A stretch of DNA of 64,000 bases, taken from Streptoalloteichus hindustanus. Lineage in GTDB: Bacteria > Actinomycetota > Actinomycetes > Mycobacteriales > Pseudonocardiaceae. The translations under genes were made by a program, and so were the position numbers. Shown here one piece after another: positions 1 through 64,000 of the stretch. Each line of letters starts with the position of its first letter. Position 1 is the first letter of the stretch. The notes below the pieces were generated by a model. That model ran no database searches. It was not told the origin of the DNA and saw only the letters and a list, made by a program, of their open reading frames with translations. The DNA lies in the NCBI RefSeq assembly GCF_900129375.1, contig NZ_FQVN01000003.1:248001-312000 (forward strand), written 5' to 3'.

Positions 1-13
1 ACCCCTGCCCGGT

Positions 14-160
14 ACAGCCCCCTCCCGCCCGGGGGGCGACCCCGCGTCCAGCCTATCGGCCGCCGACCGGGCGCCCCAACCCCACTTCGCTCCACTGTGG
101 ACAACTCGGGCCCCTGTGGACAACCACCCCGCCACCACACGGGAAGAGGGACTGACGCGG
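14..160. repeat. Dispersed DnaA-box element, copy A
   Basis: First of four copies of one intergenic element. The GC-rich core spans 14-57 and ends in AGCCTATC; it is the most diverged core and one base shorter than the others. After exactly 38 bp comes TGTGGACAA at 96-104 and a second at 115-123, 19 bp apart start to start. A TGACGCGG motif follows at 153-160. It lies downstream of nadC. The left edge is close to the window start, so the full extent is not visible. No open frame here looks coding. Confidence 0.75.
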
Positions 161-222
161 ACCGTCCAACCGACCCGCGCCAACCCCTCACCAGGCAGAA
201 CCCCGCCCGCCTCCGACAGAAA

Positions 223-1173
223 TCACATGTCAAGACCGAGATCGAGTGACGGGCTGGAATGCGTCAGCGCGCCGACCGAGAGGTAGTCCACCCCGGTCTC
301 CGCGTACGCCCTGGCCACGTCGAGCGTCAGCCCGCCGGAGGCCTCCAGCCGCGTCCGCGCCCCCGCCGCGTCTCGGCGGCGCACCGCCTCGGCGCACTGC
401 GGGACGGTGAAGTTGTCCAGCAGCACCTCCTCGGCGTCCACGGCCAGCACCGCGTCCAGCTCCGCCAGCGTCGTCACCTCGACCTCGCACGGCAGGCCGG
501 GCGCGTGCCGGCGCGCGGCGGCCAGGGCGGCGGTCACCGAGCCGGCGGCGACGACGTGGTTGTCCTTGATCAGCACGGCGTCGCCGAGGCCCATCCGGTG
601 GTTCACCCCGCCCCCGCACCGCACCGCGTACTTCTGCAGCGACCGCAGGCCGGGCAGCGTCTTGCGGCTGTCCCGGACGGCGCACCCGGTCCCGGCGACC
701 GCGTCGACCCACGCGGCGGTCGCGGTCGCCACCCCGGAGAGGTGGCAGACCAGGTTGAGCGCGGTGCGCTCGGCGGTCAGCAGCGCCCGCACCGGCGCCC
801 GCAGCCGCAGGGCCACGTCGCCCGGGGCCAGCCGCTGACCGTCCGCGCCCCGGTCCAGCACCTCGTAGTCGCCGACCACGACGTCCAGGACCGCCAACGC
901 CACCGGCAACCCGGCCAGAACGCCCGGCCGGCGCGAGCTCATCACCGCCTCGGCCACGGCCTCGGCCGGCACGGTGGCCTCGGTGGTGACGTCGGGCCCG
1001 TACCGCAGGTCCTCGTCCAGCGCCTGGCCGACGACCCGCCGCACCTCGGCGACGTCCAGTCCCGCCCCGGCCAGCGCGGCGGCGACCTCGTCGGAGATCC
1101 CCGGGGACACCGACGACACCCGGGACACCGAAGACGCCGGAGGCTCCGGGTTCGCGGAAGACACGTGGTTCAT
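223..1173 (-). CDS. nadC: Nicotinate-nucleotide pyrophosphorylase (quinolinate phosphoribosyltransferase)
   Basis: Converts quinolinate and PRPP to nicotinate mononucleotide, CO2 and pyrophosphate, the third step of de novo NAD synthesis. The 316-residue product has the type II PRTase features: RDSRKTLPGLR near residues 167-177, a GGGVNHR stretch after it, and IKDNH near 202-206. About 30 N-terminal residues are low-complexity Ser/Pro, so the mature fold begins near residue 28. The ATG at 1173 overlaps the nadB stop in the arrangement ATGA, which fixes this start and implies translational coupling. Last gene of nadA-nadB-nadC. No strong terminator hairpin follows; the next recognisable element is repeat copy A. 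Confidence 0.95.
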   Translation of the reverse strand: MNHVSSANPEPPASSVSRVSSVSPGISDEVAAALAGAGLDVAEVRRVVGQALDEDLRYGPDVTTEATVPAEAVAEAVMSSRRPGVLAGLPVALAVLDVVVGDYEVLDRGADGQRLAPGDVALRLRAPVRALLTAERTALNLVCHLSGVATATAAWVDAVAGTGCAVRDSRKTLPGLRSLQKYAVRCGGGVNHRMGLGDAVLIKDNHVVAAGSVTAALAAARRHAPGLPCEVEVTTLAELDAVLAVDAEEVLLDNFTVPQCAEAVRRRDAAGARTRLEASGGLTLDVARAYAETGVDYLSVGALTHSSPSLDLGLDM

Positions 1174-2783
1174 GCGGCCCCTCCCAAAGCGACGGTCTCG
1201 AAGAACGCGAGCCTGCCGGCCGCGTCGAGCCGGAGCGGCAGGCTGCGCCGCCACGACTCCTCGGTGCGGGGGAAGTCGGTGCGCACGTGACAGCCCCGCG
1301 TTTCCTTCCGCTCGCCGGCGGCGAGCAGCACCGCCCTGGCCACCATGGCCAGCGCGGCGTCCTCCACCTCGCGGTGTGTCCGAAGTGGACGGTGGACGGA
1401 GTGCGCCTCCAGCACCGACTCCGCCTCCACCAGACCGGACGCGTCCCGCCCGATGGCGGCGTAGCGGCTCATCACCCGCTGGAGCGCGGCCCGCTCGACG
1501 ACCGGCGCCGCCGGCAGCTCGGCCGGCTCGGCCGCCCTCGGGTCGGCGAGCCGGCCGGCGGCCAGGTCCGCCGCCGCGGCGCGGGCCGCGCGGGCCCCGA
1601 CCACCAGACCCTCCAACAAGCTGTTGGACGCCAACCGGTTCGCGCCGTGCAGACCGGTCCGCGCGACCTCCCCGGCGGCGTAGAGGCCGGTGACGCTGGC
1701 CCGACCGTCCACAGTGGTCACGACTCCGCCGCAGGCGAAGTGCGCGGCCGGCGCGACCGGGATCGGCTCCGCCGCCGGGTCGATCCCGGCCGCCCGGCAG
1801 GCGGCGTGCACGGTCGGGAACCGCCGCCGGAACGCCTCGCCGCCCAGGTGCGTGGCGTCCAGCAGGACGTGGTCGGCGCCGGTGGCGACCATCCGACGGG
1901 TGATCGCGGCGGCCACGACGTCGCGCGGCGCGAGGTCGGCCAGCGGGTGCACCCCGGCCATCACCCGGGCGCCGGCGCGGTCGACGAGCACCGCGCCCTC
2001 GCCCCGCACCGCCTCGGTCACCAGCGGCCGGCGGCCGTGCTCCCCGGCGCCGGTGAACAACACGGTGGGGTGGAACTGCACGAACTCGACGTCGGCGAGC
2101 ACGGCGCCGGCCCGCACCGCGAGCGCGAGGCCGTCGCCGGTGGCCACCTCCGGGTTGGAGGTCGCCTGGTAGAGCTGGCCGACGCCGCCGGTGGCCAGCA
2201 GGACGGCGGGCGCGCGCACCGCGCCCGGCACCCCGTTGCCGTCGAGCACCACCAGGCCGGCCACCTCGCCGGCCGGGGTGCGCAGCGCCTCCACCGCGAT
2301 GTGCTGCTCCAGCACCGGGATGCGCCCGTCCCGCAACGTCGCCAGCAACGCGCGCTCCACCTCGGCGCCCGTGGCGTCCCCGCCGGCGTGCACCACGCGG
2401 AACGTGCTGTGGCCGCCCTCCCGGGCGCGGGCGAGCCGGCCGTCCTCGGTCGTGTCGAAGCGGGCGCCGCCGCGCAGCAGCCGCTCCACGGCCGGCGGAC
2501 CGTCGGCGAGGATGGCGGCCACGGCGGCCTCCTCGCACAGCCCGGCGCCGGCGACGAGGGTGTCGGCGACGTGCCGCTGCACCGAGTCGCCCGGCTCGTG
2601 CTGGCCGGGCAGGACGACGGCCACGCCGCCCTGCGCCCACGGCGTGTTGCCCTCGGCCAGGCCGGCCTTGGTCACCACCAGCACCCGCAGCCCCAGCTCG
2701 CGCGCGGTGAGGGCGGCGGTCAACCCCGCCACGCCGGTGCCGACGACCACGAGGTCGGCACCGGCCTCCCAGAAGGGAGTCAT
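1170..2783 (-). CDS. nadB: L-aspartate oxidase
   Basis: FAD flavoprotein that oxidises L-aspartate to iminoaspartate, the substrate NadA condenses with dihydroxyacetone phosphate. The 537-residue product starts with the dinucleotide-binding motif VVVGTGVAGLTAAL near residues 11-24. It has the family segments TPWAQGGVAV, HSTFRVVHAGGDATG, FVQFHPTVL and, near the C-terminus, GLYAAGEVARTGLHGANRLA with SNSLLEGLV, typical of the succinate dehydrogenase/fumarate reductase flavoprotein superfamily. Its ATG shares one base with the nadA stop and its own stop overlaps nadC, so the three genes form one tightly coupled operon. Confidence 0.96.
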   Translation of the reverse strand: MTPFWEAGADLVVVGTGVAGLTAALTARELGLRVLVVTKAGLAEGNTPWAQGGVAVVLPGQHEPGDSVQRHVADTLVAGAGLCEEAAVAAILADGPPAVERLLRGGARFDTTEDGRLARAREGGHSTFRVVHAGGDATGAEVERALLATLRDGRIPVLEQHIAVEALRTPAGEVAGLVVLDGNGVPGAVRAPAVLLATGGVGQLYQATSNPEVATGDGLALAVRAGAVLADVEFVQFHPTVLFTGAGEHGRRPLVTEAVRGEGAVLVDRAGARVMAGVHPLADLAPRDVVAAAITRRMVATGADHVLLDATHLGGEAFRRRFPTVHAACRAAGIDPAAEPIPVAPAAHFACGGVVTTVDGRASVTGLYAAGEVARTGLHGANRLASNSLLEGLVVGARAARAAAADLAAGRLADPRAAEPAELPAAPVVERAALQRVMSRYAAIGRDASGLVEAESVLEAHSVHRPLRTHREVEDAALAMVARAVLLAAGERKETRGCHVRTDFPRTEESWRRSLPLRLDAAGRLAFFETVALGGAA

Positions 2784-3805
2784 CACTCCCCGCCCCCGGG
2801 CTGGCCGATGGCGATCATGCGCCGCACCGCGCCCCTGGCGCGCTCGGCGACGTCCGGGGCGACGTGGACCTCGTCGCGCCCCTCCCGCAGCGCGCGCAGC
2901 AGCGCGGCCGGCGTGATCATCTTCATGTAGCGACAGGCGGCGCGGTCGTTGACCGCCCGGAAGTCGATCTCCGGCGCGGCCCGGCGCAGCTGGTGCAGCA
3001 TGCCCACCTCGGTGGCCACGAGCACGGTGCGCGCGTGCGTGTCGCGGGCGGCCTTCACCATGTCGCCGGTGGACAGGATCTTCACCTTGTCCTGCGGCAC
3101 GGTGCCCTCCCCCGCCAGGTACAGCGCGGAGGTGGCGCAGCCGCACTCGGGGTGGATGAACAGGTCGGCGTCCGGGTTGGCCGCGGCCTTCTCGGCCAGC
3201 TCCGGGCCGTTGATGCCGGCGTGCACGTGGCACTCGCCGGCCCAGATGTGCAGGTTCTCCCGGCCCGTCTCGCGCTTCACGTGCGCGCCGAGGAACTGGT
3301 CGGGGCAGAACAGCACCTCGCGGTCGGCAGGGATCGACCGCACCACGTCGACGGCGTTGGACGAGGTGCAGCAGATGTCGGTCTCCGCCTTCACCTCGGC
3401 GGTGGTGTTGACGTAGGAGACGACCACCGCGCCCGGGTGCTCGGCCTTCCAGGCCCTGAGCTGCTCGGCGGTGATGGAGTCGGCGAGGGAGCAGCCGGCG
3501 CGCTCGTCCGGGATCAGCACCGTCCTGTCCGGGCTGAGGATCTTCGCGGTCTCGGCCATGAAGTGCACGCCGCAGAAGACGATCGTGTCGGCGTCGCTCT
3601 CCGCGGCGATCCGGCTCAGCGCGAGCGAGTCGCCGGTGTGGTGCGCGATGTCCTGGATCTCCGGCAACTGGTAGTTGTGCGCCAGGATGACCGCGTTGCG
3701 CCGCTCGGCCAGTCGCAGCACCTCCTCCCGCCACGCCGCGTCCGGCCGGACCCCGTCGTAGGGCTCCAGTGCCGATGCCCGCTCCACGGATGCAGTAGCG
3801 GCCAT
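2783..3805 (-). CDS. nadA: Quinolinate synthase A
   Basis: [4Fe-4S] enzyme that condenses iminoaspartate with dihydroxyacetone phosphate to quinolinate. The 340-residue protein shows [20 protein letters not shown] near residues 41-60, [15 protein letters not shown] near 76-90, an AGCSLAD cysteine near 105, and later HPECGC and RAACRYMKM, which supply the conserved cluster cysteines. The ATG at 3805 is preceded by GAGGAGGACGAC, a clear ribosome-binding site. It is the first gene of the nad operon and is transcribed divergently from nrtR; the shared 130 bp interval carries a perfect palindrome that is probably the NrtR operator. Confidence 0.96.
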
Positions 3806-3912
3806 GTCGTCCTCCTCGTACTCCCGCGGGACACCCGCCCCGGGCTCGCCGCCACGCGGGGGCGACCCGGCTGGCCGAGCCCTGTCCCGACGGCCGGTTG
3901 GCCGTCGGCCCG

Positions 3913-3935
3913 GTTTTCGACTTAGGATCGAAAAC
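3913..3935. promoter_or_regulatory. NrtR-type operator overlapping the nrtR -10 box
   Basis: Perfect inverted repeat GTTTTCGA-N7-TCGAAAAC between divergent nadA and nrtR. The spacer contains most of TAGGAT (3923-3928), a good actinobacterial -10 box for nrtR, with TTGGCC at 3899-3904 as a candidate -35. Since the ATG of nrtR is at 3936, transcription would start at or next to the start codon. A repressor bound here would block nrtR itself and could also block nadA. Assignment to NrtR rests on position and symmetry. Confidence 0.72.
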
Positions 3936-4637
3936 ATGGGTGATGGTATCAGCCATTCGGGTGGTGTGGCACATGAGGTGTTGGCCGCGGTGCTCCAGGT
4001 GAGAGACGGATCACTCCAGGTCATGCTGTGGCAACGGGCCCGGGAACCGCACGTGGGGCGGTGGGCGCTGCCCGGCGGCGGGCTCTGCCCGGACGAGGAC
4101 GTGGAGGCGTCCATCCGGTGGCACCTCGCGGAGAAGGTCGACGTCCGCCGGCTCTCCCACGTCGAGCAGCTCGCCGTGTTCAGCGCGCCCGACCGGGTGC
4201 CGGGGCCGCGCGTGGTCGCCACCGCCTTCCTCGGCCTGGTCCCCTGCGACGTCGACCCGGAGACGCCCGAGGACACCGCGTGGCACCCGGTCGCCGCGCT
4301 GCCGGAGACCGCCTTCGACCACGGCGCGATCGTGCTGCGCGCCCGCGACCGCCTGCGCGCCAAGCTCTCCTACACGAACCTGGGCTTCGCCCTCACGCCC
4401 CCGGAGTTCACCGTCTCGGCCCTGCGGGAGCTGTACTCGGCCGCGCTGGGCTACCGGGTGTCCGCGACCAACCTGCAACGCGTGCTGTCGCGCCGGGGTC
4501 TGCTGGAGCCCACCGGGCGCACCGCGCCCCCCGGCCCCTCGGGCGGCCGACCCGCCGCCCTCTTCCGGTTCACCGGACGGGGACTGTCCGTGACCGACCC
4601 GTTCGCGGTGCTCAAACCGCCCCGGAGCACACGTTGA
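3936..4637 (+). CDS. nrtR: NrtR-family Nudix-related transcriptional regulator of NAD metabolism
   Basis: Predicted repressor of the adjacent nadABC operon, with an N-terminal Nudix-like ligand domain and a C-terminal winged helix. The 233-residue product shows a Nudix-like stretch [26 protein letters not shown] around residues 46-71. It lacks a full REXXEE catalytic helix, as in NrtR proteins that sense rather than hydrolyse ADP-ribose derivatives. The C-terminal half ([21 protein letters not shown], then [17 protein letters not shown]) is the NrtR wHTH region. The ATG at 3936 fits a leaderless mRNA from the TAGGAT -10 box. In other bacteria NrtR controls NAD synthesis or salvage genes; here the target follows from adjacency and the shared palindrome. 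Confidence 0.85.
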
Positions 4638-4681
4638 GCAGCGAAATGGTCATCCGACCGGCATTCGTCCGGGCGGCGTCG

Positions 4682-4693
4682 TAACGTGAACGG
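4682..4693 (+). promoter_or_regulatory. Leaderless promoter of the Lon-domain gene
   Basis: TAACGT at 4682-4687 matches the TANNNT -10 consensus and lies 6 bases before the GTG start at 4694, with no ribosome-binding site between. No convincing -35 hexamer at normal spacing. Confidence 0.5.
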
Positions 4694-5374
4694 GTGGCCG
4701 AGACGCTACCGCTGTTCCCGTTGGGCACCGTGCTCTTGCCCGGAGCGTCCCTGCCGCTGCACGTCTTCGAGCCGCGCTACCGGCAGCTCACCGTCGACCT
4801 GATGACCGAGGTCGTGCCCGACCGCCGGTTCGGCGTCGTCGCGATCAGGCAGGGGTGGGAGGTCGGCGCCGACAACATCGAGTCGCTGCACGGGGTCGGC
4901 TGCTCGGCGACGCTGCGCGAGGCCCGCCGGCTGCCGGACGGCCGCTTCGACGTCGTCGCGCTCGGAGAACGCCGGTTCCGGCTGCTCGACGTGGACGCCG
5001 ACGCCGCGCCGTACCTGGTGGGCACGGTGGAGTGGCTGCCGGACAGCACGCCGGAGCCGGAGATCGACAACGCGGCCCCCGCGCTCGCCGAGGCGGCCAG
5101 GGCCGCGCACCGCCGCTACTGCGCGATCGCGTGGTCGCGCGAGGACTGGCGGGAGCCGCCGCCGGAGACCGAACCCGGCGACCTGGCCCACCTCCTCGCC
5201 GCGGACTGCCTGCTCAGCACCGAGGACCGGCAGCGCCTCCTGGAGCAGACCTGCCCGGTGCTGCGCCTGCGCCTGATCCGCCGCGTGCTGGCCCGGGAGT
5301 CCGGCCTGCTCGGCATGCTGCGCGCCGTCCCGGCCCCGGTCTCCGACTTCGCCGAGCTCCCCTCCCGCAACTGA
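4694..5374 (+). CDS. LON substrate-binding (N-terminal) domain protein
   Basis: 226-residue cytosolic protein consisting of the Lon protease N-terminal domain alone. It begins LPLFPLGTVLLPGASLPLHVFEPRYRQL (read in pieces: LPLFPLGTVLLPG, LHVFEPRYRQL), the family hallmark, and continues with FGVVAI, GVGCSATLREARRLPDGRFDV and GERRFRLL. There is no ATPase or protease domain. Such stand-alone proteins are common in actinobacteria and their role is unknown; substrate or partner binding is inference from the domain. Start chosen at GTG 4694 because TAACGT sits just upstream. The stop lies within a 12-bp tandem duplication. Confidence 0.9.
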   Translation: MAETLPLFPLGTVLLPGASLPLHVFEPRYRQLTVDLMTEVVPDRRFGVVAIRQGWEVGADNIESLHGVGCSATLREARRLPDGRFDVVALGERRFRLLDVDADAAPYLVGTVEWLPDSTPEPEIDNAAPALAEAARAAHRRYCAIAWSREDWREPPPETEPGDLAHLLAADCLLSTEDRQRLLEQTCPVLRLRLIRRVLARESGLLGMLRAVPAPVSDFAELPSRN

Positions 5375-5436
5375 GCCCGCAACTGAGCACCGCCGCTGTC
5401 GTGGCGGCGCTGTCGTGGCGGCGCTGTCGCGGGGCG
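5365..5436. repeat. Two adjacent short tandem repeats at the end of the Lon-domain gene
   Basis: CCGCAACTGAGC occurs twice in direct tandem (5365-5388), the first copy supplying the stop codon. It is followed by a 14-bp unit GCTGTCGTGGCGGC at 5395-5408 and 5409-5422 and a degenerate third unit to about 5436. The array fills most of the 70 bp between the convergent Lon-domain and DinB-fold genes. Confidence 0.8.
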
Positions 5437-5444
5437 GCGGGGAC

Positions 5445-5954
5445 TCAGGCGCCGACCGTGCCGTCGACGCCCTCGCGCAGGAAGTCGGCGTGCCCGTTGT
5501 GCCGGGCGTACTCGTGGATCAGGTGCAACATCACCAGGCGCAGCGACACCGGCTCCCCCGTCCGGTAGTGCCGGCCGGTGACGTCGAGCGACTCGGCGCT
5601 CCGCTCGATGCGGCGGGCGTGCTCGACCTCCGCCTGCCAGGCCGCGAACGCCTCCTCCCGGGTTGCGGTGCTGGCGTCGTAGGCCACCTGGAAGTCACCC
5701 TCGTCGGACCAGACGAGCGGGACGTCCTCCCCGTCGATCACGCGCCGGAACCAGGCCCGCTCGACCTCGGCCATGTGCCGCACCAGGCCCAGCAGGGACA
5801 ACGTCGAGGGCGGCATGGACTGCCGGCGCAGGTCGTCGTCGGAGAGGCCGTCGCACTTCATGGCGAGCGTGGCGCGGTGGAAGTCGAGGTAGGCGCGGAG
5901 CATCTCGCGCTCACCGCCGACCAGCGGCGGACTGGGACGTTCGGTGGTGACCAT
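5445..5954 (-). CDS. DinB-fold (DUF664) family protein
   Basis: 169-residue four-helix-bundle protein of the DinB/mycothiol-dependent isomerase superfamily, DUF664 branch. Likely metal ligands are the histidine in LGLVRHMAEVERAWF (near residue 60) and those in HLIHEYARHNGHADFLRE (near residues 144-156). In this superfamily a three-histidine site binds a divalent metal and some members use mycothiol or bacillithiol; the substrate here is unknown. The start was set at MVTTERPS, preceded by GAAGGGACC; upstream in-frame codons lack family similarity. A second, diverged member lies at 33045-33545. Confidence 0.8.
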   Translation of the reverse strand: MVTTERPSPPLVGGEREMLRAYLDFHRATLAMKCDGLSDDDLRRQSMPPSTLSLLGLVRHMAEVERAWFRRVIDGEDVPLVWSDEGDFQVAYDASTATREEAFAAWQAEVEHARRIERSAESLDVTGRHYRTGEPVSLRLVMLHLIHEYARHNGHADFLREGVDGTVGA

Positions 5955-6324
5955 GGGGCGGTCCCTTCGCAGGAGGAACGACAACCCGTGATCCTGGGCA
6001 GGAAGCCGGCGAAGCACCACCGGGTTTTCCTCCCGCCCACGTGGTCGCCCCGAACCACCAACGGTCCACAGTGGACAGAACAGTCGAGCCCGGAGAGCTG
6101 GCGTGTTGTCCACCGGGGAACAGCGGTCACCCATCCCGGGCCATTTCGCCATCGCCACACGGAAGAGCGACAGCACTGCCAGCCCGATTGTCAGACCCCC
6201 GTGAGACGTTGGAAATGGGGGGTCCCCCGAGTTACAGAGGTGTACGCGGCGACCGCCGGCCGCCGCTCGTCCCCGCAGCGCTGATCACGACGTTCCCCCG
6301 CCGCCACCCGCGCCGGAAACGCCG
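5955..6324. other. Intergenic interval upstream of the DinB-fold gene
   Basis: 370 bp between two minus-strand genes. It must hold the promoter of the DinB-fold gene and the end of the DUF2567 transcript. The only structure I see is GTCCAC-A-GTGGAC at 6064-6076, a short symmetric site that could be an operator. No open frame in it looks coding. Confidence 0.5.
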
Positions 6325-6945
6325 TCAGCCCAGGCGACGACCCAGGTCGTCGTGACCGTTCCACGCGGCGCACACCCCGTAGGCGAGCAGGGTGGCCAGC
6401 GGCTGGGCCAGCACCACCCACCCCGACTCCAGCCGCGGCGGGTCCCGCAGCAGGGCGCCGGGCCGCCCCAGGTCGCCCAGCTCGTAGAGCGCCTCGGCGA
6501 ACGTCGGGCCCGTCCGCAGGGCGAGCCAGGCCGCCACCACCGACCCCAGCGCGGCGGCGAGCATGACGACCGGCCCCCGCCGTTGCCGCAGCAGCCACAC
6601 CGCGACCCCGGTGAGCAGCCCCGCGGCCAGGGTGAGCAGCAGGAAGACCCCGAGGTCGTCGAAGCGGTGGTAGCTCTCCAACGGCAGCGGCGCCAGCCGG
6701 TTGCCCTGGAGGACCCGGACCTGCTGCGGCGGGGCGAGCCGCGACCACAGCCAGCCGACCGGCAGACCGACCAGCGCCACCGTGGACAGCACGCTCACCG
6801 CGGGCAGCAGGTCGCGTCGCACCACGACCCGCGGCCGCGCGTGGTGCCACTCGGCCGACGGCGGCACGTCCGCTCCCGGCCCGGCCGGCGGAACCCGCTG
6901 CGGCTCCACGCGGCTCTCCGGCGACTCCACCGGCTGCTCCGGCAC
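6325..6945 (-). CDS. DUF2567 integral membrane protein
   Basis: 206-residue protein with a Pro-rich cytoplasmic N-terminus of about 42 residues and four hydrophobic segments (roughly 46-66, 98-116, 126-144 and 180-195). It corresponds by position and topology to the DUF2567 protein that follows bioB and the small BsaP gene in mycobacteria (Rv1591 in M. tuberculosis). Function unknown; conservation beside the biotin genes suggests but does not prove a link. GTG 6945 is the start used; TAGGGT at 6994-6999 (minus strand) is a possible -10 box, so the gene may have its own promoter just past the bsaP terminator. Confidence 0.82.
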   Translation of the reverse strand: MPEQPVESPESRVEPQRVPPAGPGADVPPSAEWHHARPRVVVRRDLLPAVSVLSTVALVGLPVGWLWSRLAPPQQVRVLQGNRLAPLPLESYHRFDDLGVFLLLTLAAGLLTGVAVWLLRQRRGPVVMLAAALGSVVAAWLALRTGPTFAEALYELGDLGRPGALLRDPPRLESGWVVLAQPLATLLAYGVCAAWNGHDDLGRRLG

Positions 6946-6999
6946 CCGAGACCTCCCGTCGACCCACCGCCCGACCCCCGCCGGGCATCCCGGACCCTA

Positions 7000-7044
7000 G
7001 TGTCGCCCGTGCCCGCCGGTCGTGGCCGGGTGGCCGGGCGACAC
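7000..7044 (-). terminator. Hairpin after bsaP
   Basis: Perfect 10-bp inverted repeat GTGTCGCCCG / CGGGCGACAC (7000-7009 and 7035-7044) with a 25-base loop, starting 2 bases past the bsaP stop. Likely terminator of the bioB-bsaP transcript; there is no U-tract, which is usual in actinomycetes. Confidence 0.65.
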
Positions 7045-7046
7045 GT

Positions 7047-7265
7047 TCAGGCGGTCGGGGCCGACGCGGCGCGGTCGGAGTCGGAGGAGGACGCGCCGTG
7101 CGCGCTGCACCGGGCGGTCCACCCGGCCGGGGTCACCTGCACGACCATGCGCCGCGCGCAGTGCGGGCAGTACCGGGGCGGCTCCAGCACGCGCCGCCGC
7201 TGACAGGCCGCGTGGTCCCCCTCGGCGGCGGCGCCCCCGCACCAGGCGCAGAAACTGTCGCTCAC
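7047..7265 (-). CDS. bsaP: Biotin synthase auxiliary protein BsaP
   Basis: 72-residue cysteine-rich protein encoded right after bioB, 28 bases downstream. It begins [10 protein letters not shown] and has [19 protein letters not shown] and ARCSAHG: two CxxC pairs plus further cysteines, as expected for an iron-sulfur or zinc-binding peptide. Size, cysteine pattern and position match Rv1590 of M. tuberculosis, whose mycobacterial homologues are reported as BsaP, an auxiliary Fe-S protein needed by biotin synthase to turn dethiobiotin into biotin. The function is carried over by homology. The start is GTG at 7265. Confidence 0.82.
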
Positions 7266-7293
7266 CTCGTCCTCACAGCGTCTCGCCCAGTCC

Positions 7294-8331
7294 TCACAGC
7301 GTCTCGCTCAGCGCCTTGATCGGCATCCGCAGGTCGCGCAGCATGTCCAGGTCCTGCTGCGCCGGCCGGCCCAGGTTGGTCAGGTAGTTGCCGACGATGA
7401 TCGCGTTGATCCCGCCGAGCATGCCCTTCTCCGCGCCCAGGTCGCCCAGGGTCAGCTCCCGGCCGCCGGCGAAGCGCAGCATGGTGCGCGGCATCGCCAG
7501 CCGGAAGGCGGCCACGGTGCGCAGCGCCTCGGCGCCCTCGACCACCTCGAAGTCCTCGTAGGGGGTGCCCGGCTGCGGGATGAGGAAGTTCATCGGCACC
7601 TCGTGCGGGTCCAGCTCGGCAAGCTGGACGGCGAACTCCGCGCGCTGCTCCACGGTCTCACCCATGCCGATGATGCCGCCGCAGCAGACCTCCATCCCGG
7701 CCTCGCGCACCATCCGCAGCGTCTCCCAGCGCTCCTCCCAGCTGTGCGTGGTGACCACGGCGGGGAAGTGGGAGCGGGCGGTCTCCAGGTTGTGGTTGTA
7801 GCGGTGCACGCCCATCGCGACCAGCTCGTCGACCTGCTCCTGGGTCAGCATGCCCAGCGAGCAGGCGATCTGGATGTCGATCCCGGCCGCGCGGATGGCC
7901 TCGATTCCCGCCTTGACCTGCGACAGCAGCCGGCGGTCCGGGCCGCGCACCGCCGCGACGATGCAGAACTCGGTGGCGCCGGTCGCCGCGGTCTGCCGCG
8001 CCGCCTCCACCAGTCCGGGGATGTCCAGCCACGCCGACCGCACCGGGCTGGGGAACCGGCCCGACTGCGAGCAGAAGTGGCAGTCCTCGGGGCAGCCGCC
8101 GGTCTTGACCGACACGATGCCCTCGACCTCGACCTCGGGACCGCACCAGCGCATCCGCACCTCGTGGGCGAGCTGCAGCAGCTCCTCCAGCCGGTCATCC
8201 GGCAGCCGCAGCACCTCCAGCACCTGCGGCTCGGTCAGCCCCTCCCCGCGCTCCAGGACCTGCTCGCGGGCCACGGTGAGGATGTCCGGGGCGCCCGGCT
8301 CGACTGCGGTTCGCTCGGCGGCTGCGGTCAC
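7294..8331 (-). CDS. bioB: Biotin synthase
   Basis: Radical-SAM enzyme that inserts sulfur into dethiobiotin, the last step of biotin synthesis. The 345-residue product carries the CX3CX2C motif in [14 protein letters not shown], ligating the SAM-binding [4Fe-4S] cluster; [30 protein letters not shown] and [10 protein letters not shown] are typical of BioB. I start at GTG 8331 because GGGGAGAACC lies just before it; an in-frame GTG at 8376 lacks a ribosome-binding site. Upstream, an interval of about 120 bp separates it from bioD, so it probably has its own promoter. Confidence 0.96.
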
Positions 8332-8454
8332 GGTTCTCCCCTGTCGTCGTGCGGTCGGCGCCGTAGTCTGCCGCACTCCCCGCCTCCCGCGAAGCGGCGT
8401 GGATCACTCTCCCAGCAAACCCGTCCGATGTTGTGGGCGATCCACAACCGGGCC

Positions 8455-9171
8455 TCATGCCGAGAAGCGCGCGGCGAAGTCCGCGGCGTCGAACTCCCCG
8501 CCCAGTTCGGGGGCCAGCCAGCGCCGCGCGGCGGCGAGGAAGTCGGGCGGGGGCAGCTTCCCCATGCCGGCCGGCAGCACGCCGAGCAGCGGCACGCCGG
8601 CCGAGGCGGGCAGGTCGGCGAGGTTGCACCGGGAGGCGAGGTCCGGCTCCTCCGGCCAGCTTCCGATGACGACGCCGGCGCAGGCGATCTTGCGGCGGCG
8701 CAGCGCCTCCGCGGTGAGGGTGGTGGCGTTGAGCGTGCCCAGCCCCGCCGTGGCCACCATCAGCACCGGGGCGCCCAGCGCCCAGGCGACGTCGGCGAGG
8801 GTGCCGCCGCGCTCGTCGAACCGCACCAGCAGCCCGCCGGCGCCCTCCACCAGCACGAGGTCGTGCCGGTCGGCGAGCTCGGTGGCCGCGGCGGCGGCGA
8901 CGGCGGGCCGCACCGGGGGCAGCCCCGCCCGGCGCGCGGCGGTCTCCGGGGCCAGCGGGTCGGGGTAGCGGGCCAGCTCGCGGCGGGTGACCGGGCCGGC
9001 CAGCGCCGCGACCTGGTCGACGTCACCGGGCTCGTCCGGACGCACGCCGGTCTGGGCGGGCTTGAGCACGGCGACGGCGCGGCCGGCGGCGACGGCCAGC
9101 GCCGCCACGGCGGCGGTGGTGACGGTCTTGCCGATCTCGGTCCCGGTGCCGGTGATCACAAGGAGATCCAC
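8455..9171 (-). CDS. bioD: ATP-dependent dethiobiotin synthetase
   Basis: Carboxylates 7,8-diaminopelargonic acid with CO2 and ATP to form the ureido ring of dethiobiotin. 238 residues, beginning VDLLVITGTGTEIGKT with the P-loop GTGTEIGKT at about residues 7-15, followed by LKPAQTG and LVEGAGGLLV, all family signatures. GTG 9171 is preferred because TAGCCT (9180-9185, minus strand) lies 8 bases upstream and suits a leaderless mRNA; a longer TTG-start frame would run through that box. Divergent from the glutaredoxin-like gene, with both -10 boxes in the same 53 bp. Confidence 0.95.
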   Translation of the reverse strand: MDLLVITGTGTEIGKTVTTAAVAALAVAAGRAVAVLKPAQTGVRPDEPGDVDQVAALAGPVTRRELARYPDPLAPETAARRAGLPPVRPAVAAAAATELADRHDLVLVEGAGGLLVRFDERGGTLADVAWALGAPVLMVATAGLGTLNATTLTAEALRRRKIACAGVVIGSWPEEPDLASRCNLADLPASAGVPLLGVLPAGMGKLPPPDFLAAARRWLAPELGGEFDAADFAARFSA

Positions 9172-9224
9172 GGCCAGCCAGGCTACGACGTCCGTCCGCG
9201 ACCCCAACGGGTAGCGTCGGTGCT
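9172..9224. promoter_or_regulatory. Back-to-back leaderless promoters of bioD and the glutaredoxin-like gene
   Basis: Minus strand: TAGCCT at 9185-9180, 8 bases before the bioD GTG. Plus strand: TAGCGT at 9212-9217, 7 bases before the ATG at 9225. Neither gene has a ribosome-binding site in the remaining space. No clear -35 hexamers. Confidence 0.6.
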
Positions 9225-9476
9225 ATGAGCAACAACCAGGTCGTGATGTACGGCGCGGAGTGGTGCGGTGACTGCCGGCGCGCGAAGGCGTGGCTGGTCC
9301 GCAACGCGGTGCCGTTCACGGAGATCGACGTCGAGCACGACGAGGCCGCCCAGCGCCGCGCGGTGGAGTTGTCCGGCCGGCAGAACATCCCGGTCGTGGT
9401 GCTCCCGGACGGCGGCATCCTGGTCGAGCCGACCGACGCCGAGCTGGCCGCGGCACTCCTGCCGACCAACGCCTGA
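9225..9476 (+). CDS. Mycoredoxin/glutaredoxin-like thiol oxidoreductase
   Basis: 83-residue thioredoxin-fold protein with a two-cysteine active site in AEWCGDCRRAK (residues about 11-21), the conserved cis-proline in NIPVVVLPDGG and a C-terminal helix. It resembles actinobacterial mycoredoxins, which reduce mycothiol mixed disulfides, and NrdH-type redoxins; the CGDC sequence does not separate these. It is the only plus-strand gene between 5.4 and 16.8 kb and occupies, together with repeat copy B, the space where bioF sits in mycobacteria. Leaderless start at ATG 9225. Confidence 0.85.
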   Translation: MSNNQVVMYGAEWCGDCRRAKAWLVRNAVPFTEIDVEHDEAAQRRAVELSGRQNIPVVVLPDGGILVEPTDAELAAALLPTNA

Positions 9477-9540
9477 CCGCGCTCCCGCACCCGCACGGCC
9501 CCGGTTCTTCCGCGCCCCACAAGGAAAAACCACCCTGAGG

Positions 9541-9717
9541 ACAGCCCCCACCCGCCCTGGGGGGCGAGCCCTGCTCCAGCCTATCCGGGAACCGCCGGGC
9601 GCCGCTCCGGTCACTCGCCGACCTGTGGACAACCCCGGTCGGCACATCACCCGCGAGGCGGTTCTCCCGGGTGATGTGGATAACTCCGGCCTTTTTCGGA
9701 AAAACCGTTTGACACAG
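9541..9717. repeat. Dispersed DnaA-box element, copy B
   Basis: Core 9541-9585, then exactly 38 bp, then TGTGGACAA at 9624-9632. The second box of the other copies (expected at 9643) is absent; instead TGTGGATAA, the canonical DnaA box in reverse, lies at 9675-9683. TGACACAG follows at 9710-9717. Lies in the 360 bp between the convergent glutaredoxin-like and bioA genes. No coding frame seen in this interval. Confidence 0.75.
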
Positions 9718-9740
9718 AAGAGCCCAGCCTCAGCGGCCGC

Positions 9741-9784
9741 ACGGCGCGCCGAAGTCGGGAAGATCCCGCGCTCCGGCGCGCCGT
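9741..9784 (-). terminator. Hairpin between bioA and repeat copy B
   Basis: Perfect 10-bp arms ACGGCGCGCC (9741-9750) and GGCGCGCCGT (9775-9784). The 24-base loop itself holds a small GGGA/TCCC hairpin. It lies about 50 bases past the bioA stop and probably terminates bioA. Confidence 0.6.
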
Positions 9785-9836
9785 CGGACAGCGGCCCGCC
9801 CGCGAGGAGGCGCCACGCGCCCCGCCGCCGGTCGGC

Positions 9837-11126
9837 TCAGGCCACCTCGGCCGCCGCGACCACCGCCGCCGCGATCCGGGCGACGTCGTGGTCCTCGGTG
9901 ACGTAGGGCGGCATCGTGTAGATCAGGTCGCGGAACGGGCGCAGCCACACCCCGTGCGCCACCGCCGCCTTGGTCGCGACCGCCATGTCTACCGGGTGGT
10001 CGAGCTGGACCACGCCGATCGCGCCCAGCACCCGCACGTCCGCCACCCCCGGCAGGTCCGCCGCCGGCGCGAGCCCGCTCCGCAGGCCCGCCTCGATCCG
10101 CCGCACCTCGCCGGCCCAGTCCTGCCCGAGCAGCAGGTCGAGGGAGGCGTTGGCGATGGCCGAGGCCAGCGGGTTGCCCATGAACGTCGGCCCGTGCGCG
10201 AGCACCGGCACGCTCCCCCTGGAGATCCCCTCGGCCACCCGGGTCGTGCACAGCGTCGCGGCCATGCTCAGGTAACCGCCGGTCAACGCCTTGCCCAGGC
10301 ACATCACGTCCGGCACGACCCCCGCGCCCACGGCGGCGAACAGGTCGCCGGTGCGCCCGAAGCCGGTCGCGATCTCGTCGAAGACGAGCAGGACGTCGTG
10401 CGCGTCGGCGAGCTCCCGCAACGCCCGCAGGTAGCATCCGCAGTGGAACCGCATCCCGCCCGCGCCCTGCACCCTGGGCTCGACGATGATCGCGGCCAGC
10501 TCACCGGCGTGCCGCTCGACCGCCTCCGCCAGGTGCGCGAGGTACCCGGGGTCGGCGCCCTCGCCGGCGCAGCTCGCGCCCGGGGGCGGGTCGTTGACGA
10601 AGACCTGCTCGGGCAGCACCCCCCGCCACAGGCTGTGCATCCCCCCGTCGGGGTCGCACACGCTCATCGGGTGGAACGTGTCGCCGTGGTAGCCGCCGCG
10701 CCACGTCAACAGCCGGCGCTTGTCCGGTCGGCCCACCGAGCGCCAGTACTGCAGGCACATCTTGATGGCGACCTCGACCGACACCGAGCCGGAGTCGCTC
10801 AGGAACACGTGCTGGAGCGGCTCCGGGGTGATCTCGACCAGGCGCGCGGCCAGCCGGACCGCCGGCTCGTGGGTCAGCCCGCCGAGCATCACGTGACTCA
10901 TCCGGTCGAGCTGCCGGCGGGCCGCCTCGTCGAGCACCGGGTGGCGGTAGCCGTGGATCGCCGACCACCACGAGGACATGCCGTCCACCAGCTCGACGCC
11001 GTCGGCCAGCCGGAGCCGCACCCCGGCGGCCGACTCCACGACGAGCGGCGCGTCCGTGCCCGGCATCGGCCCGTACGGGTGCCAGACGTGCGCGCGGTCC
11101 AGCGCGAGCAGTTCCTCGGGTCGCAT
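9837..11126 (-). CDS. bioA: Adenosylmethionine-8-amino-7-oxononanoate aminotransferase
   Basis: PLP enzyme that transfers an amino group from SAM to 7-keto-8-aminopelargonate (KAPA), giving diaminopelargonate for BioD. The 429-residue class III aminotransferase has [10 protein letters not shown] near residue 14, [35 protein letters not shown] and the PLP-lysine context [14 protein letters not shown] 11126 is preceded at 8 bases by TAGTCT, so the mRNA is probably leaderless. The KAPA synthase gene bioF does not follow it, unlike the mycobacterial order bioA-bioF-bioD. Confidence 0.95.
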
Positions 11127-11140
11127 GAGCCAGCAGACTA
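11127..11140 (-). promoter_or_regulatory. Leaderless promoter of bioA
   Basis: TAGTCT on the minus strand at 11140-11135, followed by 8 bases and the ATG of bioA. The rest of the 220 bp upstream to the P450 gene shows nothing else I can name. Confidence 0.55.
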
Positions 11141-11347
11141 CGGCCGCTCCGCCGCGTCGGGGTCGGCGCGGCGGCGGGGATCACGCCCCGGCCGCGGCCC
11201 GCTCACGCGGAACGGCTGGCAACGCGGCCCACCGGGAGGTGAGCCGCCCCGCAAGCCGTGAGGAACGACGGCCACGCGGTCGCCGCCAGCCCGACGACGG
11301 GTGCCCCGAGCGGCGTCCACCGCCAGGGCACACCGTCGTCCGGCTCG

Positions 11348-12550
11348 CTACGCCACGTCGACCACGGCGGGCGTCAGCCGGAGCGGGAGCTGGACGAGCC
11401 CCCGCATGAGCTGGCTGTTCCGCCACTCCAGCTCCTCGTCGACCAGCTCGATCCGGTCGAACCGGGTGAGCAGGTCCCGGAACGCGATCTCCGCCTCCAG
11501 CCGGGCCAACGGCGCGCCCAGGCAGTAGTGGATGCCGTGCCCGAACGCCAGGTGCCCGCCGAGCCCCCTGTCGATGTCGAGCTGGTCCGGGTCGGGGAAC
11601 CGGTCGCCGTCGCGGTTGCCCGAGCCGAGCGAGACCATCACGATCTCACCCTCCGGGATCTCCACGTCGCCGATCCGCACCGGCTCGCTGGTGAACCGGA
11701 AGGTGGCGACGTTGACCGGCGACTCGAACCGCAGGAACTCCTCGACCGCGTTCGGCAGCAGGCCGAGGTCACCGCGCAGGCGGGCCATCTGGTCCGGGTG
11801 CCGCAGCAACGACCACACGCCGTTGGCGACGAGGTTGACCGTCGTCTCGTGCCCGGCGACCAGCAGCAGGAAGACCATCGCCAGCAGCTCTTCCTCCGAG
11901 AGCTGGTCGCCGTCGTCCCTGGCGGTGACCAGGGCGCTGAACATGTCGTCGCCCGGCTCCCGCCGCTTCCGCTCGATCTGCTCGGTCAGGTAGTTGACCA
12001 GACCGGCCGACGCGATCTGGAACTCCTCGGTCTCGCTGTTGGTCACGATGGTGTTCGACCAGCTCCGGAACGAGTCGTGGTCGGCGTCCGGGATGCCCAG
12101 GAGCGCGCAGATCACCGTGATGGGCAGCGGGAACGCGTAGGCGGAGATCAGGTCGACCTCCGAGGTCGGGTCGATCCGGTCCAGCAGCGACGCGCTGATC
12201 CGCTCGATGCTCGGGCGCAGCGCCTCCACCCGGCGGGCGGTGAACGCCTTGCCCACGAGGCGACGCAGGCGCGTGTGGTCCGGCGGGTCGCTGTTGAGCA
12301 TGTGCGCCATCAACGACTCGTCGAGAGTGCGGGGGTTTCCCCTGGCCTCCAGCATCGCGCGCAGCCGGTGCGCGTCCTTGGCCAGCCGCGGGTCGGCCAG
12401 CGCGGTTCGGGCGTCCTCGTAGCGGGTGACCAGCCACACCGGCGTGCCGGTGGCGGTCGTGGCCTGGGTGACCGGCGCCTCCCGGCGCAGGCGGGCGTAG
12501 AGCGGGTACGGGTCCTGGGCGAAGACCCCGTCGAGCACGATGCCGTGCAT
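11348..12550 (-). CDS. Cytochrome P450, CYP107-like
   Basis: 400-residue soluble bacterial class I P450. It has the I-helix oxygen-activation motif VAGHETTVN near residue 238, the K-helix EEFLRF (ExxR-type), and the heme loop FGHGIHYCLGAPLARLE whose cysteine is the axial ligand. ATG 12550 follows GGAGGAGCC. No ferredoxin or reductase gene is adjacent. Substrate unknown: CYP107-type enzymes act on macrolides and many xenobiotics. Its position next to bioA recalls Bacillus BioI, but nothing in the sequence demonstrates that role. A double palindrome lies immediately upstream. Confidence 0.92.
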   Translation of the reverse strand: MHGIVLDGVFAQDPYPLYARLRREAPVTQATTATGTPVWLVTRYEDARTALADPRLAKDAHRLRAMLEARGNPRTLDESLMAHMLNSDPPDHTRLRRLVGKAFTARRVEALRPSIERISASLLDRIDPTSEVDLISAYAFPLPITVICALLGIPDADHDSFRSWSNTIVTNSETEEFQIASAGLVNYLTEQIERKRREPGDDMFSALVTARDDGDQLSEEELLAMVFLLLVAGHETTVNLVANGVWSLLRHPDQMARLRGDLGLLPNAVEEFLRFESPVNVATFRFTSEPVRIGDVEIPEGEIVMVSLGSGNRDGDRFPDPDQLDIDRGLGGHLAFGHGIHYCLGAPLARLEAEIAFRDLLTRFDRIELVDEELEWRNSQLMRGLVQLPLRLTPAVVDVA

Positions 12551-12564
12551 GGCTCCTCCGGATC

Positions 12565-12582
12565 ACTGTGAACACAGTTCAC
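12565..12582. promoter_or_regulatory. Overlapping palindromes upstream of the P450
   Basis: Two interleaved perfect inverted repeats: ACTGTG-AA-CACAGT (12565-12578) and GTGAAC-ACA-GTTCAC (12568-12582), 15 bases before the P450 start. This looks like a TetR-type or similar dimer operator. No regulator gene is adjacent. TTGTGA on the minus strand just upstream could be the -35 box. Confidence 0.65.
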
Positions 12583-12764
12583 TCACAAAAACGTGGGAAG
12601 TGATCTCCTGGTGCCCGCGGCACGGCAGATGACGACGGGTGGCGGAGCAAGAACGGCCGTGTGGGTGAGCGGCGGTGAGCCACCCGCAGCAACACCGGAA
12701 CACCCGCACGGCCAGTGCGGGGCGGACGGCCCACTCCCGCGTTCACCGGGGCGGGACAGCACGA

Positions 12765-12798
12765 CGCCCCGGGAACCGAGGTCTCGGTTCCCGGGGCG
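12765..12798 (-). terminator. Strong hairpin after dnaE1
   Basis: Perfect 16-bp arms (12765-12780 and 12783-12798) around a 2-base gap; in practice the top pairs open to a tetraloop. Begins 12 bases past the dnaE1 stop. The longest perfect hairpin I found in the window. Confidence 0.85.
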
Positions 12799-12810
12799 CG
12801 ACGACGACCG

Positions 12811-15800
12811 TCAGGCCAGGCAGCCCGGCCCGAGCAACGCCTTGAGATCACCCATGAGCGACGGCGACGGGTTGACCCGCAACGCCGAGTCCAACCGCAG
12901 CATGGTGGTCCGCTGCCCGTTGACCAGGTTCAGGTGCACCTCCGTCGTGCCGGGGTGCGTCCGCAGCACGTCCTTGAGCTTCACGATCAGCGGCTCGGTG
13001 CACTTCGCCGCGTACATCTTGATCCGCAGCGCCTGCGAGCCCGCGTTGCTCAGGTCGGGCACCACCAGGTCGTTGGCGATCAGCGAGACCCGGTCGTCCC
13101 GCTTGGTGACCCTGGCCTTGACCAGGACGATCGCGTCCTCCACCACGTTGATCGCGTGCACCGTGTAGCTCTTCGGGAAGAACAGCACCTCGATGCCACC
13201 GGCGAGGTCCTCCAGCTGGCAGGCCGCCCACGGCTCGCCGTTCTTGTTCACCCGCCGGGTCACGGTCGCGAGGATGCCGCCCACGGTCACCTGGGCGCCG
13301 TCCGGAACGCTGCCCTCCAGGATGTTCGCGATCGGCGTGTCGGACTGCGAGGTCAGGATGTGCTCGACGCCGTTGAGCGGGTGGCCCGACACGTACAGGC
13401 CCAGCATCTCCCGCTCCAGCGTGAGCTGGTGTTTGGCGTCCCAGTACTCGTCGGGCACCTTGACGTCGAACACGCCGCCCACGTCCGGGGCGTCGTCCCC
13501 GCCGAAGAGGTCGAACTGGCCGACCGCCTCCGCCCGCTTGGTGTCCATCACCACGTCGATCGCCTCGGCGTGTACCAGGTGCAGGCCCTTGCGGGGGTGC
13601 CCCAGCGAGTCGAAGGCGCCCGCCTTGATCAGCGACTCGACGACCTTCTTGTTGCAGACCTGGGCGTCGACCTTGCGCAGGAAGTCGGAGAAGTCGACGA
13701 ACTTCCCCTTCTCCTTGCGCGCCTTGATGATCGCGTCCACCACGTTCGCGCCGACGTTGCGGATCGCGCCCAGGCCGAACCGGATGTCCTCGCCGACTGG
13801 CGCGAACTCGCGCTCGGACTCGTTCACGTCCGGCGGGAGCACCGTGATGCCCATCCGCCGGCACTCCGCGAGGTAGACCGCCGACTTGTCCTTGTTGTCG
13901 GAGTTGGTCGTCAGCAGCGCGGCCATGTACTCGGCCGGGTAGTTGGCCTTCAGGTACGCGGTCCAGTACGCGATCAGGCCGTACGCGGCGGAGTGCGCCT
14001 TGTTGAACGCGTAGTCCGCGAACGGGACGAGGATGTCCCACAGGGTCTTGATCGCCTCCGGCGAGTAGCCGCTGGCCAGCATCCCCGCCTCGAAGCCGGT
14101 GAACTCCTTGTCGAGGATCTCCTTCTTCTTCTTGCCCATCGCCCGGCGGAGCAGGTCCGCCTGGGCCAGCGTGTAGCCGGCCACCTTCCGGGCGATCGCC
14201 ATGACCTGCTCCTGGTACACGATCAGGCCGTAGGTCGTGTCCAGGATCTCCGCCAGCGGCTCCGCCAGCTCGGGGTGGATCGGCGTGATCTCCTGCTGCC
14301 CGTTCTTGCGCAGCGCGTAGTTCGTGTGCGAGTTCGCGCCCATCGGACCCGGCCGGTAGAGCGCGATGACGGCCGACACGTCCTCGAAGTTGTCCGGCCG
14401 CATCAGCCGCAGCAGGTCGCGCAGCGCGCCACCGTCGAGCTGGAACACGCCCAGGGTGTCGCCCCGGCTGAGCAGCTCGTAGGTCTTCTTGTCGTCCAGC
14501 CCAACGCCGGCGATGTCGATCGTGCCCTTGCCGTTGAGCTCGATGTTGCGCAGCGCGTCGTCGATCGTGGTCAGGTTGCTCAGGCCGAGGAAGTCCATCT
14601 TCAGCAGGCCGAGCGTCTCGCAGGTCGGGTAGTCGAACTGCGTGATGATGGCGCCGTCCTGCGGCCGCATCCAGACCGGGATGTGGTCGGTCAGCGCCTC
14701 CGAGGACATGATCACCGCGCAGGCGTGCACGCCGGCGTTCCTGATCAGCCCCTCCAGGCCGCGGCCGGTGTCGATGATCTCCTTGACCTGCGGGTCCGAC
14801 TCGTACAGCGCGCGGACCTCGGCGGCCTCGGCGTACCGCTTGTGCTGCGGGTCGAAGATCCCGGACAGCGGGATGTCCTTGCCCATCACCGCGGGCGGCA
14901 TCGCCTTGGAGATCCGGTCGGCCACGGCGTAGCCGGGCTGGCCGTACAGCACGCGGGCCGAGTCCTTGATCGCCGCCTTCGCCTTGATGGTGCCGAAGGT
15001 GATGACCTGGGCGACCTTGTCCGAGCCCCACTTCTCCGTGACGTACCGGATCACGTCACCGCGCCGACGCTCGTCGAAGTCGATGTCGATGTCGGGCGGG
15101 CTGACCCGGTCGGGGTTGAGGAACCGCTCGAAGATCAGGCCGTGCGCCAGCGGGTCCAGGTCGGTGATGCCCATCGCGTACGCGATCAGCGCGCCCGCCG
15201 CCGAGCCGCGGCCGGGGCCCACCCGGATGCCGTTGGCCTTGGCCCAGTTGATGAAGTCCGCGACGACGAGGAAGTACGACGGGAACCCCATCTGCAGGAT
15301 CACGCCGATCTCGAACTCGACCTGCTTGCGGTGCACCTCGTCGATGCCGCCGGGGAAGCGGCGCCGCATGCCCTCCCAGACCTGCTCCCGGAAGTAGTCC
15401 GCCTCGGTCATGCCGTCCGGGATCGGGTACCTCGGCATGAGGTTGCGGAACTCGAACATGCCGGTCGTGTCGACCTTCTCGGCGATGAGCAGGGTGTTGC
15501 GGCAGCCCTCCTGCCACGCGTCCGAGGAGTCGATGGCCCGCATCTCCTCCGGCGACTTGAGGTAGTAGCCCTCGCCGTCGAACTTGAACCGGTTCGGGTC
15601 CTGCAGGGTCTTGCCGGTCTGCACGCACAGCAACGCGTCGTGCGCGTCCCGGTCGTCGGCGTAGGTGTAGTGCGAGTCGTTGGTGACCACGAACCGCAGG
15701 TCCAGCTTGCGGGCCAGGTCCAGCAGCCCGTCCCGGACCCGGCGCTCGATCTCGATGCCGTGGTCCATCAGCTCGACGAAGAAGTTGTCCCTGCCGTAGA

Positions 15801-16341
15801 CGTCCCGCCAGGCCGCCGCGGTCTCCAGCGCCTCCCGCTCCTGCCCCAGCCGCAGCCGGGTCTGCACGTCGCCGGACGGGCAGCCCGTGGTCGCCATCAG
15901 ACCGGCCGAGTGCTCGGCGATCAGCTCCCGGTCCATCCGCGGCCACTTGCCCAGTTGCCCCTCGATGGAGGCCATGCTGGAGACCTTCATCAGGTTGTGC
16001 AGGCCCTCGTTGGTCCTGGCCCAGATGGTCTGGTGCGTGTACGCGCCGCTACCGGAGACGTCGTCGCTCCGCTGGCCGGGGTCGCCCCAGCGCACCCGCT
16101 CCTTGTTGAACCGGGACTCGGGGGCGATGTAGGCCTCGATGCCGATCACGGGCTTGATCCCGGCCGCGGTGGCCTGGCGGAAGAAGTCGTAGGCCCCGTA
16201 CATGTTGCCGTGGTCGGTGATCGCGGCCGCTGGCATGCCGAGCCGCTCGCACTCGGCGAACATGTCCTTGAGCTTCGCGGCGCCGTCGAGCATCGAGTAC
16301 TCGGTGTGGACGTGCAGATGGACGAACGAGTCGCCGGCCAC
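12811..16341 (-). CDS. dnaE1: DNA polymerase III alpha subunit
   Basis: Replicative polymerase of the DnaE1 type, 1176 residues, the normal actinobacterial length. The N-terminal PHP domain starts [15 protein letters not shown]; the polymerase core contains [16 protein letters not shown] and the catalytic carboxylates in [13 protein letters not shown], followed by [20 protein letters not shown]. Downstream come [28 protein letters not shown] and the OB-fold and C-terminal regions ending [17 protein letters not shown] place the start at GTG 16341 because AGGAGG lies 9 bases upstream; starting at 16359 would translate the ribosome-binding site. A strong hairpin ends the transcript. Confidence 0.97.
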
Positions 16342-16873
16342 GGGCAAGGGCCTCCTCACGAGTCGGGTGCGACGTCCGGTGCCGTCGTTGGCGGCGCGAA
16401 GGGCTCAACGGGGCGGGCGGCGCGTCACCGCGATCCCCGGCCGGCGCCGTCGGCTGGGCCCGGTCAGCCTAACGCCGGACCGGATCGGGCCAACGGCGGC
16501 CGGCCCGCGTTCCGCTCCCGGACGTCGTCCCTCCCATCTCGTGGCATGCGCCCTGCCTACTCCCGGCCCCTGTCAGAACCGCGGGTCGTGGTCCCGGTGG
16601 ACCTCAACGCCACCCGGAAGTGGCGAACTCCACGCCCGCGGACCGCTTCCGATCCTGGTTGCCGGCCCGGAGCCGCCGAGCGGCCCGCCGTTGTTCTCGC
16701 TCGGCACTGAACGCACGGGGCGTTCGGATCCGGCTGCCTTCCCGATGACGGGAGTGGCGGCGAGCACCGACGAGCGGGCCGACGGGGTGAACCCGACACG
16801 CGGGTCATCACCATGGTCATGTCTTGGCCGGGCGTTGCCACGGCGGGCGGCGCAACCGGGTAGCGTGCGCTCC
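16342..16873. promoter_or_regulatory. Divergent promoter region of dnaE1 and the AsnC-like gene
   Basis: 532 bp with no gene. Minus strand: TTGGCC at 16493-16488 and TAGGCT at 16471-16466, spacer 16, a good promoter that gives dnaE1 a leader of about 120 bases. Plus strand: TAGCGT at 16861-16866, 7 bases before the GTG at 16874, implying a leaderless mRNA, with TTGCCA at 16835-16840 as a loose -35. The middle of the interval shows nothing I can assign. Confidence 0.6.
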
Positions 16874-17902
16874 GTGGTCGCGCCGGATCCCGTGGACACC
16901 CGCCTGCTCGCCCTGGTCGCCGAGGCGGGCCGGATCGCCGTGCACGACATCGCCGCGCGGGCCGGGATGGACGTCCGGGAGGTGGCCGCGCGGCTGGCCG
17001 CCCTCGCCGCCACCGGCCTGCCGCTGGTCGTCGGCGTCGAGTGCGACCCCCACGGCATCCGCGCCGCGCTGGCCGCGGCCGGCGTCTGGGGCCACCCGCA
17101 GCAGAGCTACCCCACCGGGCAGTACGGCGTGCAGACCGGCGCGTACCCGGTCCACACCGGGCAGTACCCCGCGCCGCAGCAGAGCGGCCCCTATCCGGTC
17201 CCCCACCAGTACCCGCAGCCGATGGCGCACCCGCACGCGGCGACGCCCACCGGCCCGTACCCCGGTGTCCCCGGACCTCCGAGCCACCCGTTCCCCGCGG
17301 CGCACCAGCCGCCCGCCCCGCCGGTGGCGCACCCCCAGGCCATGCCGGCGACCGGCGCCCCCACACCCGACCCGATGAGCACCTGGGGCCCACCGCAGAG
17401 CGCCTCCTGGGCCCGCGGCGACCAGCCGCCCCAGCAGCCGGCGCCCGGCCGGCACGCGCACCCGGCGGGACCGCCCCCGCGCACCGGCCGGGTGGGTTCC
17501 ACGCTGGAGACCGAGGGCCTGGAGGGCGAGCGGCTGTCAATCCAGCTCGTCGAGGTCGTCGACCCGGCGGACTTCCTGTTCACCGCGGCCGGCTACCGCC
17601 TCCAGGAGGGCGAGCGCGCGGTCGTCGTGCACACCGAGCTGACCAACCGGGGAACCACGGCGTTCTCCTCGCTGCCCGACCTCTACCTGGTGCTCGTCGC
17701 CGCCGACGGCGCCCCGGTCGCCAAGGCGCCGGTGTCGCTGTCGAGCCGCCCGCCGCACCGCATCGGCGTGCAGCCCGGGGAGACCGCCGGCGGGCACACG
17801 GTCTACGTCCTCCCGGAGGACACCGAGCTGGTCGCGGTGCGGTGGAGCCCCCGGCCGGACGACGAGCAGCGCACGCTCACCTGGTCGCTCGCGGAGTCCT
17901 GA
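16874..17902 (+). CDS. AsnC-type winged-helix protein with Gln/Pro-rich linker and C-terminal beta domain
   Basis: 342 residues in three parts. Residues about 1-60 form an AsnC-like helix-turn-helix (LLALVAEAGRIAVHDIAARAG, MDVREVAARLAALAATGLPLV). Residues about 75-215 are a Pro/Gln/Tyr/His-rich linker with repeats such as PTGQYGVQTGAYPVHTGQYP. The rest is a probable beta-sandwich (VVVHTELTNRGTTAFSSL, PPHRIGVQPGETAGGHTVYV) resembling DUF4352-type Ig-like domains often found in secreted or membrane proteins. There is no signal peptide or membrane helix. Role unknown; the combination suggests a DNA-binding protein with a protein- or ligand-binding module. GTG 16874 chosen from the promoter. Confidence 0.8.
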   Translation: MVAPDPVDTRLLALVAEAGRIAVHDIAARAGMDVREVAARLAALAATGLPLVVGVECDPHGIRAALAAAGVWGHPQQSYPTGQYGVQTGAYPVHTGQYPAPQQSGPYPVPHQYPQPMAHPHAATPTGPYPGVPGPPSHPFPAAHQPPAPPVAHPQAMPATGAPTPDPMSTWGPPQSASWARGDQPPQQPAPGRHAHPAGPPPRTGRVGSTLETEGLEGERLSIQLVEVVDPADFLFTAAGYRLQEGERAVVVHTELTNRGTTAFSSLPDLYLVLVAADGAPVAKAPVSLSSRPPHRIGVQPGETAGGHTVYVLPEDTELVAVRWSPRPDDEQRTLTWSLAES

Positions 17903-18001
17903 GCCCCGCGTCCCGAGCCCCGCGTCGCCAGCCCGGCGTCCCGAACCCCCTCGCTGCCCTGCCCCGCCCCCGACGACCGCGCGGGACCCCCACGAACACG
18001 A

Positions 18002-18039
18002 ACGTCCCCGGGGCCGGCAGTCGTCGACCCCGGGGACGT
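18002..18039. terminator. Bidirectional terminator between the AsnC-like gene and the pseudouridine synthase
   Basis: Perfect 12-bp arms ACGTCCCCGGGG (18002-18013) and CCCCGGGGACGT (18028-18039) with a 14-base loop, between convergent genes, 16 bases past the minus-strand stop. Confidence 0.8.
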
Positions 18040-18055
18040 CAAGCCGCCCAGCCGG

Positions 18056-18985
18056 TCAGTACTCCTGGCGGAGCAGGTCGAGGGCGTGCTGGAGATCGTG
18101 CGGGTACTCGCTGGCGAACTCCACCCAGCGGCCGTCGGCGGGGTGGGCGAAGCCCAGCATCCTGGCGTGCAGCCACTGCCGGGAGACGCCGAGGCGACGG
18201 GCCAGCACCGGGTCCGCCCCGTAGGTGAGGTCGCCGACGCACGGGTGGCGCAGGGCCGCGAAGTGCACCCGGATCTGGTGGGTGCGGCCGGTCTCCAGCC
18301 GCACGTCCACCAGCGAGGCCGACCGGAACGCCTCGGTCACCTCGTAGTGGGTGACGCTCGGCTTGCCCCCGGCCACCACGGCGAACTTGTAGTCGTGCTT
18401 CGGGTGGCGGTCGATCGGCGCGTCGATCGTGCCGCGCGTCGGATCGGGGTGGCCCTGCACCAGCGCGTGGTAGCACTTGTTGACCGTGCGCTCCTTGAAC
18501 GCCCGCTTCAGCACCGAGTAGGCGTGCTCGCTCTTGGCGACCACCATGACCCCGGTGGTCCCGGCGTCCAGCCGGTGCACCACGCCCTGCCGCTCGGCGG
18601 CCCCGGAGGTGGCGATGCGCACGCCGGCCGCGGCGAGGCCGCCGACGACGGTGGGCCCGGTCCACCCGGGGCTCGGGTGCACCGCGACGCCCACCGGCTT
18701 GTCCACGACGACGATGTCGTCGTCCTCGTGGAGCACCACCATGCCCTCGACCGGGACGGCCACGACCACCGCGGGCCGCTCCGGCGCCGGCAGCAGCACC
18801 TCCAGCCAGCTCCCGGCGACCAGCCGGTCGGACTTGCCGGCCGGGCGGCCGTCGACCAGCACGTCGCCGGCCTCGGTCAGGGTGGCCGCCGCCGTTCGGG
18901 ACAGCCCGAGCAGCTTCGACAGCCCGGCGTCCACCCGCATGCCGTCCAGCCCGTCCGGGACGGGCAACGTCCGCGAGTCCCTCAT
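18056..18985 (-). CDS. RluD-type pseudouridine synthase
   Basis: 309-residue RluA/RluD-family enzyme that isomerises uridines in rRNA (or tRNA). An N-terminal S4 RNA-binding region ([21 protein letters not shown]) precedes the catalytic domain with [15 protein letters not shown], the catalytic aspartate in [17 protein letters not shown], and [20 protein letters not shown]. The product corresponds to M. tuberculosis Rv1540, also next to lspA. The ATG overlaps the lspA stop (ATGA), indicating a two-gene operon. Confidence 0.93.
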
Positions 18986-19602
18986 CGCGTGACCTCCTGG
19001 TCCGTCCGCGCCTGGTCCCGGTCCCTGGTCCGGCTGCCGTCGTACTCACGCCCGAGCAGCGCCATGAGCACCAGGCAGGCCGCGCCCCCGACGACGGCCG
19101 AGTCGGCCAGGTTGAACACCGGCCACACGCTGCCGTCCGGCGCGAACAGCGACAGGAAGTCCACGACGTGGCCCCGCAGCGGGCCGGGCGCGCGGAAGAG
19201 CCGGTCGACCAGGTTCCCGAGCGCGCCGCCGGCCACCAGCCCCAGGCCCAGGGCCCAGCCGGCGGAGCGCAGCCGGGGCGCGATCCACACGATCCAGGCG
19301 ACCACGCCGAGCTTGACCAGGGTGAGCGCCCACGTCATGCCGGTGGCCAGCGAGAACGCCGCGCCGGAGTTGCGCAGCACCACGAGGTAGAGCCCACCGC
19401 CGAACAGCTCGACCGGGGGCTCGCCCTCCAGCCGCGCGACCACCACGATCTTCGTGACGAGGTCGAACGCGAACGCCGTCAACGCCACGACGACGAGCAG
19501 CGCCACCCGTCGCGGGGGCAGCGGCCGCGCGGAGCCGTCGTCGCCGACGGCGGGAGGGCTGCCTTCCGGGGCAGCGTCCGGCCTGGTGTCCTCTGAGCTC
19601 AC
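18982..19602 (-). CDS. lspA: Lipoprotein signal peptidase (signal peptidase II)
   Basis: Membrane aspartyl protease that removes signal peptides from diacylglyceryl-modified prolipoproteins. 206 residues with about 35 cytoplasmic N-terminal residues, then four membrane segments. The catalytic aspartates are in GNLVDRLF and [22 protein letters not shown] is the conserved first motif region. GTG 19602 is the start; GACAAT on the minus strand six bases upstream is a weak leaderless -10 candidate. Its start overlaps the tail of the preceding aminotransferase gene (stop at 19599) by 4 bases. Confidence 0.95.
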
Positions 19603-21014
19603 CCGGCCATTGTCCCTGAGCCGCAGCCGGGGCCGACGTCGCCCGCGTCACCGGTGAGCACGCCGGGCAGCGGGCGAGGGTCCGGGTCGGGCGCCCAGCG
19701 GCCCGCCACCAGCCGGTAGTCCCACCGGGGGCCGTGCCGGACGAGGTCGTCCAGAGCCGTCACGAACCGCTCGACGTGCTCCGCCGTGCTCGCGAGCCCG
19801 ACACTGGCCCGCAGGGCGCGGTCCCCGTCCACCTGGCCGGCCGCACCGCTCCCGGCGAGCAACGAGCGGGTGGCCAGGTGGGCGCAGAACGCGCCGTCGC
19901 GGACCCCGATCCCGTGCTCGGCGGACAGCGCCGCCGCCAGCAGGCCCGGATCGCCGGGCGACCCGTCCGGGTTGGTGACGGTGAAGGACACGACGCCCAC
20001 CCTGGGGTGGTCGGCGTCCCACAGGGCGAGCTGCCGCACGCCGGGGATCGTCGCCAACCCCTCGCGCAGGCGGCGGACCAGCGCCTCCTCGTGGGCCGCC
20101 ACCGCGTCCCAGCCGTGCTGGCACAACGCCTGGCAGGCGGCGGCGAGCGCGTGCACGCCGACGACGTTCGGCGAGCCGGCCTCGTGCCGTTCGGGCACCG
20201 CCGTCCAGGACACGCCGAGCCGGTCGCCGAGGTCGACGACCTGGCGGGTGGCGCCCCCGCCGACCAGGTACGGCTCGGCCGCCTGCAACCAGTCCGCCCG
20301 GCCGACCAGCGCGCCCGCGCCGAACGGCGCGTACAGCTTGTGCCCGGACAGCGCCACCCAGTCCACGTCCCACTCGGCGGCCCGCACCGGGCGGTGCGGG
20401 GCGAGCTGCGCCGCGTCGAGCACCACCCGCGCGCCGTGCCGCCGGGCCACGGCCGCCAGCTCGGCGACCGGCCACAGCTCGCCGGTGACGTTCGACGCGG
20501 CGGTGAGGACCACCAGCCGGGGGCCGACCGGACACCGCGCCAGTTCCGCGTCCAGCGCCGCCACCGCCGCCCCTGGCGAGGCGGGCACGCCGAGCCGGCG
20601 CACCTGACGGCCGCGCCACGGCAGCAGCGCGGCGTGGTGGTCGGTGTCGAACCGCAGCACGGTGGTCTCGCGGGGCAGCGACCGGGCCAGCAGGTTCAGC
20701 GCGTCTGTGGTGTTGCGGGTGAACACGACCGCCGCGCCGGCCGGCGCACCGACGAACCCGCGCACGACCGCCCGCGCCTGCTCGTAGACCCGGGTGGAGA
20801 CCTGGGAGGCGAAGCCGGCGCCCCGGTGCACGCTGGCGTACCAGGGCAACAGCTCGTCGACCGCGCGGCGCACCGGCTCCAGGCAGGGGGCGCTGGCGGC
20901 GTGGTCGAGGTTGGCGTAGGGCACCCGCTCACCGGTCACCAGCGGCACCTCGGGCTGACCGACCACCAGTGGGACGGGCGTCGGAACCGGGGACACGAGC
21001 GCGAGCGACGACAC
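19599..21014 (-). CDS. Class V aminotransferase / cysteine desulfurase-like PLP protein
   Basis: 471-residue fold-type I PLP enzyme of the NifS/selenocysteine lyase-like group. It has LDHAASAPCLEPVRRAV near residue 30, FTRNTTDALNLLA, DTDHHAALLPWR, LTAASNVTGELWPV, VLDAAQLAPHRPV and the PLP-lysine context ALSGHKLYAPFGAGALVGR. Substrate uncertain: sulfur mobilisation fits the family and also fits control by the SAM-IV riboswitch just upstream. GTG 21014 chosen because GAGGAGG precedes it; any longer frame would translate the riboswitch. The stop overlaps lspA by 4 bases, so lspA and the pseudouridine synthase may share the riboswitch-controlled transcript. Confidence 0.88.
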   Translation of the reverse strand: MSSLALVSPVPTPVPLVVGQPEVPLVTGERVPYANLDHAASAPCLEPVRRAVDELLPWYASVHRGAGFASQVSTRVYEQARAVVRGFVGAPAGAAVVFTRNTTDALNLLARSLPRETTVLRFDTDHHAALLPWRGRQVRRLGVPASPGAAVAALDAELARCPVGPRLVVLTAASNVTGELWPVAELAAVARRHGARVVLDAAQLAPHRPVRAAEWDVDWVALSGHKLYAPFGAGALVGRADWLQAAEPYLVGGGATRQVVDLGDRLGVSWTAVPERHEAGSPNVVGVHALAAACQALCQHGWDAVAAHEEALVRRLREGLATIPGVRQLALWDADHPRVGVVSFTVTNPDGSPGDPGLLAAALSAEHGIGVRDGAFCAHLATRSLLAGSGAAGQVDGDRALRASVGLASTAEHVERFVTALDDLVRHGPRWDYRLVAGRWAPDPDPRPLPGVLTGDAGDVGPGCGSGTMAG

Positions 21015-21048
21015 GAGACCTCCTCGGGGAGTCCGATCGGACCCACGA

Positions 21049-21165
21049 GGGGTCCGCGCTTGCCCGACGCACCCCGCGCCGGACCAGGTCCTCACCCGGG
21101 GCACCCCACCGCGGTTGGAGGGTTGCCGGCCAGCGAGCCGGGGCTTCGCGCTGGCGCTCATGACC
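21049..21165 (-). ncRNA. SAM-IV riboswitch
   Basis: Minus-strand leader beginning GGTCATGAGCGCCAGC and continuing through CCCCGGCTCGCTGGCCGGCAA, CCCTCCAACCGCGGTGGGG, TGCCCCGGGTGAGGACC and ending CAAGCGCGGACCCC. These are the conserved SAM-IV aptamer blocks, including the CCGGCAACCCTCC-GCGGTGGGGTGCCCCGGGTGA core. TAATCT on the minus strand at 21180-21175 is the -10 box and puts the RNA start at the aptamer edge. After the aptamer, GGACCC-CTCGT-GGGTCC forms a hairpin before the GAGGAGG ribosome-binding site, so control of translation initiation is likely. Confidence 0.9.
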
Positions 21166-21284
21166 TTGATCAGCAGATTAGCGCCAGTTCCCCGACCGCG
21201 CGCCGGACCTCTCGCATGACGGGACGGGGGACGTCACCGGCGGTGCCGGCCGCCGGCCCGGGGTCGGGGCCGTCGGGGACGCCG

Positions 21285-22769
21285 TCAGTCCCCCTCGCCG
21301 GACTCGCCGCGCCACCGGGCGTACCGGCCGGCGCGGTCGACGGCGCGGACGCGCTGCTCGGCCGCGTCCCGGACCGCCTCGGTCGCCACCACCAGGAGCT
21401 GGTCGCCCTCGGCCAACCGGGTCGCGGGCTCCGGGGTGAACGCGGCGTCGCCCCGCACCACCAGGCTGACCGTGGCGCCGACCGGCAGCCGCAGCTCGCT
21501 CAGGTACACGCCGTGCAGCCGGGAGCCCGGTGGGACGCGGACCTGGAGCAACACCGCGCCCAGCTCGTCCAACGGGGCCGCGTCCACCTCGATCTCCCTG
21601 GCCCCGCCCCGCCGCACCAGCCCCAGCGCCCTGGCCAGTACGGGCAGCGTCCCGCCCTGGAACAGGGTCAACAACACGACGATCACGAACACGACGTCCA
21701 CGAGCCGCTGCGCGTCGGGCACGCCCTCGGTCAACGGCACCAGGGCCAGCACGATCGGCACCGCGCCCCGCAGCCCCGACCAGGACAGGAACACCTGCTC
21801 CCGCCACGGCACGCGGAACGGCAGGGCCGCCAACAGCACCGACAGCGGCCGCGCCACCAGCAGCAGCACCCCGCCGGCCACCAGGGCCGGCACCAGCACG
21901 CCGGGCAGGCGCTCCGGCGAGGCGTACAGCCCGAGCAGGACGAACAGGCCGATCTGGGCCAGCCAGCCCAGCCCCTCGGCGAAGGAGAGCGTGTCGCCGC
22001 GGTGCGGCAGCCGCGCGTTGCCCAGCACCAGCCCCGCGACGTAGGTGGCGAGCAGCCCCGAGGAGTGCAGGCCCTGCGCCGCGCCGTAGCTGAGCACGCA
22101 GACCGAGACCGTGGCCAGCGGGTACAGGCCGGTGGCCGGCAGGGCGGAGCGCCGGAGCGCCGACGCGCCCAGGCAGCCGAGCGCGAAGCCGACGACGGCG
22201 CCCACCGCCAGCTCGTAGAGCACCTGCAGCGGCGTCCACCACCGCAGCGGGTCGGCCGAGGCGAGCAGGATGACGGCGAGGAAGACCGGCGCGTCGTTCA
22301 GGCCGGACTCCAGTTCCAGCGCGCCGGCCAGCCGGCGGCCCACGCCGACGCCCCGCAGGACGCTGAACACGGCGGCGGCGTCGGTCGACGACAGCACCGC
22401 GCCCCAGAGCAGCGCGATCCGCCAGTCCAGGTCGAGCAGGAAACGCAGGGCCGCTCCGGTGACGCCGACGCTCACGACGACGGCCACGGTGGACAGCGCC
22501 AGGCCGATGCCGAGCGCGGGCCGGACGTTGCGCCACCGCGTGCTCAGCCCGCCCTCGGCCAGGATCAGCACCAGCGCGGCGATCCCGAGCGACTGGGTCA
22601 GCGGCGCGTCCTCGAACCGGATGCCCAGCCCCGCCTCGCCGAGCAGCAGGCCGATCCCCAGGTAGAGCAGCAGCGAGGGCAGCCCCAGCCGGACCGACAC
22701 CCGGACCGCCAGCACTGCCAGCAGGACCACGGCGGCGCCGATCCCGAGCACGGCCGGCAGACCCGTCAC
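21285..22769 (-). CDS. K+/H+ antiporter of the NhaP2/CvrA type
   Basis: 494-residue membrane protein with about 12-13 helices of the monovalent cation:proton antiporter family and a cytoplasmic regulator domain. Signatures include LLYLGIGLLLGEAGLG near residue 35, WGAVLSSTDAAAVFSVLRG with the TD transport-site motif, LESGLNDAPVFLAVIL, and WSGLRGAVPIVLAL. From about residue 395 the cytoplasmic part (LQVRVPPGSRLHGVYLSELRLP, TVSLVVRGDAAFTP, LAEGDQLLVVA) is a TrkA-C-like domain. GTG 22769 follows GGGAGG. Ion preference is not settled by sequence. Confidence 0.9.
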   Translation of the reverse strand: MTGLPAVLGIGAAVVLLAVLAVRVSVRLGLPSLLLYLGIGLLLGEAGLGIRFEDAPLTQSLGIAALVLILAEGGLSTRWRNVRPALGIGLALSTVAVVVSVGVTGAALRFLLDLDWRIALLWGAVLSSTDAAAVFSVLRGVGVGRRLAGALELESGLNDAPVFLAVILLASADPLRWWTPLQVLYELAVGAVVGFALGCLGASALRRSALPATGLYPLATVSVCVLSYGAAQGLHSSGLLATYVAGLVLGNARLPHRGDTLSFAEGLGWLAQIGLFVLLGLYASPERLPGVLVPALVAGGVLLLVARPLSVLLAALPFRVPWREQVFLSWSGLRGAVPIVLALVPLTEGVPDAQRLVDVVFVIVVLLTLFQGGTLPVLARALGLVRRGGAREIEVDAAPLDELGAVLLQVRVPPGSRLHGVYLSELRLPVGATVSLVVRGDAAFTPEPATRLAEGDQLLVVATEAVRDAAEQRVRAVDRAGRYARWRGESGEGD

Positions 22770-23120
22770 CCCACCTCCCGGTCAGTCGAGGTTCCCCCAT
22801 TGTGCGGGTTGCCCGACGGCCGGCGGGGTCCGATGTGGACACACGCTGGGCCTCTCGCGCCGGCGGCCAGGAAGCGGGGCGCACGCGGCCAGGAGAAGGA
22901 GGTTCGTCCCGACAGCTCTCGGAGGTGTTGGGCTTCCCCACCCTGGCCGTCCACCCGTGACGCTCACTCGCGCCGAGTGCCGACGCGCTCGGTCCCCGAA
23001 GCTCCGCGCGCCTCCTCACCGGGGTCGGGCTCGACACCCACCGCGCCGACGCCGGCCCTGCCCACCGGCCGAATCCGCCGCCCCAGACCGCCCCCGGCTC
23101 CGAACCGCCCCTCCCCGAGA
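22770..23120. other. Intergenic interval upstream of the antiporter
   Basis: Left part of a 737 bp gap between ileS and the antiporter. It must carry the antiporter promoter. I see no clear TANNNT box at leaderless distance, no hairpin and no plausible coding frame. The right part of the gap holds repeat copy C and two ileS terminators. Confidence 0.45.
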
Positions 23121-23297
23121 ACAGCCCCCACCCGTCCCGGGGGGCGAGCCCCGCTCCAGCCTATCCAGCGGATACCCGGCGCCGAAAGCACCACATCGTC
23201 CTCTGTGGACAACTCGCCGCCCTGTGGACAACCCACGTCACCCCAGAGTGAAAGAAACTCCGGAAAGGGTGAAACCACAAGGAAACCCTTGACGCAG
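23121..23297. repeat. Dispersed DnaA-box element, copy C
   Basis: Core 23121-23165, 38 bp spacer, TGTGGACAA at 23204-23212 and again at 23223-23231 (19 bp apart). TGACGCAG follows at 23290-23297, 86 bp from the first box, the same distance as in copy B. The core differs from copy D only at the first base. Located downstream of ileS and upstream of the antiporter, both minus-strand genes, so unlike B and D it is not between convergent genes. Confidence 0.8.
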
Positions 23298-23390
23298 CAC
23301 CAACAACCGAGAGCGCCAGAGGCGCAGATCCACCGAGACAGAGCCGCAAGATCCCCAGCAGCTCTCCGGAAACCGGCACCCCACACGAGA

Positions 23391-23422
23391 GGGCCGCGCC
23401 CGGGAAACCCCGAGCGCGGCCC
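23391..23422 (-). terminator. Second hairpin downstream of ileS
   Basis: GGGCCGCGC (23391-23399) pairs perfectly with GCGCGGCCC (23414-23422), 14-base loop. It could be a backup terminator to the hairpin at 23457-23500. Confidence 0.6.
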
Positions 23423-23456
23423 GTCGACTCACGAACACCCGCCGAAGCGGGAGAAA

Positions 23457-23500
23457 CCTGGCCGGGTGAACCACGATCCGATCGGGTTCACCCAGCCAGG
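23457..23500 (-). terminator. ileS terminator
   Basis: Long hairpin 7 bases past the ileS stop: CCTGGC then GGGTGAACC (23464-23472) pairs with GGTTCACCC (23485-23493) then GCCAGG, 12-base loop, one mismatch in the lower stem. Confidence 0.78.
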
Positions 23501-23506
23501 ACCACC

Positions 23507-26500
23507 TCACACCTTGGCGACCGCCACCCGCACCGGGGCACCCTCGCCGACCGCGCCGTCGAAGGCGTCGTCCCCGGCCGGGCCGTACGCCACCGAGTCC
23601 GCCAGCGTCTCGGCGGCCAGGAACTCCTGGTGCGCCCGCACCGCGTCGACCACGTCCGCCGGCAGCTCCAGGGTCACCGCGATCCGGTCGGAGACGTGCA
23701 GGTCGGCGGCGCGCCGGGCCTGCTGCACCACCCGCACCACGTCCCGGACCAGGCCCTCGGCCGCCAGCTCCGGCGTCACCTCGGTGTCCAGCACGACCAG
23801 GCCACCGCCGCCCGGCAGCGCGGCGGCCGCGCCCGGGTCGGTGGAGACCAGCCGCTCCTCGTACTCGCCCGGCACCAGCTCGATCCCGGCGGCTACCACG
23901 GCGCCCGTCTCGGACCGGCTCCACTCACCCGACTTCACCGCGCGGATGACCTTCTGCGTGTCGGCGCCCAGCCGGGGGCCGCAGGCCCTGGCGTTCACCG
24001 TCAGCTCGAAGTGGCCGTGCGCGGCGACGTCGGGGGTCAGCAGGACCTCCTTGACGTTCACCTCGTCCCGCACCAGCTCCGCGAACGGCTCCAGCGCCGC
24101 CGCGTCCGGCGTGGCCACCACCAGCCGGGCCAGCGGCAGCCGCACCCGCAGCTTGTTCGCCTTGCGCAGCGACAACGCCGAGGAGCAGACCTGCCGCACC
24201 TCGTCCATCGCCCGCACCAGCGCCTCGTCGGCGGGCAGCTCGTCGGCCGCCGGCCAGTCGGCCAGGTGCACCGAGCGGCCCCCGGTCAGCCCCCGCCACA
24301 CCGCCTCGGTGGTCAGCGGCAGCAACGGCGCCGCCACCCGGGAGACGACCTCCAGCACGGTGTGCAGGGTGTCGACGGCGTCCCGGTCCCCTGACCAGAA
24401 GCGGTCCCGGGAGCGCCGCACGTACCAGTTGGTGAGGACCTCCAGGAAGTCCCGCAGCGCGGCGCACGCCCCGGACAGGTCGTAGCCCTCCAGCGCGGCG
24501 GTGGCGTCCCGCACCAGGTCGTGCGTCTTCGCCAGGACGTAGCGGTCGAGGACGTGCTGGGAGTCCGTCCGCCACGTGCCCTCCACGCCCTCGGCGTTGG
24601 CGTACAGCGCCAGGAAGTACCAGGAGTTCCACAGCGGCAGCACCGCCTGCCGCACGGCGTCCCGGATGCCCCGCTCGGTCACCACCAGGTCGCCGCCCCG
24701 CAGGATGGGCGAGGACATCAGGAACCAGCGCATGGCGTCCGAGCCGTCCCTGGCGAACACCTCGTTGACGTCCGGGTAGTTGCGCCGGGACTTGGACATC
24801 TTCTGGCCGTCGTCGCCGAGCACGATGCCGTGCGCGACGCAGTTGCGGAACGCCGGCCGGTCGAACAGCGCGGTCGCCAGCACGTGCAGCGTGTAGAACC
24901 AGCCCCGCGTCTGGCCGTTGTACTCGACGATGAAGTCGCCGGGGAAGTGGTCCTCGAACCACTCGCGGTTCTCGAACGGGTAGTGCACCTGGGCGAACGG
25001 CATCGAGCCGGACTCGAACCAGCAGTCCAGCACCTCCGGCACCCGGCGCATCATCGACCTGCCGGTCGGGTCGTCCGGGTTGGGCCGCACCAGCTCGTCG
25101 ACGTGCGGGCGGTGCAGGTCGGCCGGGCGCACGCCGAAGTCGCGCTCCAGCTCGTCCAGCGAGCCGTAGACGTCCGTCCTCGGGTAGTTGGGGTCGTCGG
25201 AGACCCACACCGGGATCGGCGAGCCCCAGTACCGGTTCCGCGAGATCGACCAGTCGCGGGCGTTCTCCAGCCACTTGCCGAACTGGCCGTCCCTGATGTG
25301 CTCCGGGACCCAGTTGATCTCCTGGTTCAGCTCGACCATGCGGTGCTTGAACTTGGTCACCGCGACGAACCAGGAGGAGACCGCCTTGTAGATCAGCGGG
25401 TTGTCGCAGCGCCAGCAGTGCGGGTAGCTGTGGTCGTAGGTCTCGTGCCGCAGCACGACACCCCGCCGCTTCAGCTCGGCGATGACCGGCTTGTTGGCCG
25501 CGAAGACGTGCACGCCCACGTGGTCGGGCACGAGCTGGTTGAACTCGCCCCGCGAGTCCACAGTCTCCACGACCGGGATTCCGTAGGCGGTGCACAGCAG
25601 GTTGTCGTCCTCGCCGAAGGCCGGTGCCATGTGGACGATGCCGGTGCCGTCCTCGGTGGACACGAAGTCGCCGGGCAGCACCTGGAACGCCTGCTCGGTG
25701 CCGAACGTCGCGGTGTCGGCGAGGTAGTCGAACAGCGGCGCGTAGCGCCGGCCCACCAACTCGGAGCCGCGGTGCCGGGCCACGACGGTCGGCTGCTCGC
25801 CCAGCTCCCTGGCGTAGGCCCCCAGGCGCGACTCGGCCAGCAGGTACCGCTCGCCGGGCGCCTTCTCGGTCTCCACGACGACGTAGTCGACGTCCGGGCC
25901 GACGGCCAGCGCCATGTTCGACGGCAGCGTCCACGGGGTCGTCGTCCACGCCAGCGCCAGCTCGCCGGACTCCAGCCGGAAGCCGACGGTCAGCGCCGGG
26001 TCCTGCCGGTCCCGGTAGACGTCGTCCATCCGGGTCTCGGTGTTGGACAGCGGCGTCTCGCACCGCCAGCAGTAGGCGAGCGTCCGGTGGCCCTGGTAGA
26101 TCAGCCCCTTGTCCCACAGGGTCTTGAACGCCCACATGACGCTTTCCATGTAGTCCGTGTCGAGCGTCTTGTAGTCGTTGTCGAAGTCGACCCACCGGGC
26201 CTGGCGGGTGACGTAGTCCCGCCACTCGCGGGTGTAGCGCAGCACCGACTCGCGGCAGGCCTCGTTGAAGCGGGCCACGCCCATGTCCTCGATCTCGGAC
26301 TTGTGCGAGATGCCGAGCTGCTTCTCCGCCTCGACCTCGGCGGGCAGGCCGTGGCAGTCCCAGCCGAACCGGCGCTCGACGTGGCGGCCCCGCATGGTGT
26401 GGAACCGGGGGACCACGTCCTTGACGTAGCCGGTCAGCAGGTGGCCGTAGTGGGGGAGGCCGTTGGCGAACGGCGGGCCGTCGTAGAAGACGAACTCGTT

Positions 26501-26662
26501 CGCGCCCCGCGCCCCGGTCTCCCTGGCCTCGACGCTGGCCTGGAACGTGCGGTCGGCGGCCCAGTAGCCGAGCACGTCCTCCTCGAGCTGGGGGAAGGAG
26601 GGCTGCGCCGGCACGCCGTGGGCTGAGCCGGAGCCGGGCAGCGAAACCTTCGGATAGGCCAT
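23507..26662 (-). CDS. ileS: Isoleucyl-tRNA synthetase
   Basis: Class I synthetase charging tRNA-Ile, 1051 residues. The HIGH signature is in [20 protein letters not shown] near residues 62-81, and KMSKS in [12 protein letters not shown]; the editing domain has [18 protein letters not shown] is characteristic of the eukaryote-like IleRS2 type, often naturally resistant to mupirocin; the resistance itself is inference. The C-terminus carries the anticodon and editing-linked region without an obvious zinc-cysteine cluster. Expression is controlled by a T-box leader immediately upstream and ended by a strong hairpin. Confidence 0.97.
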
Positions 26663-26930
26663 CGGGCGGTGCTCCTCGCGGTCTCTCGCGTCACTCGCAC
26701 GAGCACCGGATCACTGCCACCGGTGCCCACACGGGGACGACACGCCCTGGTCGGGCGTCCCGCGGTACCACCCCGCTTGCCGACGCGCGCCCGGTGCGGG
26801 CGAGCGACGACCTCTCGTTGCCGGCTGTGACGGGCCGGACCCGTCCGGTTCTACTGGGGCGGCCGCCACTCCTCGCGCGGACCGCCTGTTCTTCCGGAGG
26901 CTCCCCGGTGATGGCCGGATCGACGCCTTG
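26663..26930 (-). ncRNA. ileS T-box riboswitch, translational type
   Basis: Minus-strand leader of ileS. The conserved T-box GGGGTGGTACCGCGGG occurs near 26758-26774. The specifier is ATC (Ile) at 26912-26910 within GGCCATCACCGG, in a compact stem I followed by GGAAGAACAGG. Just before the start codon, GGTGCTC (26707-26701) pairs with GAGCACC (26674-26668), burying the ribosome-binding site GAGGAGC (26677-26671). Uncharged tRNA-Ile should free it. The -10 box is TACTCT at 26943-26938. This is the ultrashort stem I architecture known for actinobacterial ileS T-boxes. Confidence 0.92.
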
Positions 26931-27010
26931 TGCGTCCAGAGTAACCGGTGCGGGCAAGTCGCTTCGCGGCCCTCACCGGCGCGCTCCGCGCGACCGGGGA
27001 GGACGGCAGG

Positions 27011-27865
27011 TCAGGACGAGCCGCCCAGCGAGGCGGTGGCCGCCCGGCGCCGGCCGACCAGGACCGCGTCCGGGGCGCAGAGCGCGCAGGGGGTGAAGCC
27101 CAGCTCACGCGCCTCGCGCACGGGGAGCGGGATCGTGGGGCGGTCGGCCAACCACCCGCAGTCGGCGAGGTGGTACCTCGGGCGCTCGTCGACGACGAGC
27201 ACCTGGTCGGCCAGCTCGGCCACCGCGAGCACGTCGGCGGCGTCGGTGTCCTCCTCGGCCGGCTCCGGGTCCGGCTGGGGGTCCCGGGTCTCCCGGATCA
27301 CGGCCGACTCGCCGCCAGCTGGCGGGCCCGCGGCGATGCCATCGCCGGACGTGCCGGCCGCAGCCCGCTCGGCTGTGTCAAATCCCTTTGGGTCAAATCC
27401 CTTTGGGGCAAATCCCTTTGGGCCCGATTCGGCTGGGCCCGATTCGGCTGGGCCCAGCTTGGCCGCGCCCTGCTCTGCCCGGTTCCGCTCCAGTGGATTC
27501 CGCTCGATCGGGTTCTGCCCGGTCGGGCCCGCCGCGGCCGTGGAGAGCGCGTCGACCGAGGGATCGGCGAGTGGACCGGTCGGCCCCGAACCGGGCGCTC
27601 CGCCCGGTTCGGGGTCACCCGCTGCCACTTCCCCGTCGGCAGCGGGTCGCTCCGATCCACTCGCCGTGTTCCTGGGGGCCGCCGACCGGGCGGCCCGGCG
27701 GGCGGCGACCCGGCGCCGGCGCAACACCCACTCCACGAGGAGCAGTGCGCCGGCGACGGCGCTCGCCGCCACCGAACCCCACGCCCATGCGGACTGCCCG
27801 CTGGTCAGCGCCGCCACCAGCAGCCCGAAGGCCGCCAGCACGAGCACCAGGACGCCGAAGATCAC
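27011..27865 (-). CDS. Membrane-anchored protein with 5-residue tandem repeats and a C-terminal His/Cys motif
   Basis: 284 residues, not recognised as a named family. Two hydrophobic segments at about 2-20 and 27-46 are followed by an Arg-rich patch and a long Pro/Gly/Ala linker. Within it are five-residue repeats, PKGFA-PKGFD-PKGFD and PAESG-PAESG, plus NPIERNPLERN. The C-terminal 60 residues look folded and carry YHLADCGWL and GFTPCALCAPD, i.e. H-x3-C ... C-x2-C, a possible zinc site like those appended to some actinobacterial proteins. Position between wag31 and ileS corresponds to the small membrane gene Rv2144c of M. tuberculosis. GTG start preceded by GGAAAG. Function unknown. Confidence 0.72.
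   Translation of the reverse strand: MIFGVLVLVLAAFGLLVAALTSGQSAWAWGSVAASAVAGALLLVEWVLRRRRVAARRAARSAAPRNTASGSERPAADGEVAAGDPEPGGAPGSGPTGPLADPSVDALSTAAAGPTGQNPIERNPLERNRAEQGAAKLGPAESGPAESGPKGFAPKGFDPKGFDTAERAAAGTSGDGIAAGPPAGGESAVIRETRDPQPDPEPAEEDTDAADVLAVAELADQVLVVDERPRYHLADCGWLADRPTIPLPVREARELGFTPCALCAPDAVLVGRRRAATASLGGSS
27378..27467. repeat. 15-bp tandem repeats inside the membrane-anchored protein gene
   Basis: Three perfect or near-perfect units of TCAAATCCCTTTGGG (27378-27392, 27393-27407, 27408-27422), directly followed by two units of CCCGATTCGGCTGGG (27423-27437, 27438-27452) and one degenerate unit. Each unit keeps the frame and encodes five residues. The first set is far more AT-rich than its surroundings. 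Confidence 0.85.
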
Positions 27866-27914
27866 GCCGTCGTGCTTTCCGTCGTCCGCCGCGGCTGCCG
27901 ACGCCCCGAGGGCG

Positions 27915-28742
27915 TCAGCCGGCCTCGGCCGCGCGGGTGCCGAAGGTGTACCCGCCGGTCTGGCTGCCGCTGGACCGGTTGTCCGTCGGCGCGGCCGAAC
28001 CGCGGTCCTGGAGCTCCTGCAGCGTGGACTCCAGGAAGGTCTTCAGCCGGGTGCGGTACTCCCGCTCCAGCGTGCGCAGCTCGTCGATCTTGCGCTCGAG
28101 GACGTTCTTCTCCTGGGTGATGGTGCCCATCACCTCGGCGTGCTTGCGCTGCGCGTCGCGCTCCAGCGCGGTCGCCTTCTCCCTGGCCTGCCGCTCCAGG
28201 GCGGTGGCCTTCTCCCTGGCGTCGTTGAGCATGATCTCGGCGCGGCTGCGCGCGTCGTTGACCATCGCGTCGGCCTTGGTGCGGGCCTCCGACAGCAGCT
28301 GCTCGGACTTGGCGCGGGCCTCGGAGACCATGCTGTCGGCCTCGGCCTTGGCCTCGCCGGTGAGCCGGTCGGCCATCTCCTGGGCCAGGCCCAGGACCTT
28401 GGCGGCCTGCACGTGGTGGTCGCCACCACCGGGAGAGGTCTGCTCGACCACCGAGGGCGGCGGGACCGGCGCCAGGCGCCGGGGCTCGTCGACCGCCCGG
28501 GCGCCGACCGGCGCCGCGGCGGCCTTGGCCCGCGCGTCGTCCAGTTCGGCCCGTGCGCCATCGAGCTGCGACTCCAGCTGCTCGATCTTCTGGCGCAGGT
28601 CGTTGTTCTCCTCGATCAGCGTGGCGAGCTCGCTCTCGACCAGGTCGAGGAAGGCGTCGACCTCGTCCTCGTTGTAGCCCCGCTTACCGATGGGAGGCTT
28701 GCTGAACGCGACGTTGTGAACGTCAGCGGGGGTCAACGGCAT
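27915..28742 (-). CDS. wag31: Polar growth and septation coiled-coil protein DivIVA/Wag31
   Basis: 275 residues. It starts [19 protein letters not shown], and the conserved N-terminal lipid-binding domain runs through [20 protein letters not shown], followed by a coiled coil, an Ala/Pro-rich linker (about 75-105) and a long C-terminal coiled coil (about 115-250) rich in EAR/DAR heptads. DivIVA assembles at curved membranes at cell poles and recruits the wall-synthesis machinery, driving tip growth. ATG follows GAGGTGATC. In mycobacteria its gene ends the sepF-yggT-wag31 string, as here. Confidence 0.95.
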
Positions 28743-28791
28743 CGAAAGATCACCTCACGCACTCCTCGGCTGCGGGTACCCGGGTTCCCCG

Positions 28792-29076
28792 TCACCCAGG
28801 ACTCACCAGTCGCATCAGTATGAACACGACCAGCAGCAGCACCATAATGGACAAGTCCAGACCGACGCCGCCGATCCGGACCGTCGGGATCACCCGACGT
28901 GCCAGCAGGACCGGCGGGTCGGTCACTGTGTAGATGGTCTCCAGCGTGACCGCAACCCCTCCGGACGGACGCCACTGGCGAGCGAACGCCCGGACGAGCT
29001 CGACGACGACGCGCGCCGTGAGCAGCAGCCAGAAGAAGAAGAGCAGGTAGTAAAGGACCAGCCGGACCGGTTCCAC
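28792..29076 (-). CDS. YggT-family membrane protein
   Basis: 94 residues with two membrane helices (about 5-24 and 72-91) linked by a loop containing PVLLARRVIPTVRIGGVGLDLS, the YggT signature. Genes of this family lie between sepF and divIVA across Gram-positive bacteria; the role in division or osmotic adaptation is not resolved. Starts at GTG 29076, 19 bases after the sepF stop. Confidence 0.9.
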   Translation of the reverse strand: MEPVRLVLYYLLFFFWLLLTARVVVELVRAFARQWRPSGGVAVTLETIYTVTDPPVLLARRVIPTVRIGGVGLDLSIMVLLLVVFILMRLVSPG

Positions 29077-29095
29077 TCCTCAACTCTGCCATCCC

Positions 29096-29734
29096 TCAGC
29101 TCCGGTTGAGGAAGGCACCCTCGGCCAGTCGCCGCCTGTCCTCCGCGGTCACGTCCACGTTCGGGGGTGAGAGGAGGAACACCCGATTGGTGATCTTGTC
29201 CATCGACCCCCGCATGGCGAACACCAGACCGGCGGCGAAGTCCACCAGCCGCTTGGCGTCCGCGGCGTCCATGTCGGTCAGGTTCATGATCACCGGGATG
29301 CCCTCCCGGTAGTGCTCGCCGATCGTCCTGGCCTCGCTGTGGTCCCGCGGGTGCAGCGTGGTGATCCGGCTGAACGGGCCGGTCTGCTCCACCGGGCGGG
29401 CCGGCGGCACCGGCTCCCTTGCCGGGTCCATGGCGAGCGCCCCGCGCACCGGCGCGTCCGGCAGCGGGCCGGTCGCGCCCGCCCAGCCGCGCCGCCCCGC
29501 GCCGCGCTCGGCCTCGTAGTCGGCGGCGTCGACGGGCTCCGGCCGGTACCCCCCGCGCCCGAAGCCCCGGCGATGGCCCCCCACGCGGTCCGCGTAGGGG
29601 TCGTAGTCCTCCGGCTCGGCGACGTACTCCCCCCGGTAGTCGCCCCGGTACCGGTCACGTTCGTCGGCGTAGGCGTCGACCTCGTCCACGGGGACCATCC
29701 CGAAGTAGGCCTTCAGCCTCTGCAGCGCGCTCAT
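29096..29734 (-). CDS. sepF: Cell division protein SepF
   Basis: FtsZ membrane anchor and Z-ring organiser. 212 residues: an N-terminal amphipathic helix (ALQRLKAYFGM) for membrane binding, an acidic/Tyr/Arg-rich linker with DRYRGDYRGEYV, and the C-terminal SepF domain with GIPVIMNLTDMDAADAKRLVDFAAGLVF and FLLSPPNVDVTAEDRRRL. GGAGGAAGGGC precedes the ATG. In actinobacteria, which lack FtsA and ZipA, SepF is the main FtsZ tether. Confidence 0.95.
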   Translation of the reverse strand: MSALQRLKAYFGMVPVDEVDAYADERDRYRGDYRGEYVAEPEDYDPYADRVGGHRRGFGRGGYRPEPVDAADYEAERGAGRRGWAGATGPLPDAPVRGALAMDPAREPVPPARPVEQTGPFSRITTLHPRDHSEARTIGEHYREGIPVIMNLTDMDAADAKRLVDFAAGLVFAMRGSMDKITNRVFLLSPPNVDVTAEDRRRLAEGAFLNRS

Positions 29735-29818
29735 GCCCTTCCTCCGCGACTCCCCTGCGCCGGTGTGTGACGGCCGCCACCCCGCTCCGCCGCCACGCCA
29801 CCGACTTCCCTCGTACGC

Positions 29819-30571
29819 TCACGGCGAGGCTAGCCGCCGACCGCCCAGCAGCGCTGTTCCGACACGCACCCAGGTCGACCCGTGGGCTATCGCCTGTTCG
29901 AGATCACCGCTCATGCCGGCGGACAGCTCCACGGCCGACGGATGATCGTTTCTTAGCCGGTCAGCGGCGGTGGCGAGCGCGGAGAAGGCCGCGTCCGGGG
30001 TCATCTCGCGGGGCGCGACGGCCATTACGCCCCGCAACGTCAATTCACCCGATTGCGCGATCTTGTCGGCCAGCGCCGGCAGGTCCGGTAGCGGACAGCC
30101 ACCACGCGCGGGGTCCCCGTCGATGCTCGCCTGCACCAGGACGTCGAGCGGCTCCGACCGCTCCCCCGCCTCCCGGGCGGCGGCCACCGCGCGGACCAGC
30201 GCGTCAGCCAACCGGGGGCTGTCGACGGACTGGACCACGCCGGCCCACCGCACGACCGCCCTGGCCTTGTTGCGCTGCAGGCGGCCCACCATGTGCCACC
30301 GGGCCGGGGCGCCCGGCCGCAGCCGGGCCAGCTCGGCGGCCTTCGGCCCGGCCTCCTGCTCCTTGTTCTCCCCGAACTCGGCCTGCCCCAGGTCCACCAG
30401 ACGGGCCACGTCCTCGGCGGGGAAGGTCTTGGTCACCGGCAGCAGGCGCACCCCGTCCGGGTCCCGCCCCGCCGCGGCGCAGGCGGCCGCGATGCGCTCC
30501 CGCAACGCGGCAAGGGCCGCCGCGAGCTCGGCCGTCCTGACGTCGCCCGCGCCGTCCGACCGCGCGCTCAC
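29819..30571 (-). CDS. YggS-family PLP homeostasis protein
   Basis: 250-residue single-domain PLP-binding protein (COG0325, PLPBP). The PLP lysine is in LLPVTKTFPAEDVARL near residue 47. FGENKEQE, WHMVGRLQRNKARAVV, VQSVDSP and LSAGMSGDLEQAIAHGSTWVRVG are diagnostic. It acts in pyridoxal phosphate balance rather than as an enzyme. GTG 30571 overlaps the pgeF stop (GTGA). This order, ftsZ-pgeF-yggS-sepF, is conserved in Gram-positive dcw regions. Confidence 0.92.
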   Translation of the reverse strand: MSARSDGAGDVRTAELAAALAALRERIAAACAAAGRDPDGVRLLPVTKTFPAEDVARLVDLGQAEFGENKEQEAGPKAAELARLRPGAPARWHMVGRLQRNKARAVVRWAGVVQSVDSPRLADALVRAVAAAREAGERSEPLDVLVQASIDGDPARGGCPLPDLPALADKIAQSGELTLRGVMAVAPREMTPDAAFSALATAADRLRNDHPSAVELSAGMSGDLEQAIAHGSTWVRVGTALLGGRRLASP

Positions 30572-31329
30572 GCTCGCCCACTCCCCTCGTCGGCGCCCTT
30601 CCCGGCGCCTTCCGCAGGTCCCTCCCCCGGCTCGAACCAGGTGACCGCCGCCAGTCGCCCGGTCGTGCCCTCCCTGCGGTGGCTGAACAGGCTCCGGTCC
30701 TCGACGGTGCACCGCGGGTCCAGGCCGATCCGCGCGACGCCGGCGTCGGCCAGCTGCCGCCACAGCCCGGCCCGCAGGTCCAGCCCCGGCGAGCCGGAAC
30801 GGGTGCGGCAGGCGCTGCCCGGCAGGTGCTTCTCCACGTCGTCCCGCATCGCGGCCGGCACCTCGTAGCAGTCGCCGCAGACGGCGGGGCCGAGCAGGAC
30901 CTCGATCCGCTCGTTCCGGGCGCCCAGCTCCCGCATGGCCGCCAGCGCCGCGGGGACCACGCCCACCCTGGCGCCGACCCGTCCCGCGTGCACCGCGGCC
31001 ACCACACCGGCCTCGGGGTCCCCGAGCAGCACCGGGACGCAGTCGGCGACCAACGCGACCAGTGCCAGCCCGGGCCGCGCCGTGACCAGCGCGTCGGTCG
31101 CCTCGGCCGGCCGGTCCAGCGGCCCGTCCACCACCGTCACGGTGCGGCCGTGGACCTGTTCCATCCAGACCAGCCGCTCGGGCGACAGGCCGACCCCCTC
31201 GGCGAGCCGCCGGCGGTTCGCCGCCACGGCCGCCGGGTCGTCCCCGACGTGGTCGCCCAGGTTGAACGTGTCGTACGGCGGCCGCGAGGCGCCGCCCTCC
31301 CGCGTGGTCACCACGCGACGAATCCGCAC
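30568..31329 (-). CDS. pgeF: Polyphenol oxidase/laccase-domain protein (PgeF/YfiH family)
   Basis: 253-residue cytosolic protein of the multicopper-like laccase-domain family; E. coli YfiH/PgeF corrects misincorporated L-Ser in the peptidoglycan precursor UDP-MurNAc. Metal-site residues are in WMEQVHGRTV, VADCVPVLL and VAAVHAGRVG, and GPAVCGDCYEVP follows. I place the start at GTG 31329 (GGGGAG upstream); further upstream codons lie in the region between it and the ftsZ hairpin. Confidence 0.88.
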   Translation of the reverse strand: MRIRRVVTTREGGASRPPYDTFNLGDHVGDDPAAVAANRRRLAEGVGLSPERLVWMEQVHGRTVTVVDGPLDRPAEATDALVTARPGLALVALVADCVPVLLGDPEAGVVAAVHAGRVGARVGVVPAALAAMRELGARNERIEVLLGPAVCGDCYEVPAAMRDDVEKHLPGSACRTRSGSPGLDLRAGLWRQLADAGVARIGLDPRCTVEDRSLFSHRREGTTGRLAAVTWFEPGEGPAEGAGKGADEGSGRA

Positions 31330-31425
31330 CGCAGGATCTCCCCGCCCCGGTCCCGTTGCTGTCGTCCGCGACCCTACCCAGCGGCCGCCCGCCACCCCAC
31401 TTGTCACCGATCACACACGACGAGA

Positions 31426-31458
31426 AGCGGGCACGCGCCGGGTGGCGCGCTGCCCGCT
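31426..31458 (-). terminator. Hairpin between ftsZ and pgeF
   Basis: AGCGGGCACGCGCC (31426-31439) pairs with GGCGCGCTGCCCGCT (31444-31458) around a GGGT loop with one bulge. It lies 38 bases past the ftsZ stop. Probably terminates or attenuates ftsZ before pgeF. Confidence 0.7.
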
Positions 31459-31496
31459 GCTCGGGGGTGGGACGCGGTGCCGCTCTCGGCGGCGGA

Positions 31497-32822
31497 CTAG
31501 CGCCGCATGAACGGCGGCACGTCCACGTCGTCGTCAGGGTCGTCCTCGACCGGCATCGGCCGCGGCGCCAGGCCGGAGCCGGGCGCGCCGGAGCGCGGGG
31601 TGGGCGACGGCCGCGGCGGCAGGCCGCCGACCGTGCCGCTCACACCGGTGGTGTGGTGGACGGGCGGGGTCGGGTTGGACGGCCCCACCGGGGGCGTTGG
31701 GTTCTGCCCCATCGGGGCGTGGCCCATGGGGTTCGGCGCGCCGACGGCCGGGGCCGGCTGGACGCCGAAACCGGACTGCTGGGCGGGGTCCGCCGGGCCC
31801 GGTGGCCCGCCCTGCGGCGGGTTGACCGGCGCCGGTCGGCCCACCGGGGCCGGGTCGAGCTTCTTGTGGGTCGGCGTGCCGCCGTCGAACCCGGCGGCGA
31901 TCACGGTGACCCTGACCTCGTCGCCGAGCGAGTCGTCGATCACCGTGCCGAAGATGATGTTGGCCTCGGGGTGGGCGGCCTCCTGCACCAGCGACGCCGA
32001 CTCGTTGATCTCGAACAGACCGAGGTCGGAGCCGCCGGCGATGGACAGCAGCACGCCGTGCGCGCCCTCCATCGAGGCCTCCAGCAGCGGCGAGTTGATC
32101 GCCTTCTGCGCCGCCTGCACAGCGCGGCCCTCGCCCCTGGCCGAGCCGATGCCCATCAGCGCGCTGCCCGCGCCGGACATGACGCTCTTGACGTCGGCGA
32201 AGTCCAGGTTGATCAGACCGGGGGTGGTGATCAGGTCGGTGATGCCCTGCACACCGGAGAGGAGCACCTCGTCGGCGGAGCGGAACGCGTCCATCAGGCT
32301 CACACCGATGTCGCCGAGCTGCAGCAGCCGGTCGTTCGGGATGACGATCAGGGTGTCGCACTCGTTGCGCAGCGCCTTGATGCCCTCCTCGGCCTGGTTG
32401 GCCCGCCGCCGCCCCTCGAAGGAGAACGGGCGGGTGACCACGCCGATGGTCAGCGCGCCGAGCTTGCGGGCGACCGCGGCGACGACCGGCGCGCCGCCGG
32501 TGCCCGTGCCGCCGCCCTCGCCGGCGGTCACGAAGACCATGTCGGCGCCCTTGAGGACCTCCTCGATCTCCTCCTTGTGGTCCTCGGCGGCCTTGCGCCC
32601 GACCTCGGGGTTGGCGCCGGCGCCGAGCCCCCTGGTCAGCTCGCGGCCGATGTCCAGCTTGACGTCCGCGTCGGACATCAGCAGCGCCTGGGCGTCGGTG
32701 TTCACCGCGATGAACTCGACGCCCTTGAGCCCGACCTCGATCATGCGGTTCACGGCGTTGACGCCGCCACCACCGATACCGACGACCTTTATCACCGCGA
32801 GGTAGTTGTGCGGGGGCGTCAT
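31497..32822 (-). CDS. ftsZ: Cell division protein FtsZ
   Basis: Tubulin-like GTPase that forms the Z ring. 441 residues: [17 protein letters not shown] near residue 15, the tubulin signature [15 protein letters not shown] near residue 100, and the T7-loop region. After about residue 315 comes a Pro/Gly-rich linker, ending in the conserved C-terminal peptide [10 protein letters not shown] that binds SepF/FtsW. ATG 32822 is preceded by AGGAAGG. It is separated from ftsQ by an unusual three-gene insert, so its 222 bp upstream interval should carry its own promoter; TACGGT (minus strand, near 32970) is a possible -10 box. Confidence 0.97.
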
Positions 32823-33044
32823 CGGGTCCGCCTTCCTGATCGTGGCTCCTGCTCTGGTGCTGCGCTGGTCGGCCGGAGTCGGTCCGGCGCGCGTCCCACC
32901 CCGGACCGAACCCTCGACCTCGGCGAGAGGCTCAGAGTGATGTCGACTCCCTAGCTGTCGGTCCGGACCGTAAGCACCGCGCGGGGCGCGGTCCAGCAAC
33001 CACGCCGCGTGTCGGCCCAGGTCTTCGACACTGTGCGCGATCGC

Positions 33045-33545
33045 TCACTCCCCGGTCACCCCGTCGAGCAACTCCCGCACCACGTCGAGGTGCCCCGCGT
33101 GTCGCGCGGTCTCCTCGACCATGTGCGCGAGCACCCAGCGCACGGACACGGTACCGCCGCGGAAGCCCACCTCATGATCGAGGTCCAGCCCCGCGGCGAT
33201 CTCGCGACTGACCGCGCACTGCGCAGCGTAGTCGGTCAACAGGCGCTCCAAGGTCGTTTCCCCGCCCACCCGCCAGTCCGCGTCGAGGTCCGCCTCGGTC
33301 CACGGCACGCGGTTCGGCCGGCCGGCCAGCACGAACTCGAACCAGTAGTGCTCGACCCAGCGCAGGTGCAGGACGATCCCGGCCGCGGTGGTCAGCGGGG
33401 AGGGCAGCGGCGCGCGCCTGGCCAACTCGTCGGACAGGCCCTCGCACTTGGTGTGGACGGTCGCCCGCAGGTAGTCCACGAACCCCCCGAGCACCGCGCG
33501 CTCGTCCCCGGTCGTCGGCGGATCCGTCCGCGTGATCGTCGTCAT
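33045..33545 (-). CDS. DinB-fold (DUF664) family protein, second copy
   Basis: 166-residue member of the DinB/DUF664 metalloprotein superfamily, clearly related to but diverged from the protein at 5445-5954: GLSDELARRAPLPS, GIVLHLRWVEHYWFE and HMVEETARHAGHLDVVRE give the three-histidine metal site. Substrate unknown; mycothiol-dependent detoxification is possible from superfamily knowledge. It is one of three genes inserted between ftsZ and ftsQ and is divergent from the membrane-protein gene at 33673. Confidence 0.82.
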   Translation of the reverse strand: MTTITRTDPPTTGDERAVLGGFVDYLRATVHTKCEGLSDELARRAPLPSPLTTAAGIVLHLRWVEHYWFEFVLAGRPNRVPWTEADLDADWRVGGETTLERLLTDYAAQCAVSREIAAGLDLDHEVGFRGGTVSVRWVLAHMVEETARHAGHLDVVRELLDGVTGE

Positions 33546-33611
33546 GGCGGGCAACTCTGCCGGGCCCGACGCGCGGGGACGAGCGGATTGTCCAGGTTGT
33601 TTCGCTGTTGT

Positions 33612-33670
33612 GTTTCCATGGCGGAAACTCGTGACTTGACAGGACGGAAAGGCGCACGGTTGCCTTTCCG
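33612..33670. promoter_or_regulatory. Two palindromes between the DinB-fold and membrane-protein genes
   Basis: GTTTCC-N5-GGAAAC (33612-33628) and CGGAAAGGC-N8-GCCTTTCCG (33645-33670), both perfect and sharing GGAAA half-site character. The second ends 2 bases before the plus-strand ATG at 33673, so it may work as an operator or as an RNA hairpin masking the start. TTGACA at 33636-33641 lies between them. Confidence 0.65.
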
Positions 33671-33672
33671 AC

Positions 33673-34137
33673 ATGGAAAGCCACCCGCCCGCGCTGACCG
33701 TCGAGCAGGCCAGGGCCGCCCTCGCCGGCATCGACGACGTGCGGGTCGCCACGGCCAGGGCCACCAGGACCCCCCGGTGGTTCTGGCTCGCGACGGCCCT
33801 CCTGGTGTCCTCGGCCGCCCTGATCCAGCTCCTCCCGCCCACACCGCGGATCGCGTTGGCCTTCGCGCCCGGGCTCTGCACTGTCCTGCTGGTCCGGGTC
33901 CACCAACGACGTGTCGGCGTGCGGCTGAACGCCTGGCGGCTGCGCCGCATGCGCCTGCCGATCGTCGTGCTCGTGGTGGGCACCGTCCTGCTCATGGGCG
34001 TGGGCGTCACCGGGGACCGCGGCTTCGACGCCCGGTGGACGTGGGCGTTGAGCGCGGCGCTCATGGCGGGCTGGACGCTCGCGTGCACCACGTGGATCGA
34101 GCGCCGCTGGGAGTCGGCTGTGCGGAGCGCGGCATGA
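33673..34137 (+). CDS. Small four-helix membrane protein, unknown function
   Basis: 154 residues with hydrophobic segments at about 37-55, 62-77, 96-113 and 122-140, and a cytoplasmic N-terminus with basic residues before the first helix. No family name recognised. Small membrane proteins like this are often encoded beside single-domain winged-helix regulators in actinomycetes, and such a regulator lies 420 bp downstream on the same strand. No ribosome-binding site: the space before the ATG is taken by a 9-bp hairpin. Confidence 0.72.
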   Translation: MESHPPALTVEQARAALAGIDDVRVATARATRTPRWFWLATALLVSSAALIQLLPPTPRIALAFAPGLCTVLLVRVHQRRVGVRLNAWRLRRMRLPIVVLVVGTVLLMGVGVTGDRGFDARWTWALSAALMAGWTLACTTWIERRWESAVRSAA

Positions 34138-34556
34138 GGCAGATCAGGTGACCAGGATCACGATCTCGTCACCGTCCCCGTTCCGGCCCGGCCCACGGGT
34201 GCACCCTGGGCGAAGCGGCCGGCCGCCAGCGGTGTTCGGCGCATGACCCGTGTTCCGCGCGACCGGACGCCGAGAGACCCCGGCGGGCAGCAGCGCGTCG
34301 CGAGCGGGCGGAGTCGAAACGTGGTCATTCCCGGCAGCCTCCGGAATCCTCCCGGCACGGAGCACCGCGCCAACGGCTGCGGGGCGGTCGGCGGCCGGAC
34401 GAGAGCGGCGGTCCCGACCCGGACGGGACCGACCGGTGCGCGCCGACCACCCGTTCCCCCGACGCTCACCAGCACACCGGCCCGGACCACGAGCGGGCAG
34501 ACCAGAAACCGGCGGACCAGGAGCCGGCGCCGGCGCGGCCCGACTCCGGGGAGCCA
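34138..34556 (+). other. Gap between membrane-protein and regulator genes
   Basis: 419 bp. The open frames here are low-complexity Arg/Pro/Thr runs with no family features, and base composition is less codon-like than in neighbouring genes. The region may be a decayed gene or just regulatory spacer. I see no strong hairpin. Confidence 0.4.
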
Positions 34557-34913
34557 GTGGTGAGCCGGACCCCGAAAGGATTCGACCCGGTCGTGCACGC
34601 GCCCAACCGGCTGCAGATCTGCGCCCTGCTCGACGCGGTGGACGAGATGGAGTTCTCCGTCGTCCGCGACACCCTCGGGGTCAGCGACTCCGTGCTGAGC
34701 AAGCACGTCGCCGTCCTGAGCGAGGCGAGCTACGTCGAACAACGCCGCGCCGTGCGGAACACCCGGCAACGGGTGTGGCTCCGGCTGACCACCCAGGGCC
34801 GCAACGCCTACCACCACCACGTCACGGCGCTGCGCTCGATCATCGGGGGTTCGGTCACCGGGGGTTCGAACGTCGAGGGTTCGGTCACCGGAGGATCGGT
34901 CACCGGGGACTGA
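34557..34913 (+). CDS. Winged-helix transcriptional regulator (HTH_34/MarR-like)
   Basis: 118 residues. Residues about 12-95 are a compact winged helix: APNRLQICALLDAVDEMEF, SVVRDTLGVSDSVLSKHVAVL (recognition helix) and the wing RQRVWLRLTTQGR. The last 22 residues are a Gly/Ser/Val/Thr repeat encoded by 15-bp tandem units. GGGGAG precedes the GTG pair at 34557/34560. Target unknown; the palindromes at 33612-33670 are the obvious candidates. Convergent with ftsQ, 28 bases apart, with no strong terminator between. Confidence 0.83.
   Translation: MVSRTPKGFDPVVHAPNRLQICALLDAVDEMEFSVVRDTLGVSDSVLSKHVAVLSEASYVEQRRAVRNTRQRVWLRLTTQGRNAYHHHVTALRSIIGGSVTGGSNVEGSVTGGSVTGD
34845..34910. repeat. 15-bp tandem repeats at the 3' end of the regulator gene
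   Basis: Four in-frame 15-bp units at 34845, 34860, 34875 and 34890 (type GGGGGTTCGGTCACC, with variation), then a partial unit and the stop. They encode the GGSVT-like tail. Probably unfolded and length-variable. Confidence 0.8.
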
Positions 34914-34941
34914 CCGGCGTCGGCGTCGTGCCGGCGGGCCG

Positions 34942-35745
34942 TCAGGCGACGGTGGGCAACTCCGGCGCGGAGATGTCGTAGACGCTGCCCGGACGGGTGA
35001 GCAGCGCGGCGAGCACCGCGGCCTTGCGCTCGGAGTCCGCGCCGCCGCCCCACCGCACCTCCCGGCCCGCGGACAGGGTCAGCCGCACGTCCCCCGGCGT
35101 CCGCGCGGTCACCGTGAGGACCTCCTGGCGCACCCGCTCCGGGATGCTCACCAGGACCCGCACGCCCACCGCCGTGGCCGGGTCGTCCGGCCCGGCCCGC
35201 TCGACCACCAGCTCGGGCAGACCGGCCGCGCCCTCCGGCGCGGGCGCGTAGGCCGTGCCGGTGCCGTCCACCAGCTTCGACCCGTCGCCCTCCTTGACCA
35301 CCGCCACCGGGGTCCGCTCCACGACCTGGAGCACCACGGTGTCCGGCCAGGAGCGACGCACCTCCACCGAGGCCACACGGGGCATCCCGCGCACCCGGGA
35401 GGAGACGCCCTCGGCGTCCAGCCGCGCCAACGGCGTGCCCTCCGCGATGGCGGCCTGCCGGCGCACGTCGTCCGCGCCGAGCACGCTCACCCCGGTGACC
35501 TGGACCTCCCGCACCCCGAGCAGCGGCGAGAAGTAGACCACCGCGAGCAGGCTCAGCACGGCCAGCACGCCGACGGCCGCCAGGAACCCCCGGGGCAGCC
35601 GGGGCCGGCGCGGACGTCGAGCCCGGCTCCCGGGGCGACGACGCGGGACGACGCGGTCGCCGGCGGCGGCCGAACGCCCCCCGCCGCGGGGCCGGCGGGC
35701 GCCCGGGCGCGCGCCCCGCCCCCGGCCCCGCGGCGCGGCGCTCAC
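34942..35745 (-). CDS. ftsQ: Cell division protein FtsQ
   Basis: Bitopic divisome protein linking FtsB/FtsL to the septal synthase. 267 residues: a very Arg/Gly-rich cytoplasmic N-terminus of about 50 residues, one membrane helix ([19 protein letters not shown]), then the POTRA domain beginning [18 protein letters not shown] and the beta domain with [14 protein letters not shown] 35745 overlaps the murC stop (GTGA). Last gene of the murE-to-ftsQ string; ftsZ, normally next, is displaced by about 2.1 kb. Confidence 0.93.
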
Positions 35746-37277
35746 CGTCCGGCCCCCAGCGGGCCGCCGTCCGCCGGGCGGGCGTCGTCGGCCGCGCCCG
35801 CGCCCCGGTCGAGCTCGGCGAGCAGCTCGGGGCCGAGCATCGTCACGTCGCCGGCGCCCATCGTGATCACCAGGTCGCCCGGCCTGGCCAGCGCCGCCAA
35901 CAGGGCGGGCACCCGCTGGAAGGACGGCTCGAACCGGACCCGGTCGGCCGGCGGCGGCACGGCGTCGGCCACGAGCTGCCCGGTCACCCCGGGCTCCGGC
36001 TCCTCCCTGGCGCCGTACACGTCGAGCACGACCACCTCGTCGGCCAGCCCCAGCGCCGCGCCGAACTCGCCGGCGAAGGTCCTGGTCCGCGAGTACAGGT
36101 GCGGCTGGAACGCCACCAGCACCCGCCCCGCGCCCGCCACCGGGCGGGCGGCCCGCAACTGCGCCTCGACCTCGGTCGGGTGGTGCGCGTAGTCGTCGTA
36201 GACCCGCACCCCGCCGGCCACGCCCTTGAACTCGAAGCGCCGCCGCACCCCGCCGAACGCGGCCAGCCCGGCCAGCAGGCAGTCCCGCTCCGCGCCCAGC
36301 TCCAGGCCGGCCAACAGCGCGGCGAGCGCGTTCATCGCCATGTGCTCGCCGGGCACCGCGACCCGGACCTCCACGCGCTCGCCGCCCAGCTCGACGACGA
36401 CCACGCCGCCGGCGCCGTGCGGTCCGGCCGGCTCGCCCAGCTCGCTGGAGCCGTCCGCGTGGTACTCCAGCACCCGGGCCGCGCCCGGCCCCTCGGCGCG
36501 CCGGCCGTAGCGGCGCACCCGCAGGCCGACGGCCTCCGCCCGGTCGGCCAGCGCGGCCGCGCCCGGGTCGTCGGCGCACACGACCAGCACCCCGCCGGGC
36601 TCGATCCGCTCCAGGAACCGCTCGAACACCTCGGTGTACGCCTCGACGGTGCCGTGGTGGTCGAGGTGGTCGGCCTCGACGTTGGTCACCACCGCCACCG
36701 ACGGCGAGAAGGCCAGGAACGAGCCGTCGCTCTCGTCGGCCTCGGCGACGAACACCCCGCCCTCGCCGTGGTGCGCGTTGGCCCCGGACTCGTTGAGGTC
36801 GCCGCCGATGGCGAACGACGGGTCCAGCCGGCAGCGCTGCAACGCCACGGTGAGCATCGACGTGGTCGACGTCTTGCCGTGGGTGCCGGCGACGCAGGCG
36901 ACGCGGTGCCCGGCCATCAGCGCGGCCAGCGCCTCCGCCCGCCGCAGCACGGTCGCGCCCCGCTCCCGCGCGGCGACCAGCTCCGGGTTGTCCGGCCGGA
37001 TCGCGGTGGAGACGACCACCGCGGTCGGCGGCTCGCCGAGCTGGTGCACGTTCGCGGCGTCGTGGCCGACGGCGACGGCGGCCCCCTGGGCGCGCAGGGC
37101 GAGCACCGTGCGCGACTCCTTGGCGTCCGAGCCGGACACCTGGGCGCCCCTGGCGAGCAGGATGCGCGCGATCCCGCTCATGCCGGCGCCACCGATGCCC
37201 ACCAGGTGCACCCGGCGCAGCGCCTCGGGCACCTGGGCGGCGGCCCCGTCGGGCCGGGGGGTCGGGACGGCGGTCAC
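35742..37277 (-). CDS. murC: UDP-N-acetylmuramate--L-alanine ligase
   Basis: ATP-dependent ligase adding L-Ala to UDP-MurNAc. 511 residues: [20 protein letters not shown] near residue 22, the Mur ATP loop [13 protein letters not shown] near residue 125, [22 protein letters not shown] and [13 protein letters not shown] 37277 overlaps the murG stop (GTGA). Confidence 0.96.
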
Positions 37278-38410
37278 CGGCTCATCACCTCGAGCACGAT
37301 CGCGGCGAGCTGGTCGGCCGCGTTCCGGTGTCCGCTGTCGCGGGTGGCGGCGCTCATCGCGGCCAGCCGCTGGGGGTCCCGCAGCAGCGGGATCACCACG
37401 TCGGTGATCTTCTGCGTGCTCAGCTCGCCGTCCGGCACCAGCAGCCCGCCGCCGGCGTTGACCACCGGCTGGGCGTTGAGCGCCTGCTCGCCGTTGCCGT
37501 GCGGCAGCGGGACGAACACGGCCGGCAGCCCGACCGCCGACACCTCGGCGACGGTCATCGCGCCCGAGCGGCACAGCACCAGGTCGGCCGCGGCCAGCGC
37601 CAGGTCCATCCGCTCCAGGTAGGGCACGGGCACGTAGGCCGGCGCCCCCGGCTTGTGCTGCACGGCCACGCTGTTCTTCGGGCCGAACGCGTGCAGCACG
37701 CCGATCCCGGCCTCCGCGAGCGCGCCAGCCGCCCCGGACACCGCGGTGTTGAGGGTGCGCGCGCCCTGCGAGCCGCCGAACACCAGCAGCGTGGGCGCGT
37801 CCTCGTCGAGCATGAAGTGCCGGCGCGCCTCGGCGCGCAGCGCGGCCCGGTCCAGGCTGGTGATCGAGTGCCGCAGCGGGATGCCGATCACCTGCGCGCC
37901 GGGCAGCCCGCTGCCGGGCACCGCCGCCAGCACCCGCTCGGCGAACCGGGCGCCGACCTTGTTGGCCAGCCCGGCCCGCGCGTTGGCCTCGTGCACCACG
38001 ATCGGCAGCCGGCCCCTGGCCGCCAGGTACGCGGGCAGCGCCACGTACCCGCCGAACCCCACCACCACGTCCGCGCCGACCCGCTCGAAGACGTTCCTGG
38101 TCTGCTTGACCGCCGACCGCACCCTCAGCGGCAGCCGCAACAGCTCCGGGCTCGGCTTGCGGGGCAGCGGAACCGGTGGGATCAGCTCCAGTGGGTAGCC
38201 GCGGGACGGCACCAGCTTGGTCTCCAAACCCCGCTCGGTGCCCAGCGCGACGACCCGCGCGTCCGGCCGCAGCCGACGCACCGCGTCGGCCAGGGCCATC
38301 GCCGGCTCGATGTGGCCCGCCGTGCCACCGCCGGCGACCACCACGCAGGGCCCACCCTGCACGGCACCGCCCGGCCGGTTCGCCGGCGCGGCCCCGTTCT
38401 GCCCAGTCAC
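37274..38410 (-). CDS. murG: Undecaprenyl-PP-MurNAc-pentapeptide GlcNAc transferase
   Basis: GT28 glycosyltransferase converting lipid I to lipid II at the inner membrane face. 378 residues: [19 protein letters not shown] near residue 24, [40 protein letters not shown] and [30 protein letters not shown] (nucleotide-sugar site). The GTG shares one base with the ftsW stop. Confidence 0.96.
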
Positions 38411-39852
38411 TACCGCTGTCCTCCTTGTGCTGCTCCGCGTCTGCGCTGCTCGGGCGGCGCGCCCCGCCGGCCGCGCCGCCGCTCGTCCAGTGGGTGCACG
38501 ACCATCCGGCCCACGGCCCCGGTGGGCCGCCCGGCCCGCAGGGGCGGCCGTCCGGCCGGGGCGGCCGAGCGCGGCGCGCGCACCCTGCGGGCCGGCGGCC
38601 GGTACGGGTCCGGCATGGGCAGCCGCAGCCAGCGGCTGAAGCGGTCCTGGCCCTGCGCCCGCAGCGCCGAGACCGCCTCCGGCTCGTGCCTGGCGAAGTT
38701 CGCCAGCATGCCGAACACCAGCATGGTGGTGACCACCGAGGTCCCACCCGAGGAGATCAGCGGCAGCGTCAGCCCGGTGACCGGCAGCAGCCCGACCACG
38801 TACCCGATGTTGAACGCGGCCTGGCTGACCAGCCACACCGTCACGGTAGCCGCCACCAGCCTGATCCAGGGGTCGGTGTTGCGCGCCGCGATGCGCAGCC
38901 CCACGTAGGCCAGGGTGGCGAACAGGCCGAGCACCACCACGCAGCCGACGAACCCCAGCTCCTCGCCGATGATCGCGAAGATGAAGTCGTTGTGCACGTT
39001 CGGCAGGTAGTCCCACTTCGCGCTGGCCCGCCCGAGGCCCTTGCCGAAGAACCCGCCCTCGCCCAGCGCGTACAGCGCCTGCCGCGCCTGGAAGTTCGCG
39101 CCCTGCGGGTCGTCGTCCGGGTTGAGGAACCCGGTGATCCGGTCGAGGCGGTAGTTGGCGGTCGTGGCGAGGACCAGCGCGCCCGAGACCGCCGACAGGG
39201 TGATCCCGGCGAACAGCCGCAGGGGCGCGCCGGCGAACCACAGCAGGGCCAGCGGGATCACGCCGAGCGCGATCGTGCCGCCGAGGTCGGGCTGCATCAT
39301 GACCAGCGTGAACATCAGCAGCGCCACCGGCATCAACGGCACCAGCAGGTGGCGGTACTGGTGCAGCATCGCCCGCTTGATCACCAGGATGTGCGCGCCC
39401 CACAGCACGAGGGCGACCTTGGCGAACTCGACCGGCTGGAACGACAGCACCCCGCCGATCCGGAACCAGCTCCGGGTGTCGGTGCCCATGTCGGTGCCCA
39501 GGGGGGTGAGCACGAGGATGAGCAGCACCACGCCGGCCAGCAGGGCCGGGGGCGACAGCCGGCGCAGCACCCTCGGGGGAACGCGCAACGCCACCCAGAA
39601 GAGCACCAGGCCCACGCCGCAGTAGATGACCTGCTTCTGGAACACGCGGTAGGTGGTGCCGCCGTTGGCCAGCGACTCGATGCTGGACGCCGAGTACACC
39701 ATCACCAGGCCCAGCACGGTGAGCAGCCCGAACACCGCGAGGACCAGGTGGAAGGAGGTGAGGGGGCGGGCCAGCCAGGTGGTCAGGGCGACCCGCACCG
39801 AGGCGGGGCCGCCGACCCGGCCGGCCCTACCCGGCTCGGCGCGACGCGGCAC
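38410..39852 (-). CDS. ftsW: Septal peptidoglycan glycosyltransferase FtsW
   Basis: SEDS-family polymerase that works with PbpB to build septal peptidoglycan from lipid II. 480 residues with about 10 helices: [12 protein letters not shown] near residue 50, [60 protein letters not shown] and [12 protein letters not shown] are SEDS signatures. The last 80 residues are a basic, Arg/Pro-rich cytoplasmic tail, as in other actinobacteria where the tail binds FtsZ. Confidence 0.95.
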
Positions 39853-39858
39853 CGGCGA

Positions 39859-41307
39859 TCACCGACCCGGTCCCGAGGGGTCGGCGGTCTCGGCGATCAC
39901 CGCCCGCACCGCCTCGGCGAAGGCACGCCCACGGTGGGCGTAGTCGGTGAACATGTCGAGTGACGCCGCCGCCGGCGCCAGAAGCACAACATCACCCGGA
40001 CGGGCCAAGCTCCGGGCGGCTCGCACCGCTTCCCGCATGGCCCCATCGTCACCCGTGGTGACCTCGCGGACCGGGACCTCCGGGGCGTGTCGCGCCAACG
40101 CGGCCGCGATCCGGTCCCGGTCGACGCCCAGCAGCACCGCTCCGGCCAGCCGCGACGCGGCCCCGGCCACCAGCTCGTCCACCGACGCGCCCTTGAGCTG
40201 ACCGCCCGCCACCCACACCACCCGGTCGTGGGCGTGCAGCGACGCGGCGGCCGCGTGCGGGTTGGTGGCCTTGGAGTCGTCGACGTAGCGGACGTTCCCG
40301 GCCTCGGCGACCAGCTCGGCCCGGTGGGCGGCCGGCCGGTAGGCGCGCAGCCCGGCGCGCACAGCCGAGGCCGGCACCCCGTGCGCACGGGCCAGCGCGG
40401 CCGCGACCAGCGCGTCGGTCAGCCCGGGCGGGCCGCCCGGGCGCACGTCGGCGATCTCGGCGAGCGGCTCCCCGTCGGCGAAGGCCCGGTCCACCAGCGC
40501 GTCGCCGACCAGCCCGAGCTGGCCGGCGGCCGGCTCGGCCAGCGTCACCCCGACCCGCCGGGACGCCGGCGCCGCAGCCAGCAGGGCGGCGGCGTTGGCG
40601 TCGTCCACCCCGGCCACGGCCACGTCGCCGACCAGCGCCCGCGCCTTGGCCCCGGCGTAGGCGGCCATCGACCCGTGCCAGTCCAGGTGGTCCTCGGCGA
40701 CGTTGAGCACGGCGCCGGCGGCCGGCCGCAGCGACGGCGACCAGTGCAGCTGGAAGCTGGACAGCTCCACGGCGAGCACCCGGTGCCCGGCGCGGACCGC
40801 GTCCACCACGGGCAGGCCGACGTTGCCGCACGCCACCGCGTCCAGCCCGGCGGCACGCAGGATCGACTCCAGCATGCCGACGGTCGTGGTCTTGCCGTTG
40901 GTGCCGGTGACCGCGAGCCAGGTCGCCGGCCCCTCGCCGGCGTCGGCGGCCGCCGCCCTGGCCCGGTCCAGCCGCCAGGCCAGCTCGACCTCGCCGACCA
41001 CCTCGACGCCGGCGGCCGCGGCGGCGGCCAGCAGCGGGGTGTCCGGCCGCCAGCCCGGGCTGGTCACGACCAGCCCGGTGCCGGCGGGCGGCTCGGTCAG
41101 GCCGACCACCAGCTCCGCGCCCTCGGCCTGCAACGAGGCCAGCGCGGCCAGGCGCTCCTCGGCGGCGTCGGTGACGGTCACGCGCGCGCCGGCGGCCAAC
41201 AGCGCCTCGGCGGCGGAGCGGCCGGACACCCCGGCGCCGGCCACCAGCACCGGCGTGCCGGCCAGACCCGGCCAGCCCAGCGTCTCCGTTGCCGGCCTAG
41301 TTGCCAT
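39859..41307 (-). CDS. murD: UDP-MurNAc-L-alanine--D-glutamate ligase
   Basis: Adds D-Glu to the growing stem peptide. 482 residues: [17 protein letters not shown] near residue 20, the ATP loop [14 protein letters not shown] near residue 145, [21 protein letters not shown] and [20 protein letters not shown] 41307 overlaps the mraY stop by 11 bases. Confidence 0.95.
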
Positions 41308-42385
41308 TGAGGATCCCCGCCGCGTCGGCCCACTCGCTGTAGAACAGGCCGAGGCCGAACAGCACGCAGATGCCGGCCATCAGCCAGAACCGGATGATGA
41401 TCGTTGTCTCGGCCCAACCGGCGAGTTCGAAGTGGTGGTGGAACGGCGCCATCCGGAACAGCCGCCGCCGGGTGGTGCGGAAGACCGCGATCTGCAGCAC
41501 GACCGACAGCGCCTCGACCACGAACAGGCCACCGAGGACGATCATCAGCATCTCGGTGCGGGTGGTCATGGACAGGCCGGCCACCAGGCCGCCCAGCGCC
41601 AGCGAGCCGGTGTCGCCCATGAAGATCTTGGCGGGGGCCGCGTTCCACCAGAGGAAGCCGATGCAGCCGGCCATCGCCGCGGCCGCGACCACCGCGAGGT
41701 CCAGCGGGTCGCGCACGTTGTAGCAGCCGGGGCCGAACTGGCCGGGCACGCCGCAGTCGTAGCGGTACTGCCAGAAGGCCACCAGCACGTAGCCGGCCAG
41801 CACCATCGCCGAGGAGCCGGCGGCCAGGCCGTCCATGCCGTCGGTGAAGTTCACCGCGTTGGACCACGCGCTGACGGCCAGGTAGCAGAAGACGATGAAG
41901 CCGACGGTGCCGAACGAGATGACCGCGATGTCCCTGACGAAGGACAGGTGCGTCGAGGCCGGGGTCAGGTCCCGCTCGTCCGGGAACCGGATGACCAGGA
42001 TCGCGAAGATCACCGCGGCGGCGAACTGGCCGACCAGCTTCGCGGTCTTGTTCAGGCCCAGGTTGCGCTGCTTGCGGATCTTGATGAAGTCGTCGAGGAA
42101 GCCGACCAGGCCCAGCGCCGTGGTCAGCATCAGCACCAGCAGGCCGGACGCGGTCGGGCCCTGCTTGGAGACGGTGAGGTGGGTGGCGGCGTAGCCGGCC
42201 CACATGGCGAGCAGGATCGCGACACCGCCCATGGTGGGGGTGCCCCGCTTGCTCTTGTGGCCCTCCGGCGCCTCCTCCCTGATCTCCTGCCCGAAGCCCT
42301 GCCGGCTGAACACCTTGATCAGGTACGGGGTGAGCAGGATGGAGACGGCCAGCGCGATCGCGGCCGCGACCAGGATGTCCTTCAC
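41297..42385 (-). CDS. mraY: Phospho-MurNAc-pentapeptide transferase
   Basis: Integral membrane enzyme making lipid I from UDP-MurNAc-pentapeptide and undecaprenyl phosphate. 362 residues with 10 predicted helices. [13 protein letters not shown] near residue 43, GFLDDFIKI with the catalytic Asp pair, [24 protein letters not shown] and [13 protein letters not shown] (the HHH motif) are diagnostic. GTG overlaps the murF stop (GTGA). Confidence 0.96.
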
Positions 42386-43851
42386 GCGGCCCCCTCCGTC
42401 CCGGCCAGCAGGGCCTGCGCGACCCGCTCCAGCCCGGCGGCGCGCGAGGCCTTCACCAGGACGACGTCACCCGGACGCAACTCGGCGCGCAGCAGCGCGA
42501 CGGCCGCCTCGACGTCGGGCACCAGAACCGACTCCTCTCCCCAGGACCCTTCCAAGTGCGCGCCCTGGTGCATCGGACGCGCCTGCTCGCCGACCACGAC
42601 CAGCCGGCTGACGTTGAACCGCACCGCGAGCCGACCGATCTCGTCGTGCTCGGCGGCGCTGCGCCCGCCCAGCTCGGCCATCGGCCCGAGCACCGCCCAG
42701 CTCCGGCGGCCCCTGGCCATGGCGACCAGGGTCTTCAGCGCGGCCCGCACCGACTCGGGGTTGGCGTTGTACGCGTCGTTGACCACGACGACGCCGTCGG
42801 GCCGCTCGGTGACCTCCATCCGCCACCGCGAGGCGGGGCGGGCGGCGGCCAGCTCCTCGGCCACCTGGTCCGGGCTCGCGCCCAGCTCCAGCGCCACCGC
42901 GACGGCGGCCAGGGCGTTGCCCACCTGGTGCTCGCCGTGCAGGCCGAGCAGCACCCGGGTCCGGCCAGCCGGGGTGACCAGCTCGAACCGGGGCCGGCCC
43001 AGCTCGTCGAGCTCGACGTCCTCGGCCCGCACGTCGGCGTCGGCGGACTGACCGAAGCGCACCACCCGCGCCGAGGTCCGCGCTGCCATCGCGGCGACCA
43101 GCGGGTCGTCCGCGTTGAGCACGGCGACGCCGCCGTCCTCGGCGGAGGGCAGCGCCTCGACCAGCTCGCCCTTGGCCCGCGCGATCGCCTCGCGCGAGCC
43201 GAACTCGCCCAGGTGCGCCGACCCGATGTTGAGGACGGCGCCGATCCGGGGCGGCGCGGTCCGGCACAGCGCGGCCACGTGGCCGACGCCGCGGGCGGAC
43301 AGCTCCAGCACGAGGTGGCGCGTGCGCTCGTCGGCCCGCAACGCCGTCCACGGGTGCCCCAGCTCGTTGTTGAACGAGCCCGGCGGGGCCACGGTCGGCC
43401 CCAGCGGCGCCAGCAGCCGGGCGATCAGGTCCTTGGTGGAGGTCTTGCCGGACGAGCCGGTCACCCCGACCACGGCCAGGCCGTCGGCGCTGAGCCGGTC
43501 GACGACGTGGCGGGCCAGCGCGGCCAGCGCGGCCAGCACCGCGGCCCCGGAGCCGTCCCGGTCGCCGGCCAGCACGTAGGACCGCTCGCCCCCGGAGGGG
43601 ACCGGCGGCACGATCACGGCCGGGGCGTCGACCTCCCTGGCCGCGAGCACGGCCACGGCGCCGGCGGCGACCGCCGTGCCGGCGAAGTCGTGCCCGTCCA
43701 CCCGCTCGCCGGGCACCGCGACGAACAACCCGCCCGGCGTCACCTTCCTGGAGTCGAACTCGACGGAGCCGGTGACCCGCTCCGTCCCGTCCGCGCCGTG
43801 CAACCGGCCGCCGACCACCTCGGCGATCTCGGCGAGGCTGAGCTCGATCAC
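42382..43851 (-). CDS. murF: UDP-MurNAc-tripeptide--D-alanyl-D-alanine ligase
   Basis: Adds D-Ala-D-Ala to complete the pentapeptide. 489 residues: [21 protein letters not shown] (ATP loop) near residue 125, [35 protein letters not shown] and [21 protein letters not shown] overlaps the murE stop (GTGA). Confidence 0.95.
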
Positions 43852-45518
43852 GCGCCCTCCCCGCGGGACCGGGGTCCCCCGCCGGCCAGCCGGGCCCGCA
43901 CGGCCTCGGCGAGCACGGCGCGATCGGAGAACGGATGCACCACTCCTGCGACCTCCTGACCGGTCTCGTGTCCCTTGCCCGCGACGACGACGACGTCGCC
44001 GGGGCGCGCGCGCCGCACCGCCTCCGCGATGGCCTCCCGGCGGTCGCCGATCTCGACCACCTCGCCCCGGTCGGCCTCGGGCAGCGCGAGCGCGCCGGCG
44101 AGCACGGCGGCCCTGATGGCCGCCGGGTCCTCGCCGCGCGGGTTGTCGTCGGTGACCACCAGCAGGTCCGCCCCGCCGGCCGCGACCCCGCCCATCACGG
44201 GGCGCTTGGCCGCGTCGCGGTCACCGCCGCAGCCGAGGACAATGATCACACGTCCCGTCCGGCCGGCCCGCTCCTGCTGGGCGCGCACCGCCTCGAGCAC
44301 CGCCGACACCGCCGCCGGCTTGTGCGAGTAGTCCACGACGGCGGCGAAGTCCTGCCCGAGGTCCACCCGCTCCATCCGACCCGGAACGTCCACTTCGGAC
44401 AGTCCACGGGCCGCGTCGGCCGGGTCGACGCCGACCGCGTGCGCGCAGGCCAGCGCGAGCAGGGCGTTGGCGACGTTGAAGGTTCCCGGCAGCCGCACCG
44501 AGACCGGCGTGCGCCGGCCGTCCGGACCGACCGCGGTGAACGACTGCGCGCCGGTCGGGTGGGAGACCACGTCCACGGCCCGCCAGCCCGCCTCGCCGCC
44601 ACCACCGGCCACAGTGGACACCGTGACGGTGTCGGGCCGCACCAGGCGGCGGCCCCACTCGCCGTCCACGCACACCACCTCGTGCTCGGCCCTGCCGTCG
44701 AACAGCGCGGCCTTGGCGGCGAAGTAGTCCTCCATGTCGCGGTGGAAGTCCAGGTGGTCCTGGGAGAGGTTGGTGAACGCGCCGACCGCGAAGCGCGTGC
44801 CGGCCACCCGGCCCAGCGCCAGCGCGTGGCTGGACACCTCCATCGCCACGTGGCTCACGCCCCGCTCCAGCATGTGCGCGAACAGCGCCTGGAGGTCGGG
44901 GGCCTCGGGCGTGGTGAACGCGCTCTCCAGGCGCTCGCCGGCGATCCGGGTCTCCACTGTGCCGATCAGACCCGTGGTGTGGCCGGCGGCGCGCAGCGCG
45001 CCCTCCAGCAGACAGGTGGTGGTGGTCTTGCCGGACGTGCCGGTCACGCCGAGCACCGAGAGCCGGGTGGACGGGTTGCCGTAGACGTGGGCGGCGAGCC
45101 GGCCGACGACCGCCCGCGGGTCGGCGCACACCAGCACCGGAACCTCGCCGGAGCGGACCCGGGGCGCCTCGCGCACGGCGGGACGGGCGGCGCCGGCCTC
45201 GTCGGTGAGGACGACGGCGGCGCCGGCGGCCAGCGCCTGGTCGGCGAAGTCCGCGCCGTGCGCCCGGGCGCCGGCCAGGGCGGCGTAGAGGTCGCCGGGG
45301 CGCGCGTGCTGGGCACGCAGCGTCGCGCCGGTCACCGCCAGGGACCCGGCGACCTCCGGGTGCGGGCTCACCACCCGCGCGTCCGCCAGCCGGGCGATCT
45401 CGGCGACGGAGGTCGGTGTGACGTGCGACGGGCGGGGCGGGGCAGGCGCGACCTTGCCAGACAGGACGGGGGGCACGTCGCGGAAGGCTACCGGCGCACG
45501 GGGCGTGACCACCGCCAC
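43848..45518 (-). CDS. murE: UDP-MurNAc-dipeptide--meso-diaminopimelate ligase
   Basis: Adds the third stem-peptide residue. 556 residues: ATP loop VTGTSGKTTTTCLLEGAL near residue 160, EVSSHALALGRVAG, NLSQDHLDFHRDMEDYFAAK and the amino-acid specificity motif DDNPRGEDP; DNPR indicates meso-diaminopimelate, consistent with an actinomycete wall. Start GTG 45518 lies 12 bases past GGAGG; the in-frame GTG two codons on is an alternative. First gene of the tightly overlapped murE-to-ftsQ string, after a hairpin that follows pbpB. Confidence 0.95.
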   Translation of the reverse strand: MAVVTPRAPVAFRDVPPVLSGKVAPAPPRPSHVTPTSVAEIARLADARVVSPHPEVAGSLAVTGATLRAQHARPGDLYAALAGARAHGADFADQALAAGAAVVLTDEAGAARPAVREAPRVRSGEVPVLVCADPRAVVGRLAAHVYGNPSTRLSVLGVTGTSGKTTTTCLLEGALRAAGHTTGLIGTVETRIAGERLESAFTTPEAPDLQALFAHMLERGVSHVAMEVSSHALALGRVAGTRFAVGAFTNLSQDHLDFHRDMEDYFAAKAALFDGRAEHEVVCVDGEWGRRLVRPDTVTVSTVAGGGGEAGWRAVDVVSHPTGAQSFTAVGPDGRRTPVSVRLPGTFNVANALLALACAHAVGVDPADAARGLSEVDVPGRMERVDLGQDFAAVVDYSHKPAAVSAVLEAVRAQQERAGRTGRVIIVLGCGGDRDAAKRPVMGGVAAGGADLLVVTDDNPRGEDPAAIRAAVLAGALALPEADRGEVVEIGDRREAIAEAVRRARPGDVVVVAGKGHETGQEVAGVVHPFSDRAVLAEAVRARLAGGGPRSRGEGA

Positions 45519-45599
45519 CGGTGCCGCTCACCTCCTCCCATCGACGCAGGTCGGCGCGACCGGCCCGGAGGCGGGTCCGCGCCACGCCACCGGCACGGT

Positions 45600-45656
45600 G
45601 GCGGTTGTTATCGATCCTTTATCTCACCCGGTCGCCGACGGGCGCCGCCGGCGACC
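45600..45656 (-). terminator. Hairpin and AT-rich patch between pbpB and murE
   Basis: GGTCGCCG (45630-45637) pairs with CGGCGACC (45649-45656), directly after the pbpB stop. On the minus strand this is followed by an AT-rich patch (GATAAAGGATCGATAAC, 45621-45605), unusual at this GC. The layout suggests partial termination of pbpB mRNA and a secondary promoter for murE, the only break in the overlapping gene string. Confidence 0.55.
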
Positions 45657-45658
45657 GC

Positions 45659-47566
45659 TCAGCCCACCACGAGCTGCTGCACCGGGCCGGGTTCCGACGC
45701 CGGGATCTGGAAGCGCTGCGCCAGGTACGACGCGATGTCGTGGAACAGGGGCGCCGCCGTCTCGTTGTACGGCGCGACGGTGGGCGCGTCGAGCATCAGG
45801 CCCACGACGAACCGCGGGTCGTTGGCGGGCAGGATGCCGGCGAAGGTGATCCAGTGCTGCGAGCTGCTGTAGCAGCCGCAGGTCTTGTCCACCTGCTGCG
45901 CGGTCCCGGTCTTGCCGGAGATCTGGTAGCCCTCCAGGGCCGCCTCGGGCCCGGTGCCGCGCTGCGGCTGCGGCGCGGACTGCGTGACCGCCCGCATCAT
46001 GTCGCGCACCGTGCGCGCGGTCTCCGGGCTGACCACCTTCACGCCCTCGGGCCGCTTCATGTCCTTGCGCTGGCCGTCCGGACCGATCTCGGCCCGGATG
46101 ACCCGGGGCGGCACGCGCACGCCGTCGTTGGCGATCGCCTGGTACATCCCGGCCATCTGCAGGACGGTCACCGACAGGCCCTGCCCGATCGGCAGGTTGC
46201 CGAAGGTGCTGCCCGACCACTGCTGCCGGGCGGGCACCACGCCGGCGCTCTCCCCCTCCAGGCCCACGCCGGTGGCCTGGCCCAGCCCGAAGCGCCGCAG
46301 CATCTCGGCGAACCGCTCCTCCCCGACCTGCTGGGCCACCTTGATCGTGCCCACGTTCGAGGACTTGCCCAGCACGCCGGTGAAGGTCATCCGCTGCGTG
46401 CCGTGCGTCCAGGCGTCCTTGATCACCCGGTCGGCGACCTGGATGCTGCCGGGGACCTCCAGCACGGTGTCCGGCCGCACCAGGCCGTACTCCACGCCGG
46501 CGGCGGCCGTGACCACCTTGTTCACCGAGCCCGGCTCGAACGGGGTGGTCACGGCGGGGTTGCCCAGCCGGGGGTCGTCCTTGCTGAGCTTCTGGAGGAC
46601 GTTGGGGTCGTTCGGGTCGAAGGTCCTGTCGTTGGCCAGCGCGTACACCTCGCCGGTGCGCGCGTCCAGCACCACCGCGCTGCCGTTCTTCGCCCCGGAC
46701 TTGCGCACGTAGTCGGCCAGCATCCGCTGGACCTGGTACTGCACGTCCGAGTCGATGGTCAGCTCCAGGGTGGAGCCGGGCACCGCGGGTTCGAGCTGCC
46801 GCTCGGTGCCGGGCAGGACCATGTCGTCGTTGTTCTGCGCGGTCTCCACCACGCGGCGGCCGTCCCTGCCCGCGAGCAGCGAGTCCTGGAGGTTCTCCAG
46901 CCCGAGCAGGCCGCGGACCTTCTGGTCGTTGGGGTTGTCCATCCGCCAGTTGGCGAGGCCGATGATGTTGCTGGCCGGCTCGGCGCCCGGGTACTGCCGG
47001 ACCTCCCGGTACTCCTCGCCGATCTCCGCGAACTTCTTCACCTCGCGGATCTGCCGCGCCTGCTCCGGGCGCACCGAGTCGGCGAGGTAGAGGAAGCTCC
47101 TGTCACTGCGCAGCTTGGCGAGCAGCTCCCGCTCGGGGAACTCGTCGCCCAGCACCTCGTGCATGCCCTTGGCGATCTGCTCCGTGCGCTGGTCGGCGTT
47201 CATCTTGTACTGCTCGACGGTCTTGGGGTTGTCCCACTCCTTGCGGAGCTGGCGCGGCAGCACGTAGAGCGCCCTGCGCTCCTCGCTGAGCGCGAGCTGC
47301 CGCCCCGCCCGGTCGGTGATCGCACCGCGGCGGGCCGGGATCTTCTTCGTGGTCAGCCGCTGCTGCTGGGACTTCTGGGACAGGGCGTCGGCCTCCAGTC
47401 CCTGCACCTGCACCAGCTTCACCCCGGCGATCAGCAGCGCCGCCACCAGCAACGTCCGGCCCACGACGAGCCGTCTGCGGTGGTGCGCCCCGCCGGCCGG
47501 CCGCGCGGTGCGCACGGCGCGTACGGGACGACGGCGTGGCGCCGGTCCGCTGGCCCGCTGCATCAT
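45659..47566 (-). CDS. pbpB: Septal penicillin-binding protein (FtsI/PbpB)
   Basis: Class B transpeptidase of the divisome. 635 residues: basic cytoplasmic N-terminus, one membrane helix at about 34-50, dimerisation/pedestal domain, then the transpeptidase domain with the nucleophile in PGSVNK (Ser near 347), KSSNVGT (SxN) and ISGKTGTAQQ (KTG). The start is the first of two adjacent ATG codons at 47566, after GGGAGGTGG, and overlaps the ftsL stop. There is no PASTA domain. Confidence 0.95.
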   Translation of the reverse strand: MMQRASGPAPRRRPVRAVRTARPAGGAHHRRRLVVGRTLLVAALLIAGVKLVQVQGLEADALSQKSQQQRLTTKKIPARRGAITDRAGRQLALSEERRALYVLPRQLRKEWDNPKTVEQYKMNADQRTEQIAKGMHEVLGDEFPERELLAKLRSDRSFLYLADSVRPEQARQIREVKKFAEIGEEYREVRQYPGAEPASNIIGLANWRMDNPNDQKVRGLLGLENLQDSLLAGRDGRRVVETAQNNDDMVLPGTERQLEPAVPGSTLELTIDSDVQYQVQRMLADYVRKSGAKNGSAVVLDARTGEVYALANDRTFDPNDPNVLQKLSKDDPRLGNPAVTTPFEPGSVNKVVTAAAGVEYGLVRPDTVLEVPGSIQVADRVIKDAWTHGTQRMTFTGVLGKSSNVGTIKVAQQVGEERFAEMLRRFGLGQATGVGLEGESAGVVPARQQWSGSTFGNLPIGQGLSVTVLQMAGMYQAIANDGVRVPPRVIRAEIGPDGQRKDMKRPEGVKVVSPETARTVRDMMRAVTQSAPQPQRGTGPEAALEGYQISGKTGTAQQVDKTCGCYSSSQHWITFAGILPANDPRFVVGLMLDAPTVAPYNETAAPLFHDIASYLAQRFQIPASEPGPVQQLVVG

Positions 47567-48213
47567 CCACCTCCCGGGTGCTGGCCGGTCTGGCCCTGCT
47601 GTCCCCGCTGCCCGGACGGCGCCGGCGGGGTCGGCTGACCCTGCGGAGCGCCGGCCGACGGGGGCGCCGACGCCGACGGGGTGGGCGACGGCGGCGCGGA
47701 CGAGGTGGCCGGCCGCGGCTCGCCCCGCAGCTCCACCGAGCCGTCCGGCCGGACGACGAGCCGGGCCGGGTCGGGCGCCGGGACCAGCCCGAGCTCCCTG
47801 GCCCGCCGGGCCACGTCCGGCGCGGACTCCCGCTGGGCGACGTCCCTGCGCAGCTGCTCGGCCTGCTCGGCCAGGTCGCGCGCCTCGCGCTGGGTGTTCT
47901 CCAGCCGGTACGAGTACGCGCCGGCGGCGGTGGACAGCCACAGGCTGGCCAGCAGGCCGGCGGCGAGCAGGCTCATCACCAACAACACGAACGGAGCTCT
48001 GGGCGCCACGCCCGCGCGTCCCTGGGGCACGACCCGCAGCCACCGCCGGGCGAGCGGCACCCGTCTGCCCTGCGCGCGCCGGGCCGTCCGGTCCGCGGCA
48101 CGCTGCCCCGCCTGCTTGCCGCCCCGCCGGCCGGCGGTCCGGTCCGCGGCGCGGTCCCGGCCGCCCGCGCGACCGCGCGTGCCGGGATCGGGGACGCGTG
48201 CGGGCGCGCTCAC
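47563..48213 (-). CDS. ftsL: FtsL-like divisome protein
   Basis: 216-residue bitopic protein between rsmH and pbpB, the ftsL position. An Arg-rich cytoplasmic region (about 1-70) precedes one membrane helix ([20 protein letters not shown], about 74-93) and a short periplasmic coiled coil ([20 protein letters not shown]). The last 50 residues are a Pro/Ser/Gln-rich tail, longer than usual. FtsL sequences are poorly conserved, so the call rests on topology and position. GTG 48213 overlaps the rsmH stop (GTGA). Confidence 0.85.
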
Positions 48214-49217
48214 GTGTCCTCCCCGAGCCGTTCCGCCGCGCGGAGCCGGACCGAGGAGGCGCGGGGGTTCGCCGCCACCTCCTCCTCGCTCGCCGGCTCC
48301 GAACCCCGCACCAGCAGCCGGAACTCCGGGCCGTGCCCGGGCAGCTCGACCGGGAGGCCGGGCGGGGTGCGGGAGGTGGAGCGCTCGGCCAGGGCCCGCT
48401 TGACCATGCGGTCCTCCAGCGAGTGGTAGGACAGCACCACGATCCTGCCGCCGACGGCGAGGGCGTCCAGCGCCGCCGGCAACGCGCGCCGCAGCACCTC
48501 CAGCTCGCCGTTGACCTCGATGCGCAGCGCCTGGAAGGTCCGCTTGGCCGGGTGGCCGCCCGTGCGCTGGCTCGCCGCGGGAACGACGTCGTACAGCAGC
48601 CGCACCAGCCGGCCGCTGTCCCGGAACGGCTCCTTCTCCCGCTCCCGGACGACCGCCGCCGCGATCCGGGAGGCGAACCGCTCCTCGCCGTAGTCCCGCA
48701 GGATCCGGGTCAGCTCGGCGGCGGAGTAGGTGTTGAGCACCTCGGCCGCGGTGATCCCGTGGCTCGGGTCCATCCGCATGTCCAACGGGGCGTCCTGCGC
48801 GTAGGCGAACCCGCGCTCGGCCTCGTCGAGCTGCATCGAGGAGACCCCGAGGTCGAACAGCACCCCGTGCACCTCCGGGATGCCCAGCTCGGCGAGCGCC
48901 CTCGGCAGCTCGTCGTACACCGCGTGGACCGGGCGGGCGCGCTCCCCGAACGGCGCCAGGCGTCGACCGGACAGCTCCAGCGCGTTCGGGTCGCGGTCCA
49001 GCCCGACGACGGTCAGCTCCGGGAACCGGGAGAGCAGGGCCTCGGTGTGGCCGCCGAGGCCGAGTGTGGCGTCCACGCAGACGGCCGGCCGGCCCGCCAG
49101 CGCCGGGGCGAGCAGCTCCAGCACCCGGTCCAACAGGACCGGGACGTGCCGCGGCCGGTCTTCCCCACCAGACGCCCGAGCGCCGTCGCGGGGCACCCGC
49201 GCCTGAGCCGCCGCCAT
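48210..49217 (-). CDS. rsmH: 16S rRNA (cytosine1402-N4)-methyltransferase
   Basis: SAM-dependent enzyme (MraW) methylating N4 of C1402 in 16S rRNA. 335 residues: [13 protein letters not shown] near residue 25, the SAM-binding [38 protein letters not shown], and [12 protein letters not shown] and [16 protein letters not shown] 49217 is preferred over the GTG just before it because GGAGGAG then sits at normal distance. Confidence 0.95.
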
Positions 49218-50411
49218 CACGGTCTCCTCCCCGGGGAGCGCCCCCGGTCCTCGTCCTGTCCCCGGTGTCGGCTCGACGTCGGCACGCCGCCGACTCCCGG
49301 GATCTCACTGTGGTGTTCTCGTCGTCGGTCTCGAAGGAGCTGGTCTCGACGGAGTCGTTCTCGTTCGAGTCGGTCTCGTCGGAGCGGTGGTTCGAACCCG
49401 GTTGCTGGGACGCGCGAGGCCCGCCCGCCGTTCGGTCGGGGGCCGGGTCCGGGGTGTGATCTCCGCCGGGTGCTGGTGGGCGTCCGCTCCGACCACAAGG
49501 CCACGAGCGCGGCGCGACGCGCGGAACGCGCCCTGTCGGTCAGGAGCGACGCCACGCCGGGGTCAGCCCGCGCCACGAGCCCCACACACGCGACATCAAG
49601 CGGCAGCGCTGGCAGGGCTGGATCCGTCATTCCCGCCGGGCCCGTCGTTCTCGCGGGCACCCGGGACGCGACCGCTCCGGGCCGTCGGGCCCGGGTCGAC
49701 CGCCGGGGGTGTCCTCGCTCCGGGCCGTGCCTCACCGCTCCACCCTGTTCGTCGCCCCTGCTGTCACCCTGTGCCAGCTGTCACCCTGTGTCACCGTGTC
49801 GTCGCCGCGCGACGTTCGCCCTGGGCGTCCTCCGGGTCTCCCCCGCCGTAGTCCGCGCCCCGCACGGGGACACGCACTCGACACGAGGCCCAGCACGGTG
49901 GCCCGTGGGGTCGGTGTGGGTGGGGGCGGTGCGACCGGATGTCGTCGGGTCCCCGCCCGCTCGTCGGACCTGGCGCCGGGGAAGGTGCGCCAGGGCCGGT
50001 GGACCGTTCCGCCCAGGATCACCCGGTGGCCGTCCCGCCGGCCGCCGCTGTTCGCGGGCCGCCAGCGTGCTCGTCGCGCTCGCCCCCCCGGCGCGTGACC
50101 GCGCCACGAAGGACCAGACACCGACGGACACCGCTGGGCTGCTCGCCGCAGGGCGGCACGACCGGGGTGGGAGCCGCCTGCGCGGCACCCGGGAATCCGA
50201 GGAGCACGGCCCGCCGAGCGGACCGAGGCCGAACGACACCCGAGCCGTCCGACCGGTGAGACCCTCCCCGCTGTCCAGGGGGTGGCGGAGGCCGCCGACG
50301 GCGACACACGCCCATCCCCGGGCACCTCGTCACGGCCACGACGTGACCGGAGGAGACGGAGAACGACCTCACCCGCCGCGCACGCGACGCCGTCGCCGCG
50401 CGCCGACCCGG
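49218..50411. other. Unusual 1.2 kb gap between rsmH and mraZ
   Basis: mraZ and rsmH are normally adjacent. Here 1194 bp separate them with no recognisable gene. Two notable patches: a degenerate, Ser/Arg-encoding 12-15 bp direct repeat at about 49316-49395 (units like GGTCTCGACGGAGTCG), and CTGTCACCCTGTG repeated at 49761-49773 and 49778-49790 with a partial third copy to 49800. A minus-strand frame at 49500-49630 has codon-like third positions for about 50 residues (ALPLDVACVGLVARADPG) but then degenerates and lacks a good ribosome-binding site; it may be a gene remnant. Confidence 0.6.
49761..49800. repeat. 17-bp-spaced direct repeats upstream of rsmH
   Basis: CTGTCACCCTGTG at 49761-49773 and again at 49778-49790 (period 17), then TGTCACCGTGTC at 49789-49800 as a partial third unit. 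It resembles a multi-site protein-binding array. Its place in the mraZ-rsmH gap suggests a role in rsmH-operon control, by inference only. Confidence 0.65.
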
Positions 50412-50843
50412 TCAGAAGATCCCGGGCAGCACCTCCTCCCGTGCCTGCGCGTAGCTCTCCTCGTGCTCGGCGAGGTAGCGCTCCCACGCAGAGGCGTCCC
50501 AGATCTCCAGACGGGTGATCGCCCCGATGACCACGCACTCCTTGGTCAGCCCGGCGTAGCGCCGCAGCTCGGGAACGATCGTGATCCGGCCCTGCCCGTC
50601 CGGCCGCTGCTCGTCGGTGCCGGCGAACAGGTAGCGCTGGAAGGCGCGAACCGACTCGTTGGTGAGGGGGGCCTCGGCGACCTTGCGGGCCATCTGCTCG
50701 AACTCGGCGCGCGGGAAGACGTACAGGCAGTGGTCCTGGCCTTTGGTGACCATCAACCCCCCTGCGAGCGCGTCCCGGTACTTGGCCGGCAGGGTCAACC
50801 GACCCTTGTCGTCGAGCCTCGGGGTGTGGGTGCCGAGGAACAC
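50412..50843 (-). CDS. mraZ: Transcriptional regulator MraZ
   Basis: 143 residues, exactly the actinobacterial family length, with two MraZ/AbrB-like beta domains: [23 protein letters not shown] at the N-terminus and [24 protein letters not shown] in the middle, the DxKGRLxxP motif occurring in both forms. MraZ oligomerises and binds phased repeats at its own promoter to repress the dcw cluster. The start was set at GTG 50843, because the GTG at 50852 would abut the ribosome-binding site GGGGAGG and family members start at FLGTH. Confidence 0.96.
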
Positions 50844-50912
50844 GGCTCCCACCTCCCCACCGATTCAGGCCCCCTCCCGAACCCGTCTCGGCCGGCGGGA
50901 CCCCCGTCTGCC

Positions 50913-50952
50913 CCACCGCCCGCCACAGTACCCCACTTTTCACCACAGTCAA
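50913..50952 (-). promoter_or_regulatory. mraZ promoter with four 10-bp-phased MraZ-type sites
   Basis: On the minus strand: -35 TTGACT (50952-50947), 16 bp spacer, -10 TACTGT (50930-50925). GTGG occurs four times at exactly 10-bp steps (50946, 50936, 50926 and 50916 as first bases), covering the spacer, the -10 box and the start site. Phased short direct repeats are the known MraZ operator design; in E. coli these are TGGGN units with 5-bp gaps. Confidence 0.8.
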
Positions 50953-51359
50953 CGGGAACGACGGCGACAACCGCCCGATCAGGTCGACGTTTCCGCAGCT
51001 CAGCGGGGTGGGGCCGGAGTGGGGGGCGGTGGGGAGGGCCCGAGGGGGCGCGCCGGCCGGACGCGCGGGGAGCAGTCCGCGCGACCCCGTCCGCCCCGCC
51101 CGGCTCCCCCCGAACGGCGGACGGCTGAGCGGCCGTCGGCCGGGGCGCCGACCTGCGTTGCTGGCACGCGGGGCCGACGGTGGGGGAAGGTGGGGACCGA
51201 GGCGACCCGGCGGACGGCTCCATGGCTCGGTCGGAACGTGGGACACCTCGCCGGGTTTTGACAGACTTCTCGGCACGCTGCCCGAGGTGACCGCACCACG
51301 CGCGCCCGCGCCCGGTGCGGGCGCGGAGCGAGGGCGTGCGCCGCAGCACAGGAGGACGT
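50953..51359. other. Intergenic region between mraZ and moxR
   Basis: About 400 bp between divergent genes. It must hold the moxR operon promoter. TTGACA at 51258-51263 is a clean -35 hexamer, but no TANNNT box follows at 16-18 bp. Nothing else assigned. Confidence 0.4.
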
Positions 51360-52475
51360 GTGACGTCAGGTTTCCAGGCCGCCGCACCCCTGGGGTCCAG
51401 TGGGAACGGCCGGCGGCCGGCCGAGGGCCATCCGGGCGAGGCCGAGCTCGCCGAGCTGCACTCCGCCGCGCAGCGGATCGCCGCCAACGTGGAGCGGGTC
51501 CTGGTGGGCAAACCCGAGGTGGTGCGGATCGCCCTGGTGACCCTCCTCGCCGAGGGGCACCTGCTGGTCGAGGACGTGCCGGGCGTCGGCAAGACGTCGC
51601 TGGCCAAGGCGCTGGCCCGGTCGATCGACTGCTCGGTCAGCCGGATCCAGTTCACCCCGGACCTGCTGCCCAGCGACATCACCGGCGTGTCGATCTTCAA
51701 CCGGCAGGAGAACGAGTTCGAGTTCCGGCCGGGGCCGGTCTTCGCGAACATCGTGGTCGGCGACGAGATCAACCGGGCCTCGCCCAAGACCCAGTCGGCG
51801 CTGCTGGAGTGCATGGAGGAGCGGCAGGTCACGGTGGACGGGCGGACCCACCCGCTGCACGCGCCGTTCATGGTGATCGCCACCCAGAACCCGGTGGAGA
51901 TGGAGGGCACCTACGCGTTGCCCGAGGCCCAGCGGGACCGGTTCACCGCCCGCGTCTCGATCGGGTACCCGGACCCGCAGGCCGAGCTGGCGATGGTGGA
52001 CGGGCACGCCGGCCGGGACCCGCTCGCCGAACTGCGCCCGGTGTCCGACGCGGCGCAGGTGCGGACGCTGCTGTCCACCGTGCGCCGCGTGCTGATGTCC
52101 CCCGACGTCCGGCGCTACGCCGTCGAGCTGGTCTCGGCCACGCGGCGGCTGCCCGAGCTCCGGCTCGGCGCCTCGCCGAGGGCCACGCTGCAGCTCGTCC
52201 AGGCCGCCAGGGCGCACGCCGCGCTGGCCGGCCGCGACTTCGTGGTGCCCGACGACGTGCAGGCCGTGGCGATCCCCGTCCTGGCGCACCGGCTGGTCCT
52301 CACCCCGGAGGCGCAGGCCTCCCGGCGCTCCCCCGCCGACCTGGTCCGCGGCCTGCTGCACCAGGTCCCGGTCCCGCAGGGCGCCGGGGCGCAGCGCCCC
52401 ACCGAGCCCGCCGAGTGGCTGCGGGACCTGCGCGGCGCCAACCCGGCCGGACCCCAGCAGCAGAGGACGACGTAG
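51360..52475 (+). CDS. MoxR-family AAA+ ATPase
   Basis: 371-residue AAA+ ATPase of the MoxR class, thought to act as a chaperone for partner proteins. VLLVGKPEVVRIALVTLLAEG region precedes Walker A (EDVPGVGKTSLAKAL near residue 79), Walker B VVGDEINRASPKTQSALLECMEE, sensor 1 in MVIATQNPVEMEGTYALPEAQ and DRFTARVSIGYP. GTG 51360 follows AGGAGGAC. First gene of moxR-DUF58-transglutaminase, a conserved trio in actinobacteria and many others. Confidence 0.93.
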   Translation: MTSGFQAAAPLGSSGNGRRPAEGHPGEAELAELHSAAQRIAANVERVLVGKPEVVRIALVTLLAEGHLLVEDVPGVGKTSLAKALARSIDCSVSRIQFTPDLLPSDITGVSIFNRQENEFEFRPGPVFANIVVGDEINRASPKTQSALLECMEERQVTVDGRTHPLHAPFMVIATQNPVEMEGTYALPEAQRDRFTARVSIGYPDPQAELAMVDGHAGRDPLAELRPVSDAAQVRTLLSTVRRVLMSPDVRRYAVELVSATRRLPELRLGASPRATLQLVQAARAHAALAGRDFVVPDDVQAVAIPVLAHRLVLTPEAQASRRSPADLVRGLLHQVPVPQGAGAQRPTEPAEWLRDLRGANPAGPQQQRTT

Positions 52476-53750
52476 GTGCGGCGCGTGCTGGCGGGGCTGA
52501 CGACCCGCGGCCGCTGCCTGCTCGCCGCCGGCATCGCCGCCGCGGTGTGCTCCCTGGTGCTCGACGAGCGCGACCTGCTCCGGGTCGCCGTGTTCCTGGT
52601 GACCCTGCCGATGCTGGCGACCGCGCTGGCCGCCGGCTCCCAGGTCCGGTTGGCGGCCGGCCGCGCGCTGCTGCCGGCCCGGGTCCCGGTGGGCACCGGC
52701 GCGGAGGTGCGGTTGGAGGTGCGCGGCGGCGGGCGCCTGCCCGCCGGCGGGCTGCTGCTAGAGGACGGGGTTCCGTACGCGTTGGGGGGTCGTCCGCGCT
52801 TCGTCGTCGAGCGGCTGCCCCGGAACGAGGCGGCCGTGCTCGTCTACCCCCTGCAACCCGTGCAGCGGGGTGTGCACCACGTCGGCCCGCTGCTGGCGCG
52901 GGTGACCGACCCCTTCGGCCTGGCCGAGTTCGAACGCGAGCTGGCGGGGCACAGCCGGCTCGTGGTGGTGCCCAGGGTGGTGCCGCTGTCCGGTGTGCCC
53001 ACCGGCTCGGGCCTGGGCGCGGGTGAGGACGGCTCCCTGCGGATGCGCAGCGGGCAGGGCGAGGACGACGCCGTGGTCCGCCCGTGGCGGCAGGGCGACG
53101 ACATGCGCAAGGTGCACTGGCGCTCCACCGCCCGCCGCGACGAGCTGATGGTGCGGGTCGAGGAACGGCCGTGGCGCGGCGGCACGACGGTCCTGCTGGA
53201 CCACCGCAGCGCCGCCCACCGGGGCAGCGGGCCGACCTCCAGCCTGGAGTGGGCGGTGTCGTTCACCGCGAGCGTCTGCCTGCACCTGCAGCGGCACGGC
53301 CACGACGTGCGGCTGGTCACCGAGACCGGCTCCGTGCTGGCGGGCACCTCGGCCCACGGCGGGCACGTCGGGGACGTCGTGCTGGACGCGCTCGCCGGGC
53401 TGAACCCGTCGCACGGCAGGGACATGGCCTGCGGCAGCGACCCCGGCGGCGGGCACGAGCTGGTCGCCGTGCTGGGCGCGACCACGCCCGCCGCCGCGGC
53501 CGAGCTGATCCGCTGGCGCCCGCGCGGCGCCAGGAGCCTGGCCGTGCTGCTGGACGTCGCGGGCTGGGCCACCCACGGCGAGGAGAAGGCGCCGGCCCCG
53601 GACGAGGCCGCCCACCTGCTGCGGGGCGCCGGGTGGCGGGTGGCTCTCGTGCGGCCGGAGACGGGTATGGCGGCGGCGTGGCGGGAGCTGTGCCGCCCCG
53701 GCGCGGTGTCCCCGGAGATGGCCGCGAGCCAGGACGGGAGGGTCGGATGA
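52476..53750 (+). CDS. DUF58 domain protein
   Basis: 424-residue membrane-anchored protein. Two hydrophobic helices at about 14-50, then an extracellular/periplasmic-type beta region, then the DUF58 motif RPWRQGDDMRKVHWRSTARRDELMVR near residue 205, followed by a vWA-like domain (VLLDHRSA region). The GTG abuts the moxR stop. Partner of MoxR; precise role unknown. Confidence 0.92.
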   Translation: MRRVLAGLTTRGRCLLAAGIAAAVCSLVLDERDLLRVAVFLVTLPMLATALAAGSQVRLAAGRALLPARVPVGTGAEVRLEVRGGGRLPAGGLLLEDGVPYALGGRPRFVVERLPRNEAAVLVYPLQPVQRGVHHVGPLLARVTDPFGLAEFERELAGHSRLVVVPRVVPLSGVPTGSGLGAGEDGSLRMRSGQGEDDAVVRPWRQGDDMRKVHWRSTARRDELMVRVEERPWRGGTTVLLDHRSAAHRGSGPTSSLEWAVSFTASVCLHLQRHGHDVRLVTETGSVLAGTSAHGGHVGDVVLDALAGLNPSHGRDMACGSDPGGGHELVAVLGATTPAAAAELIRWRPRGARSLAVLLDVAGWATHGEEKAPAPDEAAHLLRGAGWRVALVRPETGMAAAWRELCRPGAVSPEMAASQDGRVG

Positions 53751-56266
53751 GCCGCGCTGTCCCCCGGCTCTCCGTCGAGGTCTCCCTCGCGCCGGTGGCC
53801 GCCGCCGTGGCCGTCGTGGGCGCGTCGACGGCGTTGTCCGGGGTGCTGGCGGGCGGGCAGTGGCTGGCGTTCGTCGTCGTCTCGGCGGCGGTGGTGGCCG
53901 TCGCCGGCATCGGCCTGCGGGCGCTGCGGCTGCCCGCGCTCGTCGTAGCCCTCGGCCAGATGGTCGCGCTGTGCTGCCTGCTCACCGGGCTGTTCACGCG
54001 CGACGGCGTCCTCGGCGTGCTGCCCGGCCCGGCCGTGGTGGACGAACTCCAGGTCCTGCTGCGCCAGTCGGTGGAACAGGTGCGCGTCGGGGTGCCGCCG
54101 GTCGCGTCGACGGCGGCGATGATGTGCCTGGTCACGGTGGCCGTGGGCCTGGTCGCGATCGTGGTGGACACCCTGGCGGTGGGCGCCGAGGCCCCGGCCG
54201 CGTCCGGGTTGGTGCTGCTGTGCGTGTTCGCGGTGCCCGCCTCGCTGGCCGACGAACTGCTCCCGTGGTGGTCCTTCGTGCTCGGCGCGCTCAGCTTCGC
54301 CCTGCTGCTCGTCGCGGACGGCCGGCACCGGCACCGGGAGTGGCGTGGCCGGATCGGCGCCGCGGGTGGCGGGCGGGCCGGCGCGGTCCCCACCGCGGCG
54401 GTCGTCAGCGGGTTGACCGTGGTGGTGGCCCTGCTCGTCGGGGGCGGCATGACGTTCGTCGGCACCGCGGGCCGGCTGCCCGGCTCGGACGCCGACGGAG
54501 GCCCCGGGGACGGTTCGACCGGCATCGGGCTGCAGCCGTTCACGTCCCTGCGCGGCCAGCTCGACCGGGGCCGACGGGTCGAGCTGTTCCGGGTCCGGGG
54601 GCTCGACGAGAGCCGGTACCTGCGGGCGATGACGCTGCGCCGGTTCGAGGCGGGCCGGGGCTGGCTGCTGGACGGCATCGGGGAGGGCGTGCCGGTGCGC
54701 GGCCAGCTCCCCACCCGCGAGCCCCGCCCGACGGGCGGCCGGGTCGCCGCCATCGACATCGAGCCCCTCGGCTACCGCGACTTCTGGCTCCCCGTGTACG
54801 GCGCGCCGCTGGCGCTGCCGGAGCTGGACGGCTCGTGGCGGTACGACAGCACGGCGGGGGTCGTGTTCTCCCAGCAGAACAAGCGACCCGCGCGGTACGT
54901 CGAGCAGGCCGTGTTCGCCAACCCGAGCCCCGAACACCTGCGCGGGCTGCCCTCTGGCGCGGCCGCGGTGGACCCCGCCTACGTCGAGCGGCCGGACGTC
55001 GACCAGAAGGTCGTCGACCTCGCCCGGGGGATCACGCTCGACGCCCGCTCGGACTTCGAACGGGCGCTCGCGCTCCAGGAGTACTTCGTCACGCCGGCGA
55101 ACGGATTCCGCTACAGCCTGCAGACCGGCGGCGTCGGCGGGGACGCGCTGACCGACTTCCTGTTCCACGGGCGGACGGGCTTCTGCGAGCAGTACGCGTC
55201 GGCGATGGCGGTCATGCTGCGGTCGCTCGGCGTGCCGAGCCGGGTCGCGATCGGCTTCACCGCCGGCACGAACACCGGCGAGTACCGCGTGATCACCACC
55301 GAGGACGCCCACGCCTGGGTGGAGGTCTACTTCCCCGGCCAGGGCTGGACCATGTTCGACCCGACCCCGATGGAGGCGAACCGGCGGGCGCGGCCGCCGC
55401 ACCTGGACAACGGCACCCCGGCCAACTCGAGCGGGCCAACCGCGACCACCACCGGCGCGGCGCCGACCTCGGGCGTCACGCCGGGCACGTCGGGGAGCGC
55501 GCGGCCCAGCACGACTTCCGGCCCGACCGCGCACCAGGCACAGAGTGCCGCGCCGATCACCGCGCCGCCGGCTCCGCTCCGGTACTCCCTGACCGGCGTG
55601 CTGGCGGGCCTCGGCGTCCTGGCCCTGCTGCTGCCGGTCGGGCTGGCGCTCCTCGCGACCAGGAGAGCGCGGGGCGTCCGGCCCACTGGCGGGGAAAAGC
55701 TGGCCTCGGCGACGGTGGTCGGGATGCGGGCCGGTGGGCCCGCGAGCTGGGCGATCGGCGGCGCGTTGCTGGTGGGCGCGGTGCTCGCCGGGCTGGCACC
55801 GGCATCCTGGTGGCCGCCGGTGTTCGTCTGGGTGCTCCTCACGGCGCTGCTGCTCGCCCTCGCGCTGGGCGCCCTGCCGGCGCTGGTGCGCGACGCCCAG
55901 CGCCGGGCCCGGCTCCGCGCCGTCGCGGTGGGCGGCCCGGGCGCGACCGACGCGGCGTGGCAGGAGCTGCTCGCCGAGTCCCGCGACCGGGGCGGTGTGG
56001 TGGCCGAGAGCGACACGGTGCGCGGCGCGGCCAGGAAGCTCGCGCACGAGCACGGTCTGGACGAGGCGGGGCAGTCGGCGCTGCGCGTGGTGATCAGCAC
56101 GGTCGAGCGGGACTGGTACGGGGGTGTGCCGCCCACCGGTCCCGAGCTGCCGGAGGCCGTCGGCGAGGTGCGGGAGAGCCTTCGCCGCAACGCGCCGCTC
56201 GCCCTGCGGGACCGGTTCCTCCCCCGCTCGGTCCTCCGCCGCCGGGGAAGCTCCCCACGGGACTGA
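53747..56266 (+). CDS. Transglutaminase-like membrane protein (TgpA family)
   Basis: 839 residues. The N-terminal part has about six membrane helices (residues 15-190), then a DUF3488-like region, then a transglutaminase core with the catalytic triad Cys in GFCEQYASAM (near 480), His in EDAHAWVEVYF (near 522) and Asp in FDPTPME (near 538). A Thr/Ser/Pro-rich linker (about 560-605) leads to further helices (roughly 612-632, 658-710) and a cytoplasmic C-terminal DUF4129-like tail. The ATG overlaps the DUF58 stop (ATGA). Cell-surface protein processing is inferred from the fold. Confidence 0.92.
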   Translation: MSRAVPRLSVEVSLAPVAAAVAVVGASTALSGVLAGGQWLAFVVVSAAVVAVAGIGLRALRLPALVVALGQMVALCCLLTGLFTRDGVLGVLPGPAVVDELQVLLRQSVEQVRVGVPPVASTAAMMCLVTVAVGLVAIVVDTLAVGAEAPAASGLVLLCVFAVPASLADELLPWWSFVLGALSFALLLVADGRHRHREWRGRIGAAGGGRAGAVPTAAVVSGLTVVVALLVGGGMTFVGTAGRLPGSDADGGPGDGSTGIGLQPFTSLRGQLDRGRRVELFRVRGLDESRYLRAMTLRRFEAGRGWLLDGIGEGVPVRGQLPTREPRPTGGRVAAIDIEPLGYRDFWLPVYGAPLALPELDGSWRYDSTAGVVFSQQNKRPARYVEQAVFANPSPEHLRGLPSGAAAVDPAYVERPDVDQKVVDLARGITLDARSDFERALALQEYFVTPANGFRYSLQTGGVGGDALTDFLFHGRTGFCEQYASAMAVMLRSLGVPSRVAIGFTAGTNTGEYRVITTEDAHAWVEVYFPGQGWTMFDPTPMEANRRARPPHLDNGTPANSSGPTATTTGAAPTSGVTPGTSGSARPSTTSGPTAHQAQSAAPITAPPAPLRYSLTGVLAGLGVLALLLPVGLALLATRRARGVRPTGGEKLASATVVGMRAGGPASWAIGGALLVGAVLAGLAPASWWPPVFVWVLLTALLLALALGALPALVRDAQRRARLRAVAVGGPGATDAAWQELLAESRDRGGVVAESDTVRGAARKLAHEHGLDEAGQSALRVVISTVERDWYGGVPPTGPELPEAVGEVRESLRRNAPLALRDRFLPRSVLRRRGSSPRD

Positions 56267-56284
56267 CCCGCGGGAGAGCACTGG

Positions 56285-56317
56285 GCCCGGGCGTTCGACC
56301 TCTGTCAGCGCCCGGGC
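56285..56317 (+). terminator. Terminator of the moxR-DUF58-transglutaminase operon
   Basis: GCCCGGGCG (56285-56293) pairs perfectly with CGCCCGGGC (56309-56317), 15-base loop, starting 18 bases after the stop. Confidence 0.75.
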
Positions 56318-56402
56318 TCGCCGTCGCCCAGGAGAAACCCGGGAGGCTCACGGCGCGAGACTCGCACCACATCCAGCCGCCTCGCCGAACCCCCGCCCCA
56401 GG

Positions 56403-56537
56403 TCAGCCCCCACCCGTCCCGGGGGGCGAGCCCCGCTCCAGCCTATCGGCCAAGACCCCTGCGCCGACACCGCACCACGAGCTCCTGTGGACAACCGACG
56501 AGCCTGTGGACAACTCCCACTCCAACGAGTGACACAG
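56403..56537. repeat. Dispersed DnaA-box element, copy D
   Basis: Core 56403-56447 (44 of 45 bases as in copy C), exactly 38 bp, TGTGGACAA at 56486-56494 and 56505-56513 (19 bp apart), then TGACACAG at 56530-56537, closer than in copies B and C. Lies in the 412 bp between the convergent transglutaminase and DUF3040 genes. No gene seen in that interval. Confidence 0.8.
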
Positions 56538-56678
56538 GGCGAGAAGTGTCAGCCCGCTCTGCTCCACTGGGAAGGTTGACCTGCTGCACGACAGACCCAG
56601 GCGACACCCAACGTGAAGTGATCTGGACACGCGAAAACGGGCGCGGCGGGAAGTCCGGCGCGCCCGTTGCGGGTCGGT

Positions 56679-57077
56679 CTACTGATCATCCTCGAAGCGA
56701 CGGCGGAAGCGCTCCTCCATGCGCTGCGCGAAGGAACTCCCGCGCCGCGGCTTGGCCGCGCTGTCCGCGGGGGCGTCGTCCTCGGCCGCCGGCTCACCGC
56801 GACCCAACGCGGTCAGGGTGAACACGGCTCCGCCGAACATCACCAGGAAGCCCAGCACGCTGATCACCGGGATGTCGGCCAGCTGCACCGGCAGCGCCAC
56901 CCCGAGCACCAGCAACACCAGGCCCAACACGAACAGCGCGACACCCTGGAGACGTCGACGGCGGGACGGCCGGTGGAGCTGGGCGCCGCGCACGGTCGAT
57001 GCGAACTTCGGGTCCTCGGCGTAGAGCGCGCGCTCGATCTGCTCGAGCAGTCGCTGCTCGTGCTCGGAGAGTGGCAT
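56679..57077 (-). CDS. DUF3040 membrane protein
   Basis: 132 residues. The N-terminal MPLSEHEQRLLEQIERALYAEDPKFAS is the DUF3040 signature. Two membrane helices follow (about 46-63 and 69-90), then a charged C-terminus ending RMEERFRRRFEDD. Actinobacteria-specific family of unknown function, often near mraZ and dinB as here (mycobacterial Rv2169c is comparable). GGAGGAGCC precedes the ATG. Confidence 0.9.
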   Translation of the reverse strand: MPLSEHEQRLLEQIERALYAEDPKFASTVRGAQLHRPSRRRRLQGVALFVLGLVLLVLGVALPVQLADIPVISVLGFLVMFGGAVFTLTALGRGEPAAEDDAPADSAAKPRRGSSFAQRMEERFRRRFEDDQ

Positions 57078-57195
57078 GGCTCCTCCTCCGGCACAGCGGT
57101 CGCGGGCGCCGGGTGATCACGGTTGCCGCCGGACCCGGCGGGCACCCCGCCTTGGGTGCGTCACCGTTGAGGATACGAGTCGCGCGACGCCGCGA

Positions 57196-58488
57196 CTACC
57201 CGGTCCCACCCTCGCGTTTCGCGCTGTTGCCCACTCCACCCTCTCGGGGCAGCAGGGAGGCGGGCCGTACCGCCGAAGAGCCGAACCTCGTCCTGGCGAC
57301 GTCGGCGGCGATCTCCGCGTCCCGCCAGCCCCGTTCCGGGCCGTCGAACGTGAGCTGCTCGACGGCGCGCGCGGCGTCGACGAGCTGCTCCATCCGCACG
57401 CCGACCAGCCGAATCGCGCCGTCCGGCACGTGATTGTCGAACAGGTCCCTCGCAACCGCGTAGACCTCGCGGGCCACGTCCGTGGCCACCGGGAGGGTCC
57501 GCGAACGGGTGATCGTGGTGAAGTCGGCGAACCGAACCTTGATCGAGACGGTGCGCCCGCGCAGTCCGCGGGCGCGGAGCGCGGCCGCCGCGCGCTCCGC
57601 CAGCCGGAGCAGCTCCCGACGCAACACCACCCGGTCGTACAGATCAGTGTCGAACGTCTCCTCCGCGCCGACCGACTTCTCCGCCGCGTCCGGCACCACC
57701 TGGCGGTCGTCCCTGCCGTTGGCCAACGCGTGCAGGTGCTCGGCGGCCGCGGCGCCGATGGTCCGCCGCAGCCGGGGCAGCGGAGAGTGGGCGATGTCGG
57801 CGACGGTCTCCAGACCCACGCGCCGCAGTTGTTCGGCGGTGCGCGCCCCCACCCCCCACAGGGCCGAGACCGGGAGGGGGTGCAGGACGTCGAGGACGCG
57901 GTCGGCCGGCACGACGAGCAGGCCGTCGGGTTTGGCCATGCCGGAGGCGAGCTTGGCGACGAACTTGGTGGGCGCCACCCCGACCGAGCAGGTGATGCCG
58001 TGCTCGGCCGCGACCCGGGCCCGGATCCCGGCGGCGATGCCGCCCGGCGTGCTGCCCGTGCGCCGCAGGGCCCCCGCGACGTCCAGGAACGCCTCGTCCA
58101 GGCTCAGCGGCTCGACCAGCGGGGTGACCTCCCCGAAGATCGCCATGACGCCGCGGGAGACCTCCTGGTAGCGCCGGAAGTCCGGCGGCAGGTAGACGGC
58201 GTGGGGGCACAGCCGGCGGGCCCGGGCGGTCGGCATCGCCGACCGGACGCCGAAGGCGCGCGCGGCGTAGTTGGCCGACGAGACGACGCCGCGGGGTCCC
58301 AGCCCGCCGACGACCACCGGTCGGCCCCGCAGCTCGGGGCGGCCCCGGGTCTCCACGGACGCGTAGAACGCGTCCATGTCCACGTGCAGGATCGTGCACC
58401 CCGTGTCGTCGGGCGGCGGCCCGTCCGGCCCGTTCGTGGAGGGCCGCAACGCCTTCGGCAGGTCGCCGCTGCGCCCCACACCGACCAC
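57196..58488 (-). CDS. dinB: DNA polymerase IV (Y family)
   Basis: Error-prone translesion polymerase. 430 residues: HVDMDAFYASVE near residue 35 and LSLDEAFLDV near 128 hold the catalytic carboxylates; ITCSVGVAPTKFVAKLAS, the thumb HhH region SALWGVGARTAEQLRRVG and a little-finger domain follow. There is no clear C-terminal beta-clamp-binding pentapeptide of QLxLF type; EQLTFDG near residue 385 may serve. GTG 58488 fits a start close behind GACTGT. A perfect SOS box lies 13 bases upstream. Confidence 0.94.
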   Translation of the reverse strand: MVGVGRSGDLPKALRPSTNGPDGPPPDDTGCTILHVDMDAFYASVETRGRPELRGRPVVVGGLGPRGVVSSANYAARAFGVRSAMPTARARRLCPHAVYLPPDFRRYQEVSRGVMAIFGEVTPLVEPLSLDEAFLDVAGALRRTGSTPGGIAAGIRARVAAEHGITCSVGVAPTKFVAKLASGMAKPDGLLVVPADRVLDVLHPLPVSALWGVGARTAEQLRRVGLETVADIAHSPLPRLRRTIGAAAAEHLHALANGRDDRQVVPDAAEKSVGAEETFDTDLYDRVVLRRELLRLAERAAAALRARGLRGRTVSIKVRFADFTTITRSRTLPVATDVAREVYAVARDLFDNHVPDGAIRLVGVRMEQLVDAARAVEQLTFDGPERGWRDAEIAADVARTRFGSSAVRPASLLPREGGVGNSAKREGGTG

Positions 58489-58500
58489 TCCCCGACAGTC

Positions 58501-58516
58501 TCGAACGCCCGTTCGA
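58501..58516. promoter_or_regulatory. LexA/SOS box of dinB
   Basis: TCGAACGCCCGTTCGA, a perfect match to the actinobacterial/Gram-positive SOS palindrome TCGAAC-N4-GTTCGA, located 13 bases before the dinB start. GACTGT on the minus strand at 58500-58495 is a -10 candidate, so LexA would cover the promoter. Confidence 0.88.
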
Positions 58517-58719
58517 CGCGTCGTCGCAGTGTACGTCCGGCCGCCGACGCGCCTCCTCCCTCACGAGTCGGGCCACTCGCCCGACTGACCCGCGCGCCCG
58601 GAAACCGGAACGCGGCAGGGCTGGAACAGCCGGGGGCGACAGCATTTGGGACGACGGTGACAGGTAGCCGGCCTTCCCGTCGACGGCCGGCGCTTGCGAC
58701 GATCGGGCGGGAGGGGATC

Positions 58720-60036
58720 ATGACCGCAACCGGTGCGGGCCGGAACGGCCGCACGTGCCTGAGCGCCGTGGCCGTCTGCGGCCTGGCGATGGTGTTCGAC
58801 GGATACGACCTGGTCGTCTACGGCGCCACCCTGCCGACGCTGACGAGGGAGTGGGGCCTGTCGCCGGAGCAGGCCGGCGCGATCGGCAGCTACGTCCTCG
58901 TGGGGATGCTGCTCGGCGCGGTCGTCGTCGGCACCGTGAGCGACGTCGTCGGCCGGCGCCGCACCGTCCTGCTGTCCGTCGCCTGGTTCTCCGTGGCGAT
59001 GCTGCTCTGCGCCTTCGCGCCGGACCCGACGACCTTCGGCCTGCTGCGGTTCGTGGCCGGCCTCGGGCTGGGCGGGATGATGCCGACGGTCAGCGCGCTC
59101 GCGGTCGAGTACGCGCCGCCGCGGCACCGCAACCTCACCTTCGCCACGGTGTTCTCCGGCTACGCGGTCGGCGGCATGGCCTCGGCGGGGCTCGCCCTCC
59201 TGCTCCCCCGCGACGAGTGGCGGCTGATGTACGGCGTCGGCGCGCTCGCGCTCCTGCTCGTCCCCGTCGCCCTGCGCTGGCTGCCGGAGTCCCTCGACCA
59301 CCTCGTCGCCAGGGGCCGGCTGGCCGAGGCCGCCGCGGTGGCCACGCGCTTCCGCCTGGAACCCCCCGTCGCGCGGGACGTGGCGCCGGAACCGCCCCGT
59401 GCGGCCGTCCGCGGGCTCTTCGTCGGCCCGGCCGCGCTGGCCACCGCCGCGTTCTGGGCGGCGTCGTTCTGCGGCCTGCTCCTGGTGTACGGGGTCAACA
59501 CCTGGCTGCCGCAGATCATGCGGGCCGCCGGCTACCCGCTGGGCTCGTCGCTGACCTTCCTGGTGGTGTTCAACGTCGGATCGATCGTCGGCTCGGTGCT
59601 GGGCGGCTGGTGCGCCGACCGGTTCGGCTCGAAGCTCCTGATCGGCACCGCCTTCCTGGTGGCGTGCGGCTCGATCGGGCTGATGGCGGTCGGTCCCCCG
59701 ACCGCCGTGCTCCACGTGCTGGTCGCGCTCGGCGGCTTCGGGACCATCGGCACCCAGAACCTGGTCAACGCCTACGTGGCCCGGTACCACCCGCCCCAGC
59801 GCCGCGCGACCGCGTTGGGCTGGTCCCTGGGGTTCGGCCGGCTGGGGGCGATTTGCGGGCCGCTGGTGGGCGGCCTGGTGCTCGGCTCCGGCCTCGCGGT
59901 CGCCTGGAACTTCGTCGTCTTCGCCGCGGTCGCGCTGGTCGGCGCGGTGGCCATCCTCCTGGTGCCCGCCAGGAGGTCCGAGGGGGCCGCGCCGATCCCG
60001 ACGGCGAACGCCCCGGCCGGCGGGAGCTCAGGCTGA
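58720..60036 (+). CDS. MFS transporter, aromatic acid:H+ symporter type
   Basis: 438 residues with 12 helices. The first helix carries DGYDLVVYGATLPTL, the AAHS signature with a conserved acidic pair, and the loop 2-3 motif is GTVSDVVGRRRTVLL. WLPESLDHLVARGR marks the end of the first half and GGWCADRFGSKLL the loop 8-9 repeat. Benzoate- or hydroxybenzoate-like substrates are expected from the family; no catabolic genes are adjacent, so substrate is unproven. ATG follows GGGAGGGG. Its stop overlaps the convergent methyltransferase by 9 bases. Confidence 0.88.
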   Translation: MTATGAGRNGRTCLSAVAVCGLAMVFDGYDLVVYGATLPTLTREWGLSPEQAGAIGSYVLVGMLLGAVVVGTVSDVVGRRRTVLLSVAWFSVAMLLCAFAPDPTTFGLLRFVAGLGLGGMMPTVSALAVEYAPPRHRNLTFATVFSGYAVGGMASAGLALLLPRDEWRLMYGVGALALLLVPVALRWLPESLDHLVARGRLAEAAAVATRFRLEPPVARDVAPEPPRAAVRGLFVGPAALATAAFWAASFCGLLLVYGVNTWLPQIMRAAGYPLGSSLTFLVVFNVGSIVGSVLGGWCADRFGSKLLIGTAFLVACGSIGLMAVGPPTAVLHVLVALGGFGTIGTQNLVNAYVARYHPPQRRATALGWSLGFGRLGAICGPLVGGLVLGSGLAVAWNFVVFAAVALVGAVAILLVPARRSEGAAPIPTANAPAGGSSG

Positions 60037-60756
60037 GGCGCGGCGGCCCAGCGCGTGCAGCCGGGTGGCGACGTCCCGCAGCGGCGAGCGGTGCGCGGCG
60101 GCCAGCTCCAGGTCGGCCAGCGCCTCGGCGGCGCCCTGGGCCTCCAGGACGGCGCCGGGCACCAGGTCGCTGACCACGCCGTGGCCCTGGAGCACCTCGA
60201 CGGCCAGGCCGGCGCCGGCGACCAGCTCGCTCAGCCCGGCGCTGTCGAACCGCCGCAGCACCGGGTCGTGCGCGCCGACCCGGCCGTGCGGGTCGTCGAG
60301 CAGCCGGCGCGCGTCGCCGAGCCGTCCGGCCAGGGCGCGGCCGAGCACCGCCGCATACCGGTTGGCGACCAGCACCGAGACTGCGCCACCCGGTCGGGCG
60401 GCGGCGGCCAGCGCGGCGATCGCCGTCTCCGCGTCGTCGACCACCTCCAGCACGCCGTGCCCGAGCACGAGGTCGACCCCCGCGTCCGGCACCACGTCGG
60501 CCAGGGCGTCGGCGTCGCCCTGCACCGCGGTGACCCGCTCCGCCACACCGGCCTCCTGGGCCCGGCGCCGCAGCGTCGCCAGCGCGTTCGGGCTGGAGTC
60601 GATCACGGTGACCAGGCAGCCGGCGGCGGCCAGCGGCACCGCCCACACCCCGCTGCCCCCGCCCACGTCGAGCACCAGCGGGTCCGCGCCGTCCCGGCGC
60701 TCGCGCGCGGCGACGAGCTCGGCCTCCAGCACCCGCTGCACGGCGTCGGTTCGCAT
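60028..60756 (-). CDS. Class I SAM-dependent methyltransferase
   Basis: 242 residues with a Rossmann methyltransferase core: motif I LVLDVGGGSGVWAVPLA near residue 30, VTVIDSSPNALATL (motif II), GDADAL, then LVLGHGVLEVVDD in motif IV. Similar to SmtA/CmoM-like enzymes; substrate not determinable. ATG 60756 is preceded at 7 bases by TAGGCT, so a leaderless mRNA is likely; a longer frame would run through that promoter. Divergent from the ParA-like gene. Confidence 0.88.
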   Translation of the reverse strand: MRTDAVQRVLEAELVAARERRDGADPLVLDVGGGSGVWAVPLAAAGCLVTVIDSSPNALATLRRRAQEAGVAERVTAVQGDADALADVVPDAGVDLVLGHGVLEVVDDAETAIAALAAAARPGGAVSVLVANRYAAVLGRALAGRLGDARRLLDDPHGRVGAHDPVLRRFDSAGLSELVAGAGLAVEVLQGHGVVSDLVPGAVLEAQGAAEALADLELAAAHRSPLRDVATRLHALGRRASA

Positions 60757-60878
60757 GCCGCGAAGCCTATTCGACCTGCGGTTCACCACGGGCCCAGACC
60801 CGGGTGGCGGGAACGACCGGCACCCCGACCGGCGAGGACTCGGACGGAAACCGGCGATCAGCCCTTAGGCTGCTCGCC
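60757..60878. promoter_or_regulatory. Divergent leaderless promoters of the methyltransferase and ParA-like genes
   Basis: Minus strand: TAGGCT at 60769-60764, 7 bases before ATG 60756. Plus strand: TAGGCT at 60866-60871, 7 bases before GTG 60879. The two -10 boxes are identical and symmetric about the interval. Confidence 0.65.
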
Positions 60879-61748
60879 GTGCATACGGTGGCCGTGCTGA
60901 GCCTGAAGGGTGGCGTGGGCAAGACGACCGTGGTGCTGGGGCTGGCCTCGGCAGCGCTACGGCGTGGCGTCCGCACCCTGGTCGTCGACCTCGACCCGCA
61001 GTGCAACGCCACTGCGACGTTGGAACCGGCCGAGACCGACGCGAGTCTGTCGGACGTCCTGGAGGACCCGAAGCGGTCGGTGCTGGAGGCCGCGGTGGCC
61101 CCCAGCGCCTGGGGCGAGGGTCTGGACGTGCTGGTCGGGTCCGAGGAGGTGGAGGGGCACAACGACCCGGACCCCGGCCTGCGTCGGCTGAGCCGGCTGG
61201 GCAAGGTGCTGACGAAGATCAACGAAGTGGCCGCCGACGGGGACCTGCCGTACCAGCTCGTGCTGCTGGACTGCCCGCCGTCGCTGGGCCAGCTCACGCG
61301 GTCGGCCCTGGTGGCCGCGGACCGCGCGCTGCTGGTCACCGAGCCGACGATGTTCGCCGTCTCCGGCGTCCAGCGGGCCTTCGAGGCCGTGCAGGCGGAG
61401 CGCGAGCGGCACAACCCCGACCTGCAGCCGCTGGGCGTGGTGGTGAACCGGGTGCGCCCGCGCTCCCACGAGCACCAATTCCGGATCAACGAGCTGCGGG
61501 AGATCTTCGGGCCGCTGGTCATGCCGGTCGCCCTGCCGGACCGGCTGGCGGTCCAGCAGGCGCAGGGCGCGTGCATGCCCATCCACCAGTGGGGTACGCC
61601 GGGCGCCCGCGAGGTCGCACTCGGGTTCAACCTGCTGCTGGCACGAGTGCTGCGGGCGGGGCGACGGCGGCGCGTGGACCCGATGGACGACTACGCCCAC
61701 GACGAGATGTTCCACGACGACGACAGCCACGACGAGGAGACGGAATGA
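60879..61748 (+). CDS. ParA/Soj-family ATPase
   Basis: 289-residue deviant Walker A ATPase: SLKGGVGKTTVVLGLA near residues 8-23, VVDLDPQCNATATL, and LLDCPPSLGQLTRSAL (Walker B-like). The C-terminal third contains PVALPDRLAVQQAQ, and the tail is very acidic with histidines (DDYAHDEMFHDDDSHDEE). There is no adjacent parB or parS, so it is not the chromosomal segregation pair; it matches the orphan Soj-like protein of mycobacteria (Rv3213c). Role unknown; positioning of a cellular cargo is inferred from the family. Confidence 0.9.
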   Translation: MHTVAVLSLKGGVGKTTVVLGLASAALRRGVRTLVVDLDPQCNATATLEPAETDASLSDVLEDPKRSVLEAAVAPSAWGEGLDVLVGSEEVEGHNDPDPGLRRLSRLGKVLTKINEVAADGDLPYQLVLLDCPPSLGQLTRSALVAADRALLVTEPTMFAVSGVQRAFEAVQAERERHNPDLQPLGVVVNRVRPRSHEHQFRINELREIFGPLVMPVALPDRLAVQQAQGACMPIHQWGTPGAREVALGFNLLLARVLRAGRRRRVDPMDDYAHDEMFHDDDSHDEETE

Positions 61749-62401
61749 CCAGCGCCTCCCTGCTGGCCTACACCGTCGCGGCGCTGCTGGTGGCGATGAG
61801 CCCCGGCCTGGACACGATGTTCACACTCCGTTCGACCGCGCTCGGCGGCCGACGCGCGGGGTTGGCGGCGGTGGCCGGGATCGGAGCAGGGTCGGTGGCC
61901 TGGGGCGTCGCCAGCGTGGCGGGCCTGACGGCGCTGCTGCGCGCCTCCCAGCTCGCCTACGACGTGATCCGCTACGCCGGCGCCGCCTACCTGCTCTGGC
62001 TCGGGGCGAGCGCGTTGTGGCGGTCGTGGCGGGACCGGGGCCGGGTCGGGGACGCCGGCGCGACGGCGCTCTCGGCGGAGGTCGTGGCGAGTGGCGCGCG
62101 GCCGCTGGTCGCGTTCCGCTCCGGTCTGGTGACCAACCTGCTCAACCCCAAGGTCGGCGTGTTCTACATGTCGTTGCTGCCGCAGTTCCTGCCCGCAGGG
62201 GGGAGCGGCGCGGCCGGCTGGGCGCTGCTGCTGATCGGCATCCACGTCAGCGCCGGCGCGGTGTGGCTGTCCGGTGTGGTCTGGCTGGCGGCCAGGGCGC
62301 GCCGCCTTCTGGCCAGGGAGCGGGTGAAGCGGTGGCTGGACCGGGCCATGGCCGCGGTGCTGGTCGGCTTCGGTGTCCGGGTGGCGTTGGACGGTCGGTG
62401 A
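61745..62401 (+). CDS. LysE/RhtB-family exporter
   Basis: 218-residue membrane protein with six helices. The N-terminus LLVAMSPGLDTMFTLRSTALGGRRAGL is typical of the family (SPGP-like motif), and GLVTNLLNPKVGVFYMSLLPQFLP is its second signature. Exports amino acids or small metabolites; substrate unknown. The ATG overlaps the ParA-like stop (ATGA), implying cotranscription. Confidence 0.92.
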   Translation: MTSASLLAYTVAALLVAMSPGLDTMFTLRSTALGGRRAGLAAVAGIGAGSVAWGVASVAGLTALLRASQLAYDVIRYAGAAYLLWLGASALWRSWRDRGRVGDAGATALSAEVVASGARPLVAFRSGLVTNLLNPKVGVFYMSLLPQFLPAGGSGAAGWALLLIGIHVSAGAVWLSGVVWLAARARRLLARERVKRWLDRAMAAVLVGFGVRVALDGR

Positions 62402-62453
62402 ACTCCACCTGATGGCTCCCGCGCATGTCGGTCCGACACGACACACTTGAGCC

Positions 62454-63314
62454 GTGCCGGAGGGCGACACCGTCTACCTCGCCGGCCGGCGACTGCACAC
62501 GGCGCTGGCCAGGCAACGCCTGACCAGGGGCGAGCTCCGACACCCCCGGCTGTCCACCGTGGACCTCGCCGGCCGGGTGGTGCTCTGCGTCCGCTCGGTC
62601 GGCAAGCACCTGCTGTTCCGGTTCGACGACCAGACGACGCTGCACACCCACTTCCGGTTGGACGGCTCGTGGCACCTGTACCGGCCGGAGGAGCGGTGGC
62701 GCGGACCCGCGCACCAGGTGCGCGCCGTGCTCGCCAACGAGCACCGCGTCGCGGTGGGCTTCCGCCTGCACGACATGGCGTTGCTGCCCACCGCGGAGGA
62801 GTTCCGGCTCGTCGGCCACCTCGGCCCCGACCTGCTGGACCCGGTGTGGGGCCGCCAGCAGGAGGACGAGGCGGTCGAGCGGCTGCTGCGCGACCCGGAC
62901 CGGGAGGTCGGTCTGGCCCTGTTGGACCAGACGGCCGTCGCCGGGCTGGGCAACCTCTACAAGACCGAGGTCTGCTTCCTGCTCGGCGTCTCGCCGTGGG
63001 CTCCGGTGTCCGATGTGGACGTCCGGGCGGCGGTGCGGTGGAGCCGCAAGCTGCTGCTGCGCAACGCGGCCCGGCCCGAGCAGTCGACCACCGGCGAACT
63101 GGGGCGCGACGCCCAGCACTGGGTGTTCGAGCGGACCGGGCGACCGTGCCGGCGGTGCGGCACCGCCGTGCGGACGGGCACGCAGGGCGAGGGCACGCGC
63201 GAGCGGGTGGCGTACTACTGCCCCCGCTGCCAGCACGGGCCCCGGCCCGCGCCGGCTGCCGGGGCCGCGGCTCAGGCGCCGGAGGCGGGGCGCAGCCGCC
63301 GCAGCAGCGGGTAG
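62454..63314 (+). CDS. nei2: Endonuclease VIII-type DNA glycosylase (Nei2-like)
   Basis: Base-excision repair glycosylase/AP-lyase for oxidised bases. 286 residues: MPEGDTVYLAGRRL gives the catalytic Pro2 and Glu3 after Met removal, GKHLLFRFDD the conserved Lys, GLGNLYKTEV the H2TH region, and CRRCGTAVR with YYCPRCQ the C-terminal zinc finger. Actinobacterial Nei2 has this layout. The C-terminus after the zinc finger is an Ala/Pro-rich extension of about 30 residues that overlaps the end of the convergent permease gene by 43 bases. CACACT six bases upstream is a weak leaderless -10. Confidence 0.93.
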   Translation: MPEGDTVYLAGRRLHTALARQRLTRGELRHPRLSTVDLAGRVVLCVRSVGKHLLFRFDDQTTLHTHFRLDGSWHLYRPEERWRGPAHQVRAVLANEHRVAVGFRLHDMALLPTAEEFRLVGHLGPDLLDPVWGRQQEDEAVERLLRDPDREVGLALLDQTAVAGLGNLYKTEVCFLLGVSPWAPVSDVDVRAAVRWSRKLLLRNAARPEQSTTGELGRDAQHWVFERTGRPCRRCGTAVRTGTQGEGTRERVAYYCPRCQHGPRPAPAAGAAAQAPEAGRSRRSSG

Positions 63315-64000
63315 AGGGCGATGATCCCCAGCGAGCCCCAGGCGATGCCACCCAGCTCGAGACCGCCGACGCTGAGCGTCAGGTTGCCGATGCCGGCGAT
63401 CAGCGCCGCCGCCACGACCATGAGGTTGACCGGCTCGGTGAGGTCGACCTTGTTGTCGATCCAGATCCGCACGCCGATCAGGCCGATCAGGCCGTAGAGC
63501 ACGAGCGTCGCGCCGCCGATCACGCCACCGGGGACGGTGAACACCAGCGCGTTGAACTTCGGCGAGAAGGACAGGACGATCGCGGCCACCGCCGCGACGA
63601 CGTAGGCCGCCGTCGAGTACACGCGGGTCGCGGCCATGACGCCGATGTTCTCCGCGTAGGTCGTGGTGCCCGAACCGCCGCCGAGGCCGGCGAGCGTCGT
63701 GGCGACGCCGTCCCCGATCAGCGCGTCGCCGGCGGCGGAGTCGAGGTTGCGGCCGGTCATCGCGGCCACCGCCTTGACATGGCCCACGTTCTCGGCGACC
63801 AGCACGACCACCACCGGCAGGACCAGCAGCACCACCGAGGGCCGCACCTGCGGGGTGGTCAGGTGCGGCAGGCCGAACCACGCGGCCTCCCGCAGGGCGT
63901 CCACCCGCTGCGGGTCCAGCCCGCCGGTCAGGGCGGCGAAGACCCAGCCCAGGACCACGCCGACCAGCACCGACACCCGGGACAGCAGGCCGCGGCCGAG
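63272..64000 (-). CDS. Uracil/xanthine permease (UraA/NCS2 family), 5' end outside the window
   Basis: 242 C-terminal residues visible of a nucleobase:cation symporter. NCS2 signatures: VAENVGHVKAVAAMTGR, GDALIGDGVATTLAGLGGGSGTTTYAENIGVMAATRV and FSPKFNALVFTVPGGVIGGATLVLYGLIGLIGVRIW (read in overlapping parts). The frame is open through base 64000, so the start lies beyond it. Uracil is the most likely substrate for this subtype. The stop lies 43 bases inside the end of the convergent nei2 gene. Confidence 0.88.
   Translation of the reverse strand, partial: LGRGLLSRVSVLVGVVLGWVFAALTGGLDPQRVDALREAAWFGLPHLTTPQVRPSVVLLVLPVVVVLVAENVGHVKAVAAMTGRNLDSAAGDALIGDGVATTLAGLGGGSGTTTYAENIGVMAATRVYSTAAYVVAAVAAIVLSFSPKFNALVFTVPGGVIGGATLVLYGLIGLIGVRIWIDNKVDLTEPVNLMVVAAALIAGIGNLTLSVGGLELGGIAWGSLGIIALYPLLRRLRPASGA

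Follow-up and report, generated by a model that had tools for sequence, protein, structure and literature searches.

Structure of the element in the window

The analysed window (64 kb) harbored four copies, A to D, of a repeated element located on its minus strand. Copy A (14-57; model match 248012-248130 in contig numbering, 76.0 bits) was composed of a -10-like hexamer, TAGGCT, at 50-55 and a G-rich leader at 14-49; its proximal (96-104) and distal (115-123) DnaA boxes were both exact matches to TTGTCCACA. Copy B (9541-9585; hexamer 9578-9583 plus leader; match 257539-257644, 72.0 bits) displayed an exact proximal box at 9624-9632 and, 51 bp away, a distal box read as TTATCCACA at 9675-9683 (TGTGGATAA is present at 9675). 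An inverted repeat, ATCACCCG/CGGGTGAT (9646-9653 and 9668-9675), lay between these two boxes. Copies C (23121-23165; hexamer 23158-23163; match 271119-271238, 86.2 bits) and D (56403-56447; hexamer 56440-56445; match 304401-304520, 89.9 bits) also carried the leader, with exact proximal boxes at 23204-23212 and 56486-56494 and exact distal boxes at 23223-23231 and 56505-56513, respectively.

Read along the minus strand, the unit comprises DnaA boxes (TTGTCCACA; one or two per copy), then free sequence over about 40 bp, then the -10-like TAGGCT and a GC/G-rich leader. A recurrent element of fixed geometry had been described in a sequence-only reading and this was confirmed here: the core end, AGCCTATC, was located at 57, 9585, 23165 and 56447, the first box followed 38 bp on in each copy, and the second box started a further 19 bp on, except in copy B, where the distance was 51 bp. 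TGTGGACAA was encountered seven times in the window (96, 115, 9624, 23204, 23223, 56486 and 56505); shuffled windows contained it 0.15 times on average and none out of 100 reached seven. Two other details had to be revised. The core had been taken for the 5' part of a plus-strand element, while under the promoter reading discussed below it would be the transcribed end of a minus-strand unit. The motif TGACRCRG accompanied all four window copies; it was rejected as a fixed part of the element because it was found within 150 bp of only five of the 90 genome copies, against 1% of random 150-bp stretches.

Copy number and taxonomic distribution

A search beyond the window had been proposed, and a model search of the Streptoalloteichus hindustanus genome gave 94 strong copies, of which 90 were placed by the leader pattern. 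Relatives matched as well. With a multi-genus model, 178 out of 297 Pseudonocardiaceae genomes displayed matches at E 1e-4, in a survey that counted at most 12 copies per genome; at E 1e-6, 31 genomes matched among 298 of the order, all 31 in this same family. Among 16 genomes of the order from outside this family, seven gave 13 weak matches with model R1 at E 0.01, the strongest at 4.6e-5; R1 counts include box pairs devoid of a leader (G013). Such leaderless pairs also made up five of the 51 strict pairs in the S. hindustanus genome. Copy numbers ranged from one to about 100 per genome, the genus labelled g49 being represented by one copy (by model) in each of seven listed genomes.

Alignment A1 retained 43 of 46 pattern matches, and alignment A2 was composed of 61 hand-picked rows, short-type Actinokineospora rows being excluded. 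Loci gathered with the spacing-fixed pattern carry the box spacing by construction, and their counts apply among the matches listed.

The sequence-only reading had recognised no described family, and none was found here. Rfam 15 reported for the window a SAM-IV riboswitch only, located outside the elements, and nothing at family gathering score for eight element loci. A literature search covering titles and abstract openings gave no paper on such an element, which is an absence rather than a proof.

Promoter-like signals and leader

The hexamer was of the TAnnnT type, at a fixed place and variable at positions three to five, in a pattern that itself demanded T1, A2, T6 and G8. Outside Streptoalloteichus (n=111), TAGGCT (49) and TAGACT (48) predominated, followed by TACGCT (5), TAAGCT, TAAACT and TAGAAT (two each), and TAGCCT, TAGGAT and TAGCAT (one each). 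A consensus of this kind is inflated by the shared ancestry of copies, and the models favour TAGRCT. Six rows displayed no hexamer in the scanned stretch: in three it was situated just outside, two carried CAGGCTGG and one TAGGCTGA.

Upstream of the hexamer, TT was found at a spacer of 17 bp in 82 of 170 Streptoalloteichus copies, compared with 23 at spacer 16, 17 at spacer 18 and at most 18 at each of the remaining spacers from 10 to 25. By consensus score the -35 was weak. At least four matches to TTGACA at spacers 15-18 were displayed by 35/170 Streptoalloteichus copies versus 23/170 at control spacers 22-25, and outside this genus by 18/111 versus 21/111. Because of this control score and of the spacing fixed by the pattern, the promoter reading was given slightly less weight and a REP- or MITE-like repeat slightly more.

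No conserved RNA fold supported by covariation across genera was found for the leader: RNAalifold predicted no pairs for the 61 multi-genus copies and ten pairs for the 43 Streptoalloteichus copies, a single pair showing changes in both partners, and single-sequence folds varied between copies. A G-quadruplex is not claimed either, being predicted in four of 11 typed leaders, with some G tracts broken in Kutzneria. Sequences past the leader were little conserved.

DnaA boxes and proximity to the origin

The boxes had been likened to actinobacterial DnaA boxes, and the dnaA-dnaN gap of the same genome (dnaA assigned by PF00308, dnaN by Pfam) supports this likeness: six sites matched TTGTCCACA with at most one mismatch, including GAGTTGTCCACAGAG and two GAGTTGTCCACGG, the latter being the extended word of the elements. 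In 143 of 158 Streptoalloteichus copies the nearest box started 46-49 bp ahead of the hexamer, as it did in 49 of 60 from 15 other labels (Kibdelosporangium excluded), both counted on copies obtained by model or DNA search, free of the spacing-fixed pattern loci. For a distal box as far out as that of copy B, 13 boxes were counted between -99 and -102 in the 90 own copies. By eye, a single TAG and no AT-rich stretch were seen, and a DnaA-trio or unwinding element was accordingly discarded.

Three single-contig genomes were treated as circles, using the best 58 of 62 (G178), 73 of 80 (G259) and 19 of 19 (G072) copies. In all three, these listed copies were closer to dnaA than a uniform distribution would place them (KS p 4e-9, 0.019 and 1e-7), which answers a check proposed with the sequence-only reading; in the one genome used as control they were also closer than helicase-family genes (p 1e-4). 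Set against this, PMC4210621 describes a concentration of essential genes, too, around oriC in K. albida, a member of the same family, whose oriC is stated there to lack classic DnaA boxes. Only 82 of the 150 listed copies were oriented with the replication fork; the common orientation noted for the four window copies does not extend genome-wide, and a strand-polar signal (KOPS- or Chi-like) was rejected.

These distributions bear on the idea that the elements are mainly sites for titration or inactivation of DnaA near the origin, the promoter only allowing transcription to load or strip DnaA. A large share of the exact TTGTCCACA boxes of the genome (143 of 228) lay upstream of the hexamer in the 90 elements, no more than 160 bp away from it, and both the nearness to dnaA and the absence of strand bias fit this idea. 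A DnaA box was, however, not present in every copy. In five of the 90 own copies the 150 bp preceding the hexamer contained no TTRTCCACA, and 31 of the 58 listed Kibdelosporangium matches started after the boxes. Ten box-less Kibdelosporangium copies retained hexamer and leader, and in nine of them the region of the boxes displayed a palindrome containing GAACGGNCC (the ten G178 stretches were chosen mostly since their match was devoid of boxes). The single copy of genus g49 would, moreover, be too few to titrate. Titration as the main role is considered rather unlikely. The operator swap in Kibdelosporangium and the single-copy genus offer natural experiments for separating titration from promoter function.

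Genomic setting and comparison between species

Convergent gene gaps harbored 53 of 91 copies while accounting for 17% of intergenic sequence (gene calls were from our own codon-score script; eight neighbours were named by Pfam, the others by eye). An antisense copy between cydA and cydB was kept in six genera, and in other genera antisense copies were situated inside cydDC; the 13 loci read individually had been selected non-randomly, with preference for few-copy genera and strong matches. Such antisense copies, together with a leader that in 70 of 92 cases pointed at the 3' end of the adjacent gene, could indicate local control of that gene by an antisense promoter or terminator at 3' ends. 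Yet the box side faced a 3' end equally often (72/92), so that the bias is one for convergent gaps and not for the leader side, and just ten shared-neighbour clusters were found between labels, two of which were probably one genome under two labels. This explanation is considered very improbable.

In a 400-kb syntenic stretch, all seven S. hindustanus copies were also found in S. tenebrarius, which displayed at least four additional sites (4/11 sites in that species only); presence differed between these close species, which may reflect gain. S. tenebrarius also harbored dimers at separate places, with about 315 bp in common; their ends were alike, one at the distal box and the other shortly beyond the second leader. 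Because of these extra, partly dimeric copies, part of the element set may be selfish. A REP- or MITE-like repeat, spread by copying and tolerated between convergent genes with promoter and boxes incidental, would suit this behaviour, the preference for convergent gaps and copy numbers from one to about 100. In copies shared between species, however, spacers differed while box, hexamer and spacing were mostly fixed, and the cydA/cydB copy was retained in six genera. A harmless repeat is also not expected to crowd oriC, no terminal inverted repeats were seen by eye, and copy D, the sole element query run against phages and plasmids, had no match there. We regard this origin as doubtful.

Proposed function

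Of the two functions suggested by the sequence-only reading, a DnaA-responsive promoter is the better supported, on account of the -10-like hexamer, the peak of TT at a spacer of 17 bp and the swapped operator, while titration is consistent with the box count and the nearness to oriC. What was observed directly is the anatomy of the element, its number and spacing, its distribution among taxa and along the chromosome, its conservation, and how its number varies. Our tentative preference, at slightly less than an even chance, is a family of DnaA-responsive promoters that drive short non-coding RNAs and at the same time serve as a DnaA sink. Each copy would be a self-contained sigma-70-type promoter, read in the direction opposite to that of the sequence-only reading, with one or two DnaA boxes at a fixed distance upstream, centred at about -56 and -75 if transcription started 7 nt after the -10, positions where an activator of class I kind would sit. 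DnaA on the boxes would switch the promoter, and the RNA would carry at its start the conserved GC/G-rich leader, about 35 nt long. Binding by DnaA, transcription, the direction of the control and a function for the RNA are inferred from sequence. Since most exact DnaA boxes belong to these approximately 100 copies, which are preferentially situated near oriC, the set might also buffer free DnaA, with a capacity doubling early after initiation.

A bolder extension, which we consider unlikely, is that some 100 origin-crowded promoters read active DnaA and emit RNAs with one G-rich 5' leader, so that the pooled RNAs would signal replication state. Initiation would be linked to respiration through an old antisense copy in the cytochrome bd operon, located at cydA/cydB or within cydDC. 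If the promoters do answer to DnaA, much of the family would possess a DnaA sensor made up of many dispersed sites, with the origin as their centre, that is open to counting and testing. Such a sensor would be relevant to the way in which actinobacteria restrain initiation, and to the question of DnaA control over a set of non-coding RNAs.

Comparison with known systems

A DnaA-box cluster outside oriC, involved in replication regulation, was reportedly described in Streptomyces by Smulczyk-Krawczyszyn in 2006 (a study cited in PMC4210621). Like the present elements it concerns actinobacterial chromosomal DnaA boxes outside oriC; unlike them it is reportedly one cluster and not a family of about 100 units, and is not known to have a -10 and leader at a fixed distance. 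The datA, DARS1 and DARS2 loci of E. coli are single copy each, with another box layout, and are not known to have a common promoter or leader. They are non-coding sites acting on DnaA (PMC4585315 and PMC10950094), and transcription reaching datA matters, according to the title of PMC10950094. The elements described here are likewise non-coding but are present in many copies, with a promoter-like hexamer and a leader. Bacillus subtilis has DnaA-box clusters, for which titration was proposed, and DnaA-controlled promoters, at a few sites in front of protein genes; the placing of DnaA boxes ahead of promoters is a shared feature, whereas here a repeated unit is found mostly between convergent genes. 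REP/BIME and MITE sequences are also dispersed in many intergenic copies, often between convergent genes, and are built on a palindrome or terminal repeats, in contrast to the conserved, spaced signals and free spacers of the present elements.

Structure and copy number

Re-reading of the window sequence bore out the four-copy intergenic element described by the sequence-only reading (copies A to D, beginning at 14, 9541, 23121 and 56403), all DnaA-box positions included. The window (G000:C14:248001-312000) lies within a 7.28-Mb genome. On the minus strand, the consensus comprised GAGTTGTCCACAG, about 8-10 bp, a second GAGTTGTCCACAG, then about 38-40 bp, followed by a downstream part with a -10-like hexamer and G-rich leader, GATAGGCTGGAGC(R)GGGCTCGCCCCCC(R)GG(R)CGGGTGGGGGCTG, past which little sequence was conserved. 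A full-genome search, proposed by that earlier reading and performed with a model built from 43 copies, uncovered 94 strong copies (E ≤1.5e-12) and five weak ones.

Ninety copies of this genome were placed via the leader pattern and used for box counts. Within 150 bp before the hexamer, TTRTCCACA occurred twice in 58 copies, once in 22, three times in five and not at all in five. Exact TTGTCCACA lay within 160 bp of the 90 copies in 143 of its 228 genomic occurrences, and its reversed control word occurred 32 times in the genome. Strict box pairs were located inside element copies in 46 of 51 cases (five outside), and the same extended box word was present in the dnaA-dnaN gap.

Where proximal and distal boxes were about 51-53 bp apart (window 9646-9675; loci L006, L026, L042 and L053, among others), a ATCACCCG...CGGGTGAT-type inverted repeat lay between them, perhaps the site of another regulator. 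TGTCAA, the reverse of TTGACA, was found at varying positions about -80 to -175 upstream in 20 of the 90 copies versus 0.4 % of random stretches. The window also contained a SAM-IV riboswitch (21051-21165, minus strand).

Promoter-like signals

Altogether 281 distinct copies were read; besides Streptoalloteichus they covered 25 labels, a few of them possibly one and the same genus. Box spacing was set by the search pattern itself in pattern-found loci, and spacing was counted on the other loci. There, the distance from the start of the nearest box to the hexamer was 46-49 bp in 143 of 158 copies from Streptoalloteichus, in 49 of 60 from 15 other labels and in one of 12 from Kibdelosporangium. 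Where the nearest box lay at -65 to -68, inspected rows displayed a proximal box with at least two mismatches.

Hexamer positions 3-5 were variable (TAGGCT, TAGACT, TACGCT, TAAGCT, TAAACT, TAGAAT, TAGCCT, TAGGAT, TAGCAT), as would be those of a -10 element; the pattern demanded T1, A2, T6 and G8, and was missing from the scanned stretch in six rows. In 82 of 170 Streptoalloteichus copies, TT preceded the hexamer by exactly 17 bp; at every other spacer of 10-25 it occurred in at most 23. Scored as a full -35, the signal was weak both in this genus (35/170 versus 23/170 at control spacers) and outside it (18/111 versus 21/111).

Judging from sequence, the element may be a family of DnaA-responsive promoters driving short non-coding RNAs, with a second role as a DnaA sink; this tentative reading is given slightly less than even confidence. 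DnaA at the upstream boxes would contact the polymerase and activate it, for which the box distance would be suitable. The proposed RNA is the least secure component of this reading, since neither a conserved fold in leader alignments nor a conserved RNA end downstream of the leader was found.

DnaA titration alone, by which the copies would be a pure sink, is a serious rival. It does not lead one to expect what was encountered in Kibdelosporangium (G178, 12,808,207 bp), where 31 of the 58 matches listed started past the boxes (our count). Ten copies were read that had no box, and in nine of them the box region was occupied by a palindrome containing GAACGGNCC, hexamer and leader being unaltered; a promoter would be expected to show such an operator swap, a pure sink would not.

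Conservation and distribution

Across 400 kb of synteny with S. tenebrarius, all seven Streptoalloteichus hindustanus copies, A to D among them, had a counterpart at the same position; hexamer and leader were changed in one of the seven. S. tenebrarius displayed at least four further sites in that region, of which two were tandem dimers. Dimers at separate places in the S. tenebrarius genome had about 315 bp in common (74-97 % identity) and similar ends. The unit has thus been retained at many positions and, judging from these two species, seems capable of multiplying. That the element is a selfish repeat is the other serious rival to the promoter reading.

A search of related genomes, also suggested from the sequence alone, revealed matches to a multi-genus model in 178 of 297 Pseudonocardiaceae genomes and 36 of 46 genera (E ≤1e-4). 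At E 1e-6, 31 of 298 genomes sampled across Mycobacteriales matched, all 31 in Pseudonocardiaceae. Among 16 genomes from other families, seven gave a total of 13 weak matches to the single-genus model at E 0.01 (best 4.6e-5). Genus g49 displayed one match in each of the seven genomes listed. Copy D as query had no match in plasmids or phages. One element was found on a contig filed under Candidatus Melainabacteria (L269), perhaps a mis-binned actinobacterial contig.

Variant arrangements were also encountered. In genome G013, DnaA-box pairs lay beside palindrome GGTGGCAAATTCGCGCGAATTTGCCACC without the promoter leader (L198, L206, L210, L214), so the box pair exists in another context too. A short-leader type, with the hexamer, GGGGGCTGCTC... 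and then TTTGATCTTG or near it, was displayed by L294 (Actinokineospora diospyrosa) and L397 (G259); L294 included ten such copies by pattern in 8 kb, some divergent around boxes in common.

Genomic context

Convergent gene gaps harbored 53 of 91 copies versus 17 % of intergenic sequence (380 kb, same contig; p 2e-18). The leader side faced a gene 3' end in 70 of 92 copies and the box side in 72, and this near equality argues for a stand-alone unit. An antisense element lay between cydA and cydB in nine of 13 loci (six genera), the 13 having been picked from genomes with few copies or strong matches and one cydA/cydB pair named via Pfam. In the cydA-cydB gaps of L366, L367 and L369-L372, GTTTCAGGTGAAAC adjoined the boxes; it differs by one mismatch from the parS word, GTTTCACGTGAAAC, and was not found upstream of the 90 own-genome copies. 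In Umezawaea, two g22 genomes and two species of Streptoalloteichus (L083, L304, L252, L094, L365), the ABC transporter gene that follows cydB, probably cydDC, had an antisense copy within its open frame; the four frames checked had no internal stops. Three loci had a common position, next to an amidase gene in the vicinity of trxA, trxB and parB.

The plot relative to the origin, likewise proposed beforehand, uncovered distances to dnaA below uniform expectation among copies listed in three single-contig genomes treated as circles (KS p 4e-9, 0.019 and 1e-7). The ter-most quarter was devoid of listed copies in two of the three, and no strand bias was found (82/150 among copies listed). In single-contig genome G072, the median distance was 0.07 of a half-chromosome versus 0.41 for 20 helicase-family matches (p 1e-4), and in S. 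hindustanus six copies lay within 50 kb of dnaA versus 1.3 expected (p 0.002). This nearness may partly be background, because essential genes are reported to be concentrated at oriC in K. albida as well (PMC4210621).

Comparison with known elements

Searched against Rfam, the element reached no family's own score, and a literature search found no description of such an element; the initial reading had likewise recognised no described family. DnaA boxes outside oriC are already a known kind of site; to our knowledge, there is no known example of boxes and promoter joined at set spacing in a unit repeated about 100 times.
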